Source: Ulva prolifera
Lineage: Eukaryota > Chlorophyta > Ulvophyceae > Ulvales > Ulvaceae
Assembly: GCA_023078555.1 (NCBI GenBank)
Contig: CM041197.1
Coordinates: 1,143,501-1,207,500, forward strand
Reading direction: 5' to 3'
DNA length: 64,000 nucleotides
The translations under genes were made by a program, and so were the position numbers. Shown here piece after piece: positions 1 through 64,000 of this stretch (within the stretch, counting starts at the first letter, position 1; the number at the start of each line of letters is the position of its first letter). The notes beneath the pieces were generated by a model that did no database searches, was not told where the DNA came from, and saw nothing but the letters and a program-made list of their open reading frames with translations.

Positions 1-287
1 TGTATTTCAGGCTGTGGCAAATCAACATCTGTTGACCGGGGATGTGTATATATGCACATGACAGACCCAGCCGTCACACAGCCCTGATACATCACAAAAT
101 CCACATATTTGCAAGTATGTGCTCTGTGCAACAGATCTCACATCACCCTGCACCCGGATGCACCCTGCACCCAGGGCCTAGGTGCTCCACAGCCCGGCTA
201 CCACCAGTGACCAATCACCAACGATGCACAGCCCTGCTGGACACGGTCTGCACGACGGACCTTTGCTGAGAATTCCAGTGTGTGCAG

Positions 288-2797
288 TTTGTGGACGACA
301 TTCGGGACATCAGCGACCGGTGGGTCGCGGACGGCGACCAGCTGAGCAATGCCGGCCTCTCAAACATGGTCTGGAGCTTCGGCCAGTTTGTTGGTGCGCC
401 CCGCGGTGACACGTCTCTGCAGAGGCTACAGCTGTAGTTGCGCTCTGCAAGACTTATTTTGAGCTTCGTATGCTGTCCCAGGGCAAACCCTCAGATTGAC
501 TGCGTGTGCTGGCATAAGAACAAACAGGCAGGCTGGTGATTCGGATGAGACTTGGTTTTGGTGTTTGTCTTCTCCCGTTCACTCTTTTGTAATTATGAAA
601 ACAAACGGGCAGGCACTGCGTGCTCAAATGGCAATATTACCTCAGCCATTCGCGCCGGCAAGAGCACGTCGTCATTGCCACCTGACCATCTCGCCCTAAG
701 CAATTCAGGAGGCGTTGCTTGTACGTGAGCTGTAATGTTGGAGGTGGCGTGCATCTGCACACCCGGAGCGGCCACCCAACCGCACCTCCGAGAGTCTTCA
801 GTCACATGAATAATAACATCACGATGAAGGCACACAGCACAAAACACATGGCCTATGGCCTGTAGACGTCACCCTTCGCACGGCCAGTGGTTGCGGTGCA
901 GATCACGACCTGACGCTGACCCTCGAAGACGAGGAGGGCCCCTCGGTCGAGGTCGACACGGAACTCGATGTCATGGAGATCTTCAAGGCCATCACCATCG
1001 ACCGCCGCGGCTGCAAGAACCAGCTCAACGTCCACACGCCGCTCATCGACGCCGGCCCGATCTACGGCTCCGACCGCACCTACCTCCAGCAGACCCTCCG
1101 CCTGCCGGGCACCTGCCGCATGCGAACCGCCGAGGGCGACTTCTTGCCGATCACCACCTCCGCGAATGAGAACGGCCAGTTCACGATGCTCGCGGGAGAC
1201 GTGCGGGTGTCGGAGCACGCGTTCCTCGCCGCGCAGCACACCGTGTGGGTGCGCGAGCACAACCGCATCTGCGACATCGTAGAGAGCACGCCGAGCCTCG
1301 ACCGCCTGTCGGGCGACCAGAAGTTCGCACGCGTGCAAAACATCGTGATCGCCAAGTTCCAGCAGGTGATTCTGACGGAGTTCCTACCGGCGCTCGGCAT
1401 CACGCAGGCCGACCTCGAGGCGGCGGACGAGCTGTCCACGGCGAACGGCGTGTCGGTGGAGTTCAGCATTGCTTACCGGCTGGGGCATGACCTGATCGGC
1501 AATACAGTCGGCGACATGCCCGTCGCTGAGGCGTTTGACTCCGAGGTGCGCCCAAGCCACCTTTTGCTGTACACAGGACTGTGTGGAATATGTATTCATT
1601 ACGGTACCATATGCATGTGATTGTAGACGCATGTGCTGCGCGAATGACGAGCAATGCCCAACTCTTGCATCTTAGATGCTGCAACACAGGTTTACGCGGA
1701 TGTATGTGCTGTGCCATGTCTCAAGTACGCATACACAACAGTCGCAGCAGGCGCACGACGGCCGACGGCATTCCAACGCTGCAACTCATCGACCCAGGCA
1801 GTGCAGCTGAATCACTGCAACGCTGAATTGATCAACCGTACCGTACACCGGTAGCAAGGGGCATGCAGGGCTTCTTCCTGGACTTCAGCGGCCCAGACAA
1901 CGCCCCCTCAGTCACCTACAAGCCCAACGCCAACGAGCTCATCAGCCAGATCATGTTTGACCTGGCCGGCAGCTCCGCCAACGAGATTGACGGCCGGCTT
2001 TCCAACGCGCTACGCAACCTGCTCTTTGGCGCAGATGAGGGCGAGGACCTCGCGGGCCGCAATATCTTCCGCGGCCGCGAGCTCGGCCTGCCCTCCTACG
2101 CCGGCCTTGCGCGCTGCTACGGCACCACCGCCGATCCCCAGGTCCGTTTTCAATGTCACCTGTGTGTGGGTGAATGCATGGGGTCGCACCCTGTGCGCAG
2201 GAGCTGCTGATGTCCGCTTTGGGCCGCAGTAACGTACCTCCGAGTGGTGCGGTGGACAGTTCCCGAGAGATGTGACGTGCGTAGGTGACATCTAGTGCGG
2301 GTTCATGCATGTATGCATACGCAGCTTGAGCATGTGGACGTAGGTCATGTCGGGCATGGCGTCGCACGATCACTACTGTCTTTGTTTGCAGTTCTGGCTG
2401 AGAGTGTATGCCTAGCAGTAACTTGCATCCTTCTGTGCTACTCCTTGCGATGGTGAGATTGGAAGCAAACCCTGGTAGCAGATGCGAACGTTAAAGAGAT
2501 TTTCGGCGTACGTTTGTGACCATGCGCTCCACTCTACAGGTTGAGGAGGAGACCCCCGACGCGTGGCTCGGCCTGCTGCGCGAGCCCAAGGCCGCCGGCG
2601 AGGCCCTACCCGCCACCCTCCGTGCCATCATCGTCGAGCAGTTCCACAAGAGCTTCTTCGGCCGCCGCGGCCGCTACTGGCGCGACCTCCCCGGCCGCGT
2701 GCGCCCCTTCCAGGACGAGATCGAGGCCACCACCTACGCCGACATCATCTCCGCCAACACCGGCGCCCGCGTCACCGGCAACGTCTTCAAGGTTTAA
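288..2797 (+). CDS. Animal-type haem peroxidase, copy A (5' exon outside window)
   Basis: Exons read as 288-393, 902-1545, 1869-2141 and 2540-2797, joined by GT..AG introns in phases 1, 0 and 0. The first, signal-peptide exon seen in the sister genes must lie upstream of base 1. The product belongs to the animal haem peroxidase superfamily (myeloperoxidase/peroxinectin fold), which uses H2O2 to oxidise halides or organic substrates. Visible hallmarks are SNMVWSFGQFV running across the intron into DHDLTLTLE (active-site Gln, haem-linking Asp, distal His), IDAGPIYGSD (calcium loop), GDVRVSE (catalytic Arg, haem-linking Glu), REHNR, RLGHDLIGN (proximal His) and GRNIFRGRELGLP (Asn that supports the proximal His). 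It ends FKV-stop. It is closest to copy B, and its last intron/exon boundary is almost identical to B's, which suggests a recent duplication. Family and catalytic roles are established knowledge; the splice model is inferred by comparison of four copies. Confidence 0.88.
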
Positions 2798-3070
2798 GAG
2801 GACTCATTGTCTGGTTGGCCATGCATGTGCAACATGCATGATCGCTTGCAATCGTGTCCCTTCCTTACCAGCCCCAGACTTTGTACGCCAGTCTTGCAAA
2901 TTTGTCTGTTTAAAGTCAACCTTGGGGGCATCGCGCGGGTGCACTTGTAACCCTAGGATGCATATGCATCCTGCCGAGATGTGCTAGGTTTGACACAAGT
3001 AGATGTAGCGGCAGTGTTGGGGGCATCTATTAGTGTGTTGTTCAGGTAGACCCAGACGGTAGGCCCTGGA

Positions 3071-3104
3071 GGCCCGTTGAGCCTGCAGGCCCGTTGAACC
3101 TGCA
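3071..3104 (+). repeat. 17-bp tandem repeat, two units
   Basis: GGCCCGTTGAGCCTGCA is followed directly by GGCCCGTTGAACCTGCA. Confidence 0.85.
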
Positions 3105-3201
3105 AATTTGCGATAGGTCCAGCCAAGTCCAGCTAGATCGGTCACGGCTAGATAGCGTGATCAATACCACATCAATACACGGCACTGCGCAAAACGTCCC
3201 C

Positions 3202-3233
3202 TTGGTGTGTGTGTGTGTGTGTGTATGTGTGTG
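3202..3233 (+). repeat. (GT)n microsatellite
   Basis: About 32 bases of almost pure GT with one TATG interruption. Confidence 0.9.
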
Positions 3234-4456
3234 TCTCTGTTCCCCATGTATCCCCAGTGGCGGGTCACGGCTGTTGAGGGTGTCTGTGAGGCGTGATGCA
3301 GTCAGTGTGTGCATGTGTGCTCTGGCCGCTGCTGCTGTCTGCAGAGTGCCACTGCGTGCTGTGACTGCGCTACTGGTCAGCACCGAAGGTTCTCTAGAGA
3401 GCTTCACTTGCAGCAGGCATGTGAGTGGCGGGCGAGCATTGCATCAGTGTCCCACTGAACTTCAGGGAGTGTCAGCTTCGGGTTTATTTATTTGCTTGCT
3501 AGCCACCGTTGTGGGCAGATCAGGCTCTTTTCAGAAGTGTGAATGTAGCAGCCTTTCAATTGTAACAGCAGTGTCGGTCAATGGTACCACCACAGTATTC
3601 TGCTATTTCTTGCTTTGTAGCTGCACTACATGCGTTTGCACTACAGTCCACAGCTCATACCCACTGAAGGAGTAATTACTACAACTCCGTCTCATAGTCA
3701 ATCGGCGATTGACTGAGTGCTGGAGCCTGTGTCAGCATGGTATGTCACATAGCCCTGTTTCAGCTTCTGAGCTTTCCCTAGCACATGTGGCACAAATGCA
3801 TGTGTACAAGCTGCATGTGTTCTGCAAGTTGCGGCATTGATGACACGAGGACATGCACATCTGGCGCGCATGAGGCTGCCTCAGTAGGAGGTTGGCCACT
3901 GGCTGCTCCTCTCACAAGAGCAACACAAGAGCAGCCCCGCCATCGCACGGCGTCGTCCACCTTTACAGCGACGATATTAATACGTTATTGGCACATGATT
4001 GGTGCTGAAGTGGCGTTGCTCGTCTGACTGCAAGACTTTGATCGCAGTGCTCTGGGTCACTGTCTGGTTTTGGGGATGGTCCAGGCATGCCGCCTTCCCT
4101 AGACCCTGCTCTCAGCTCAAGAGTGGTCCTGAGCTTGAGCATGGGAATGGTCAACAGCTTTTTCTGCGCAACACCTGCCCGGCAGCTGTTGCGGTTCAGT
4201 GGACCAGGGGACCAGAGCATTTGCATCGGCGGCCCTGGAGTGTGTGGAAAGGCCCTCAACCTCAAAGCACCCAGACCTTGTGACGACCGCGATGTGCAAG
4301 GAGCAGCGGCATACCGGTTGGTTCACTGGATTGCCACAGCAGTGCTGTACTTACATGGTCAAAGCTGCATCTGCAGCCAGGTGTGTTTGGGTCAAAGCTG
4401 CATCTGCTGTCAGGTGTGTTTGGGCAGCTGTAGCTTGTGCGGAGGCGATGTGTCGG

Positions 4457-4534
4457 GTCTCGGAGCTCCCCTTGGCTTCCAGGTCTCGGAGCTCCCCTTG
4501 GCTTCCAGGTCTCGGAGCTCCCCTTGGCTTCCAG
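4457..4534 (+). repeat. 26-bp minisatellite, three identical units
   Basis: Three perfect copies of a unit starting GTCTCGGAGCTCCCC and ending TTCCAG (4457-4482, 4483-4508, 4509-4534). Directly upstream, a 31-bp unit (GTCAAAGCTGCATCTGC..) is repeated twice at about 4358-4425. The 26-nt period does not preserve a frame. Confidence 0.92.
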
Positions 4535-6620
4535 GACATTGGCAGCAAAGAGGTAAGTTGGACATACGATGTATGCACGGTAGTTGAAGTGCTGATGACT
4601 AGGTCATGGGTGTCTGCATGCTGTGTGATGCTACACACTATTTGACCGTAAACGTGCGATCCACTGACTCCTGTGCTACGGCGGTGAATGCCACTGGATT
4701 AGTCCACAGAGTGTACAATGAGACGGTGCATTTGTCTCGCCCAGGCTCCAAGGCACCGCGTGCTTCGCAAAGCAGCGTTGCTTCGAACAATTTCAACCAT
4801 TAATAGAGGTCCCAGAGGCTCTGCATGAAAGAACTCGTGCAGCGAGGTGGTGCACGTACCGGGCCTAAGTCATGGCACCTGATTGGACTCGCCTAGAGCA
4901 CTGGCTGTTTTGATTTCCGCGCCAATCTGAAGATTACGGTATAGGATTCACCTTCATCGGTCGGTGTGTTGTATATCAGCGGTTTTCATACGGCGACCCG
5001 ACCGCTAGCATCGCTGCCCTCGCCGAATTACACATAACGAGTCCAGCATGCTGTACTTGGGCGGCCTCGGATGCATAATGCTGATGCATGCAACGTTCTG
5101 CATTCCCTTCACTGCTCCACAGCCCAAATCACGGAAGCTCCTGCCTGTGCATCGATGATATCATGTAGCACATGGCAGTGACTGCCGCGGCACTAAAAGT
5201 GCGAGCTACCATACTGCCGGCACAGTGGAAACTATGAATATATGATGACCGCTCGCTGAAGACTATAATGATACAGATGGAGCTCGGAGACCGGTCAGAA
5301 TAATGGCTATGAGGGCCACTTGAGTGGCACTTGACAATTGTTGTGCGACGAGCATCGTGGAGATGCATATGCCGACGCTTCAAGCCATTGTCAGGCCGCT
5401 CATGAGCAGTCCGAGTTGACATGCGTTCGATGACAGCCGCTCTGGCGGGTTGTAGATGTCCGACATTCCCGTCAGTGTCTACACAACGCGCGCTGATCCA
5501 CGAGCAACGTGTTGTCTTCAGCTTCAGCGATGTCGTATTTAGAAATTAGAAGTTAATGTTGTTAGGAAAGTAATGTACTACGCGTCGCCAGGGCACTCTG
5601 AGCACAGCCGTGCAGTCACCTTCTCGGTTGGCCCGTCCCCACCATCTGAGAAGAAGCTTTATGACTGCAGATACGGCTGCTGTGTGTAAGCAATCTGCGT
5701 CGCACGGCTCAGGGCCGTCAGCCTGGTGGAAGACTAGGCTGCACTGTGCGGCACGTAGTACTGGTCAGATGTCGCCCTATCACTGATTTGCTGCGAAAGT
5801 GCATGCACAGATCACACCCAAGTCGTCAAGTTTGAGTATGTATAATGGCTCTACTTAAGTTGTGCACTTCGAGGCTGTGTTGGCACAAGTCTGACTTCCT
5901 CCTTGCACGGACAGCAGCGAATATGGCTGCAGACACAGGGAACTACATATCCGGATATGGCACAGCAAATTCCCACACAGTCCCTGAATGTGTGAACAAT
6001 TTTTTAATGCCTTTGCAGATCATGGACATCTATGCCAGCATTCCTGCCCTCATGTCCTGGGAAATGCCGTCCGGTAGACTGCTAGATCAGACTGCTAGAC
6101 ATGTGGAAAGCGGGTGTACTGAGACATGATCCCACACCTCGTGCAGGCTCTTCACAGTTTGCTGCCCTGAAGGTATCTGTGTTCCAGCTCATGCCTTGCC
6201 TCAGCCATTGACCACCACCACCACCGAATTTTGAAGCTCTGACTCAGCATGTCAAGCAGGGTGACCATGGGCATCATCATTTTCGATTCTGCATCACCTC
6301 AGGATGATTCACCTGCCACACTGCCTTCATGGGGCATCATGGAGTGGAAGTGCCTAAGAAAGGGTGTGCACCGCACTGCTACAACAGTGTGCATGCACTT
6401 CACAAGTGTCTTGCTGCTACATGGCTCCAGGGCTGCTGGCCATGGGTAATGCTCATGCACAACTGATGCACACAAGGCCATATGTGCTGCCTCTTATCAC
6501 GTATGCGACACGGCGATGCGGGTACAGCAGACATGACCGGCGACACAGCACACTGTACTGGTATCCAAAGCCAAACACGGATGCATCATTGCGGTCACAC
6601 CCCTGCAGAGAGACCGACTA

Positions 6621-6640
6621 CCCCCCCCCCCCCCCCCCCC
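6621..6640 (+). repeat. Poly-C tract, 20 bases
   Basis: Uninterrupted C run after GAGACCGACTA. Compare the tract at 10062, which is preceded by TAGACCGCCTG. Confidence 0.95.
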
Positions 6641-6685
6641 GCTCAAAACTACGTATCTGTCACTGCGTCCTCAGAGGTGCACGCC

Positions 6686-6785
6686 AGTGTTGGGTCATAG
6701 GGCACGATCATATGTAACAATTCCGGAGATTCAGGTCTAATTTCTGGGTGGCAGACCTGGAAATGCTGCAAAATGACCCAACACT
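6686..6785. mobile_element. MITE-like element, 100 bp, with 10-bp target duplication
   Basis: Perfect 12-bp terminal inverted repeats AGTGTTGGGTCA / TGACCCAACACT enclose 76 bp. Direct repeats GGTGCACGCC flank it at 6676-6685 and 6786-6795. Two related copies lie at 18966-19071 and 47360-47459. Size, inverted ends and a 9-10 bp duplication fit a non-autonomous Mutator-like DNA transposon (inference). The 20-base poly-C run at 6621-6640 is just upstream. Confidence 0.8.
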
Positions 6786-6795
6786 GGTGCACGCC

Positions 6796-8481
6796 CCCAC
6801 GCACAGCCTGCCACAACCGCATCCTCCCCAGCAGCCTGTCAGGTGCACACAATAGGACCTCAGAGTCACGTACCTGATGCAGACCACCGCCTGTGAATCT
6901 CTACGCATGTGATCGAGGCCATTGCCGTACACGGCCATGCCCCGCAGGCAAGTGTGCTTGTACCACGGCCACCGAGGGCTGGAAGAATCCCTAGTTGACA
7001 GCGGCAATGCTCGACAGGGCGAGATCATGTTGAGCTGCTGAGCGAAAGGATGCCATGCGGAGCAACAGGTGCACTGGGCTGGGCTTCAGAGGTTAGCCAA
7101 GTCGTCTGATGGTTGCTGGCCAACGCAGCATGCTGTTGCTGGGGTGATGCGGACGTGCAGGTGTGGGCGTGGACGCCATGGCACTCGTCGTGAAACACGG
7201 ACAAAGGTGGCGAGACGGGAGAGGCGACGAGAGAGACAGGTACCTGAGCTCACAGTCTTCGGGGTGCACAAACGTATGTGTCACAGTTTAAAAGCCTGTG
7301 CCTGACTTTGCAGAATTCACGCACCTGTGCCATCATTTTCGTCCAGGCTACGTCCACCATCGGCGTGCATGGCCTGAACGCACCCTAGCCACGTAGCTGA
7401 GGTTTCCATTGTGCACACTTGCCCTTCTTCCATAGGCACTGCGAGTGACTCTGGCGTTGGTCATCGGAGCTTGTCCACAGCAGCACCGCTGTGCTCAACT
7501 GCAACTTTGGCACCAATCTTATGCCCTGCGTGCTGGTGCCGCCGTTGTCTGTTTCAGGCTGGAGTTTTCGGCTGGTATGCGGGCCTGTCCAAGCATAGGC
7601 AGGCATATGCATGTGCCAGCTGCGCCCAGGCTGCCAACACCGGTACCATCGATGGTGATATTCCTGGTCAACTCGAATTTGAAATTCGGCGTGGAGCGCC
7701 GGTGCTCCGCCGACTTCCGGGGCTCTTGCAACATCACCACTAATCATGATTAGTGGTGATGTTCGTGTTTACATGTACACAAATGTGTCAACAGCCTGAT
7801 GCTGCTGTGCGGACGGGTCGCCCGGATCGCGCATAACCAGCTCTGAGTACGCCACGTGGCCAGCTGCCTCGATATCTCGAGATATTTTTGTCTTCAGCGC
7901 TGTACGTACAGTCACCTCGGCCCCGAGGGCACATACACAAGTATGATGCGGATCGCATATTGCGACCCCGAAACTCGCTCTGCACGTGCGTCGAACGTCC
8001 CGAGAATGGGCCCAGGATAGCGCTGCCAGCTCCACACCTGGTGCCATATTCGCTGACCTCGCGACATGAGTGACCACCATCACGGCGGTGTGCACATGCA
8101 TATGTCGCGCCAGGTGCGTACGTTTTGCGCACCACCTCGCCCCCCGGTATTGCACTTGCGGCCTCGCCAATTCTGTCGCACATAAATACGGCCTGCGTCT
8201 GCATACTCCACAATCACCTCCTTCATTCCGGTTACAGCAGCCTTTCGAAAGAATTCTGCCTATAGCTATAGCTATAGAGTTTGCTGCCTCGAGGAGAAAG
8301 AGCTCTAGAGCTGAGTCGCCGTCAGGAGTTACCAACGCCCGCCAAACTGTGCAAGTCGGGCAACGTGTTATCATCGCAATATTAATTGCACTGGGAATCG
8401 AGCCGGACATCTCCGCTTCTCACTCACTCCTCCGCAGCTTGAGCTCGACAAGACCGTCTACCACTTGCAGCTTTCCCATCG
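6796..8481. other. Region upstream of peroxidase B
   Basis: Contains the 34-bp palindrome. There is a (TATAGC)3 run at about 8260-8277, some 210 bp before the ATG, and an ATAAATA word near 8182. Either could be part of the promoter, but no element is diagnostic. The 213-codon minus-strand frame here looks like chance. Confidence 0.5.
7730..7763. repeat. Perfect 34-bp palindrome
   Basis: AACATCACCACTAATCA is followed immediately by its exact reverse complement with no spacer, in a region without genes. It could be a hairpin, a protein-binding site or a transposon footprint. Confidence 0.9.
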
Positions 8482-10058
8482 ATGGTACACCCTCACGTGG
8501 CCGCAGGCGCTGCAGCCCCGCTGCTCCTCTCCAGCACAGCCTGTGCGCAGACCTTCGAGGCAGGCGCTGCGACCGGTGTCTTTGTCGATGAGGGCATCCT
8601 GGTCGACCCCGGCGCCGTCAACGTGGCTGCTGAGGAGGCTTTTGCGATCGAAGAACTCAACGGCACCTTGCGGGCGGCGGTCGAGAGCGACGAGCTGGAG
8701 CAGCAACAACTCATCACCGTCGGGCCGATGATCCGCACATGCCCCTGCACGCGAGTCGGGCCTGGGGATGTGGTGTGCTGTTCCTTGCACCTGCTGCGTG
8801 GTCTGGATACAACGTTGTTAACAATACCACAGCCGCCTCTGTACGCTCATGTCCGAGCCACCGGCGTGTGCTGTGTTGGCAAGCTTGGGCCGATCATACT
8901 TCTTCAGAATCACAGCAGCGCTCGCACACTTGATGAGTCTGACATGCTCGGGTCCTGCAGGCCCGCATCTGTCTGAGGCGTGTATGCGTGCGCCGCTGTA
9001 GTGTGGGTGTGTGTGCGACCGTTGATTCGGAAGAGGTAGACCGTACTAGTACTGTGAAGGCTTGCAATAGCTCATGAATTGCTTCCACTTTTACACAACA
9101 GCAAATGATCTTTAAGAAAATTAGACTATTTGAATGTGCTCAGGATCTCATACTATAGTACATGATCTGTCAGGAATTGGACGTAGCAGCCCCAGGTAGC
9201 TACCTATCTATAGAGGCTCCACTGGCCAGTGGTAGGCTGCGCAGCCATCTTTTTCAGCAAGCTAGCCACCACACGTGCACACAGCTAAGGCATACTGCCG
9301 AGGTTGTCCGGACAGCCTCCGCTGGCAGGACATGGGCCGCATGACGGCACATCGCTTATGCTATCAGTGTGTGCAGTTTGTTGACGACATCCGGGACATC
9401 AGCGACAGGTGGGCAGCAGACGGCGATGTTGAGAGCGTGGTTGGGCTCTCCAACATGGTCTGGAGCTTCGGCCAGTTTGTTGGTGCGTCACCATGTCGTA
9501 CTTCTGCACCGGCATGTTAAATCACTCACCCGGGGCTTATCTTCAAGTTCACAGAGTTGCATCGAAACGTTTTGCCACATGATCATGAAACGTTTATATA
9601 AGCGTTTGAAGCGGTTCTTATCGAAAGAAACGCGTTTCAATGCAACTCTGTATCTTCATGAGCAACCCCTTTGATCTGCTACACGCGCTTGCACCGGTAC
9701 CAGCACGGAAGGCTGGGCTTCGCCTGCGTAGCACTGGCATTGCCACCTGTGGCCATCCCGGCCCAAACTACCAGCGCAGTAATTGTCTCCACTCCGTAGA
9801 GGTGTCCCACTATCAGCGAGCCAGCTTCCTGGATAGCTGCCCTGCATGGCGAGCCTGAATCGGCTGCCGATATCGTAGCTCCCCGGCCTGCGAGTTACAA
9901 TGTGCATGTAAGCACCCAGCACAGATCTCATAGCCTGCTCATATGTAAAGCAAGTTACATCTAGAGTGCACCGCCGCTGTATCCTTTAGAGGACGTTGAC
10001 ATGTCCTGACAACCAGGAATAACCAGCACCACGTGCACATGCCGAAGGGGTAGACCGC

Positions 10059-10092
<34 letters not shown>

Positions 10093-11902
10093 CATGCAAG
10101 TGGCTAGCAATGTACATGTGGCTGCTGGTGACGATGCGGATGGCCGCTGTGCAGATCACGACCTGACGCTGACACTGGAGAGGGAGCAAGAAGGCCTGGA
10201 GACCGAGGTTGAAACGGAACTCGATGTCATGGACATCTTCCCGGCCATCACTGTGCAGCGCGACGGCTGCAGGAACCAGCTCAACGTCCACACACCCATC
10301 ATCGATGCCGGCCCGATCTACGGCTCCGACCGTGCCTACCTCCAGCAGACTCTGCGGGAGCCAGACACCTGCCGCATGCGCACCACCGACGGCAACTTTC
10401 TGCCGATCGCCACTGTCGCGAATGAAAGAGGCGAAATCACGATGCTCGCGGGAGACGTGCGGGTGTCGGAGCACGCGTTCCTCGCCGCGCAGCACACCGT
10501 GTGGCTGCGCGAGCACAACCGCATCTGCGCCATCGTTGAAAACACGCCGAGCCTCGACCGCCTGTCGGGCGACCAGAAGTTCGCGCGCGTGCAAAACATC
10601 GTGATTGCCAAGTTCCAGCAGGTGATTCTGACGGAGTTCCTGCCGGCTCTCGGCATCACGCAGGCCGACCTCGAGGCCGCGACTGAGCTGTCGACAGCCA
10701 ATGGCGTGGCGGTGGAGTTCAGCATTGCGTACCGCCTGGGGCATGACCTCATCGGCAACAACGTTGGCAATCTGCCTGTCGCTCAGGCCTTTGGGTCAGA
10801 GGTGAGCCGCCGCACCTTCCACCACCTTGCGGGAAGCACGTACATGCCATACAGTACAATAGCTAATGTACAAATACTACATCATGTTGAATCGCTGTCC
10901 CGCACCGTGCTGAGAGACTTGCGAGGGGCCTGTGTGGTGCTGAGTCTCCTGCCTGACACCATAATACTGCTTTTCAGTGAACTGTTTCAACAGAACAGGT
11001 CCGGGGCAGCACGTGTCACTCGAAACCTGCAAAGCAATGGCCCTGACCATACAGCTATTTCAGTTTGAACAAATCCAACACTGCTAGCGTGGGGAGTGCA
11101 GCGCTTCTACCTGGATTTCGCCGGCACAGATAGCATGCCCTCCGTTACCTACAAGCCCAACGTACAAGCCGAACGTACGCCGGTCAGCTCGTTGATGACG
11201 TCATGGCAGGGCTGGCCGGTTCAAAAGCCAACGAGATTGACGGCCGACTTTCCAACGCGCTGCGCAACATGCTGTTCGGCACCGGCGAGGACCTCGCGGG
11301 CCGCAACATCTTCCGCGGCCGCGAGCTCGGCCTGCCCTCTTATGCCGGCTTGGCGCAGTGCTACGGCACCACCGCTGACCCCCAGGTCCGTTCTGAAGGC
11401 TGTCTGTATGCGCACATGCATGCGTCGGCCGCGGCAGTTTACGCCAAGGAGCCTCTGAAGTCCTGGGGCTGTGCGGCGCAGCAGTCGGGGAGATGCTTGT
11501 GCGTTCCGGCGATGGTGCAGGTGCATGCATGTGTGCATATGCAGTCGACTGTGCATGTGGTTCACATTATGACGGGCCGAACGGAAGAGGTTCCAGGGAG
11601 CATGAGGAGCTGGACGGCGTGTGACCATGCGCTCCACCCTACAGGTGGAGGAGGACACCCCCGACGCGTGGCTCGGCCTGCTGCGCGAGCCCAAGGCCGC
11701 CGGTGAGGCCCTCCCCGCCACCCTCCGTGCCATCATCGTCGAGCAGTTCCACAAGAGCTTCTTTGGCCGCCGCGGCCGCTACTGGCGCGACCTCCCCGGC
11801 CGCGTGCGCCCCTTCCAGGCCGAGATCGAGGCCACCACCTACGCCGACATCATCTCCGCCAACACCGGCGTCCGCGTCACCGGCAACGTCTTCAAGGTCT
11901 AA
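8482..11902 (+). CDS. Animal-type haem peroxidase, copy B (frameshifted exon 4)
   Basis: Exons 8482-8772, 9377-9482, 10155-10801, 11102-11385 and 11645-11902 follow the family plan. The chosen ATG (8482) opens a plausible secretion signal (Ala/Leu-rich, ending near STACAQT), then an acidic spacer and the conserved IRTCPC motif. Exon 3 keeps DHDLTLTLE, IDAGPIYGSD, GDVRVSE, REHNR and RLGHDLIGN. Exon 4 is 284 nt instead of 273. A 13-nt tandem duplication at 11150-11175 plus a further 4 nt puts the first part (RFYLDFAGTDSMPSVTYKPN) and the rest (LAGSKANEIDGR.. to TTADPQ) in different frames. Without unusual processing the protein would be truncated before the GRNIFRGR motif, so this may be a recent pseudogene or an assembly error. 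Intron 2 holds a MITE-like element and a 29-base poly-C run just before exon 3. The sequence otherwise looks under constraint. Confidence 0.82.
9551..9651. mobile_element. MITE-like element in intron 2 of peroxidase B
   Basis: Terminal inverted repeats ACAGAGTTGCATCGAAACG (9551-9569) and CGTTTCAATGCAACTCTGT (9633-9651) differ at one position. The interior has further GAAACG/CGTTTC inversions and is AT-rich. Flanks ATCTTCAAGTTC and ATCTTCATGAGC resemble a decayed target duplication. Unrelated to the 100-bp GGGTC family. Confidence 0.7.
10062..10090 (+). repeat. Poly-C tract, 29 bases, in intron 2 of peroxidase B
   Basis: The run ends 64 bp before the exon 3 acceptor. It may act as a C-rich pyrimidine tract or just be neutral expansion. 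Confidence 0.95.
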
Positions 11903-13896
11903 GAAGCTTGAGACACCTCGCCGGGGCCGGCATGCGTGGGTCCCATGCATGGGCGTCACGTATGGTTTATTACAATCGTGTCGCTACGTCACCAGCCTGT
12001 GGCTGCCGAGCCCGGCAGCACCACGCAGGCTGGATCCAGCTATGGTTGTAGGCTGGGGCCTTGCTCCTGGTAGCGTGGGGTTGCTGCCAGGGTGTTGTTC
12101 AGTCAATCCTAAGAGCCCGTCCTCAGACATGGTCTGTGGCGACTGCAGTTTTTGTGATCGGTTGAGGTCACCCATCATCGTCGCATTTGCGGCGACTGTA
12201 CTTGCACGGGCAGCGCTTGTGGCCTCCGCCATGATGCATGCAAAGCCTCTCGTCTGCTCGCAGTGGTGTGACGGAGGGGCAGGCCATGACTGCGGAGGCA
12301 TATGTGGGACGTGTCACAGCCACAGCAAGTCAGTGTGTTCTGTTCTTTGCTTTCAGCGTGCAGGCTCTGACTTGTCTGGCAGTGAGCATGCTAGGCCTCT
12401 TGGCTCATCACCTGCAGCGAATACGGGGTTCCCATTGACAGGTCAGCAAGGCAGTCGCGCCAAGAGTGCCTGTTGCAAGTCTGGGAACGCTAGCTGTGTG
12501 GATGCATGTGCTTGACACCATCGTCGTGGTCATATGGCAATGCAGTCTTCTGATAGTGGGTAGTCTGGGGCGTAGTAGCGCATGTGCTGTCGTTTGAATC
12601 CATGTAACAGCCGTATTGATCAACTGCATCGCCTGACCGCACTATTGGTGTATGCTGTTGTCGCTGTATATCCCTCAGCGCTCATACGCAGTCCAGGGAT
12701 ACACTCCATATCACAATTGGACAACAAAACATATGAGCTCGAAGCATACAGGCACATCCACATTGTGTGCGCAGGGTGAGGCGCAGGTGCAAGCGCTTGT
12801 TCTCGCTTCGTTTCCGGTGTGCCCAGATCAGCCTGTTGATGACAATTGAATTCAGTTCCCATGCCACCGCACTGCAGTGTGGCGCCATGCACTGCCACCC
12901 GGCTGTGTGCCACTGTGGCATACCTGCACTTGCTGTCAGCTGCAGCAAAGGCACAGAAAACGTAGAGGTCAAGCCGAAAACCAAACCTTCGCCGAGCATT
13001 TCGCCGCGACCATCTGATGCATGCCTGGAATCTGAGCCATTCATCATTACATGCTTGTCATGTTATTTCAGCCGTCATGGACTGCCTTGGGCTCGAACAG
13101 CCCATCCATTATCTGATAGACCCGCATGCGGGATTGCAATGTAGTCACAGTGTCTGTCCCGCAGCAACAGAACACACCCAGGACCTCCACCGAATAGAGC
13201 TACCTACAGCGGCTCGGACTGATCTCTGGCAGCGGCCTCTCAGCCAGCCTAGGCGCCTGCTTGGCGACCAATCATTAGGCAAACGACAACATCGCAATGT
13301 CGACCCACACGGATCTTGAGTAAAGAGCTAAGCAGCTTGGAAAGGCAGCTGAAAAGCACATCAGTAAAAAGGTTACGGTGTACCCGTAGAAAGAACCCAC
13401 ACGGGGGCTAGCAGCATCAGCAGCATGATGGCTGCAAGCAGCATGCGATGCGCCACGTAACGATGGCGGAACACATGCTGCGGAGGACACAGTAAACTAT
13501 CTCCGGAGTCGCTCTGCCATCAGAAGGCTGGGAGCTTCGTCATCAACCCCGAATCTATAGCTAGCAGGAATACCGCCTGCTGCTGGCGGGCATGCCCCTC
13601 CAGCCACCTCCGTTTTGGAACTGTGATCATCGATCCCCATTTGACATAGTGGCGCAAACAACGCAGAATCATCGTCGCCACGGAGGCATCTTTGACGGGA
13701 CGTTGGGCCGGCCTGGATGTGAGGCCCAGGAGACTGTGCATCTCGCACCCGCTGCGGGCGGCGCATGCGAAGAACGTCAGGACGACCCATCAGAGTGTGA
13801 ACAAGCCGCTTCAACTGTTTGAGGTGCCCGGTCGCCAGGCACATGGAGAGTGGAGACTGCAGCTGCACGAGGACTGCTGTATTGTATAGCATACGC
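11903..13896. other. Spacer between convergent peroxidases B and D
   Basis: About 2 kb with no supported gene. Ordinary mixed sequence with TGCATG words. Should contain both polyadenylation sites, which I cannot place. Confidence 0.55.
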
Positions 13897-16800
13897 TCAC
13901 GCCTTGAAGACGTTGCCGGTGACCTTGGCGCCGGTGTTGGCGGCGATGATCTGCGCGTACGTGCTGTCCGCCACCTCGTCCGCAAACTTCCCGACCTTGC
14001 GCCTGAGCGTCTTCCAGTACCGCCCCCCGGGGCCGAAGAAGCTGCGGTGGAACTGCTCAACGAGGATCGCGCGGAGGGTTGGGGGGAGGGGCGAGCCGGC
14101 GGCCTTGGGCTCGCGCAGCAGGCCGACCCAGGTGTCGGGTGACTCAGCCTCCACCTACAAAACTACCCCTCAGTGAGCCACAATTCGGGCAGCAACTGTC
14201 GCAAGTCTCGCTGCCGATGCACGCACGAGAGAGTATCGTGATACTCATGCGTAGCACAGGTATATGCACGTGGTTCATGCATGCAGTTCATGCATGTATG
14301 TGGGATGTCGGTGCGGCACACCTTTGCGTCCGGCTCCACTCCGAAGCACTTGGCCATGCCGGCGTACGTGGGGAGGCCGAGCTCGCGGCCGCGGAAGATG
14401 TTTCGGCCCGCAAGGTCCTGCGCCTCGCTGTGGCCGAAGAGGAAGTTGCGCAGCGCATCGGACAGCTTGCCATCGATCTCGTTGGCGGTGGAGGTGGAGA
14501 GCTTGGTCATGATGTTGGAGAGGTCCTTCTCTGCGGAGGCCTTGTAGGTGACGGACGGGGCACTGGCTGGGCCAGTCGTGTCAAGGAAAAAGCTCTGCAC
14601 ATGCATGGCGCTGTTAGAGGGTGATGTCAACGTGGCCACTGGCACACAATTGCGTGCACTGCAGCGGAGCCTTGCAAATTCTCACTACCAAAAAAAAGCA
14701 CAACCTCATTCAAAAGATAGCTATAGCTAGCCATTGCTGCTACATGTCAGAAATATCATCAGGTCAAGTGTATGGGATGCAGAGCAGCGGTGGCACGCGT
14801 CCAACGTTAACGTATGCCATATGGACCACTGCTGTGTGGGATGTATGCCATCAGTGTATAGCCATCACACATTGTGCGTACAGTTGTGGAAGGACAGCTC
14901 ACCTCGGCGTTGAAGGAGCGGGCGATGTCGATGCCCCCCACGTCGTTGCCGATGAGGTCATGCCCCAGCCGGTACGCGATGCTGAACTCCACCGAGATGC
15001 CGGGGCCCCTCACCATCGGCTCTGCGGCCTCGAGGTCGGCCTGCGTGATGCCGAGCGCCGGCAGGAACTCCTCCAGCACCACCTGCTGGAACTTCGCGAT
15101 GACCACATTCCGTACCAGGTCAAACTTCGCATCCTCCGACATGCCGTCGTGGCGGGGGTCCTTGTTCACCTCCTCGCAGATGCGGTTGTGCTCGCGCACC
15201 CACACGGTGTGCTGCGACGCGAGGAACGCGTGCTCCGACACCCGCACGTCGCCCGCGATGAAGAAGAAGCGGCCGTCGCCGTCGGCGGAGGTCGTGAGCG
15301 GCAGGAAGCCGCCGTCTGTGGTGCGCATGAAGCAGGTGCCAGGCTCGCGGAGGGTGCCCTGGGTGTAGGCCTCGTCGCTGCCGTAGACGGGGCCGGCGTC
15401 GACGATCGGGGTGTGGACGTTGAGGGTGTTCTTGCAGCCGCGGCGGTTGGTGGTGACGGCGCGGTGCAGCCCCATGACGTCTGTCTCGGTGTCCACCTCG
15501 ATGGCGCGGCTGCTCTCGTTCTCGATTGACAGTGCCAGGTCGTGGTCTGCACGATACCAGTGCTGCGGCTGGTTGAAGACGCAACAGTGAATGACCATAT
15601 GGTGAAAGAGTGCAGTGAGAAAAGCAGTCCACTGCATGCATGAGTTCAACTGGCAGCCTAGTGGCTGGTAGCGATTGTGGCTCGTGAGCAGTCACTGCAA
15701 TGTCGTCGCAATAGGGCCGGAGTCGACAACAGGTGAACCTGGCTGATGCATGATACAGCTGTAGAGCACTGCCTGGTAGAGCTAGATACATGGCAAGTAG
15801 GCGTGTGCGCCAGCATAGCACTGCAATGTGCTACCGGGGGGACAAGTCCATTGGACAAGCTTAAGGTTAGTTGGCCTTGGATTACATGTGCACCGGTGTT
15901 CGAACACCGGTAGTGAATTCACTATCGGTTGAAACCGCCGGGTGTGCTCAGTGAGTTCCAGGCCATAGCAATTGCAACTGGAGATCTGGTGAACAGTATA
16001 CTACGTAGCACCACTGGCATGACTGACTCCCGGGACATTGCGTGTTTCACCAGGACGCACCGAGGAACTGGCCGAAGCCCCAGACCATGTTGGAGAGGCC
16101 GGACGAGCTCTTGGCGTTCCCGTCCGCACAGAACTCATCGCTGATGTCGCGGATGTCATCGACTTTCTGCAGTCGAGAGAAGGCTGTTAAACAACACACA
16201 GTCAGTTGGCATTCAGGGCACTGATGCAGGAAGCAGTCCCCAACTTGGTCCTTAATTAACAATTTAATTGAATGCTATTGGTCGAAGCTGTGCTTCTGTC
16301 CACATGACACCTGGACTGAATCCTCAAGTGATAAATTGCAGGCAGAAGCCTACATGCATGTAGGGAAGTTGGCCTGCTTATTAGATCTCATGAGTGGGGA
16401 TTATTCATGGATCTGACTGGCGCTCTGATATCTGATAGCAAGTGCACCAGCGAGACCAGGCATGATCATCCAGCATATGACATTGAACATCACACTAGGG
16501 CCTCACCGCCCGTTGTGACACCACACCAGCAGCCTGAGGCGTCTGGAGCTAGCTCAGGCAATGCCATCATGATGTATGTGCAATCATAGGCATCTCATGG
16601 CCATGCATGCCATGTGGGTGCAGTGAAAAGCGGTGCAGCATATGAGCTTGTACGTACCACGGTCTTGACTTTCTCGCAGTCGCACGTGCGGATGAAGGTC
16701 CCGACAGGCCTGAGATCCTGCCTCTCCAGGACCGGTACAGCCTCTGTGGAGCGACCACTGGTCGTGACGGTGACCTCGACTTCCCCCGACACCTCAGCCG

Positions 16801-16966
16801 CTGCTCTGTTCTCTGCGCCTACCCGGGCACCAGCTGCAGCCTCACCTGTCGCGCGAACGTCGATGGCCACCGCTGCATCTGCTGAAAATGTTCCGAATAC
16901 CCCTTGGCCCAGGGCGCCTGTGGGTAGACTCTGCAGGCCAGCAATGAGAAGAACTGCTCGGAGCAT
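13897..16966 (-). CDS. Animal-type haem peroxidase, copy D
   Basis: On the minus strand the exons are 16966-16658, 16166-16061, 15546-14903, 14594-14322 and 14154-13897, giving 529 residues. The ATG at 16966 is preferred over an in-frame ATG at 17026: it begins MLRAVLLIAG, matching copy C's MLRSLAVLV, and opens a classical signal peptide ending near GALGQ. After a variable Ala/Glu-rich spacer comes GTFIRTCDC, then SNMVWGFGQFL joined across a phase-1 intron to DHDLALSIE. The motifs VDAGPVYGSD, GDVRVSE, REHNR, RLGHDLIGN and GRNIFRGRELGLP are all present. The C-terminal part (QFHRSFFGPGGRYW..NVFKA-stop) is the usual end of the family. All splice sites are GT..AG. It is tail-to-tail with copy B and most similar to copy C. 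Likely a secreted or vesicular peroxidase; the substrate cannot be told. Confidence 0.9.
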
Positions 16967-17305
16967 GGATGCCGTGATGGTAGTCAGGCTCGTGTTAAGC
17001 GCCGAGTGTGTCAAGCGTCCAGACAAAATTTTAAAAGTCCAAGCTGCAGGCCGATGATCGATCGATGCAACTTGCAGCGCTATGTGAGACCACGTTCAAA
17101 GGAACGGCCTCAGGTTGATGCTAATTGGCTGTTGTGTTGAATGCCTGGTGCTGGATGTTGTGCATCGTAACAGGAGCCTGCTATATAACGCGGACTGGAC
17201 GAGCCGGGCGTGATGAGGGAAGTGAGCTCCATGTTCGTCTCCGAGCATGAACTTCACCATTGGCACGTGCTCGTCGACTGCCATGCGAACCTCTTGACAC
17301 ATGTT

Positions 17306-17340
17306 ACGCGTTTGATGTGCCACATGTGCCACATGTTCCG
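17306..17340 (+). repeat. Tandem repeat used as retrotransposon target
   Basis: ACGCGTTTGATGTGCCACATGTGCCACATGTTC precedes a second CGCGTTTGATGTG, into which the 141-bp retroelement copy inserted. CCACATG words continue to 17520. Confidence 0.75.
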
Positions 17341-17351
17341 CGTTTGATGTG

Positions 17352-17492
17352 TTACAAGGACAAAGCAAACGAGGCAGGTAGCACCGCAAGCAAGAACCAG
17401 GGGAACCGCACACCACGCAGCAAGCCACACGAAGCGCACACCAAAACACCCACGCAACGGCAGCACCCGCGCCGGACACCGCCACACAGCCA
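17352..17492 (-). mobile_element. 5'-truncated retrotransposon copy, 141 bp
   Basis: Read on the minus strand it ends ..CTTTGTCCTTGTA like the full element. It is flanked by a perfect 13-bp duplication CGCGTTTGATGTG (17339-17351 and 17493-17505). The target was itself the second unit of a tandem repeat (CGCGTTTGATGTGCCACATGT..) starting near 17308. Non-coding. Confidence 0.8.
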
Positions 17493-18340
17493 CGCGTTTG
17501 ATGTGCCACATGTGCGACATGCACGCATGTCCGCGTGTGCACAATTCACACATCAGCTCTGATCCACAACTTCGGAAGCCGTCAAGCATCAAGGACAGCT
17601 GAACCTTGTCCTGGCTTCATGGCATGAGAAGCAAATTTGCTGCCCTGCTTCTTAGTGATGCATACCCGAAATCCGTATTACAGTCAGCCCTGCGGTAACG
17701 GGTCTGGCGTCGACATTTGCAGCACTGCATGCGCAGGCATACCTCCTGATCAGCCAAGATAGGCAACTGTACGTACGAGGCAGATGGTGCCTGTAGGGAG
17801 GGTCCACGTCGCGACGTGCGGGCCTGACACGGCCTGCACAGTACAAGTGCCGTCGAAATGGCTCCCTGACTCACACTCGCGCGCATGCTGCGCAAGTCGA
17901 GCTCGACGAGAGCTCGGCCTGTACACGGGTACTGTCATGCATGCCGCGTCTTGCGCGCATGTGCGACCAGCGGTCTCTGGGCGCGGTAAAGAAGCCTGCA
18001 TCGGCACCCAGCGCCCTAGTATGCACAGATAACTCTGGTTCGTTCTTAGAGACTGCAGCTGCACACCCCTCCATGAGAGAAGGCCGACTGCAATGGGTGG
18101 CAGCGTGTATGTACGCGTACGTACATGTGAACAACTGCTGACGCCTCACCAGGACGAGTCAGCACGGACACAGCTGTGCATGCATGCAGTGCTACGTATG
18201 TGTCCAGCCAAGGCACTGTTCTCAGTGGTCTACAGTCCGCCGGAAAGTCAGGGCAAAAACAAGAATTCTGATAAAATGCCTGGCAGTTTCTGGGACGGCG
18301 CCGGGGTACTAGTACTAGGAGCTCTGGTGGGCGGCGAGGA

Positions 18341-18680
18341 AATGCGCGGCGTGACTCGCGCGTTCGCGAGGAGCCCCGCCGGAGTACTCCGCGCCGTCGC
18401 AGGAAACTGGCCAGAGTTCATATTTTTTTTTTGGCTTGCACCAATGAACCTGGATGATGCGACATGTGGCAGTAGGGCTGAGATGGAGGCCGAAGTTGAC
18501 CGCTTGACTGAACTGGTTGCAGGTCGGACTTGATGTAGAGTTGGTGTAAGATTTAAGCATATGCATCTTGCTTGTTCCGAGTGCTGTTGCATGTGATAGT
18601 CTTTCTTCCGTGTATGGTAAGCGACGAGTGAATGCGCGGCGTAAGCCGCGCGTTTGCGAGAAGCCCCTCACTGCGCGCAC
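18341..18680 (+). repeat. Pair of 40-bp GC-rich direct repeats
   Basis: ATGCGCGGCGTGACTCGCGCGTTCGCGAGGAGCCCC at about 18340 and ATGCGCGGCGTAAGCCGCGCGTTTGCGAGAAGCCCC at about 18630 are clearly related. Each contains a short internal inversion (GCGCGG/CCGCGC). Between them is a poly-T stretch at about 18424. No gene is assigned. Confidence 0.65.
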
Positions 18681-18965
18681 CACAAAAAAGTGCACTTGAC
18701 ACCCCGGGCAAATTGAAAAGGCAGAGTGGGTACTCCGATGCAAAATTTAGAGTGGCCCTGACAGCCCGGGACAAACAAAACTATTTTGTACACCACTGAC
18801 AGTTCTTCTTGCCGGAATTGGTATAGCTAGCCACAGCTCGTCAAACCTCGCAAACACTTTTTAAGTTCACAGCTCTGTTGCTTACAGCTAGGACTGCACG
18901 ATTGGACCCACGACGACTGTTACGTTGACATGCGAAATACCTGGCGGCCTGACATGCATGCATGC

Positions 18966-19071
18966 AGTGTTGACAATTGGGTCGTAGGGCCCAATCACAT
19001 AGAACAATACCGCAATTTCACGTATACTCCAGAATGGCAGCCCTGAAAGTCCTGAAAGGTAACCCAACTCT
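18966..19071. mobile_element. MITE-like element, diverged third copy
   Basis: Starts AGTGTTGACAATTGGGTCGTAGGGC and ends GGTAACCCAACTCT. Between them it aligns over its length with the 6.69 kb copy (CATAGAACAATACCG.., GGCAGCCCTGAAAGTCCTG). Older and more mutated than the other two. Confidence 0.6.
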
Positions 19072-20174
19072 GCTATCATGGCAGAGCTGCAGCATGCGAT
19101 TGAGCAGCGCACATGTACATCATGATGTATGGTACACCATTTTGCGAGCACTGCTGCGCCGCACGTGCACGTGCGGCCCGCCATGGCGGGATTCATCAGA
19201 AGATCCCGCCTGGTTTCATGAAACGGCCACATGCCTGCACCTTCGATGGCTAGCCACTGAAACTGCACCTGTCCAGGGCGCCCGCGTCCAGCACGACGGC
19301 CAGCGCACAACCGATGTTCACACCGATGTTCACGTTGTCGCTGTGAGTAGCTCTCTGCCACAGTGCTGACACTGTAGGCCTCCTGAGTCCTGGTCGAATC
19401 GGAGGACTTCCCCCATGATGGATGTGCGACAGCTGTACTAGTATACTACAGCAGTGGTGGTGACCCCCGGGCAGGGTGCACAACATCTTGTGAAGAATGT
19501 GCCCATGGCTGCATGCATGTAATCTGCACCTGCAAACAGATGATCTGTTGACAGCTGTGGTCCTCCATGGAGTCATGCTGCAGTCATGACTATATGCATA
19601 TATATGCCCTCTATGCCACTGGCTTGCCACAACAAGCCATGACGCGAAGCTCCGCAAGCAAAGCAAGCAAAAGACAAGCGGGACCGGATGAAAGCATGGT
19701 TTAGCCAGGTGGCTGCCACTGTGGTCGGCTACAGGCTAGACCTGGGCCAAGCATGCCAGCGTGAAAGGATGCCCCTGTAGCCATTGATGAGAACATTCGC
19801 CTGCAGATGGTGTCTCGTACGAGAGCTGCTTATTCTATTATGAGTATGAATTGATTATCCTGTATGTTTTAGATGATCTGGTAGTTTTGCAGAAGCCGGC
19901 ACGGTCAATGTAGACGTCACGTTCGGCTCCCCATGGCCAGGACGCTCCTCGCACTTTAGATGTGCAGCCCGCTCATGTACTTTCGTGCAGTCGAGAGCAC
20001 AATATTGGATACTGTGTTCGTCAACAGTCGAAAATCTGGTGTGCTAAGCTTCGAACTGCAGCTGCTTCGAAGGATGTATGATAGCGGGCGCCGAAGTGAG
20101 AAGCCCCGGCGCGCCAGAGAGCATATAGGCATGGAACACAGTAGGGCGCCTCGAGAAAATTTCTTACAATTTAT

Positions 20175-20789
20175 TTATATAATTTGATATAGCATTTTAC
20201 GAGAAATTGTGATTGAGCGACACGTCCAGCCTGCGGATTCAGATGCACCGCTGAAGACCCACTCCAATCCGTGGCTGACTAGCGGCCCGAGCATACTTTC
20301 ATCTGCAAAACCAGCCTCTTGCTTGGCGGGGACGGAAGGTGCGCACCTCGCCTCATCATGGAATTGTTCCGTGCCGATGAGCCTGTGCTTGGCCACGGCA
20401 GCAGTCGTTGAGCCTGTCTCAGACGCAGAACGATCCAATTTCAATAGCATCTGACCTGTATGCATTATAGATCGTTGGCGAAGAGAGCACCAGCGATCAG
20501 GCATGTAGAACCAAGCGCGTAACATACGGCAAATAGCTGTAAGGTTTGCAATGTGTCGTCCATAGTATCCCGCGCGTTGGCATGTTAACCATCTTCTCAA
20601 TCTGCGCGTGCGTCCGTGTGATGTACGCCCATTACGATGAGGCCTCTTGGCCGTTGCTTCTGCTTGCGCGTGCGCTCCGAACCTCCCAACAACACGGGGG
20701 TGCACGAACGACCACGGTTCCTTGCTGGAAATAGCCATCTTGTCGGGCAAATGCACATATGCAACGCACTCATTACAGAGAATGGCCAC
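20175..20789 (-). CDS. Unassigned 204-codon open frame
   Basis: Longest frame in the otherwise featureless 19.7-21.5 kb stretch. The product has no signal peptide, clear domain or repeat. Composition is mixed and resembles random translation more than the peroxidase exons do. Listed only as a candidate. Confidence 0.15.
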   Translation of the reverse strand: MAILCNECVAYVHLPDKMAISSKEPWSFVHPRVVGRFGAHAQAEATAKRPHRNGRTSHGRTRRLRRWLTCQRAGYYGRHIANLTAICRMLRAWFYMPDRWCSLRQRSIMHTGQMLLKLDRSASETGSTTAAVAKHRLIGTEQFHDEARCAPSVPAKQEAGFADESMLGPLVSHGLEWVFSGASESAGWTCRSITISRKMLYQII

Positions 20790-21542
20790 TGCGTCGTTAC
20801 ACAGCCACCACAGCGTATCGGTGCAAGGATATAGTTGGGGAGGCAGATATCACCGTACACCCCGCGCATGGACACAGCACGACCAAGCCACACCGCAGCC
20901 GAATTGTTCAGCATCGAATGGATACAGTTGAGGGCGGCTCAGAATCCTCCAGTCCAGCCAACATCATCGGAGCCCCCTGCTAGTGGCATGGTATCGCTCA
21001 CTTCTGATCAGATGACCAGATGCACTGCTTGCCCGAGTGCAGGAAGCACGACTGTGTGCGTGCCCCTGGCGCATCAAAGAGAAACCCGCGGAGCATTCCA
21101 TTCCATCGTGGGGCACTGACTGACCAAGTCACTGCAGGTCTGCCAAAGACAAGTGAGTGAAGCCGGCCATCTGGCAGCTAATTGTGGTCTGAAATTGCAC
21201 CAAATTCCAGTGTTCCCAGGTTTGCTGTGTGTGAGCGGAGGGATGCTGGCATGTGCAATCTTGCAGCAGCACACCACACATGGGCTGCATGGGAGTGTGA
21301 CTGTGCCTGGGAGCACTGTTCGCAGCACCCTCTGTGAGTCAAACAAACGCCACCTCTGTGAGTCTCTCTGTGAGTCACCTGCGACCGACGAAGCAGCTTG
21401 CACAGTATGCATGGTAAGTAATCTGAGTCCATGTGGGGCATGTCATGTCACTCACTCATTCACTCACTTGGACAGAGAGATGCTGTTGACAGGGACTGCT
21501 GTTGACCGTGGACAGGCCCTGCATGAGACACAAAGCCCAGCC

Positions 21543-21793
21543 TTGTGGTGCTGGTGGTTGTGATGTTGTGTGTCGGCCGTGGGGGTTTGTGCGTGCGCGT
21601 GTGTGGGTTTGGGTTTGTGGGTGTGTGGGTCTGTGCGTGTGTGTGCTGGTGTGTGGGTGTGTGCTTGGCGGTCTGCGGATCTGTGTCGCTTGCTGCGCCG
21701 GTGATGGGTGAGATGTTCGTGGGTGTCTTGGTGTTTGCTTCGTCTGCTTGCTCCTTTCGCGGTGCTGCCCGACTTGCTGCCTTTGTCCTTGTA
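21543..21793 (+). mobile_element. 5'-truncated retrotransposon copy, 251 bp
   Basis: The copy is flanked by a perfect 15-bp duplication ACACAAAGCCCAGCC (21528-21542 and 21794-21808). It ends GCTGCCTTTGTCCTTGTA, the same 3' terminus as the 34-38.8 kb element, and contains the TG-rich 3' tail. The long reading frames across it come from the TG-rich sequence and are not genes. Confidence 0.85.
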
Positions 21794-22614
21794 ACACAAA
21801 GCCCAGCCTGGTGGAGGCCTGTCGTATGCTGGGCAGCTGCACAGTCGTTGTGCTCACTGGCAAGGCCTGGCAAGGGAGATTGTGAGTATGCGGTACACTG
21901 CTGCAGGTGCCTGCGAGCACAGCGTTCTTGCAGCTCAGATCTGCTGTGTCGCAGGCTGAGCGTTGCATCTGTTGCTCTGTTGCGTCTGTCCCCGTATCAG
22001 TGTGTGTTGATGCTGCCTTGTGCATGTGATATCGATGCTGACCAGGTTTGTGTGCCCGTTGATGAGGGAGAAAGGCAGATTGCATCTCATGCAGGCAAGT
22101 CGCACCTCATGCAGTGTGCATGCATTGTGTACAGCACCAATGTAAAGCGAAGTAAATCTGAATGTGCTCCAGCGCCCCGCACCATCCGATTGGAAGCGTT
22201 GTGGTCAGTGCCGAAGGGCACCATGCTGAGTGCATGGTTCTGCTACTTTTATTCATCAATATGTTGACTTTTCTGTGTGCTCCCCTGAGGTCCCGGCCTT
22301 GGGCAGCCATGTATTTCATGCATGCGAGGCGCCCAAAGGGTTCATGATGCTGCAGACATCAGTAGTAGTAGATCCTGCTCATCTTGCATTCACTAGTCCC
22401 AGCACAGGCTGGGAAGCCCTCATTCACATGAGGCTATTCGCTTTCCTTTCATGGCGCCCAGCTGCCTGAGCTCAGCTGTCATGAGCATACACAACTTCGA
22501 ATCGCAACTGCTTGTCAATGTCATGAGAAAGCTTTGGAGTAGCCCAGGTTCATATTCATGCACCTCTGTTTCGGTTGGCTGCTAGAGCATTGCTCCAGCG
22601 AAGCATGAGCAAAA

Positions 22615-23280
22615 GTGAACAGAAGTTCCACCGCCGCCGCCTTGGCCGGCGTTCCGCGTTGGCGTGAGGCCCGGGCGTTCGGCTGCGAGATTTGCCTCGA
22701 ACCCGTGACAAGGATAGCGGCGTGTGGCGTGTGTCGACTTGGTTGCACTCCGGACTTGGTTGCACTTCCGTGGACCCCGCAAAAAATTGGACATTTGAAT
22801 GCATCGTGCAGCGCCGCACAGTGGCGCGGAACCGCGCACAACTGCATGCGCCGTGGTCACGGCTGTCGCTCGCGTCCCCGGCTCGCACGCTATGCATCTG
22901 ATTCCGTGGGGGTACCGTTTCCGCTCGAAGCGACGGCCTCGCCTTGTCGCCGGGTCATTGCGGGGTGGACGGACGCCCTGAGAATGACCGAATTCCGGCG
23001 ACACAGTGTGCTGCATGTTCGGTCACAGTGGATCTGCGAGCATCTGATGGCCGTCGATCGCGATGCGTGTGGCTCTGCCGCGGCCTTGTCATCGTCGACG
23101 GAGGCGCGCAGATTGCACTGCGTGCGCGATATGATTCACTGCTTTCGCGGCGCGGGCATGGGCATTGAGGATCGGAGAGCTCGCGCAGAGGTCTTCATTG
23201 GAATTGACGCGATCGCGCCTGTTCTGCCGTGTTGGTCGCCTCGTCGCGGCTGCCGCAGAGCTCACACGCATACGGCGTAG
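22615..23280 (+). CDS. Unassigned 221-codon open frame in CpG-rich stretch
   Basis: Open from 22615 to a TAG at 23280 with two Cys clusters (CEICLEPV, CGVCRLGC) near the start. The region 22580-23700 is richer in CpG than its surroundings, with GATCGC/TCGCGA-like words. A 144-codon frame overlaps on the other strand. No family is recognised and codon use is not convincing. Kept as a low-confidence candidate because of its length without introns. Confidence 0.2.
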   Translation: MNRSSTAAALAGVPRWREARAFGCEICLEPVTRIAACGVCRLGCTPDLVALPWTPQKIGHLNASCSAAQWRGTAHNCMRRGHGCRSRPRLARYASDSVGVPFPLEATASPCRRVIAGWTDALRMTEFRRHSVLHVRSQWICEHLMAVDRDACGSAAALSSSTEARRLHCVRDMIHCFRGAGMGIEDRRARAEVFIGIDAIAPVLPCWSPRRGCRRAHTHTA

Positions 23281-24118
23281 TTGAGACAATTTCCGCTGCT
23301 GCAGATGCATATACGTCAGAAACGACACACACTCTACGGTGTTTAGAATATTTTTAGGCCCCAGGATACTCACGAATTCCATGCTAGATCCTCGCATGGA
23401 CATCGGTTTACCGATACCGCGAGGCCGTACATCGTCCGCTGTACATCAATCCGTCCGACAGGGCGCACGTGAACGGGTGTGAGCGCCAATGCTTCCCCGC
23501 ACATGCGCATATTTGATTCGTATCACGAGCTCGCGTTGGTGCTTTGCCCAGCGCATGGCAGAATGCCCCGTTTCCGCTCGTCGAGGAAAGCCCCGAGCTG
23601 AGCTGGGGCTCAGTGCAGCAAGCTAGGCCGCTCTGCACCTACCGCACGGCTTCTGATGCGCACACGCCGGTGGCCCCGGAACCCTTATAAACTCTTGCTT
23701 GCACTCGTACGAGCTCATGTCCTTTGTATGAAAGAGAATTCCAATGAAGGTGAAACCAGTAGGCGTCCGTCACAGGTGCCGATGCGCCTGCCGAGACTCG
23801 GCGTCAGCCGCGGACGCCGGTACACCACCAACACGCGACGCTGACGACGTCACGAACCTCCCGATTGAGGCGTCGCCCACAAGCCCGCAACCAAATCTTC
23901 CCCCTCGCTCGCGCAGCCCATCGCGACCGCTGCATGTGATTGCAGACCCGGTCAAATAAATGCTTGTGTACTTGCGCTGATCGCCATCTGTTCTGCCTGT
24001 TTGGTTGCACACAACATTACGCTTCGATATCGAGTTGAGTCACCGAAAAGGTTTCAATCACGGAACACGTATACACGACAGTTCCGACCCGCGCCTGTCG
24101 TCACTGTGCCTGCGTACG

Positions 24119-27100
24119 ATGTTGCGTTCGCTAGCCGTACTAGTCTTGGTACAGCAGCTGTCGAGCTCAGCTGCAGCCCAGGATCTAGTGTTCTCTGCCG
24201 AGGCTGCTGTGGCAGTGGAAGACGTGGGGGAGGCAGGGGCTGCTGCAGGAGCTGAGAATGTGGCAGCTGAGGAGGTCTCTGGAGATGATGGCTCTGGTCC
24301 TGTTCCAGAGCTGGCCAGGCAAGACCTGATCCCTGTGGGCACATTCATCAGGACCTGTGACTGCTCCACACCAAAGACTGTGGTACGATCCAGCTCCCAT
24401 GATATGTACAATGATATGTACATACACCACACGTGCACATGTGGTTCCATGGAACCATTCAGGACCACAGCTGAGAATAACAGGTCACAATCAGCTAGAA
24501 AGTAGCTCAAGGCAAGGCAAGCCCTGTGGCAGTGGCTGTATGAAATTGCAGAGCATGATAGTTTCTACAGCCTGTGATCTGGGGTGCATGGTGTTGAGAA
24601 GATACGACTCATGCGTGGCTAAGTATCACAGCCTGATATGCATGCCCTCTAGATCTCACTCTGATCAGGTCTGACTGTGATCAGAAGCTAAACCAATCTG
24701 TGTGAGTACACTTCTTAATCTTCACACAGCTGCTGATCTGCCCTTAACAATCTGCCTCAGTTCACAGGTGATCATGACCCCCACAATTGTGCACAATGGT
24801 GCTGTGCCTGCTCAGCACATGCATGCGTGCATGCATGCACCCTGATCCACAGCAACCATCCAGCTTGGCCAAGGTCAGTAGCAACTGAGCAAATCGGATC
24901 ATGAGACATAGCTGCACTTGCAAGAGACGAGGCACAGCCCAACAAACAGCAACAGTCGTTTGAGCCGGCGCTGTCCATGTGCAGAAAGTCGACGACATCC
25001 GCGACATCAGCGACAAGTTCTGTGCGGACGGGAACGCCAAGAGCGCGTCCGGCCTCTCCAACATGGTCTGGGGCTTCGGCCAGTTCCTCGGTACGCCCCC
25101 ACGCTGCACACAGCATACACACCAAGCCCCCAGCGCATTGCCGCATTCCGCTGTCAACCGCGACCGCACGCTGGCCGAGGCCCATGTGGCCACGTCCACC
25201 ACACAGCGCGCCGCAGCTCATTCTCGGCACACTTCTGGGGGACCGATACACCTGTGATGGTTGTTTCTGTTTGGCACTGGATGTGGTGCGGTTTGATCGC
25301 GCGGCTGCCGGCGGAGGTAGGTCCTAGCGCTAGAGTATACCTCCCCCTCTGCCTGTGCCTTGCCCGTTGTCACTCAGAGTGCCGCGCATGCAGACCACGA
25401 CCTGGCGCTGTCCATTGAGAACGAGCGGACCGCCGCGATTGAAGTCGAGACGGAGACGGACGTCATGGCCCTGCACCGTACCGTCACCACACGCCGCCGC
25501 GGCTGCAAGAACACCCTCAACGTCCACACAGCCCATGTCGACGCCGGCCCGGTCTACGGCACCGACGAGGCCTACACCCAGGGCACCCTCCGCGAGCCCG
25601 GCACATGCTTCCTGCGCACCGCAGAGGGCGGCTTCCTGCCGCTCACGACCTCCGCCGACGGCGACGGCCGCTTCTTCTTCATCGCGGGCGACGTGCGGGT
25701 GTCGGAGCACGCGTTCCTCGCGTCACAGCACACCGTGTGGGTGCGCGAGCACAACCGCATCTGCGAGGAGGTGAACAAGGATGCCCGCCACGACAGCATG
25801 TCGGAGGATGCGAAGTTTGACCTGGTACGGAATGTGGTCATCGCGAAGTTCCAGCAGGTGGTGCTGGAGGAGTTCCTGCCGGCGCTCGGCATCACGCAGG
25901 CCGACCTCGAGGCCGCGGAGCGCAAGGTCAACACGCCCGACGTGTCGGTGGAGTTCAGCATCGCGTACCGGCTGGGGCATGACCTGATCGGCAACGACGT
26001 GGGGGGCATCGACATCGCCCGCTCCTTCAACGCTGAGGTGCGCCTGCTCCCTTTTCTGTCTACTATATACGTAGCATGAAATCTGCTGTGTGGTTCCTCA
26101 AGGCGGTGCGTCTGCGATATCAGCCTGATGCTGTCATGGCACCAGTCAGCGACACCCTGAACGCCGGCGTACTCGTATATGCCTGGTGTAGCGACAGGTT
26201 GGCAGGTAGATAGAGACAGTATATTGATCCGCCAGCGCACTGGCAGCCAGCCGCCACCCTTGCGTATGCACACCTCCCCAGTCCTTGGTTCTGTAGCCGT
26301 ATCCACGTCTCAATGTGCCGCCAGGGTGCTAAACAACCCAAAAAAACAGTAGAACAATTCTTCTTCTTTTGCATGCTCGCAGCCTGCACAGCAGCAGTAC
26401 GAGTGTAGTCTGCTGCCGCTCTGGCTGCTCTTTAGCTGCTCCCCGAGTTGTGAAAAAGCTTCAGCAGATACAGGTTGCAATACATGACCTGTGACGGCGT
26501 ATGCATGACCTGTGACGGCATACATCCTTGCAGTCGTTCTTCCTCGAGACTTCCGGCTCCGACGCCAAGCCATCCGTCACCTACAAGGCCTCCGCAGAGA
26601 AGGACATCACCAACATCATGACGAAGCTCTCCACGACCACGGCCAATGAGATCGATGGCAAGCTGTCCGACGCGTTGCGCAACTTCCTCTTCGGCCATGA
26701 CGAAGCAGAGGACCTCGCGGGCCGCAACATCTTCCGCGGCCGCGAGCTCGGCCTGCCGACATACGCTGGCCTTGCGGACTGCTTCGGCCTCAAGCATGAT
26801 TCCACGGTGCGCCCCTCCGCCACTGTTGTCCCTTGACATGCTTGCACGGCCGCCCATGCATTGGTGGCTGAGCATGCATCGCGTCGGTATTGTTGTTGCA
26901 TGTGAGAACAACACACCATGAAAACCCTGTGCATCGATGTACGCCATATGCAATGTTGCATTCTATGCAAGTCAGGGGGGACAGCCGCCTGAATGAGTCA
27001 CACAGCTGCTGGCGCCGCTCAACTGTTCGCGCAGCGACATGCGTCTCTGTGATCAAGGCTTTGCCGCGGTTGTGCGTCATGCATGCCACAGTCCCACAGC

Positions 27101-27387
27101 ACGTGCACACGCGACGTACCGGCGTGCAGGTCGAGGAGGAGACACCTGATGCATGGGTCGGCCTGCTGCGCGAGCCCAAGGCCAAGGGCGAGCCCCTCCC
27201 GCCCACGCTCCGCGCCATCATCCTCGAGCAGTTCCACCGCAGCTTCTTCGGCCCGGGGGGCTTCTACTGGAAGAATGTGATGCGGAAGATCGGGAAGTTC
27301 GCGGACGAGGTGGCGGACAGCACGTACGCGCAGATCATCGCCGCCAACACCGGCGCCTCCGTCTCCGGCAACGTCTTCAAGACGTGA
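24119..27387 (+). CDS. Animal-type haem peroxidase, copy C
   Basis: Exons 24119-24382, 24985-25090, 25394-26037, 26534-26806 and 27130-27387 encode 514 residues with no interruption. The N-terminus is a signal peptide (MLRSLAVLVLVQQ.., cleavage probably after SSAAA), followed by an acidic Ala/Glu/Val-rich linker of about 50 residues and GTFIRTCDC. The catalytic core carries GQFL-DHDLALSIE (Gln, haem-linking Asp, distal His), VDAGPVYGTD (calcium loop; the Ser ligand of myeloperoxidase is Gly here), GDVRVSEH (catalytic Arg and haem-linking Glu; His where myeloperoxidase alone has Met), REHNR, RLGHDLIGN (proximal His) and GRNIFRGRELGLP. The end is NVFKT-stop. Introns are 600, 303, 496 and 323 nt. 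This is the best reference model for the cluster. Residue roles are established for mammalian homologues and transferred by alignment from memory. Confidence 0.92.
26483..26525 (+). repeat. 21-bp tandem pair before exon 4 of peroxidase C
   Basis: ATGACCTGTGACGGCGTATGC is followed by a near-copy, directly upstream of the CCTTGCAG acceptor of exon 4. Confidence 0.75.
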
Positions 27388-28604
27388 GTCTACGGAAAGC
27401 CCAGGCCTTCACTGGTCAAGCACCGGCTACAAATCGGGTACTGAACGAACGTCATTCTCAGCAGGCTGAGGTATCGAGAGTCCGGCGTGGTGCGGACGGC
27501 GGCGGTCCACGCGCAGACGCACTGCGCAGCGACCGCATTTTTGCCGCGGTTTTGGGCCGGCAGTACATTGCATCCGTACCCATGGGCGCCCACGGGAGCT
27601 CCATGGGCGCCCACGGGAGCAGTTTCATGCTGTCCTTCCTGTGATCGAGCGCTATGATGAGCTGAAGCAGGAAGGCGGATGGTGATTGCATATATATGTA
27701 GTGTACATTAGAGCACAGGCCCTGCATGCCCGCAGCGCTCGTCCGCCGCTGGAAATTTTCCTTGGGGTGTGTAGGCATAGGCAGGTTGGCGCCACATTTC
27801 ATGGCGCTGTGAATGCTAATTTTCTGTGGTTTGGCAGTGGTTTTCTATGCGGCCCATGCCGAGGCAGGTCACGCCGTTTGGAGGCGTAAATTCCATGTGG
27901 CCCATCCGTCACAGGCCATGCCGTTTTGAGGTGACAAGTGCTCCACACTCAGTGCTCCCGCAGGAGTAGTTTTCGCGGTTGTGTTGGGGTGGGTACTACT
28001 ATTAGCTTCAGCTCATAGAACTAAAAGCGCACAAGCTGTGCACGGTGTGCGGCACAGAACGTTGGGGGCCCGGCTCCGGCAAAGGCGATAGGAATCGCAC
28101 ACGGTGTAGGAGGAGGCATTTTCAGCCGTCTTCACGCGCAGCAGGTGCCGGTGTCTCCGAAAGCCTCTGATCGGCGAGCTGGTGCAAAGAACTCGGGCAT
28201 CGCCGCCGTGTAAAGAGGCTCGAATTGCAGACGCTTATGTTCACACGGCCATGTGCGAATCCAGGAATGTACTCTGCAAGTGCTGTGTTCCGTGCGAACG
28301 CAGGTGTATCCCCTCTCTCTCTTCCGTGTCCTCCACTGCACCGGCCGTGTGTGGGTGGTGCTTGAGTTGTAGTCTTTGTAAGCAGAGGTCCCACAGTGCA
28401 CTGATGCAGCATCTCTGTGCGTGTGCAGAAGAAAAGCAAAGCATGCTGAGCGGCAGTAGCATGCTCGTTGCATGGCTACAGGCACTGTGTAATGAGATGG
28501 CGTACACAACAGCACGTTCGCTCACTGGGTTGTGGGTTATACCGGCTCGTCCACCGGCAGGGCCGAAGGGGCTTGATTAAAATGCGTGACCACACACGTG
28601 CACA
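27388..28604. other. Spacer between peroxidase C and block U1
   Basis: No supported gene. It contains the 21-bp tandem pair. The frames at 28122-28580 on both strands have no family signal. Confidence 0.5.
27580..27621 (+). repeat. 21-bp tandem pair
   Basis: Two copies of CCATGGGCGCCCACGGGAGC plus one base, about 200 bp after the stop of peroxidase C. Confidence 0.85.
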
Positions 28605-28697
28605 GCTAGCGCTGCTGTCGTTCTTGTACCGCTAACGCTGCTGTCGTTCTTGTACCGCCAGCGCTGCTGTCGTTCTTGTACTGCCGGTGCTGTTGTC
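28605..28697 (+). repeat. 26-bp minisatellite, 3.6 units, next to U1
   Basis: The unit GCTAGCGCTGCTGTCGTTCT-TGTACC is repeated at 28605, 28631, 28657 and partly at 28683, with one or two changes per unit. It ends 34 bp before the left edge of duplicated block U1. Confidence 0.88.
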
Positions 28698-29698
28698 TAG
28701 AGTTGCCGCGATATCAAGTGAGCTGCGTCCGCCACCCTCCAGAGACCCCTCCAGGGACCCCTCCGAGACTTATCAGGACACCCTTGCGATGGCTACGTTC
28801 ACCCCCGTACCCATGTTTGCCTGCTGCTACTGCCAGAGGGCGGAGCAGAGGACCACGCAGACACACTGCATGGCAGGTCAGACCTCAGTCATCCGCATGA
28901 TGTGTCCTGCGGCCGCCTCATCTGCGCCGTATCTACGTCACTATGGTGGTTGCAGGCCGCATGCAGTGCGGTACAGCGGTGCAGTTTTCATTGCAGGAGG
29001 CGCTCCATATGCATGATTAATAAATATTGATCCCCGTGACATGCATGTGCTTTCGTGCAAGATCCTTCACATCCACGTATCACCTGGAGTTTGCATGTCA
29101 TGCACATGTGGCACTGCAGTGGCACCCATCGCCATGTACCAGCCGTACTGAGCCATTCATCCCGAGCATGCACAGTCAGATTTGCAGTTACAAGAGTGAA
29201 GTGAATGTGGCGCTGCAGGCCGCTGTGCATCCGCCGTCCCGCCACCCTTCACAGTATCACACAAGCTACACTACGACTACTTGGTGTGGGAACTGCCCGG
29301 CCCAATCACAACAAACACCGAGTCATGAGACCCCAGCTCATCGTGAAATTGTGGCGCAGTTCTTTGTGTCGAACAATGCTGGCAGCCTGGGTCTTGAGCG
29401 CCACATCAATGATTCTTTCCTCCCAGGCCTTCTGCCATCGCCACACCACAGACACACGACTTGATACAAAGGAAGGGATATGCAATATTCACCACCTGCC
29501 ATTGCCGTGGGACCATAGAGACCATTCATTGAAAAGCACGCGCTGTTCGCGCGAGGTCCGGAGTGCCTGCAATTCGTGTGCACTTCGAAGTGCACCCCGA
29601 CAGCAGATGCCACCGGATCAGCGCGGAGCACGGCCCGGCCTGTCGGCGCATAGCACGCACAGCAGCCGACGCTGTCTTGCGCGCCTGGCACCCGCGTG

Positions 29699-30743
29699 TC
29701 AGCGCCCTTGGCCACTCAACTGCCGAAGATCGCTGCCCCGCAGCACCCACACCACCCCGCCCTCCACCGGATCATCATCTTCGCAGAGGACCGTCTCCTC
29801 TGCTACATTGATTAACAGCATCATTGAACGTGCTAGCGCTGCATTCGCACGCTGCCGAGCCCACTGCAGCATAGAAGCCACACACTGTGCGTGCAGCTTC
29901 AGCTGTGGGCCCCATACTTCCTACGCATGAGTCAGGGGCACACTGTGTCGTTCCCCCGCTAGCTCAAGGTCCACTTCGCCGTTGCCAGCCACACACAACT
30001 TGCGAGAGGACTCGCCGTGAGACTCATCGTACACGGCTTCGAGTCGCCGCTCCACGCGCAAGCAAGCGTGTGTGCACACCTGGCGCCAAGCACATGCGCC
30101 GAATCGGCTCACCGCCTGTCAGCTCCGTGGCGCAGAGGCGGGGCTTCTCGCTGGCTACCCCGCGGCTCACTGACCAGGTGCGCACTCGCATACGGTGCGT
30201 ACTGAACAAGGCATGTACATGGTGCGACAGTGGCTCCATGTACATGCCTTGTTCAGTGAACCACGCTGTGCGGCCATGGAAGCAGTCCGCTGCTACAGGC
30301 CGCGCTTTGTAGCTTGCACCACTTCGTAGGTGTAAGCGTCGTCATCGTCACCAGCAGCATCAGCGGCGTAATCGTCGCCAGCAGCATCTGCCTCCGAGCC
30401 GTCAGAGTCACCATGGCCATACGCCCCGCGCCGTTGCCGCAGCATCGCCGCGGCATCCTTCATCGCAGAAAAGTAAAACCGGGCAGTGGAGAGGGTGGTG
30501 TTCTCGGCGGGGCTTGCCTCGGCGGCCGCCGCGGCTGTGGCTGCGGCGGTGGCCGCGGCGGCGGTGGCGGTGAACGACCGTGCTTTGGACGCCCGCTTTG
30601 CTTTGAGGCGACAGCGCCGACGCGTTCTTGTCTTTCTGTCGATGCACTCGCCTTCGGTCTTCGACTTGCCAGTCGAGCCGCACTTGTTGCAGAACGGAAG
30701 TTTCCTATATGCATGCATACATTCAGTGCATGCAGCTCGCGAT

Positions 30744-30785
<42 letters not shown>

Positions 30786-31329
30786 ACCGTCTCGCCCACC
30801 TCCTAAGGGGCTCAGGCAGAGGAATCAGGACAAAGCGACTAGACCTCGGCCGGCCGTGGGGGCCATGCTTCCAAAAACGGCGGACTCATGTACCGCATAT
30901 GGTTCTCAATGATGATCACCGAAAGAGTTCAGTGGACTGTACAAAAGTGGTTTCGCTTGTTCAATTTTCAAGCTCACGCTGCGGGCGTATAGGATCATGG
31001 AATGCGCACGGTGTTTTGGCCTTCTTTTTTCTTGTCTTTTTCTTCTTCTTCTTCTTCTTTGCTAGCAGCTCCCCATCTGCCGCCGACCTCTCGAGGTGCG
31101 ATGCACCGAGGCTGGCGCCCTCGGCAGACACGAGGCCCCCGCGGAAGCCGTCCACGGCATCAAGTCCAGAGGGCGGGGCGTAGCCGGTGCTAGTGAGTAC
31201 CGCACCGCCTCTGAGCTGCCGCAGCATGGCGTCAGGCATACGCGCCGCTGTGGCGTAGGGGGTGTGGGAGCACGCCAGCAGTGCGCCGGCCCACAGCATG
31301 GATACGATGCCGCTGAGCTTTGCCAGCAT
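29699..31329 (-). CDS. Predicted secreted protein with Cys motif, U1 copy
   Basis: Unrecognised gene, exon model tentative. The first exon starts at ATG 31329 with a good signal peptide (MLAKLSGIVSMLWAGALLAC.., cleavage near YATA). It continues through a segment containing PPSGLDAVDGFRGG into a run of eight or more Lys codons (AAG microsatellite). A second exon, acceptor just before 30704, encodes LPFCNKCGSTGK, a second Cys pair further on (GEC..RRRC), a basic patch, an Ala-rich expansion, the conserved RFYFSAMKDAAAMLRQRRG and an acidic Asp/Ala tail, with a stop near 30293. Two more open segments, LEAVYDESHGESSRKL near 30015 and LINVAEETVLCEDDDPVEGG near 29800, are conserved in U2 and may be 3' exons. 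The poly-G tract at 30745-30782 lies in the intron before exon 2. Conservation in two copies is the main evidence. Confidence 0.5.
30201..30257. repeat. Perfect 22-bp inverted repeat with 13-nt loop
   Basis: Left arm 30201-30222 (ACTGAACAAGGCATGTACATGG), right arm 30236-30257. It lies within the roughly 250-bp segment that U1 has and U2 lacks. Confidence 0.9.
30745..30782 (+). repeat. Poly-G tract, 38 bases (7 in U2)
   Basis: The orthologous position in U2 (about 40960) has only 7 G. The tract is 41 bp upstream, in minus sense, of the inferred exon 2 acceptor of the secreted-protein gene. Confidence 0.95.
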
Positions 31330-31498
31330 TCGTGCGCGGGGGTGGGAGTGCTTGTGTGGAGGGGGGTTGTGCGGGGGGTTCCGCGCGTCCTGCATGCATG
31401 GGCGTCTGTGCGGGCAGGCGGGGTGGCAGAAAAATCTCGAGCTCGTGTGGTAAATACATTTCTTTAGCCAATGGCCTACGTACAGGTAGGCCGGGGGC

Positions 31499-31523
31499 GG
31501 GGGGGGGGGGGGGGGGGGGGGGG
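31499..31523 (+). repeat. Poly-G tract, 25 bases (8 in U2)
   Basis: The matching position in U2, near 41788, has 8 G. A second tract that expanded in U1 only. Confidence 0.95.
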
Positions 31524-32438
31524 CAAACCTGCAGCTGGAGGGGTGTCAGGCGGCTCGAGTCCTTGGGAGGCGTTGCGTGGCTGTGAAGCTGAAGCTGAGT
31601 TCAGGCGGCTGGCTTGGAGCGGCTGGACTGGGACTTGTGTGTCGGCCGGTGTACGTTAAGAGCTGGAGCTCTGCTGAAAGGAGTGCCTCTTGAGCAGTCT
31701 GCACATCATCGCAGGGGTGAAGGGGCTGCTGGACAGAGGGTTGGGTGGGCTAGCCAACAGGCACTATCTCAGAGATACAGGACTGTCCCGATTGCATGGG
31801 AGTTCACACACAGCACGAGTAGCTGACGGCTATACCTCTGATCAGAGGAGAAAAGATGCGACGCAGACCCGGAGACGCTGCTGCAGAGGAGAAAAGTTGA
31901 TGATGTGAAGGTTAGACGGGTGCGATGGCGTGGACGGTGTGCGAATCAAGGTCAGGCTGCGGCAACCCAGTACGTATACGCTTGTACTTGTGCGGTGTTG
32001 TTGACGAGTTGCCCCAGATATGGGGATGTGCACCTCCGGCAGGTATATATACATGCATTTACGGTCGGGTGTTGTTGAGTGGGGATCGTGGCGCAGTATG
32101 TACAGGAAAGCTTTGGTGTGGGGCTCACGGGCTGAACCCAGGAACTCGGCATCTGGGTCTGCGAGTTCACGCTGACGCATTGGCGATTGTGCGCCGATCT
32201 GCGAGCGCGCATGCAGCCCCGCGGCGCATGCGAAGGCCGGCCCGCTGCAGAGAGAGCACGCTGCTGCGCTCCATCACTGCGCAGGAATGCGGCAGGCACC
32301 AAGCGAGCAGCTGTCTTCTTTACAGGGCACCGACATTGCGAGCTGAGGCATCCGCTGCCGCAGAGCCTTACAACAAGCCAAGGTCAAAGTTTCCGTGTCG
32401 ACAGGGATTCATTCTGTTTTCAGATTGTGATTGTGTGT

Positions 32439-32451
32439 TACAAGGACAAAG
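32439..32451 (-). mobile_element. 13-bp stub of the retrotransposon 3' end (U1)
   Basis: TACAAGGACAAAG, the reverse complement of the retroelement's extreme 3' end, is flanked by GATTGTGATTGTGTGT (32423-32438) and GATTGTGGCTGTGTGT (32452-32467). These two match at 14 of 16 positions, as expected for a target-site duplication. This looks like an extremely 5'-truncated insertion. The same stub sits in U2, so it predates the duplication. Confidence 0.5.
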
Positions 32452-32826
32452 GATTGTGGCTGTGTGTGCCTGTGACCTTGGTCCCGACAAATGCAGCAGC
32501 GGCAACGCAAGGCGGGACGACAGGCCAGGTTGACGCACCTGCCAACTGTTTGGATCGCCTGAGGTCACAGAGTGGTGTGTGTGGTCAACGTAAGATCTAG
32601 CAGGGCTTGCGACGCTGTTTGCGGTCGTGGTACCGGTCTCGTTTTTTACCACAGCGATCGCTGCACAGATGCCAGGCGCGGGAGAAGCTGCTTCTGCAGC
32701 GTCCACGAAAACCAAGTTCCAAAAGTTCCAAAAGGTTGTATGCGACGACCTGCTGTGGCGCAGCGTAGATGAAAATATCGCTGCAGAGTCGGACGGAGAT
32801 CGAGGAGCGAATCAAGGCTGGATTAA

Positions 32827-32967
32827 CAAACACTCATATCCGTCTTCTTCGCGATCGACGACCAGGTGTCTGTGGACCCCACCGACAAATCGTATACTCA
32901 CTGCGCTGCGATTTTAGCTGAGGCCGTCATCAGGCGGACTTCGCATGTGGTGGGCACTGACACCTGA
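32827..32967 (+). pseudogene. Conserved terminal coding segment, U1 copy
   Basis: An open segment reads VFFAIDDQVSVDPTDKSY and ends RRTSHVVGTDT-stop. U2 encodes nearly the same peptide. In U1 the upstream stretch (LLWRSVDENIAAESDGD..) is in a different frame because of a 2-nt difference near 32830. Probably the remains of a plus-strand gene carried in the duplicated block. Family not recognised. Confidence 0.4.
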
Positions 32968-34756
32968 GCTTCATCAGTGCCTGGCGAGGATGGCAACCAC
33001 TTGAAGGAAACTCGCCTGCGGCTGCGCCAGTGCGCTCTGCATGCCGTCAGGTGACATATGCACGCAACGGCCGCGATGGGCGAGCAAAGAGTTCACGCGG
33101 ACTGGAGGTTTCAGAAAATATTCCGAAGAGGACGCTCAGCAAGACACAGAGCTGACATCGCGCGATCGTGATGGTCAACGGTGTGATCATGGTGCGCCAC
33201 GATTCGTGTGCCGACGATGCTGAGCTCCGCGCGGAAGCGCAGTGAACAAAGATGCGGCCGGTGGGGCTTCAGCAGTAGCACAGCTTGATGAAATGTGCTC
33301 TTGACCCGGGCCAGAATATTTCACAGCAAGCCATCTGCAGTCCTGTCGATCCTCGTCGCACATCGCTCCTACCGAGCTCGTGCGGCTACAATGCCAGAAC
33401 GCTGCTTCGTCGCCTCATCCACAACTGGTGTGGATTATCCTTACATCTGGAGTCAAGCACCTCTGCTGATGCAGGTTTGAGGGCTTTTTCACATGCACAA
33501 GCATGGCCTGGCCAATCGCTCGGTCTAGATGCAATCTCGTCTCGGGGCCGAGGCGCGCCACGCATGCGACTCTGCGGTCAGAGATGCTTCTTCATCTGAC
33601 GCAAATGCTGTAGCCATGTTCGCTCAGGGTCGTGCGGTTGGCAGGTCTTCCACAGGTGTGTGTGCGCGCGGAGGGGCATTTCGCTCCCACTTGGCAGCCA
33701 AGGCTGCAAATTGCAACGGATTCGAACGTCTTTCGCCTGACTCCTGATCACCCTGTCTTGCTTTCAGCGATTCCAGTGGCATATTCTTGAAATGGTTGCA
33801 GTAGACGGCAGTCCACGGGGCATCACGAATTGGATGTGCAGTGGTAAGCTGATGCAAAATTCGACGCCATCGATTGCACCGATGCAATCATGTTACAATC
33901 TATCATTCATCTGATCAGAAGGCGTATGTTGCCCGCGACACCAGACCACATGCCTGAGCCCAGCAACCTGGTTCGGCAGGTACATCTGCTCCCACGGGAG
34001 CAGATGCATGGTCACACAGGCACCGGCTGCCCGCTCGGAATTGCTCGTGGCATCGAAAGATATGCGCCAGTGGACCGCGGGCAGCCCGGCCGACGGCCAT
34101 CCCTCCTCTGCTGACGTCCCGTCGCCCACAATCCCCTTGGATGTCGAAATTCATGGCGACAACATGGCGGCGGCGACTGCCCTGCCTGCTCTCCGCCCCC
34201 ATCAGGCAACAACACTGCATGGGGTGGGAGGCACGCGAGGGGCGCCTGATCATGAGCCTGCCCCTGAGGCAGCCGGCTCCCATGCATTGAGGCATGCACT
34301 ACAAGAAGCACGACTGCCCCGTGCGAGCCTTTGGGGCAGAATTCTACTGGGCGCTTGGTGCTGATCTCGGAAGTATGGTACAGATCTGTCCAGATGTATG
34401 GGCACTTTTGCTAGCACCCTTGGGCTGCTGCTGGCCAGGGGCAGATGCGATGCACTGCGCGCTCCAACCCAATACGGGATAGACTTCAGTAAAACGAACG
34501 ACATTCAACTAATTGGTATACTGCATTTCTTGTAGCGGGACAAAGTGCGTGAAACACCGCTGGCTCGGCGCATCGGGCGGTACGTGACGAACAGCACCAA
34601 GCATGTTTGGGCGAACAGCCCTTGTGGTAGTAGGACGATTGCGGCCTGGTTTCGATAAGAGGTACAGATACAGATGATGTCTAAGAGTAAGCACACAACG
34701 AAGCTTTGTACGCAGCGTTGTCTCGAATATTCTGAACATGCCGAGAGCTGCATCGA

Positions 34757-35644
34757 TTGCTTGCGGCTGGTACATGCAAGGATGCCATGCATCAGGCAGC
34801 TGCGCTATCTGGGTCCATGCACGCAGAGACAGCCCCGATAGCGGCCCCTGCAACTGGCGGCCCCCATGACGGGAGTCACTCAGCCCAGAGGGCGGCGCAG
34901 GCACGCCCGCCAGACCCCGGAGACATCGCCCCGGACGTCGTCCGCGCCGAGATCCGCGGCGACGCGGCTCGAGATTCGCACATGCGGGGCATCGGAGAGC
35001 ACAGTCGTGTCGGTCGCGACCCTCAGCCGCCTGCGGCCCCCGCACACCCACCAGCACCGTCGCTGCAGTCCATGGGCCCGGCTGCTCGCGTCCCCCAGAC
35101 GGTCGCCTTTGATGGCAGCGAGGCATGGGCAGCGGCCGTGGCAGATGCGGGTGCAGCGATCATCGATGCGGCCGAACGAGACCACCCTCCCAGCATCGTC
35201 GAAGCCGTGGGCCACCTCGTCGATCTGCCGGTCGCTGTCCTGGCAGATGACAGTGCTAGCGATGGCCGCAGTCGCAGGATCATCGCGCGTCTGCGCGAGC
35301 TGACAACGCGCATCGCGCCGGGCAATGACGCTGGGGGAGGCGGCGGGCCTGGACCCGGGACACACCCCCACGCAAGCTGTTGAGGACGCTGCCATGGCGC
35401 CGCGGATAGACCGCAGCTGCCGCCTCGGCAACGTGGGCAAGGGCGCACGCAGCCTTGACGCCCTCAAGATGATGGAGATCGGTGACGCTACCGTCCTTGA
35501 GCTCGCGGGGCTTCACCCACGCGCCCCGCCGCTGGCAGGCCGCCCCCAGCAGCCCGCGGTCGAGGGGACTGCAGCAGCCCAGATCGGCGCCGAACAGTTC
35601 GAGGCCACCCTGCACTCCCTGACGAGAGGAACCTGGGGCCCCCC

Positions 35645-35691
<47 letters not shown>

Positions 35692-38507
35692 CTGCCCCAG
35701 CGGGTGGACGTACAAGCACATCCGCATTGCAGGCCTGTACGATGAGCGCACTGGTGAGATCCTGCGGAAGTGCATCAATCTCATGCTGGCGGGAAGGCTG
35801 CCACACCTGGAGCACCTCCTGGCGTACCGCCTTGTCGCCCTCAAGAAGCCGGCAGGAGGGGCGAGGCCCATCGCGATCGGTGAGTGCGCGTTGCAAGCAT
35901 CTGTGCACTGGCGTGCGTGTCGGACGTCGGTGCCTTCCTCGCCCCGCCGCAGATCGACGTGGGCATCCAGGGGGGAGCCGAGATCCCGGGCCATGCCCTG
36001 AGGCCGGATTTTCCGGGTCCACACACCGTCACGGTGCCCACGTGCCTTCAATGTGATGTCCCAGGAGGCAGTGGATGAGTAGCTCACCGCATCACTCCCG
36101 AAGCTCCTCCCATACTTCCGCACAGTGTATGGGCAGAGCAGCGCGCTCCTCGCCCGGCGCCCAGATGGCACCTGCGCGGAGCTGCGTAGCGAGACAGGCC
36201 CCCTGGGGCCGCCCCTGTTCGCGCTCGCCTACCTCCCCACCCTGAATGCGGCGCAGCGGCTCGCCCCCAACGCCCTTGTCACGTCCTACCCTGATGATAC
36301 ATATGTGCAGGGCGATGCGGACAGTGCGGTGGCTGCTGCAAACGTGATGCTCACGCGGCATGCATGCAACCGCGGCATGCATGCAACCGCGCCATGCAAG
36401 CAACCGCGCGAAAACCGTCGTGCACTGCACCGATCCGGAGAAAGCGCGCCATGTGGCAGCGCAGGCCTAGGCTACAGTCGCCGAGGACAGGATTCGCCGA
36501 GGACAGGATTCTAGTCTGCGGCACACCGCTGGGCACCGACGCCTTCATCGCCGCCCACGTGAAGCAGCGCTGCCAGCACACAACCGCGCTCATCGACAGG
36601 CTGATCGGGCTGCCACTACCGGCCCAGTCACAGTGGGCGGTCCTGTACTGCTGCTACTGCCTCCAGCACAGGGAGGCGCACCTGCTCCGCAACACGAGCT
36701 GGAGTGCGCTCCGGGACTATCTCCCGACCGTCGAGGACGCCACGCTGCGTGCCCTGTGCAACATCATGGATGTGTCTGACCTGACCAGGGCTCAAGCCGA
36801 GCAGGCCCTCCTGCCCCACCGCCACGGCGGCATGGGGCTCCGGCACTACACCGTGTGACCGCAGATGTGGCGGATGCAGCACGCCTGTCATCGGCAGCGC
36901 GGGTGCATTGTGCGCTGGCCGACGGTGTTGAGCGCGGCCGGCCGTTCCGCTGCAGCGCAGCAGTGGAGCTGCGGGGTGTTCCTTGACCGGCTACGCGTGA
37001 CGGGGGGTCTCGCGATCGCCGACCTCGGCGCCGGCCCCGCTGACGCTGCAGTGTGGGCTCAGGACATCACAGTGAAGCTGCGCCTGGCGCAGCTGCAGCG
37101 GGGGCGATCTCGCGCGCTGAGGCCGACGGGCGCAAAGCCGCCGTCTTCGCTGCGCTCTTCATGGCAGGCAGCGGCCGATCGGCCCGGTTCACCAAAGGCG
37201 GCCAAGCGGCGGCAGCCAGACTGCGCAGCTGCATGGGGGCCATGGCGTCGCCTTGGCGCATGGCACTCCCGGGTCCAGTGACGGGCCTGTCCGACCTGGA
37301 GTTGAGCGTGTATGCACGCCTCCGGCTCGGGGAAGTCCTCCTGCCCCGTCTTAGCGGCGACGATGACAGATCCTCTGAGTGTCCCTTTGGCCGCAGCGAT
37401 TCGCCGGGGACGCACTCACTGATCTGCAAGTCGCTGTGGGGTACCGTCGGTGCCCGCCACAACCTCATCATGGAGATATGGCGCCGATTCATGGCACGCA
37501 GCGGGATCGCGTCAGCGGTTGAGCCTCACATGAGCAGGCTCCCCGGGGCCTCAGCCCCGGCATTGGGCTCGCCCGCAACATCCCGGACAGCACGGCAGCA
37601 GCTCCCCCGTCACTCACCACCAAACCCTCACCCAGCCAGGCCTCGGTCGCGCCCGCTCCTCCTCATAGCGCCCAGGCCCGTCCCCCACCACCCCGCAGGT
37701 GGCTCCAGCATACTTCGACGGCGCGACGCCCCCCCCCGCGGCCGACCGACTCACATCCTCCCCTGCATGCCCCCACCGTGGCCGCGCCCGCTCTCTCCCA
37801 CGGCGCCCAGGCACCCTCTTCCCTCACCTACACGGCCGTCCTCGCGTCCTCCTGTGCCGCCACAGCGGCGTCTGGCCCCGACGTCCCCGCTGGTGCGGCC
37901 GCCCCCCACACTGCGCAGGCAGCGCCGCCGGCGCCGCAGCAGTCGGGCTGGGCACAGCCCGCCCCGTTGCCAGCTGTCCCCCGGTGCCGCAGACCCGCAC
38001 AGCGGGGTGACATCCTGGCGTTCTTCCCGGGAGCCGTTGATCGGCGACGTGTGCGTCACCCACCTGCTGGCTGCCTCGAACGTCAGCGGCGCGGCGCTCT
38101 ACGACGGGGCCTCGGCAGAGGCCGCCGACCGGCGCAAACGCGAAAAGTACGGCCGGGCCGGCGCGGGCGCGTGCACGCTGGTCCCGCATGACACGTACGG
38201 ACGGGTCAGCCGGGCCGCCTTGGCGTTCCTTAACAGGCTTGCTAATGTGGCTGCAGGGTCTGGCGCGGCGTCGCGGCGGCGATTCCTCGAGAATGCAATG
38301 CGCGCTCTCTCTACGACGCTCTGTCGTGCAGTGGCACGCCTAGGTCCGCGCCGCGGCTCTGCTGATGGTCGCCGACGAAGCGCCAACGAAGGCACCCCGC
38401 ATGCCCAGCGGACCCGGCCTAGCTGGAGTCAAAGGCCATCGGTTGGTGGCGTCAAGCGGGCGGGGCCCCCGAGGGGCACCCCACTGCCCAGGCCAGATGG
38501 CCTGTAA
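34757..38507 (+). pseudogene. Reverse transcriptase / endonuclease polyprotein, broken
   Basis: One ancestral frame is now scattered over several. The fingers region is at 35693-35885 (GWTYKHIRIA.., KKPAGGARPIAIGE). A segment IDVGIQGGAEIPGHALR is at about 35930-36005, AFNVMSQEAVDE is followed by a TAG at about 36080, and motif B/C (SETGPLGPPLFALAYLP, then SYPDDTYVQG) is at 36200-36320. After a TGCATGCA-type expansion, 36511-36858 gives GTPLGTDAFIAAHV and HRHGGMGLRHYTV-stop. The frame 37053-38507 has RLRLGEVLLPRL, the Cys/His segment CPFGRSDSPGTHSLIC..RHNLI, then a Pro/Arg-rich insert. It closes with GDVCVTHLLAAS..KREKYGR..VPHDTYGRVSR, resembling the C-terminal restriction-like endonuclease region of R2-type elements. 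The multiple frameshifts and stops mean it is inactive. Confidence 0.82.
35646..35690 (+). repeat. Poly-C tract, 45 bases, inside the RT coding region
   Basis: The longest homopolymer in the window. It sits where the retrotransposon should encode the short Ala/Pro/Gly segment before GWTYKHIR, so it interrupts the RT frame. Confidence 0.95.
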
Positions 38508-38785
38508 ACGGCGAGAGGTCATCAAACGGGACCGTCAGTCCTGCCAAAACTGCCTTGCCCACGTGACGTGCCATCAGCGGAGCTGCGTGTGTCTGGGGCG
38601 GTGTGTGTCTGGTCTTGGGCGCGTGTGGTTGTGGGTTTGGGTGTGTAGCGGTCTGAGGTTCTGGGTGCGACGTCATTTTCTGGGCGAGTGGTGGGTTCTG
38701 TGTGCGTGGGTGTCCGTGGGTGTACTTGATCTGCATGCTTTTTCTCGCGGTGCTGCCCGCCTCGTTGCATTTATGCTTGTAACAC

Positions 38786-38905
38786 AGGCGTCCGCAGCGA
38801 CCTAAAAGTCTGCCGGAGACTTGTCTGTGGTAGTGCATGTTATTCAGTGCTGTCGCGACTGCACCTGTGACTGCTGCATCGACTTGTCTGCCTTGTGTGA
38901 AGCCC
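38786..38905 (+). repeat. Flanking repeat R (left copy)
   Basis: About 100 bp directly right of the retrotransposon (GTCTGCCGGAGACTTGTC.. to ..CTTGTGTGAAG) matches 44100-44215. It lies between the insertion and U2. It shows that the ancestral order was U1-R-U2-R' and that the retrotransposon separated U1 from R. Confidence 0.75.
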
Positions 38906-40019
38906 TTGTTGCCCATTCATGATCAGATGCTGCGGACATGTACACACTCGTATCGCGATGACTCGGGCCGTGCGTTGCTGCGGGTGCACAAACCAGCCAG
39001 GGCCTGCCCTCGTACTCTCTGACCACAGTTTTGGTTACAAAACAACTTGAAGGTACAGAATGCCTCAGAAACTCTCACCTGGAACTCTGATCCAAGGCAC
39101 TCTGAAATCAGCCACCCTTCAGGGACCCCCCCCTTTCCAAGGGCTGCCCCCCCCCGCCCCCCCCCTTCACAACTGATCAGGACACCCGTGCGATGGCTAC
39201 GTACCTGTCGTCCCCTGCTGCCACAGTATACTGCCAGGGGACGGGCAAGAGACCATGCCAACGAACTGCATGTCAGGCCATTCGCATGAGTTGTCCTGCG
39301 GCCGTCCGACGAGTCGCGACTGCGCCATACCTGCGCCGTAGCTGCGCCACTGTGGTCGTGGCAGGCCGCATGCAGTGCGGCACAGCGGCGCGTTCTGCCA
39401 TGCAGAGGGGGCTCCATGATTGATCACATGCATGTTCTTTCGTGCTAGATCCTTCACATCCACGTATCACCTTTACTCTGTATTTCATGCACAGTGGCAC
39501 ACATCGCCATGTCCCAGCCGTACTGGACCAGTCATCTCGAGCATGCACAGTCAGGTTTGAAGTTACAAGAGTGAAGTGAAATGTGGCGCTGCACGCTGCA
39601 TCCTCCGCCCAACCACCCTTCACAGTGTCACACAAGCTACACTACATCTACTTGGTGTGGGAACCGCCCAGCCCAATCACAACAAACACCGAGTCATGAG
39701 ATCCCAGCTCATTGTGAAATTCTGGCGCAGTCCAGATCTGTTCTTTATGTCGAACAGTTCTTTATGTCGAACACTGCTGGCGGCCTGGGTCTTGAGCGCC
39801 ACATCAATGATTCTCTCCTCCCAGGCCTTCTGCCATCGCCACACCACGGGCACACAACTTGATACAAAGAAAGGGATATGCAATATTCACCACCTGTCAT
39901 TGCAGTGAGACCATAGAGACCATTCATTGAAAAGCACGCGCTGTTTGCGCGAGGTCTGGAGCGCCTGCAATTCGTGTGCACTTCGAAGTGCATGCGAACA
40001 GCAGATGCCACGGATCAGC

Positions 40020-41625
40020 GCGCAGCACAGCCCGGCCTGTCGGCGCATAGCACGCACAGCCGCCGACGCCGTCTTGCACGCCTGGTGCCTGCGTGGCAGC
40101 GCCCTTGGCCACTCAACTGCCGAAGATCGCTGCCCCACGGCACCCACACCACCCCGCCCTCCACCGGATCATCATCTTCGCAGAGGACCGTCTCCTCTGC
40201 TACATTGATTAACAGCATCATTGAACGTGCTAGCGCTGCATTCGCACGCTGACGAGCCCACTGCAGCATGCAAGCCACACACTGTGCGTGCAGCTTCAGC
40301 TGTGAGCCCCATACTTCCTACGCATGAGTCAGCTGTCCCCTGCAGGGGCACACTGTGTCGTTCCCCCGCTTGCTCAAGGTCCACTTCGCCGTTGCCAGCC
40401 AAAAACAACTTGCGAGAGGACTCTCCGTGAGACTCATCGTACACGGCTTCGAGCGCTTTGTAACTTACACCACTTCGTAGGTGTAAGCGGCGTAATCGGC
40501 ACCAGCAGCATCAGCGTCGTAATCGGCACCAGCAGCATCTGCCTCCGAGCCGTCAGAGTCACCATGGACATACGCCCCGCGCCGTTGCCACAGCATTGCC
40601 GCTGCATCCTTCATCGCAGAAAAGTAAAACCGGGCGGTGGAGAGGGTGGTGTCCTCGGCAGGGTTTGCCTCGGCGGCGGTGAACGACCGTGCTTTGGACG
40701 CCCGCGTCGCTGTGAGGCGGCAGCGCCGACGCGTGCTTGTCTTTCTGTCGATGCACTCGCCTTCGGTCGTCGACTTGCCAGTCGAGCCGCACTTGTTGCA
40801 GAACGGAAGTTTCCTACATGCATGCATACATTCAGTGCAGCTGCGACGGCTGTGCAGAGCAGACATGGCTATGTACATGCAGCTCTGAGGGGGAGACACC
40901 GAAGCCACGGGCCAGGGTGATCATCGATAGCATGCAACTACAGAGGAGAGCGCTGAAGCGGGGGGGCGCAGACCGTCTCGCCCACCTCCTGAGGGGCTCT
41001 GGCAGAGGAAACAGGACAAAGCGACCAGACCTCGACCGACTTGGGAGACCACGTTCTCAACAACGTACGGGTAACTGCAAGTGCAGTCGCGCGGCGCTCC
41101 AGGGCACCCGGCAGGGGCGTGCCCGCGTTAAGCTTGATCTGATGCACGCCGTGAGCCGCACATGGCAAACATGTGCACACAAATTTTTATGCACCGGACA
41201 TGATTCTTACCAATGATCACCGAAAACACTGCAGTGGACTGTACAAAGGTGATTTGATCTGTTCGATACTCAAGCTCACGCTGCGGCTGTGTAGGATCGT
41301 GGAAGGCGCACGGCGTTCTGGGCGGCGCGCCCCTTCTGCTCATCTTCATCTCCTCTGCTAGCATCTCGCCGTCTGCCGCCGACCCCTCGAGGTGCGATGC
41401 CCCGAGGCTGGCGCCCTCGGCAGACACGAGGCCCCCGCGGAAGCCGTCCACGGCATCAAGTCCAGAGGGCGGGGCGAAGCCGGTGCTAGTGAGCACCGCA
41501 GCGCCTTCGAGCTGCCGCAGCATGGCGTCAGGCATACGCGCCGCTGTGGCGTAGGGGACGTGCAAGCATGCCAGCAGGGCGCCGGCCCACAGCACGGATA
41601 CGATGCCACTGAGCTTTGCCAGCAT
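40020..41625 (-). CDS. Predicted secreted protein with Cys motif, U2 copy
   Basis: Paralogue of the U1 gene. ATG 41625 begins MLAKLSGIVSVLWAGALLAC, again a signal peptide. The Lys run of U1 is replaced here by a mixed segment (LAEEMKMSRRGAPP). Exon 2 starts at 40813 with LPFCNKCGSTGK and GECIDRKTSTRRRC, lacks most of U1's Ala expansion, keeps RFYFSAMKDAAAML, and meets a GTAAGT donor-like site or a stop at about 40465. Downstream open segments with VYDESHGESSRKL and LINVAEETVLCEDDDPVEGG are kept, but the 250 nt that separates them from exon 2 in U1 is missing. At least one copy has therefore been restructured. Function unknown. Confidence 0.48.
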
Positions 41626-42660
41626 TCGTGCGCGGGCGTGGGAGTGCTTGTGTGGAGGGGGGTTGTGCGGGGGTTTCCGCGCGTCCTGCATGCATGCATG
41701 GGCGTCTGTGCGGGCAGGCGGGGTGGCTGAAAATCTCGAGCTCGTGTGGTAAAAACATTTCTTTACCCAACGGCCAACGTACAGGGCAGGGGGGGGCATA
41801 CCTGCAGCTGGAGGGGTGTCAGGCGGTTCGAGTCCTGGCGAGGCGTTGCGTGGTTGTGAAGCTGAGGCTGAGTTCAGGCCTGGAGCTCCGCTGAAAGGAG
41901 AGCCTCTTGAGCAGTCTGCACATCATCGCAGGGGTGAAGGGGCTGCTGGACAGAGGGTTGGGTGGGCTAGCCAACAGGCACAACAGGACTGTCCCGATTG
42001 CACGGGAATTCACATACCGCACGAGTAGCTGACGGCTGTACCTCTGATCAGAGGAGAAAAGATGCGACGCAGAGCCGGAGACGCTGCTGCAGAGGAGAAA
42101 AGTTGATGATTTGATGGCTAGACGGGTGCGATGGCGTGGACGGTGTGCGAATCAAGGTCAGGCTGCGGCAATCCAGGCCGCGAACTACGTATACGCTTGT
42201 GCTTGTGCGGTGTTGTTGACGAGTTGCCTCAGATATAGGGATGTGCACCTCCGGCAGGTATATATACATGCGTTTACGGTCGGGTGTTGTTGAGTGGGGA
42301 TCGAGGCGCAGTATGTACAGGGAAGCTTTGGTGTGGGGCTCAGAGGCTTAACCCAGGAACTCGGCATCTGGGTGTGTGAGTTCACGCTGACGCATTGGCG
42401 ATTGTGCGCCGATCTGCGAGCGCGCATGCAGCCCCGCGGCGCATGCGAAGGCCGGCCCGTTGCAGAGAGAGCACTCTGCTGCGCTCGATCACTGCGCAAG
42501 AATGCGGCAGGCCCCAAGCGAGCAGCTTTCTTCTTTACAAGGCACCGACATTGCGAGCTGAGGCATCCGCCGCTTCGTCAGGACGCAGAGCCTTACAAAA
42601 AGCCAAGGTCAAAGTTTCCGTGTACACAGGGATTCATTCTGTGTTCAGATTGTGATTGTG

Positions 42661-42680
42661 TGTTACAAGGACAAAGGATT
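42661..42680 (-). mobile_element. 13-bp stub of the retrotransposon 3' end (U2)
   Basis: This is the U2 counterpart of the stub at 32439-32451, again within ATTGTG-rich flanks. It is inferred to be inherited with the block rather than inserted independently. Confidence 0.45.
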
Positions 42681-42939
42681 GTGGCTGTGTTTACCTGTGA
42701 CCTTGATCCCGACAAATGCATGCCGCGCGGCGTGTCGCGGCAACGCAAGGCGGGACGACAGGCCAGGTTTACGCACCTGCCAACTGCAGATAGCGGTTTG
42801 GATCGCCCGAGGTCACAGAGTGGTGTGTGTGGTCAACGTAAGATCTTCCAGGGCTGGCGATGCTGTTTGCGGTCGTGGTACCGGTAGCGTTTGACCACAG
42901 CGATCGCTGAACAGATGCCAGCTGCAGGCGCGGGAGAAG

Positions 42940-43266
42940 GTGCTTCTGCAGCGTCCACGAAAACAAAGGTCAGCAAGATTGTATGCGAAGACCTGCTGTG
43001 GCGCAGCGTCGATGAAAGTATCGCTGCAGAGTCGGACGGAGATTGAACTCAATCGTCGAGGAGCGAATCAAGGACGGATTAACAAACCCATACCCGTCTT
43101 CTTCGCGATCGACGACGAGGTGTCTGTGGACCCCACCGACATCTCGTCTACTAACTGCGCTGCGATTTTTGCCGAGGGCTGCATCAGTCGGACTTCGCAT
43201 GTGGTCTTTGCCTTCTTCCGTTCACTCTTTTGTGCCGCTTCGCATGTGGTGGGCACTGACACCTGA
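42940..43266 (+). pseudogene. Conserved terminal coding segment, U2 copy
   Basis: It encodes PVFFAIDDEVSVDPTDISS and ends SHVVGTDT-stop like the U1 copy, with an in-frame 45-nt duplication-type insertion (second SHVV). Upstream, the LLWRSVDESIAAESDGD segment is separated from it by a 13-nt insertion relative to U1 that shifts the frame. The two copies are broken at different places, which suggests an intact ancestor and later decay. Confidence 0.4.
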
Positions 43267-44099
43267 GCGTCATCAGTGCCTATCGAGGAAGGGCTCCTGT
43301 GCCCTGCGTTGACCCAACTGCCTTCAGGTGATGTATGCAGGCGACGTCGGCGATGGGTGAGCGAGCACAGCTTGATGAAATGTGCTCGTGACCCGGTGCA
43401 GAGAAATTCATAGCACGCCATGTGCAATCCTGTCGATCCTCGTCGAACATCTCTCCTACCTCGTGCGGCTACAATGCCAGAACGCTGCTTCGTCGCCTCT
43501 TGCTGAAACATGACCACCCACAACTGGTGTAGATCATCCTTTCATACGGAATCAAAAGACCTCTGCTGATCCAGATTTGAGGGCACTTCCACATGCAAAG
43601 ACATGGCCTGGTCAGTCGCGCGGTCTACATGTCGGGGCTAAGGCGGGCCAGGCATGCGATTCTACGTTCAGACATTCTTTTTCATCTGACGCAAATGCTG
43701 TTGCCATATATGATGGTCTGTTTGGCAGGTCTTGCGAAGGTGTGTATGTGCGCAGAGAGGCATTTCGCTCCCACTGGGCAGCCTAGCCGGCAAATTGCAA
43801 CGGGTTCGAACGTCTTGAGTCGAGACCACCTTGTCTTGCTTTCAAGGATTCTAGTGGCATGCGCTTGAAATTCTTGCAGTAGACAGCAGTCCACAGGGCA
43901 TGAGTTTGAGGCATGAACGGAATGTGCAGGCAACAAGCTGATGCAAATTTCGTCGCCATCGATTGCACCGATGCAATCATGTTACAATCTATCATTCTTC
44001 TGATGAGACGGCGTATGTTGTCCCCGAGACTAGATCACATGCCTGAGCCCAGCAAGCTGAATCGGCAGATACATCTGCTTCCATGGTCACAGGGGCGTC

Positions 44100-44215
44100 A
44101 GCAGCGATCTACATGTCTGCCGGAGACCTGTCCGTGGTAGTGCATGTGATTCAGTTCTGGCGTGACTGTAGTAGTGACACCCGTATCAACCTTTTTTGCC
44201 CTGTGTGAAGCGCAA
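44100..44215 (+). repeat. Flanking repeat R' (right copy)
   Basis: This is the counterpart of 38786-38905 (GTCTGCCGGAGACCTGTC..CCTGTGTGAAG), lying directly after U2. It carries many substitutions, so the duplication is not very recent. Confidence 0.75.
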
Positions 44216-45954
44216 GTGCTGAAGGTCTGCTTCGATTGAGATGCTCTGCAGGAGCATGGCATTTCGGCACGATACATCCACACATGAAAAAGAACAGGTC
44301 ACTGTGTCTGCAAGGTGCTTGTCAGGCGTCGGATCAGTTCTGCACTGACAGCCATCTCGTGTCGGCTGACATTGAAGTGAGATGGTCTGGCATGTCAGGC
44401 CTGGAGGTTTTGCATCCTGAGTTGATCACAACGCTGCTACACACAAGAGCATCGGTACAAACCATTTCACCCCACACTAAGAGCTTCGGTACACAGGGTG
44501 CACTGCATGCCCATGCTGCACCCGCTCCATGGACTTTCACAGAGCATCTCTGATCCAACAGAACGTGCTCATCACTGTAAAGTAAATCCGGACTGTGGCC
44601 TCCTCGGGTTGCCACCAACACGTGTTCTCTGGGAAGCTTTTCTGGTCATGCTGGTCCTCAGCCAAGGCCGCAGTGGAGGCCAGACACATCACAGAGCAGT
44701 AGCTGCATGCATGAGTAACACCTCCATCCGAGATTGAAGCCGCTGCCCGGGCCAAGTGCTCTAGTGTCAACGGTGAAGGCCAGCAATGTTCTTGCTTGGG
44801 TGCTGCACAGGCATGTCTCACAGCGCCCCTGCAGAGCGTCGTGGCTCAAAGCTCCGCCGGGGACGATGCAGGGGGGTGCTGCTGCTGCACTGGTTGTCCT
44901 GTGTCATCAGCCCTGCTGCACTCCCGCCGATAGTGGTGTGGACACATATGTTCAGGGACACAGGGGCACTCCACCGTGGCCCTGACAGTGCGTGCGCTGT
45001 GCCTGATGCGGTTTGTCCTCGTCACAAGGTCGTTCAATGAAATGGCTGCCACGGGCATCATGTGTAGGCCAAGTCGTGCTAACCGCAGGCACTGTGCAGT
45101 GGATACCAGCAAATTCTGTGCAGGCTTTCGTGCGCTACCACACATGGAACAGTACATGCAGAGTGGAAGTGCCTGCATAGCAGGACACTTCGTCCTTGCT
45201 GTCACCGCGCGTAACCGTCTACTCGGTCTGCAGTACAGTTGTCAGGGCAGGCACAACGTGCATGCTTTGCAGAGCATGCTGATACTACCAAGACGATGCT
45301 GTTGGCAGCGTAGTGGCATGGGGCAATGTGAAGCTTGGCAGCGTTCAGCGAGAATCAGGTACAGAGCTGCGCAACGACCGTCTGCCAACACCCCAACCGT
45401 CTTTCAGCTGAACACCACATCCACACTCGCACTGCCATTTTTGGGATGGTCAAACTTGGCCGAACAGGGGGTTGGCTAGATCAGGGTAGATCAGGCTTTC
45501 TAGCATGGCTCGCCTGAGCTCAGATGAACTGCCTGACCTCCACACCGCCCAGTCTAATTTCTTGGTCAACATCAAGGAACAGCACAAGGCCCAGCTTCAG
45601 CTACATGAGCAAATCTGATCAAGGTCAGCATGCAGCCATGAGGGAGTGTGCAGCAGAAATCACACCATGTCAACACCCCACAGCACAAGTTCTATTGTCA
45701 GGACCCTGACTAGTCAGTGCTCCTGTGGCAGTAGCTGGGAAACTGAAACGGGCATATGTGGTTTTTGCTGCATGCACAGACCGCACGATCACCGTTCATG
45801 CTCCACATGAGCGCCTGGGACTGTTCAGCCCTCTCGCTCTCGCTTGGTACCGCACTAAGATCTTAGTACCTTAGACCTGAGTACCTCACTGGCGCACATG
45901 TGGCATGCTTGCCAGTCCAAATGCCATGCACCAGAGGAACAGCTGCCAAAGCTC
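44216..45954. other. Spacer between block U2 and the unknown-gene region
   Basis: No exon recognised. It has one copy of the short AGTAAATC(T/C)G motif (44577-44593), also found near 22145, 49325 and 63050. Confidence 0.5.
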
Positions 45955-46458
45955 CTAGCGACGCCGCGGTGATGCGGACCGCCGGCCATATCCCTGGCAC
46001 TGCTGGGGACGATAGCGCGCAGATGCGCTAGCAGGCGGCGCGGGGGCTGCCGGCCGCTGCTGCGGGGGTCCCTCGTGGCCGACATCATTTGGCAGCTTCC
46101 GCTTGCACCCCGCAGCAGCGCCGCGTACCCAGGGTGGGTCGGGCGTGCGGGAACGCCGGCGCCGCCTCGAGTCGTCGGCGGTCCGCGCGTCGGCCCGCTC
46201 CGAGCATGGCGAGTGCCGGGTGTCGCCGGCAGCACCCCGCGGCGAGCGCTTGCCGCATGCATGGGCCGGCGGGGGTGGGAGTGCCTGCGTCATCGCACGC
46301 GGCGGCGCCGGGCTGCCGCTGGCGGGCTCGTCGCTTGGTGTGCGGCATCCTCGCGGACCGGGGGCATGCGGCGCGGGCGGCCTGGGGCGGGGGGCGCGGT
46401 TGCCTGCACTGCCGGAGCCTGCGGAGGCGTCACAGAAGGCCTTGGCGTCCGCCTGCAT
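45955..46458 (-). CDS. Possible Pro/Arg/Ser-rich coding exon
   Basis: A 167-residue open frame on the minus strand, preceded by a possible acceptor (TATGCAG at 46457). It has AKAFCDASAGSGSAGN near its start, several basic runs (RRRRRSRTPD) and a C-terminal RRSASPRRR-stop. RS-type basic tails occur in splicing factors and in retroelement gag-like proteins. The stretch is very GC-rich and low in complexity, so the open frame may be chance. Nothing catalytic is visible. Confidence 0.3.
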   Translation of the reverse strand: MQADAKAFCDASAGSGSAGNRAPRPRPPAPHAPGPRGCRTPSDEPASGSPAPPRAMTQALPPPPAHACGKRSPRGAAGDTRHSPCSERADARTADDSRRRRRSRTPDPPWVRGAAAGCKRKLPNDVGHEGPPQQRPAAPAPPASASARYRPQQCQGYGRRSASPRRR

Positions 46459-46755
46459 ACTACTTGTACGGATGTAATGCTGTTAGGCCAGTGGTGGCCA
46501 GTGGTGGCCAGTGACTGAATGTGAGGTGGCCAGAAGTGCAGTGCTGCTGTTTGCCCTGCTGTCAACCTGTGAGAGGCGGAGGGGCAGGCACAGTGGAACG
46601 TCGCAGGGTATGGCAGGCAGTGTGGAGGCGTCTGAGGAACGGAGTTGCGCTGTGGTGGATGCGCTTGGATGATGCGCCATGCGCACATGGTTTCAACGGT
46701 TCCCATGCGAGCAACTGATGCATGGAGACGAAATTTAAACAAGCCAAAGCACGGG

Positions 46756-49700
46756 TCACCGGCGGACAAACATCAGGGCGAAGGTGTCCCTGTACTGCAA
46801 GCTGATCTGCTCACCAACCAAGCACGAGTGCCACCAGGCCAAACACTCATTGGCCAGCGCGAGTGGTCGTGCCAGACGCATGATGCTGTGATGAGCTTGC
46901 ACTACAAAACATGCACGCCTCCAGGCCAGCTGGCCCACACTTGCACTGGATACGAGTGATGCGCACCAAGCAGCGTTTGCAGGCGCCACCAATAGCACTG
47001 CGAAGGGCTTTGCTCAGGCTAAGCACCAGTGTGGTGTCGGACAGAGGTGCACTCCTGGATGGAGCGATGTGGTCGGCCCGGGCGGCTGCCTGCTGCCCGA
47101 GTGTGTCAATCACTGCCGAGGTGTTGGGCAGCAGTTGCTCCATCGTCCTCGCCAGAGTCAAAGTCAGGGGCTTGCAACTGAGGCTCGTGCCACAGGCGGT
47201 CAGGACGACTCGGCATGGATCTGCGGTCCTGGCTCTCGTGCTGACCATCGCGTGCAGGCGCTTCAGCCATGAACCTGTCATCTTGCGGAGTCCCTGCAAA
47301 TATCACGCGCCTTGCAAGCATGCACAGCTGAGTTTGTCACGGTGTGGTCTGCGCGCAGCAGTATTGGGTCGCGATGCAGCATTTCCAGGGCTACCACCCA
47401 GAAATTAGAGCTGAATATTCGGGATTGTTCCATATGATCGGGCCTGACGACCCAACACTGGCCTGCAGTGGGGCCAGTGTCATGCTTCAGTTCAAATCAA
47501 GGTGTGCAGCTGACAGCAGGCTTGCAAATGCGCAGGCCTATTGTGTGAGGAAGCTGCTATCTGCTCAGGAATGTTCGCCACACAATCGCGGTGGTTGACA
47601 GCTCCAGTGGCCGGCATGTTGCCTTGACTTGTGAGCAGGCACACCTCATGAGCAGGGTTGTTAGACATTGCTTGGACTGCGGCACCCACAGCAGCGTTGA
47701 GGTTGGCAATGGTGACGCCGGTCCCAAGATGGGATCCAGCAATTTCAGATACCGCCCCGGCTGTGTCCCTCCACTGTGCGGATGCTGCCATGGAGAGGAA
47801 ATCACATTGTAGTCTGGGATTTGTCACCTGAACGCAGGAACACGCCATTCCATCTGTTCACGAGAAAATGAAACCCAGTTTGACAACTAGGTTGCCTTTG
47901 TCGTGCGCATGTGCAGGCAGCAGTGAATATCCAAGACTGGCAGAAACTGTGTACTGAGTCTGGGAGAGGAACAGTATGACTGATGTATGTCTCTGGAACC
48001 AGCCTGCACTGAGAGCAGAGCCACACTGTCCCGGGCATAATGCGGATGAGTAATCATGAAGCATACTGAGTTTGAGCATCTCTTGCAATCATCCCCACGA
48101 TCAAGCCAGTGCCTGGTGATGATTTGGCCACCTTGCTCAAGGTTCAGCCTCCCGCCGGAGACAGAAGCCAGCTGAGAGCCCGCCTCCCTGACAAAGCGGT
48201 ACTGGACAACGGCCTCGTATGCGCACATCTTCTCCAGGTCATCAGACGCAGCCTGCAGCTCATGTCACAGATTGCGTCCTTCGTGATCTCCTTTCAGCTC
48301 GTGTCATTTCTCACTTGTCACCCTTGCACTTACAGCACTGGCCAACCACAGCTGCCACAGGCAGACCATGCTCCCTTCAACATGCCCGGTAGCAGTCCAA
48401 CAGTCAACCAAGACAACGCCGAAACCATGAGCCGGCATAGGCAGATGTACGTCGGAATGATGCTACTGAAGTGGGGAGCACATGCCCGCTGACTGCAAAT
48501 ACCGATGCATCACACAAGGCAGGCCCCGGACATGTGCCAGTCGGAGCAAGAGGGCCACATCACATGATTGTAAAACCTGTCGCAAAGGAACGCTGAATCG
48601 AGCACGGACAGAGGCAGGCAGTGCCGGCATGCTGAGAGCTGCAGCTGTGAACCAGCTGTGAAGCAGCTGGGCACGCACAGCAACTGTTGCCAGTGGCAGT
48701 GCGTGGCCTGCACGGATCCTGCTGAGGTACTTCTGGCACGTTGCCACCGAGGCCACTGAGAACGGCACGAGCTCAGAGAACACTTCAGCCACAGATATGA
48801 CGGCCTCGCCGAGTGACAGCAGGCGCAGCAGCGTCGAGGGCATCACAAAAGCACCCATGTCCATGTGAGCACTCTGCAGGGCCTGCACACAGTTGCTGGG
48901 TGCTGTCTCCTGATGTGGCGCACCGGGCTCTCATGTGCATGTCTTGACCAGCCGTTGGCAAGCTCGGATTTGCAGATAGCCGTCCATACAACTAGTCAGT
49001 GCACATGTTCAGTACACATTTTCAGTGCACACGTTCAGTGCACACGTTCAGTATCTTGTCCGCTGCAGACAACTGGTCAGTGCACATGTTCAGTGCACAT
49101 GTTCAGTGCACACGTTCAGTATCTTGTCCGCTCCAGAGAACTCTGTCATTTCATTTTTGAGATCAGCGTGATGCAGCAGGCTGAGGAATAGGTCAGATCA
49201 CACAGCAGCTCACACAGCCCACTTGCACATTCAGTGGCGTCACAGGGCGCCCAAAAGCATACACAGAGCTGAGCTCAGGCGGCAGAGATGTATCCCGATG
49301 ATCCGCACACGGCGTTTTCAATGTAAAGTAAAGTAAATCTGAATTTACTGTGACTGACAGTGATCAAATTCCAGGTTGCACAAGACAACACATGCCCCAA
49401 TGGTGCTCTCGCCATACGATGGAGCCTGTAGTCGAATCTACAGCAGAATGCGATGTTTTCAACGGATGCTTCAGTGGTGATTGTCAGCACTATAGCCAGA
49501 GCATCGAGTCTGGGCATCATCCTGAGCATGAGGAGCAGCAGGACAGGTTGGCAGGCGCCTAGGCAGAAATAGACTCCATACCCCCACGTTGGGGGCGCAC
49601 CAGCGTGATGTACTGGGGCAGTGCAACATCAGGTGGTTGCTGATCATGATGCAGAGCACCACCAACGTCACTACGATGGCTTGGTTGTGCTCGTTGCGCT

Positions 49701-51124
49701 GTATGTGAGAGAGTCTGTTGTGCTGTATGTGAGAGAGTCTGTTGCTGGACATTTGTGGGACATGAGCCTGAATCATGAGCTGGCCAATACCGGGATCCTC
49801 TAAGCGACTGATCATTGCATGCTTCAGTTCCCTGATTTGCAAATGCTTTCTCCACTGGCATTGGATGCCTCTTTTGCTCGCAATGAGTTGGTGGCCGCCA
49901 TTTGCCTGACACTAGAGATGCCCCGTTGATGGGCTTTCCATCGGCTGGCAGCACAGTGAGATCTGATGGATGATCCAGGCGATACTGTGGCTGAACCAGT
50001 TCGTGGTGTGCTGGACAGCATCGCTGTGAGGGTGTTAGACACCTGCTCTGCTCCAGATTCTTTGGGATGACTCCATGATTGGCACGCGGTACGACAGATT
50101 GGGTCTGCTTGGCCGGATGGAGGTTTACGAATGGAGCAGTGTGAGTGGCACGCTGTGACTGGCTACCAAGAGTACCTGCTCTAGGAATGCTTGATTCCAG
50201 TGATGGCACGGCAACACCGGCAGCACCTATCTCCTGGGGCCCGCAGCTGTCAGATAGGAGGACCTTGCTGTGCCGCCCCAACAGAGTGGATGGTGAACCG
50301 TCCGAGATGATCGTCAAAGTCAATGTCTCCATCCTGTCATGTCTGCTTGACGAAGTATGAAGGAGCTCAGGCACTGGAAACACCTGCCGAGAACGAGCAG
50401 GTCAGCATGAGATACCGTAAATTCAGCAGTATTTCAACCCTTATGACCCTTGTGCAGCAGCGTGCAGCACCGTGGAGCGCAAGCATCAACTTGAAATGGG
50501 GTGAAGCCCGCCTAGAATCAGTCGCGAGAACAGAGACCAATGGCTACTGCTGAACAATCGACGATATTGTATGCTGGCATATGCGTTAGACAAGACATCC
50601 TTGGCAATAGATACATGACCCCGCACCCCGCACTCGCAGAACTGCTTCGCCATGGAGAACACTTCAACCAAATGGAATCGTGTATCAGCTAGTATATTTC
50701 GGCTCCAATGTCCGCCAAGAGCTTTCCAATTCGCTGCGTCCTGCCAGATGGCAGCATGCCGCTGAGTCTGGAGCGTCACTGTCTCCACTAAAGACGTAAA
50801 CATAGACTGCTCATGAACCTTAACGGAAACGGATGCCACTGGTTTATACACACATCCATCGCACCCTAAGTCAGCTAGAGCAACGCATTTGATCACAGCA
50901 ACTCTGCTGAGTTCGGGAATCGCCATCGGGCCCGCAATGGCGATGGTAAACGCACACGCCCCGGTAAGATGACCAGTTACAGTGAAGTGTTGTGTCTCGT
51001 TGCGGATTTTAAGCAGTGGTTCGCTGCAGTGGTGGCCGATGAAAGACGCTGCTCGGTACAGGCGCCTGAAATGCATGACTTCCGGAATTCTGTGCAGTGC
51101 CAGGCTTTGAACGATATGTGTCAC
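46756..51124 (-). CDS. Unknown multi-exon gene G1 (paralogue of G2)
   Basis: Family not recognised. Exons supported by pairing with G2 are: a, ending 50627 (..SVSVKVHEQSMFTSLVETV, QTQRHAAIWQDA, FHLVEVFSMAKQFC); b, ending about 49601 (IISDGSPSTLLG near its start); c, 48882-48679 (MPSTLLRLLSLGEAVIS); d, starting 48252 (DDLEKMCAYEAVV); e, 47827-47645 (PRLQCDFLSMAASAQWRD); f, 47293-46967 (GLRKMTGSWLKRL, ending ACKRCL). A short last exon at 46794-46756 (YRDTFALMFVRR-stop) is plausible. Introns are GT..AG, several with GTGCG donors. No transmembrane segment, signal peptide or catalytic motif stands out. The 5' end is uncertain. A MITE and a 13-mer minisatellite lie in its introns. Confidence 0.6.
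47360..47459. mobile_element. MITE-like element, second copy
   Basis: Exactly 100 bp and inverted relative to the 6.69 kb copy. It starts AGTATTGGGTCG and ends CGACCCAACACT, and shares internal blocks such as GCAGCATTTCCAGG, ACCCAGAAATTAGA and CATATGATCG. Flanks GCGCGCAGC / GGCCTGCAG are only weakly similar, so the target duplication has decayed. It lies between exons of the unknown minus-strand gene G1, i.e. in an intron. Confidence 0.75.
48997..49130 (+). repeat. 13-mer minisatellite with higher-order duplication
   Basis: Units CAGTGCACATGTT / CAGTGCACACGTT occur in runs of four and then three. Each run is closed by CAGTATCTTGTCCGCT, so a block of about 70 bp is itself duplicated. It lies in an intron of gene G1. 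Confidence 0.88.
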
Positions 51125-52258
51125 GCTCGGGCCGTGGGACCGATCTGACAGCTCACAGTTGCAACTGCTACTATATATCAGAGGTGAATGCCGACTTCTG
51201 TACAGCGGGTCAGTCAGGTATCAGTACACGTCGTGAGGCTGTCATCTTGGTCGAGAATGGTGCTGAATGGCAAGGCTAAGCAGGTTCAGTGATACTCGGT
51301 CATCCACGGACACATTGCCCTCGCGCTCACTCGGTGAATGCTGATTCAGCGTGAACTATCATCGTGTGATGGCGAGTGTGCAGCTGTGCCTATCATTGCA
51401 GTGCTCAGATATCGAGGTATTTCTGGCAGATGTTGCTTCCAGCCCCAACGCCTGGGTCGTTGGATACACAGACCGTAAGGACAGGTCAGAAAGAAATCCT
51501 GGAGTAGCGCTGGGTTCTTCTCGGACAGCCTGGTTCACTAGCTACTATCTGTGGCGCTCGTCGAGAAACCTTGCTCCTATTTCGTGATGGAGCTGTAGAC
51601 TCAGTCCCGGCACTGGTGGCTTCCACTTGTACTGTACAAAAGTAGCCGCTTGATATCACCGGCAAGGTTATAGTCATCCTCGCGACTGGCTGCAGTCTGA
51701 GCGTATGTCTCTGGCGAGTGACAGACACTGTTGGTTACATGCACGTCCTCCCTACTCCGGGCCAGATACCGCATCTGGTGATCTCGTGGCCGCACCGGGC
51801 TGCTCCTTGCTGCTCGGAGACTGCTGTGAAAATCTCGGGCTTGTCCTGGTTCCGGCGCTGCCAGGTTGGACAGCCTGGCCGCAGTACCCCCGAGCACTGG
51901 CCTGCACCACATGAAGGCCCATCAGAGTGAGGACATCGATCTCAGCAAGGCTGATGCACAGCAATGGCAACTCAAGTGGAATCAGGCTGCGAGATAAAGC
52001 GCCCAGGGCAAGCAGATCACAGGCGCATGCACAGCAGCAAATATACATCCACATGCAGCCGACACAGACCCCGCCAACCACATGCTGCTCAGGAATCTAT
52101 GTAGCCCGAGCCAGCACAGTTTGGCTGTTTCGCAGCGGATTTTGCGCGCCCGGGGGGGGACCACCTTTTAGCGGGAGTGGATGACCCCCTGCCAGCACAC
52201 TGTGCACCACACGGCAGAGTTGGTCTTTAATGCAGTCCGCTGCATTCTACACTTTCAG

Positions 52259-55200
52259 TCACATTCTCCTCAGCAGACGGTACAATGTCAATGCGCTGGA
52301 GTGCACTTCTCGCTTCTCAGAATTCCTGATGGACGACAAGCAGAGCAGTTGTTGCGGTGCAAGTGGGCTTGACCACGGGAGCGTGCTGATCAACCGTGCA
52401 CGTACATGACCATGGCACGCCGAATTGGACGTCGGGACGGAAGGTAGCCGGTTCCTGAGGACAGAGAGGTGACGAGTTCGGCAGCCCACCCAGTCGGGAC
52501 AGTGGCCGAATTGGAGGACTAAGTGCGCTGTGTAACAAGTGCCGAGCTTGAGAGGCAGGTAGCACTGCAGGATCGGACCCCCCACGGAAGAAAAAGGAAT
52601 AGGAACACCATTCATGGAACTGGGTGCACTGTGAGACAACTGCACGCCAGGGGAAGAGTGGACGCACGCACCAGGCAGCGTTTGATGCAATTCTGCATGG
52701 CGCTGTGGAGCTTGCCGCTAACACAGTATGCCTCCGTCCCCACCGGGTCGCCTTCTGCAGGGCTCCTGGTCTCGCGGTCAAGGACGATCTCTGATGCATG
52801 CGCAAGCGAGTAATGCCCGAGAATGCTCCCAAAGTCTGGAGTCCCATCAAGCAGCCTGTGTATTGAGTTGGATTCGACAAGTCGCAGCGGCAACACGGAG
52901 AACTTGCTTGAGAAGTTTTGAAACTGGACGACGCATGAGTCTGTTTTCGCGACTGCTGCTTTGATCAGTCTGTCGAGCCGCTTCAGCCAAGCAGTTGTCA
53001 TTCGGATCAGGCCCTGCATGGCCCGAAACTTGTTTGTAGGTCATTGGCCCAGCAAAGAAGATTCTCGTAATGTGAAGTCGATATTTTACTTCCGTTTGAC
53101 ATGGTCAACATATTCTGTCAATGCACCAGAATTTGAACAACAGCAGCTACTCCTGGCTGTGCACACAGCACCGACGAGAACGGTACACCAGGGAACCTCA
53201 ATCGTTGCAAACTCGATCTGCTGCTATCAGCAAATACCGCATCAAGTGCACATTGCATGAACAAGGGGGATCCAGGAGAGCATCGCAGGTCAGCGCACAA
53301 TACAATCTGCAACAAACAGATGGCGAAGCCGATCCGCGTGCCCTCAGATCCCACATTGCGCTGAGCACGCCGATGGACATGCTCACAGGCATCTCCGAGA
53401 TGCGGAGCTGCTGTGTTCTGAACAAATCTTGGCACAATAGATCATTCACTGCTGGGCAGGAAGCAGATGCACATCAACATGTCAGGACAGTCAAGGCCAT
53501 CACCACAAATGACACACAGTCTTCGGTGGCATTTCCTGACCACGCAAGCTGCCACTCCAGGGGAATAGTGGGCATACCTGATGTGACGGATCTGTTTGCA
53601 TAGCTTCCACGACGGCCTTGGCAAGGTCCGCCAGTTCCCCTGTTCTCAGGTCACGTCCACGGTATGGCACACACAGCTCCGCGATGGGCTTCACTTCATC
53701 CCGCCACTGCTTCGACACTGCCATGGCAAAAAAGTCACATTGTAGACGCGGAACTATCACCTATGAATGAACAGCCATTGTGAGATACACGCGTCGCAGT
53801 GCGGTGCACTGGCAGGCTCCAGGTACAGCGTGAGGACCACACCCGCTTGGAAAAGCCTAGCCTGGGTTGTAGCCGCTTGCCACTGATCTCCTTGGAAATT
53901 TCTGCAGACACTTCGTTGATGTCTGCTCCTTCAGCAAGGCCATGCTTGGATATGTCAGAGATTGACTCGTCCTGCAGCAGTTGCATGGCAGCGGTGTCGT
54001 AATCACAGGCCTTCTCCATGTCAGCTACTGCAGCCTGCACAGCAAGTTTGAGTTACATCAGATTCAACCAACGTGCTGAAGCAGACAACAGAGGAATTGG
54101 TCATGGGCTGCGGTGGCTGGAGCAGGAACGAGGGGCAGCCAGGGCATGTAGGGCCCGCACCGATGCGGCTGCTGCGGGCAGCATGTCCTCTCCCTGGATC
54201 TTGGCGAGAAGCTTCTTGTATGGTAGTGGCACCCCCGCCGAGAACGGCATGACCGCAGTGAAGACCTGGTCCACGGTGATGACTGCCGGGCCGAGCGAGA
54301 GGAGGCGAAGCAGAGTTGAGGGCAGGACGTATGAGCACACATCCCGGCGTACTGTTCTGATGGCCTGCACGCATGCATCTGTTCAAACACGGTAAACGTG
54401 GGAGATCAATTGGGGGTCGATCCGAGTGCACATGGCAGTGGTTTCGTATGACGCCCATGTGGATAATGCATCTGTGATGGAGCATATGACATCATGATCA
54501 TTGTCGGTTTCCGCCGATGGCAGTAGGATCGAATCCGCTTCACCATGTTCGTCGGGAAATCTGGAGTCACTGGAAGTGTCTGTGTCTGGAGGTGGTTAGG
54601 AGTGATAGTGTCTTCAAGTGCATTCGTTCCGCTCGGTGCGAATGTGTTTGCAGGGATTTACGGCTAGCATGCAAACATCAATGGATGTATCGAACAGGCG
54701 ATGGCTTCACCTGCCAAAAAACCCTGGAACCAGAGACTTCTGTTGAATCTGCCACGACGCATGCAGCAGCTACTGCATGTTATTGCATGTTGGAAACTTT
54801 GGCCAGAGGATTGAAGTGTGTGATCGAAGCAGCACAGCACATCTTATGCTAGGCTGCCAGTGGCTGGGCAGGTTCAGTGAGGAGCACATGAATGCCAGAT
54901 GGTTTGTTGGATCTTAAAGCTGTATGCAAACATGCGGCTCAAACCACAACGTCAGCGGAGATTAACAGAGCAGAGCCGGGAGTGATCACAGTCATGGGCA
55001 ATTCCATCCTGGGCACTTCCATCCTTGAGATTCTTTGTAGCCTGTGGCGTGTGCATGGCACACTGCTCACGGTCTACTGGACAGATCTCCACAGTGTGTG
55101 TGGACTCCACACAATCAAACGAAGAATCGAATGCGAGAAGGCATGATGCGAGGAGACCTTCAGCACGATGTCGTATGAAACTGTATTTGAGGATGGGATA

Positions 55201-56883
55201 CGTACCAGAATCAGGTATGGTGGTACCAAGTGTGGTGACATGTCGCACTCATTATCGCACACCGCCACGGCTTTGTCACTGAGGGAGGCCTGGGCTCTTA
55301 GCAGCGGTGTCCGTCTCGTTTTTGCCGGTGCACTCCGTGACGTCCGGGCAGGTGACTGCCTTTTCTGCGCTGGCCGGTGTTCTACTGCAGTGCGCCATGG
55401 CGCGTCATTGGACACACCGTCTGCTCCGCTCCCCTCCTGAAAGCACTCATCTTGATCATGCCAGTGGCAAGCCAGTGGCAGATTGATTGATCATGTCAGG
55501 GGCAAGCCAGGTGTCAAGTGCGAGTCATGGCAAAGCGGTGCATCCACCTGTTCAGTGCCAAATGCTCGTGAACAGCAGCTGTCTCCACGGAGCATACCTG
55601 AGGCTTGAACGTTGAACCATCGAGACAGAGAGCGACAGTTCCCGGGGTGACTGTAACAAGTGATGGTTGATCAGGCGATTGGCCCTGTAGGTTTGCTGGA
55701 ATCACTTGTTCTGCAGGCTTCGTTCGTTTGTTGTAACTCTGTGGTGTACCAGATGTGGTAGCTGAACCTGCAGCGTTCCGCAGCGCTGCCCCATCAGTCT
55801 GAATGCTGCCATGTGAGAACAGTTTTCGAATCAGGTCATCTTCACTGCCTGAACGGAAGGCCAAGTCAAGCAGGTCCTGAGAGTCAAAGGAAGGCGTCTT
55901 GACACGAGATTCAGATGACGTGGATGGAAGAACTCGTCGTATCGGCGACAGTTGGCCATCGGGAACGTCGTTGTCGATCAGCTGCAAGAGCTTTGTACAG
56001 CATGCGTCAGATGATGGCTGCTGGGCTGGCAGAGATGCCGAAACAGAGTTCAACAGTCTGGGAGTGACAGGTTCCATGACTGGCTCGGGATGTCCACGTG
56101 GCGTGCACTCATGATGTAGTTCTGCCGGTGATGGAGGATGCTCTGGCAGAGGTGCAGGTTTGAATCCACATGCTTTATGGACCGGAGTAGACAAAGGGTG
56201 TGCGAGAAGAGTGCATGGAGAGCCATCAGACACAAGCGTGCAGTACAAAGTGTCCACAGAGCCTTGCTTACGTGTGTCTGAGAGGAACAGATTGGCTCCT
56301 GGGACGACCTGCGCGCCAGAAATGGCAGCAAAAAGTCCGAGTGCATACATTCCACATGGTGCATGGTGCCCGGAAGCAGCACACAGCACGCCTTGCCTCT
56401 GAGTAATTGTGATCTGGCGAGTACAAGTAGATGCACAGCGCAAGCGTCCACCGTGAACAGAATAATATTCAGAATTCTGAGATATGACATGCGCACAGAG
56501 ATTCAACCGTCGAGACTCACCCCAGTGCTGCAGAACTGCTGTGCCATTCGAAACACCTCCAGCAAGTGGAAGTGGGTATCATCAGAGCAACAGCGCCTCC
56601 AAAATCCACCTTGAGATTCCCATAAACATGCATCTTGCCATAGAGCGCCGTGGCGTTGCGTCTGTACTGTTACCGTCTCCAGCAGAGCATCCAAGGCGGA
56701 CGACGCATGCAGCTTTACAGATACAGACATTACCTCTTCGAAATTGACGCTGTGATCTTTGTGTTTTTCAAGAGCTACGCATCGAACCAGTGCGATGCGG
56801 CTTTGCCCCAGCATGGTATGGGAACGATCTAGCATGCCAACTCTGCAGATGTCAAATTTGCACGAAACATCAGCAGATTGCAG
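52259..56883 (-). CDS. Unknown multi-exon gene G2 (paralogue of G1)
   Basis: Tandem relative of G1, same strand. Supported exons: a, 56883-56521 (SVSVKLHASSALDALLETV, QTQRHGALWQDA, FHLLEVFRMAQQFC); b, ending 55598 (LVSDGSPCTLLA, then a long Ser/Pro-rich stretch with PQ just before a GTATGC donor); c, 54364-54161 (LPSTLLRLLSLGPAVIT); d, starting 54034 (ADMEKACDYDTAA); e, 53760-53578 (PRLQCDFFAMAVSKQWRD); f, 53013-52672 (GLIRMTTAWLKRL, ending NCIKRCL). Exons c (204 nt) and e (183 nt) have exactly the same length as in G1 and the order is identical. The last exon and the start are not settled; an open segment at 57867-57770 (VNEGTLDIPVHIDNDG) might belong to it. Function unknown; b is the least conserved part and may be a disordered linker. 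Confidence 0.6.
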
Positions 56884-58902
56884 CTATATGCAGCAAAGTT
56901 TACAGCGTCGCAGTGCGCAGCGTTGTGCACTTTTGTATGCTTCTTGAACGAGCCCGGGCGATCAGAGCAATGGCATCAGGTGACATCATGACATCGCGAC
57001 AACGTGCTGGCCTCACCACAGGACACTTGGGGCCGGCGGACGGTTCCTGTTGAACCTTATGTGTATATGAAGAGGCCGTGCGTTTCTCAAAGGTCGCATG
57101 CGGTTGCCTGCTTGCAACTGCAATATCGACGCTTAGCAACCCGCCAGCACGCTAGGGCACGTTCCCATGTGGTATGGTTTCCCGTTGCCCTCTCTACGAC
57201 GCCGTAGCATATTTTATACCTAGCTAGGATTTTTCCGTTCTCCTGGACCTAAGACATGTTCAGTGCTGTTGCCGATGTGCTCAAGAGGCTTCCTTGATGC
57301 TGCCCCGCCGCTTGATAATAGTTCGCAAGAGTTCCGTCTGCAACAACTTGAGTGACGCAGCACTTCAAGTGATCTAGAAACAGTGTGTAGGGCAGTGTTG
57401 CTTTTCTGGTCGGACCAGAGCCTCGCGAGGCTCTGGCCACGTAAGACATGCACTGAACAGCTTGGAGTCGTCTGGCGATGCGATCTGACGTGTCCATGGT
57501 ACGCAGAGCGTTTTAACATGATATGTGAAGGTATGCTCAGGCTATTTTAGTAGCTTTGTGGCGGAACGTCAGCTCTCACACGCCAAGCCGCACGGTTGCC
57601 ATGTGCTTGTGTGCCCATCTTCTTGATCACTGATCATCTGGCCTATTCGGCAGCCTCCAGTGATAATTTTGCAATGTAATTGTATATTATATAATACCTG
57701 TGACTCCTGTTGCCTGATCGGACCTTGCTGCTGAAGTACTGAGGTCCCCAGTGCACTGAGCACTGACTACCCCAGGAACAGCGAATGATCGCCTGCAAAC
57801 CATCATTGTCAATATGTACCGGTATATCAAGTGTGCCTTCATTGACGAAGACCCAAACATCATACATGGCATCAGCTATCGTTTCTCAATCCATCTCCTC
57901 TAGCAACGGCGGTGAGGGGCCAGATTCTACCTGTGTGTTCATTGGATGTTATTCAAACTTTCCTGCTGGCTTGTGATGGTGAATGTCCGGGTCAGGTCTG
58001 CTGAGGCAATGATGATCAGACCACGGTTTAGATCCATTTCATCAGCACAACTCAGCTGGATTTCCTATTAGAGTGTTGTGATTCCGTTCTTGTGGGAACA
58101 TCAACCGTCAATCCAGTGAGCATGCAGCAGATCACTACGGTGCATTGCTCTGTGCAAAGACAGTGAGATACTGTTTGCTGCATGCACAGCAGCAGCTGTG
58201 TACCACCCAGCTGTATGCGGGTATAGTTTGCAAAAGCATCTCACAACTATGATGGAATTATTTCGCAATTACATTATTTAGAGAAGTACACTAGCTCATC
58301 CAGAGAAACTAGAGGCTAGGCACCTCAGGTAGACATCATTCTCTGATTCATCGATGGGACTCATATCAATGCTCCACATCCTGACATCCCAAAAATCCAA
58401 ATAAATCGAAACAATTTTCACAGCTCTGAGCAGACACCAATGTCACCAGGCGACACTGGACTGACAACACGCTTGCTCTGTGAAAACACTCCATCACGAA
58501 GTCTCTGTCTGCAAGACGCCCCTGTCACTTCACCGAGATGCTCAGCCCCTCGGGACGGGTGTGGGCTGGTCGCTTCAAGATGGTGATGCAATCGACCAGT
58601 AGCTCACGGAGGATTTCTTAGTGTGTGTCCTCGTTAGCCTGCTGCACATGCACACAATGGTTGTCAGAACGCAAACACAACATACCAGAGAGATGCTCCG
58701 ACGCTGCACCCAGCACTCCACAAAACTCACCTGATGCTACATCGCAGTTCCAAACAGAGTCCCTCAAGGACAATTTTCACTAATTTTTATAGTGAAATGC
58801 GGGCGTGCATGAGTGCGTGGCTGTGTACATGTGGTGTGTTCGTGGAGCGGTTGCATGGACTTCCTAAATAACCTTCAAGTTGGATCACATAGACACTCTT
58901 CT
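56884..58902. other. Upstream of G2 and downstream of the Ala-rich gene
   Basis: Mostly without recognisable coding. A minus-strand open segment at 57867-57770 (VWVFVNEGTLDIPVHIDNDG) looks protein-like and may be a 5' exon of G2. The part 58000-58880 is AT-richer and empty as far as I can see. Confidence 0.4.
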
Positions 58903-60292
58903 TCAACCACCAAATTGGCTGGAACTGCGACGGCAATGGTGGATCATCTCCACAAGTAAACATGGAATGAGGATGCAGGGGGAGCGTACGCCCTCGGCAG
59001 TGGAGCCATCGGTGGAGCCGGAAGCGTCGCCGGCGGCGAAGTCGCCACGCTCGCAGCCCTCAATGACCTCAAACTCAGCTGCTGTGAGGGCCAAGATTGT
59101 GGTCGCGACGTTGGTGTTGAAGCAGTCACCCTCGATCAGAGCCTCAGCGAACGCCTACACACACGCCCACAGCTCAGAAGCTTTCGACAGTTGGCGTGCC
59201 GCATGCTGAGATCACTGCGAGCACAGATAGGCACGGTGCTCCCTGCACTGCCATGTGCCTCAGGCACTCGAGATCTCCGAGTTGCCCTGTTTGGTGAGCC
59301 ACAACACTGGCCACATTCGGGGTCACATCTACTACCGAGACATGCAACATGGTCAACAACAGTAGGTGGAAAGCGCTTGCAGGCTGCCTCGCTCTGAACA
59401 GGAAGCAGGTCTCACCTTGGTGAAGACGGTGGCGTAGGCGCGGGCAGAGCACCAGGCGAAGGCGACCGCGAAGGACTCGGCGTCACCCTCAACGCAGGCA
59501 GTCACCTCAGCGCGGGCGAAAGCGTCGGCGATGAGCTCCACGAAGGAGGACGCGGTACCCACGGACAGGGTGGCCGCATTTGCGAGGCAGTCGCATTCCT
59601 CTGCAGAGGCCGCGACGGCGGTGGCGTGCGCCTCGGCGGTGGCCTCAGCCCACGCCTCAGCGGTTGCGACGGCGGAGGCGCAACCGAACGCGATGCCGGT
59701 GGAGACGCACGCAGCCTGGGTCGCGGCCATGGCCTCGGCGATGGCAAAGCCGGAGTCTGATGCTATGGCTAGGGCGCCTGCGATCACGCCGTCAAAGTCG
59801 GGGCGGCAGAACTCGGTGAACACCGCAGCCACAGTGGTGGCGTGGGCGTTGTCCATGGCGGAGAACGTGGCTGCGCTGGCCTGGGAGGTGCAGGTCACGG
59901 CGGACAGGGTGGAGCTGGAGAAGCCGCTGCTGAAGCCACCCTCGTTTCCTTCGTTACCCTCGTTACCCTCATCACCCTCGTCACCCTCGTCGCCCTCGTC
60001 GCCGTCCTTGTCAACGACTCCGCCCTCGTCACCCTCGTCGCCCTCGTCACCCTCGTTGCCCTCATCACCCTCATCGCCTTCGTCGTTGCCGCCAAGGGTC
60101 GGGCGGGTGAAGCGATCGAGGCCCTCATTGCCCTCATCGCCCTCATCGCCCTCGTTGCCCTCGTTACCGTCGTTATCCTTGGCGAGGAGGGTGCGGGAGG
60201 TGGTGGTGCCGGTGGAGACGGCGGCGGAGGCCTGCTCTGGGGCCATGGCGGCGCCCGCGACCATCAGGCCAACTGCAGCTGCGGCGTAGATC
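58903..60292 (-). CDS. (D/N)EG-repeat and alternating-Ala protein (5' exon missing)
   Basis: The main exon is 60292-59416 (acceptor TGCAG before 60292, donor AAG/GTGAGA), joined in phase 0 to 59154-58990, which then meets a GTACGC donor or reads to a TGA at 58903. The main exon opens IYAAAAVGLMVAGAAMA.., the hydrophobic core of a signal peptide whose Met is in an unidentified upstream exon. Three tracts of DEG/NEG triplets follow, split by TTTSRTLLAKDN-like and LDRFTRPTLGG linkers, then about 200 residues with Ala at nearly every second position and about ten Cys (for example AFGCASAVATAEAWAEAT). Exon 2 adds AFAEALIEGDC. Not a family I know. The acidic Gly tracts could bind calcium and the Ala pattern suggests a beta structure or fibre, but both ideas are inference. 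Confidence 0.68.
59940..60175 (-). repeat. Codon-level repeat coding (D/N)EG triplets
   Basis: Three clusters of a 9-nt unit (GAG-GGY-RAY in coding sense) at about 60120-60175, 60045-60095 and 59943-60040 encode tandem EGD/EGN triplets. Unit number probably varies between individuals. Confidence 0.8.
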
Positions 60293-63200
60293 CTGCACTC
60301 AAACCAGGAACAGTTACAACTGCTGAACAATTCCCAGGGAATGTCAGTACATCCCAGAGCTTGCTTTAGCTGCCCTCTGCAGCCTCCAGGGCTGAAACCC
60401 CTTTGCCAGCAGCTGTATGCCAGTGGTAAGGTCACCTCAGGTACCTGTACCTGACCACACAGCTGCCAGCTGCATTTGTGACACTGATGGCAGCATATTC
60501 ATGCATGAATCCACTCTCAAAACATACTCATGCATTCAAGTCACCAGCTGGCACTAGCTGGCAATACCTGCTGTTTGTATGCTTGAATCTGTGTAATGCC
60601 TGCATACTGTTCAGCTGCCATGCATGCTACATAGTATACATGCATGAGGCAAGCTTCAAAAAGCATTTGTAAGCTGGATGGAATCCAATGATTGGCAGGC
60701 AACATCAGTTGTCAGGGCAGCTCCCAGGGCTGGCATCACTACTCATGATGTACTATGTTTTGACATGCACATTCAAATGTTTGCAAGCCATTTCCATGTA
60801 CACAGACTAGCTGTGTCCATGGCCATGGGGCAGCCTCCAGGTCAAGGATGCATGCTGCATTGAGGCATGCAGGATGTGGATTGATCATCACACAGCTCTG
60901 ACACCACACCACTGCATGCAGCTGGTACTGGGCACTTGTGCCCAATACCAGCTGCAGCTACAGCTGCCTCTCAACCTTAGCCTGCTGCAGCCGCCACCAT
61001 GTGTGCAGGCCACCATGTGTGCAGCACCGGTACATCAGACAGCACCGAAATACTCTAAACTAGCTGTTTTGAAATCAGGCTCGATCTGTCGCGGGCTGGG
61101 CGGGCCATGCTCGTGAGCGCGCTGCTCCGGCCATGACTACTGGCATCTCGCAGCACATGGCATGCATGATCACCTCCGGTACGTGCCCCAGCACAATCGA
61201 GCCACGATTCTCACGTACAGCGAAGCCGCAGTCAAAAGAGCGGTACAAACGTCACTAATAGATTGGAATAGGTCGGAAATATAGCAGCGGAAGGGCGCAC
61301 ATGTTGATGCTTTGAAGCCTGGACGTACTACGGCAATGGCGAGAGGTGTTAGCACTGCAGAGATGTTGCTGCCGCGGGACGTGACCTGTTGTGAGAGCGA
61401 GGAAGCTATACTGATAGATGGGTCAGTGATGGGAATATATACTTGGCGGTGACGTCCTCTGCAGAGTTCGATCGGTGGAGGGCGACGTCGACCATGCTCC
61501 AGCCCCGCCGGCGCGTTTGCACAATAACGCGACTGCGGATCGCGAGAAACCCCCAGAACGAGCACTTCGCAGCCATTGGTAGTACTACCACTAGTGGTAT
61601 GCATCGCCGGCCGTGGCAATCCAGCATGTCACGCGCCACGCATGCGTCCAGCACGCTGCCGCGCGCGCGTAATTCCATCCTTCGCAATCTCGGCAGTGCA
61701 TGTATGAATTACGACAGCGTGCCGCGTGTATGTACCGTGCCCCCGCGGAAGCCTCGGAAGTATGTCGACGCGCTGCATGCATGCAATGAGTCTCGTGCTG
61801 ATGCACGCCAGGTGTGGAGGAAGGCAGCTTGGTAATGCGGCCGGGCATGCGTTGCCAATCGTCACGGCCTCTGCCGCAGCTCGAGAGATCGCGCATACGT
61901 AAGCCCCGATCGTAGTATTATCCATCTGAGGTAACGGCGCGATGACCTGTGTGATGTGCTATCATGTTGTGATCTCGCACCGAGCAGTTCATGTCCATGC
62001 GTTCGAAGCGCTACGCGCGTGATGCTGTCCCAGCCTCGGGGACATCGAGCGCTGGCGTACCTATGCATGGGCCTTCAGGCACCCGGCAAAACTACATCTG
62101 AATTTGTGTGTGTGCTCATGACGATTGCAAGCCCTCGCAGGCTCGCGGGCTCTGGTTAGAGCTCCATGGCGCGATTGGTCTTGGCCGGGCTCGCAGTGCA
62201 ATGATGCAAGGTCCGTGCACGTGCATGCGGCTGCTTCCTGAACGACCACGTAGGCATTCAGAGCTGAGCTGTCGATGTGTAATGCTGCCTTCTATGCATG
62301 GCTGTGGCAGCAGCACTGCGCCTACGTGGCCATGCATAGCGTTCGGCACGCCCACAAATGCGCCCACAACACAGCCGCGGTCATGTATGTCGCAGGAAAG
62401 CAGAGCTGTGGCAATCACCCGCGGCCGTTTCGTTTTCGCGGGCGTGCCAGCTGCCAGTGTACAAGCTAGAGCTATACTACTGGCTGAAGTAGAAAGAAAA
62501 CTGGTTGATGCTAAACCACATCACGATCACGGACCGACTCGGATGTGACATGGTACTGCGTTGCCAACGGGTCTCATCAGATATCTACGTAGCCTAAGCA
62601 ATCAAAACCGACACCAGATCGCAAATTCCCAACGCTTTAGTCCGACGAGCTCCTGGGTGTCCTCAAGAGGGAGGCTGCAGCTGTCAGATACCGGAGTCGA
62701 CGGATCCGCGGAGTTGATCATCCGGGAACACGGAACCTCACGCGGAGTCATCCGGGAACTCGGACCTCACACGAAATACGATAACGGGACAGCGCACATC
62801 ACGTCGCCCACGAGTGTTGGCAATGCATGCAGGAGGCACGCAGATGCACCTCCGCAGCACTTCCGGCTCCAGTGGCCAGAAGGGTGGTCGCCACGCTGAG
62901 GCACAGCCTACCAGCACCTCCAGCCCAGCCACGGACACCCATAGATGTAGAAACACACCCACACCGGCATGCATGCTAAGATGTGTCCCGGCCCGGCAGT
63001 CATCTAGAGTTCATGAACTTATGACTCATCGGATAAAACGTGCAGTAAAGTAAATCTGAAGTAACTGAGCCGGATATCCTATTGGACATTGACAACTCCG
63101 AGTTAACGAGTGGGAATTCAGCGACTGAGACTCCACAACATGTACAAATTCCTTGTCCTTGCTCGGATTCCACAAGGAATCCTTGTGGCGTGCAAGGACC

Positions 63201-63527
63201 CAGTGGGGTACGAGTCTGACTGCTACGAGTCGTCATGGTATCAGTGCAGGACGGTGGACATCCACACACGCGGTGGAGATCCGCACACCGCCAACGCATG
63301 GTGCGGGTCGGCGGATGACGGCGCTGCCGTGTCGCTCCGCCGCTCGGGGCTGATCTGTTCTGGTACGGGGTGCAGCGGGGGCCGCGTGCGGATGCGGTTG
63401 GAGGATTGGGTGGGGGGCCCCGACGGCTTGCGCATTGGGCCGGCGCCGGCCGGGCTGCCAGCTTGGGCCGCCGCCGCGGCCACGTGGGCGGCGGGGTTGT
63501 ATTCCGTGCAGGCGTGGGCGTGTGTGT
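60293..63527. other. Three-kb gene-poor stretch before the terminal retroelement
   Basis: It must contain the missing first exon of the Ala-rich gene near its left end, but I cannot place it. TGCATG words are dense at 60480-61160. From 61.2 to 63.4 kb no coding signal is visible. Confidence 0.5.
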
Positions 63528-64000
63528 TACAAGGACAAAGGCAGCAAGGCGGGCAGCACCGCGAAAGAAGCAAACAAACGAAGCAAACACACAGAGACCC
63601 ACGCACGCGACACCCACCACGCCCAAAAAAAAACCCAGCACCGGTGCAGCAAAAGACACAGATCCGTAGACCGCCAAGCACACACCCACACACCCACAAA
63701 CCCAAACCCACACACGCACGCACAAACCCCACGGGCGACACACAACATCACAACCACCAGCACCACAACGCCCGCCGCCGTACGACAGGGCCAAACCCAA
63801 CACACTGCTGCCTGAGGCCGCCCATCATGGCCGCCCGACTGCGGGGGGGCCGCCCCGGCCCCAAGACCCACCCCCACCCCATCAAGCCACAGCATACCAC
63901 GCCAGCCCGGCACACCGCCGCGCAGCCTCGCCGGCCCACGCCGCACCGCACCCAGGACAATGCATCGCCCAAGCCGTCTCCGCAGTCCCCGCACATGCCA
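63528..64000 (-). mobile_element. Retrotransposon 3' region running off the window
   Basis: On the minus strand the sequence ends CGCCTTGCTGCCTTTGTCCTTGTA at 63528. To 63769 it is nearly identical to the 21.54 kb copy, then it continues further 5' in GC-rich sequence to the window end. This copy is longer than the truncated ones and may reach coding sequence beyond base 64000. The 5' target duplication cannot be checked. Confidence 0.75.

Follow-up and report, generated by a model that had tools for sequence, protein, structure and literature searches.

Animal-type haem peroxidases form a family of about 22 members in the genome of Ulva prolifera (genome search), and four of them (A, B, C and D) lie between positions 288 and 27387 of the window, the 64,000-nucleotide stretch analysed here. 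On balance we favour the view that these belong to a lineage-specific family of secreted, single-domain enzymes in Ulva, which would carry out H2O2-driven oxidation of bromide and iodide. The original prediction of four paralogues within 27 kb of algal DNA was borne out, as all four match PF03098 and the host, Ulva, is a green seaweed; the expansion that it proposed was right, if understated at four genes against 22. A plastocyanin encoded in the genome agrees with PDB 7pcy at 98 of 98 residues, which points to U. prolifera as the probable species. The family provides named candidate genes for halogenating enzymes of Ulva, a bloom-forming, farmed and bromoform-releasing seaweed.

Gene structures and genomic setting

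Gene structures are models drawn from comparison among family members, and are as follows.

Gene A (plus strand)
C2:1142722-1143030 (471-779 bp left of the window), exon 1, 309 nt, Met and signal-peptide-like start
288..393, +, exon 2, 106 nt, its last base the first base of the haem-linking Asp codon
902..1545, +, exon 3, 644 nt, with DHD, RVSEH and the proximal His; ORF against PF03098, E 1.2e-28
1869..2141, +, exon 4, 273 nt, with the proximal-side Asn and Arg (NIFRGR)
2540..2797, +, exon 5, 258 nt including stop
Gene B (plus strand)
8482..8772, +, exon 1, 291 nt, Met and signal-peptide-like start
9377..9482, +, exon 2, 106 nt
10155..10801, +, exon 3, 647 nt; ORF against PF03098, E 1e-28
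11102..11385, +, exon-4 equivalent, 284 nt, out of frame
11645..11902, +, exon-5 equivalent, 258 nt, synonymous difference from A only 0.077
Gene C (minus strand)
16658..16966, -, exon 1, 309 nt, Met, signal-peptide-like start and CxC
16061..16166, -, exon 2, 106 nt
14903..15546, -, exon 3, 644 nt
14322..14594, -, exon 4, 273 nt
13897..14154, -, exon 5, 258 nt including stop
Gene D (plus strand)
24119..24382, +, exon 1, 264 nt, Met, signal-peptide-like start and CxC
24985..25090, +, exon 2, 106 nt
25394..26037, +, exon 3, 644 nt; ORF against PF03098, E 4.3e-32
26534..26806, +, exon 4, 273 nt
27130..27387, +, exon 5, 258 nt including stop

The shared exon plan first proposed (106, 644-647, 273 and 258 nt) holds in A, C and D, where exons of 106, 644, 273 and 258 nt are separated by GT-AG introns at identical positions and phases; it missed the further 5' exon present in all four genes and fails at the third of the coding blocks of B (106, 647, 284 and 258 nt), which is 284 nt instead of 273. 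Because this block, which exceeds its counterparts in A, C and D by 11 nt, is out of frame, B is probably a broken copy, and intact relatives exist. The B intron preceding exon 3 contains a long poly-C run. The 106-nt exon is common to 20 of the 22 family members in the genome, which excludes chance for the four-gene observation.

The cluster extends leftwards of the window to eight genes over 85 kb (C2:1086068-1170887). What had been described as a tandem array is thus clustered, yet not simply head-to-tail, since C lies on the minus strand. Outside the peroxidases, 10 long ORFs of the window had no Pfam match above the cut-off, nor did any of the 61 further ORFs searched (mostly at 28-64 kb, from a total of 117 of at least 125 aa).

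Family assignment, active site and predicted secretion

A Pfam An_peroxidase (PF03098) search of the joined exons gave significant matches for A without exon 1 (E 6.7e-52), C (2.9e-55) and D (2.8e-56), as proposed (range, 7e-52 to 3e-56), and B matched through its exon 3 ORF (1e-28). With a cut-off of E 0.01, C, D and A (lacking exon 1) showed no Pfam domain other than PF03098; a dockerin fusion as in the peroxidockerins (family 6) was not found in these three at that threshold, and an NCBIfam search with D gave no match. As for dual oxidase (family 7) traits, A, C and D carry no NADPH oxidase fusion and the proximal His is retained in 22/22. The KGD motif of peroxinectin (family 3) occurs in three of the 22 members (L113, L118 and L121) and is absent from A-D.

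The catalytic Gln/His and Arg and the haem-linking Asp/Glu were said to be retained in all four genes, and so they are, in B up to its frame break. Across the family, the distal motif GQxxDHD, the GDxRxxE motif (catalytic Arg and ester Glu) and the proximal YRxGHD with its His are each found in 22/22, and NI[FY]RxR with the partner Asn in all 21 alignable members (the frame of B breaks before this motif). Both ester-forming acids are therefore present throughout, and two haem ester bonds are predicted. The position of the myeloperoxidase sulfonium Met is occupied by His in 20 members and Gln in two. The Ca2+-binding loop of families 1-3, with its residues placed by our reading of the alignment, is not conserved: its Ser is Gly in 19/22, while Asp173 is kept in 22/22 and Thr169 in 21/22 (Ser in L114).

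An in-frame Met followed by a hydrophobic start, judged by eye, is present in 21/22 models. Where 53 N-glycosylation sequons would be expected the family has 4, a count drawn from mutually related proteins, with kinase pieces as the only other Ulva sequences compared; eight divergent members hold 1 against 20 expected. Four control motifs showed little or no depletion in the family (lowest, 24 against 32 expected), 81 prokaryotic or viral homologues had 237 sequons against 302 expected, and eight Ulva kinase pieces had 5 against 3.8; sulfotransferases, as a wider control, gave one weak match. The near-absence of sequons supports passage through the endoplasmic reticulum (ER), and from this avoidance together with the signal-peptide-like starts we infer that the Ulva peroxidases are secreted.

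Candidate function and alternatives

Our leading reading, held with moderate confidence, is that the enzymes are secreted haloperoxidases using H2O2 to oxidise bromide and iodide. A signal peptide would direct entry into the ER and release to the cell wall or seawater, and Asp124 and Glu228 (D numbering) would each form an ester cross-link to haem b. Photosynthesis or an oxidase would supply the H2O2, whose splitting at His125/Arg225 (D numbering) would yield compound I; this would oxidise bromide and iodide to hypohalous acid, with Gln121 as the putative halide-side residue. At the surface, hypohalous acid would brominate phenols and further organic compounds, acting against epiphytes and grazers, and this bromination may feed bromoform release. 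As candidates for an H2O2 source of the NADPH-oxidase type, the genome has four FAD_binding_8 matches, with NADPH oxidases and ferric reductases counted together.

Retention of both haem-linking acids and loss of the myeloperoxidase Met predict oxidation of bromide but not of chloride. Two-ester enzymes (EPO, LspPOX and peroxidasin) oxidise bromide, whereas one-ester PoxA does so very poorly, and chloride oxidation at a reasonable rate is confined to MPO, which has an extra sulfonium link (PMC5787809, in excerpt). Halide oxidation seems to be the dominant activity of most studied superfamily members (PMC4420034, in excerpt). Ester formation, halide preference and biological role in the Ulva family are our extrapolations from such residues; the defence or halogen chemistry originally suggested is plausible given the two ester-forming acids, the missing sulfonium Met and the signs of secretion. 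The altered distal Ca site (Ser to Gly in 19/22) counts against a haloperoxidase. Related peroxidases also oxidise phenols and thiocyanate, which weighs against a halide-specific reading.

The enzymes might instead act on phenolic or tyrosine groups, oxidising them in one-electron steps that cross-link the cell wall, the role filled by class III peroxidases in land plants, with halide oxidation incidental. Their secretion signals and large family size do resemble extracellular plant peroxidase families, and a radical route in Ulva degrades bisphenol A, for which an oxidoreductase such as a peroxidase has been proposed (PMC11915382, in excerpt). We nevertheless judge this unlikely, as no family member departs from the halide-side Gln, from either ester acid or from any other residue linked to two-electron halide chemistry; PF00141-type peroxidases are also encoded in the genome (18 exon matches, classes unsorted), so the wall cross-linking niche need not be empty. 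Simple removal of extracellular H2O2, in which whatever donor is at hand serves to detoxify the peroxide that escapes during illumination or emersion, would fit the H2O2 that Ulva gives off in light and under stress (PMC10806984, in excerpt) but would explain neither the strict conservation of the halide pocket nor the retention of 22 copies, and is quite improbable.

Lipid oxygenation of the cyclooxygenase or alpha-dioxygenase type is very improbable. The Pfam family is shared, and the genome has one additional alpha-dioxygenase-like gene (C5:5.32 Mb, class judged by eye); however, all 22 genes carry GQxxDHD and RxxE, and the family profile scores cyclooxygenases at 41-44 bits and alpha-dioxygenases at 61-62 against 165 for myeloperoxidase and 454 for PDB 8s6c (itself among the six profile rows). 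Outside families 4 and 7, GQxxDHD is a typical superfamily motif (PMC4420034, in excerpt).

Haloperoxidase action would agree with the bromination and iodination of bisphenol A by Ulva and with earlier reports of bromoperoxidases in the genus (PMC11915382, in excerpt). Bromoform tracks H2O2 in illuminated U. fenestrata, in a study that assumes vanadium enzymes (PMC10806984, in excerpt). An algal-type vanadium bromoperoxidase, which would perform the same chemistry, may be present in the genome alongside six matches to PF01569 (PAP2), phosphatase-type by eye where readable; a bacterial-type (cyanobacterial) vanadium enzyme query found no match there, in a search run without a positive control. 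Vanadium bromoperoxidases are an unrelated protein family with an unrelated cofactor. It is possible, and we propose it tentatively, that this haem family, rather than a vanadium enzyme, accounts for the bromoperoxidase activity and bromoform release of Ulva, and that the family expanded from a myeloperoxidase-like type, was kept without N-glycans and underwent partial homogenisation through gene conversion. If so, green seaweeds would owe their seaweed-style halogen chemistry to such an expansion. The candidate genes could explain the bromination of compounds by Ulva and make it testable whether a green seaweed relies on haem for chemistry that in red and brown seaweeds is associated with vanadium enzymes. 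As 22 members that keep both ester acids and have hardly any glycan sites, they would be a useful enzyme set for biocatalysis and for studying the diversification of myeloperoxidase-like active sites.

Relatives and duplication history

Among the papers listed by our literature searches, which did not cover the 2018 genome paper on Ulva mutabilis (Curr Biol), no account of the family in Ulva was found; the excerpts of PMC8307928 and PMC3532339 make no mention of it. One U. prolifera protein has been annotated 'heme peroxidase' after Coccomyxa (PMC5591278) and is at most a possible member of the 22-gene family. Asparagopsis, a bromoform-making red alga, has animal haem peroxidase-like proteins, one of them in the proteome and predicted to be secreted (PMC12115072, in excerpt); they share the superfamily with the Ulva proteins by name.

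The nearest solved structures are 8s6c, Dictyostelium PoxA (6erc) and myeloperoxidase, lactoperoxidase and eosinophil peroxidase. Searched by itself, D finds its best match in the PDB with 8s6c (labelled 'Lactoperoxidase'; E 4.9e-34; 33-34% identity over a 359-residue segment), which has identical distal and proximal motifs, but falls outside the Ulva clade and adjoins Planctomycetota sequences in trees. The three family 1 enzymes have the Gln/Asp/His, Arg/Glu, His and Asn/Arg positions in common with Ulva and differ at the myeloperoxidase Met (His or Gln in Ulva) and the Ca-site Ser (mostly Gly). PoxA is likewise a single-domain protist protein, secreted and glycosylated, with Ile in place of the ester Asp (PMC5787809, in excerpt); the Ulva enzymes, for which secretion is predicted, retain the Asp and mostly lack sequons. 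Relatives were found in Lyngbya and many other bacteria. Lyngbya LspPOX has two haem esters and demonstrated bromide oxidation (PMC5787809, in excerpt); unlike it and the other bacterial peroxidockerins (family 6), the Ulva proteins have no second Pfam domain, have introns and form their own clade. A close search of viral contigs found no relatives and a profile search found seven remote ones, of which only L081 was used, in tree and sequon count.

The tree proposed against homologues was built for its bacterial and myeloperoxidase/PoxA part, where the Ulva genes form their own clade with no bacterial sister group. In the tree with bacteria, 12 of the 22 Ulva genes formed one clade (10 Ulva genes and 5 of 81 homologues, partial, were omitted). 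In a second tree, which omitted 13 of the 22 Ulva genes and 39 of the 81 homologues (near-duplicates, partial or long rows), the Ulva clade sits on a long stem and myeloperoxidase is remote; a topology uniting Ulva, PoxA and myeloperoxidase was not rejected (p-AU 0.341). Neither transfer from one particular bacterium nor descent is favoured by these trees.

The two predicted subfamilies were recovered (support, 99/96 for A/B and 90/94 for C/D), but the older-then-newer order of duplications is unsafe to take from similarity. Exon similarity among copies is uneven, intron alignments reach only 41-64%, and a section of C/D appears homogenised in an analysis of 15 of 19 genes (B, L113 and L121 were set aside beforehand); duplication ages cannot be read from such a patchy pattern. 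Values of dN/dS were 0.05-0.38 across 14 pairs, indicating that the family is under purifying selection.

Peroxidase gene models and family size

In a Pfam scan of the first 27 kb of the window, 3 of 10 long open reading frames matched An_peroxidase (PF03098), and the exon 3 reading frame of gene A, used as query, found four copies in the window, at 817 (A), 10136 (B) and 25372 (D) on the plus strand and at 15550 (C) on the minus strand. The original prediction of a tandem cluster of four peroxidase genes therefore stands for copy number but not for orientation, C being inverted. Splicing by GT-AG borders gave exactly the proposed exon lengths (106, 644, 273 and 258 nt) for A, C and D; B instead has 106, 647, 284 and 258 nt, and the 284-nt block departs from the plan expected of all four. 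This block is also out of frame, which means that the present sequence of B cannot code for the C-terminal portion with the proximal-side Asn. The exon list was incomplete, having missed a 5′ exon present in all four genes; borders in A to D are based on splice signals and agreement between copies.

First exons of the four genes
C2:1142722-1143030, plus: gene A, left of the window
Window 8482-8772, plus: gene B
Gene C, minus: 309 nt; Met, hydrophobic stretch to Ala-x-x-Gln, linker, CxC motif
Gene D, plus: 264 nt; Met, hydrophobic stretch to Ala-x-x-Gln, linker, CxC motif

As anticipated, the spliced products of C, D and, from exon 2 onwards, A matched the PF03098 profile (E values, 2.9e-55, 2.8e-56 and 6.7e-52, respectively), and contained no other Pfam domain.

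The 88.9-Mb assembly (44 contigs; window at C2:1143501-1207500) was searched with PF03098 (55 exon matches) and protein D (88 matches). A purpose-written spliced-alignment program, checked on D, was applied to 20 loci and built models akin to A, C and D at 19 of them, one being A; together with B, C and D, this makes 22 genes. The array of four is thus present but an undercount, eight family genes lying in the local cluster (C2:1086068-1170887; strand order, + + - + + + - +). Models L113 and L121 are poorer, the latter without a start. The twentieth locus, also with a PF03098 match (C5:5322503-5325250, minus), was rejected as a member since it did not align over its length; by eye, it looks like fatty-acid alpha-dioxygenases. 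The An_peroxidase genes of the window are real, and the gene family, larger than first proposed, is well supported; earlier genome papers may already list its 22 genes.

The 106-nt exon, whose last base opens the haem-linking Asp codon, is common to 20 of 22 genes and the 644-nt exon to 7; five genes carry a single 923-nt exon in place of coding blocks three and four, and exon 3 is split in some others. Four loci with the fused exon are closely similar across three contigs (L105, C2:1.108 Mb; L109, C2:0.325 Mb; L116, C1:6.43 Mb; L119, C3:8.11 Mb). Within this set, dN/dS was 0.05 to 0.12 in the three pairs with L105, and the copies appear to be a recent dispersal under strong constraint.

Duplication history and relatives

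The proposed subfamilies A/B and C/D were both recovered in the Ulva-only tree (A/B, 99/96, grouped with L106, L107 and L110 at 100/100; C/D, 90/94), but their age order is unsafe when taken from similarity, which varies from exon to exon. At synonymous sites, C and D differ by 0.76, 0.09, 0.17, 0.43 and 0.26 in exons 1 to 5, and A and B by 0.43, 0.46 and 0.28 in exons 1 to 3 and by 0.08 in exon 5 (exon 4 left out); between A and B and between C and D, introns align at just 41 to 64%. A run test of variable third codon positions, covering 15 genes in 105 pairs, put nine pairs below 0.01 and two, C-D and L104-L111, below the Bonferroni limit; A-C (p, 0.25) and A-D (p, 0.49) were negative. The C-D run (codons 254 to 297) reached the lowest p value that the test can give, 0.0002, and is consistent with gene conversion between these two genes. 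A stretch of 25 codons in exon 3, with a synonymous difference of 0 to 0.13 in all six pairs examined, points instead to synonymous-site constraint or whole-family homogenisation there. Whether gene conversion or either of these made the similarity uneven, exon identity is no safe guide to duplication ages.

Scanning a sequence collection gave 130 matching stretches, of which 85 encode relatives (80 kept, 26 to 33% identical; Planctomycetota, Pseudomonadota, Cyanobacteriota, Chloroflexota and others); both scan patterns cover just the GQFxDHDL region, so relatives differing there were missed. Ulva formed one clade in trees of 90 rows (12 of 22 Ulva genes; SH-aLRT, 98) and 54 rows (9 of 22; 100/100), on a long stem and with no bacterial sister group in either, and constraining Ulva, PoxA (Dictyostelium) and myeloperoxidase together was not rejected with the 54 rows (p-AU, 0.341); the family is therefore taken as a separate superfamily branch. 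The red seaweed Asparagopsis is also reported to have animal haem peroxidase-like proteins, one of them predicted secreted and detected in the proteome (excerpt of PMC12115072); the occurrence of animal-type peroxidases in a seaweed is therefore not in itself novel.

Active site, probable secretion and predicted chemistry

The catalytic residues had been predicted to be retained, and Gln121, Asp124, His125, Arg225, Glu228 and His319 (D numbering throughout) are identical in 22 of 22 proteins, as are Asn403 and Arg406 in the 21 that extend to them, B being cut short. The position of the myeloperoxidase Met holds His229, or Gln in the case of L112 and L122, and Gly takes the place of the Ca-site Ser in 19 of 22. 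Residue correspondence was taken from a printed alignment to 6azp; roles of myeloperoxidase residues follow general background or PMC4420034. Pairwise dN/dS of 0.05 to 0.38 (counting method; 14 pairs, four with B) indicates copies mostly under constraint; B pairs gave 0.26 to 0.37 (exons 1 to 3 only), and the branch of B measured 0.22 versus 0.028 for A (Ulva-only tree; B fills 49% of columns).

An in-frame Met followed by a hydrophobic stretch (by eye) occurs in 21 of 22 models. A further indication of secretion comes from N-x-S/T sequons, of which there were 4 where shuffling each protein predicted 53; because the 22 proteins are related, they do not amount to 22 independent trials. Such near absence is unexpected for secreted peroxidases. 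Eight divergent members had 1 sequon versus 20 expected, and their control motifs show slight depletion at most ([ST]xN, 25 versus 21; [DE]x[ST], 74 versus 74; QxS/T, 21 versus 17; NxA/G, 24 versus 32). The deficit was mild in 81 prokaryotic or viral homologues (237 versus 302). The within-genome comparison comprised eight kinase pieces (5 versus 3.8) and an alpha-dioxygenase-like exon (2 versus 1.8). Sequon avoidance would be best explained by proteins meeting the ER glycosylation machinery.

Halide oxidation is apparently the dominant activity of most studied superfamily members, according to the part of PMC4420034 that gives the superfamily signatures. Excerpts of PMC5787809 relate redox potential to how many haem esters an enzyme has: EPO, LspPOX and peroxidasin, with two each, have been shown to oxidise bromide, PoxA, with one, does so very poorly, and myeloperoxidase alone oxidises chloride at reasonable rates. 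Like the two-ester enzymes, the Ulva proteins keep both ester acids, and unlike myeloperoxidase they have its Met replaced; these residues predict activity on bromide and iodide, and none on chloride. We infer such a function for the 22-gene family. The prediction matches Ulva chemistry: Ulva brominates and iodinates bisphenol A, and earlier work had reported bromoperoxidases in it (PMC11915382), and in U. fenestrata bromoform tracks H2O2 in light, where the authors speak of vanadium enzymes (PMC10806984); the excerpts of these two papers name no gene. That a green seaweed should have 22 nearly sequon-free peroxidases that keep both ester acids would come as some surprise to a specialist, and the family would open the question of Ulva's bromoperoxidase to testing.

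Other features of the window and genome

Between C and D lies a GT-rich element of ~259 bp (21540-21798), terminating in TTTGTCCTTGTAA and flanked by a direct repeat of 15 to 16 bp (read from the sequence), with a diverged inverted copy at 63523-63743. Its near-identical copies are very numerous: of 1062 first-look candidates, 40 were scored, and these best 40 were 97 to 100% identical, on many contigs. Folded as single-stranded DNA, the element does less well than shuffled versions of itself. Our guess is a young SINE-type retroposon-like element. In a local segmental duplication of ~5 kb (~29040-33990 and 39430-44080; blocks 80 to 95% identical, ~10.2 kb apart), none of the reading frames scanned reached the Pfam cut-off, and a 2-kb piece of it had elsewhere just one 0.33-kb match, on C7. 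A 381-residue reading frame (59356-60498, minus) over a 9-bp tandem repeat resembled the collagen repeat weakly, at 21.3 bits against a cut-off of 27.2, probably a repeat artefact. A two-exon plastocyanin gene (C6:3.83 Mb) marks the organism as an Ulva (Chlorophyta, Ulvophyceae), probably Ulva prolifera or a close sister: its product was identical at 98 of 98 residues to PDB 7pcy, the plastocyanin of Enteromorpha (now Ulva) prolifera, with 1iuz, that of Ulva pertusa, second.
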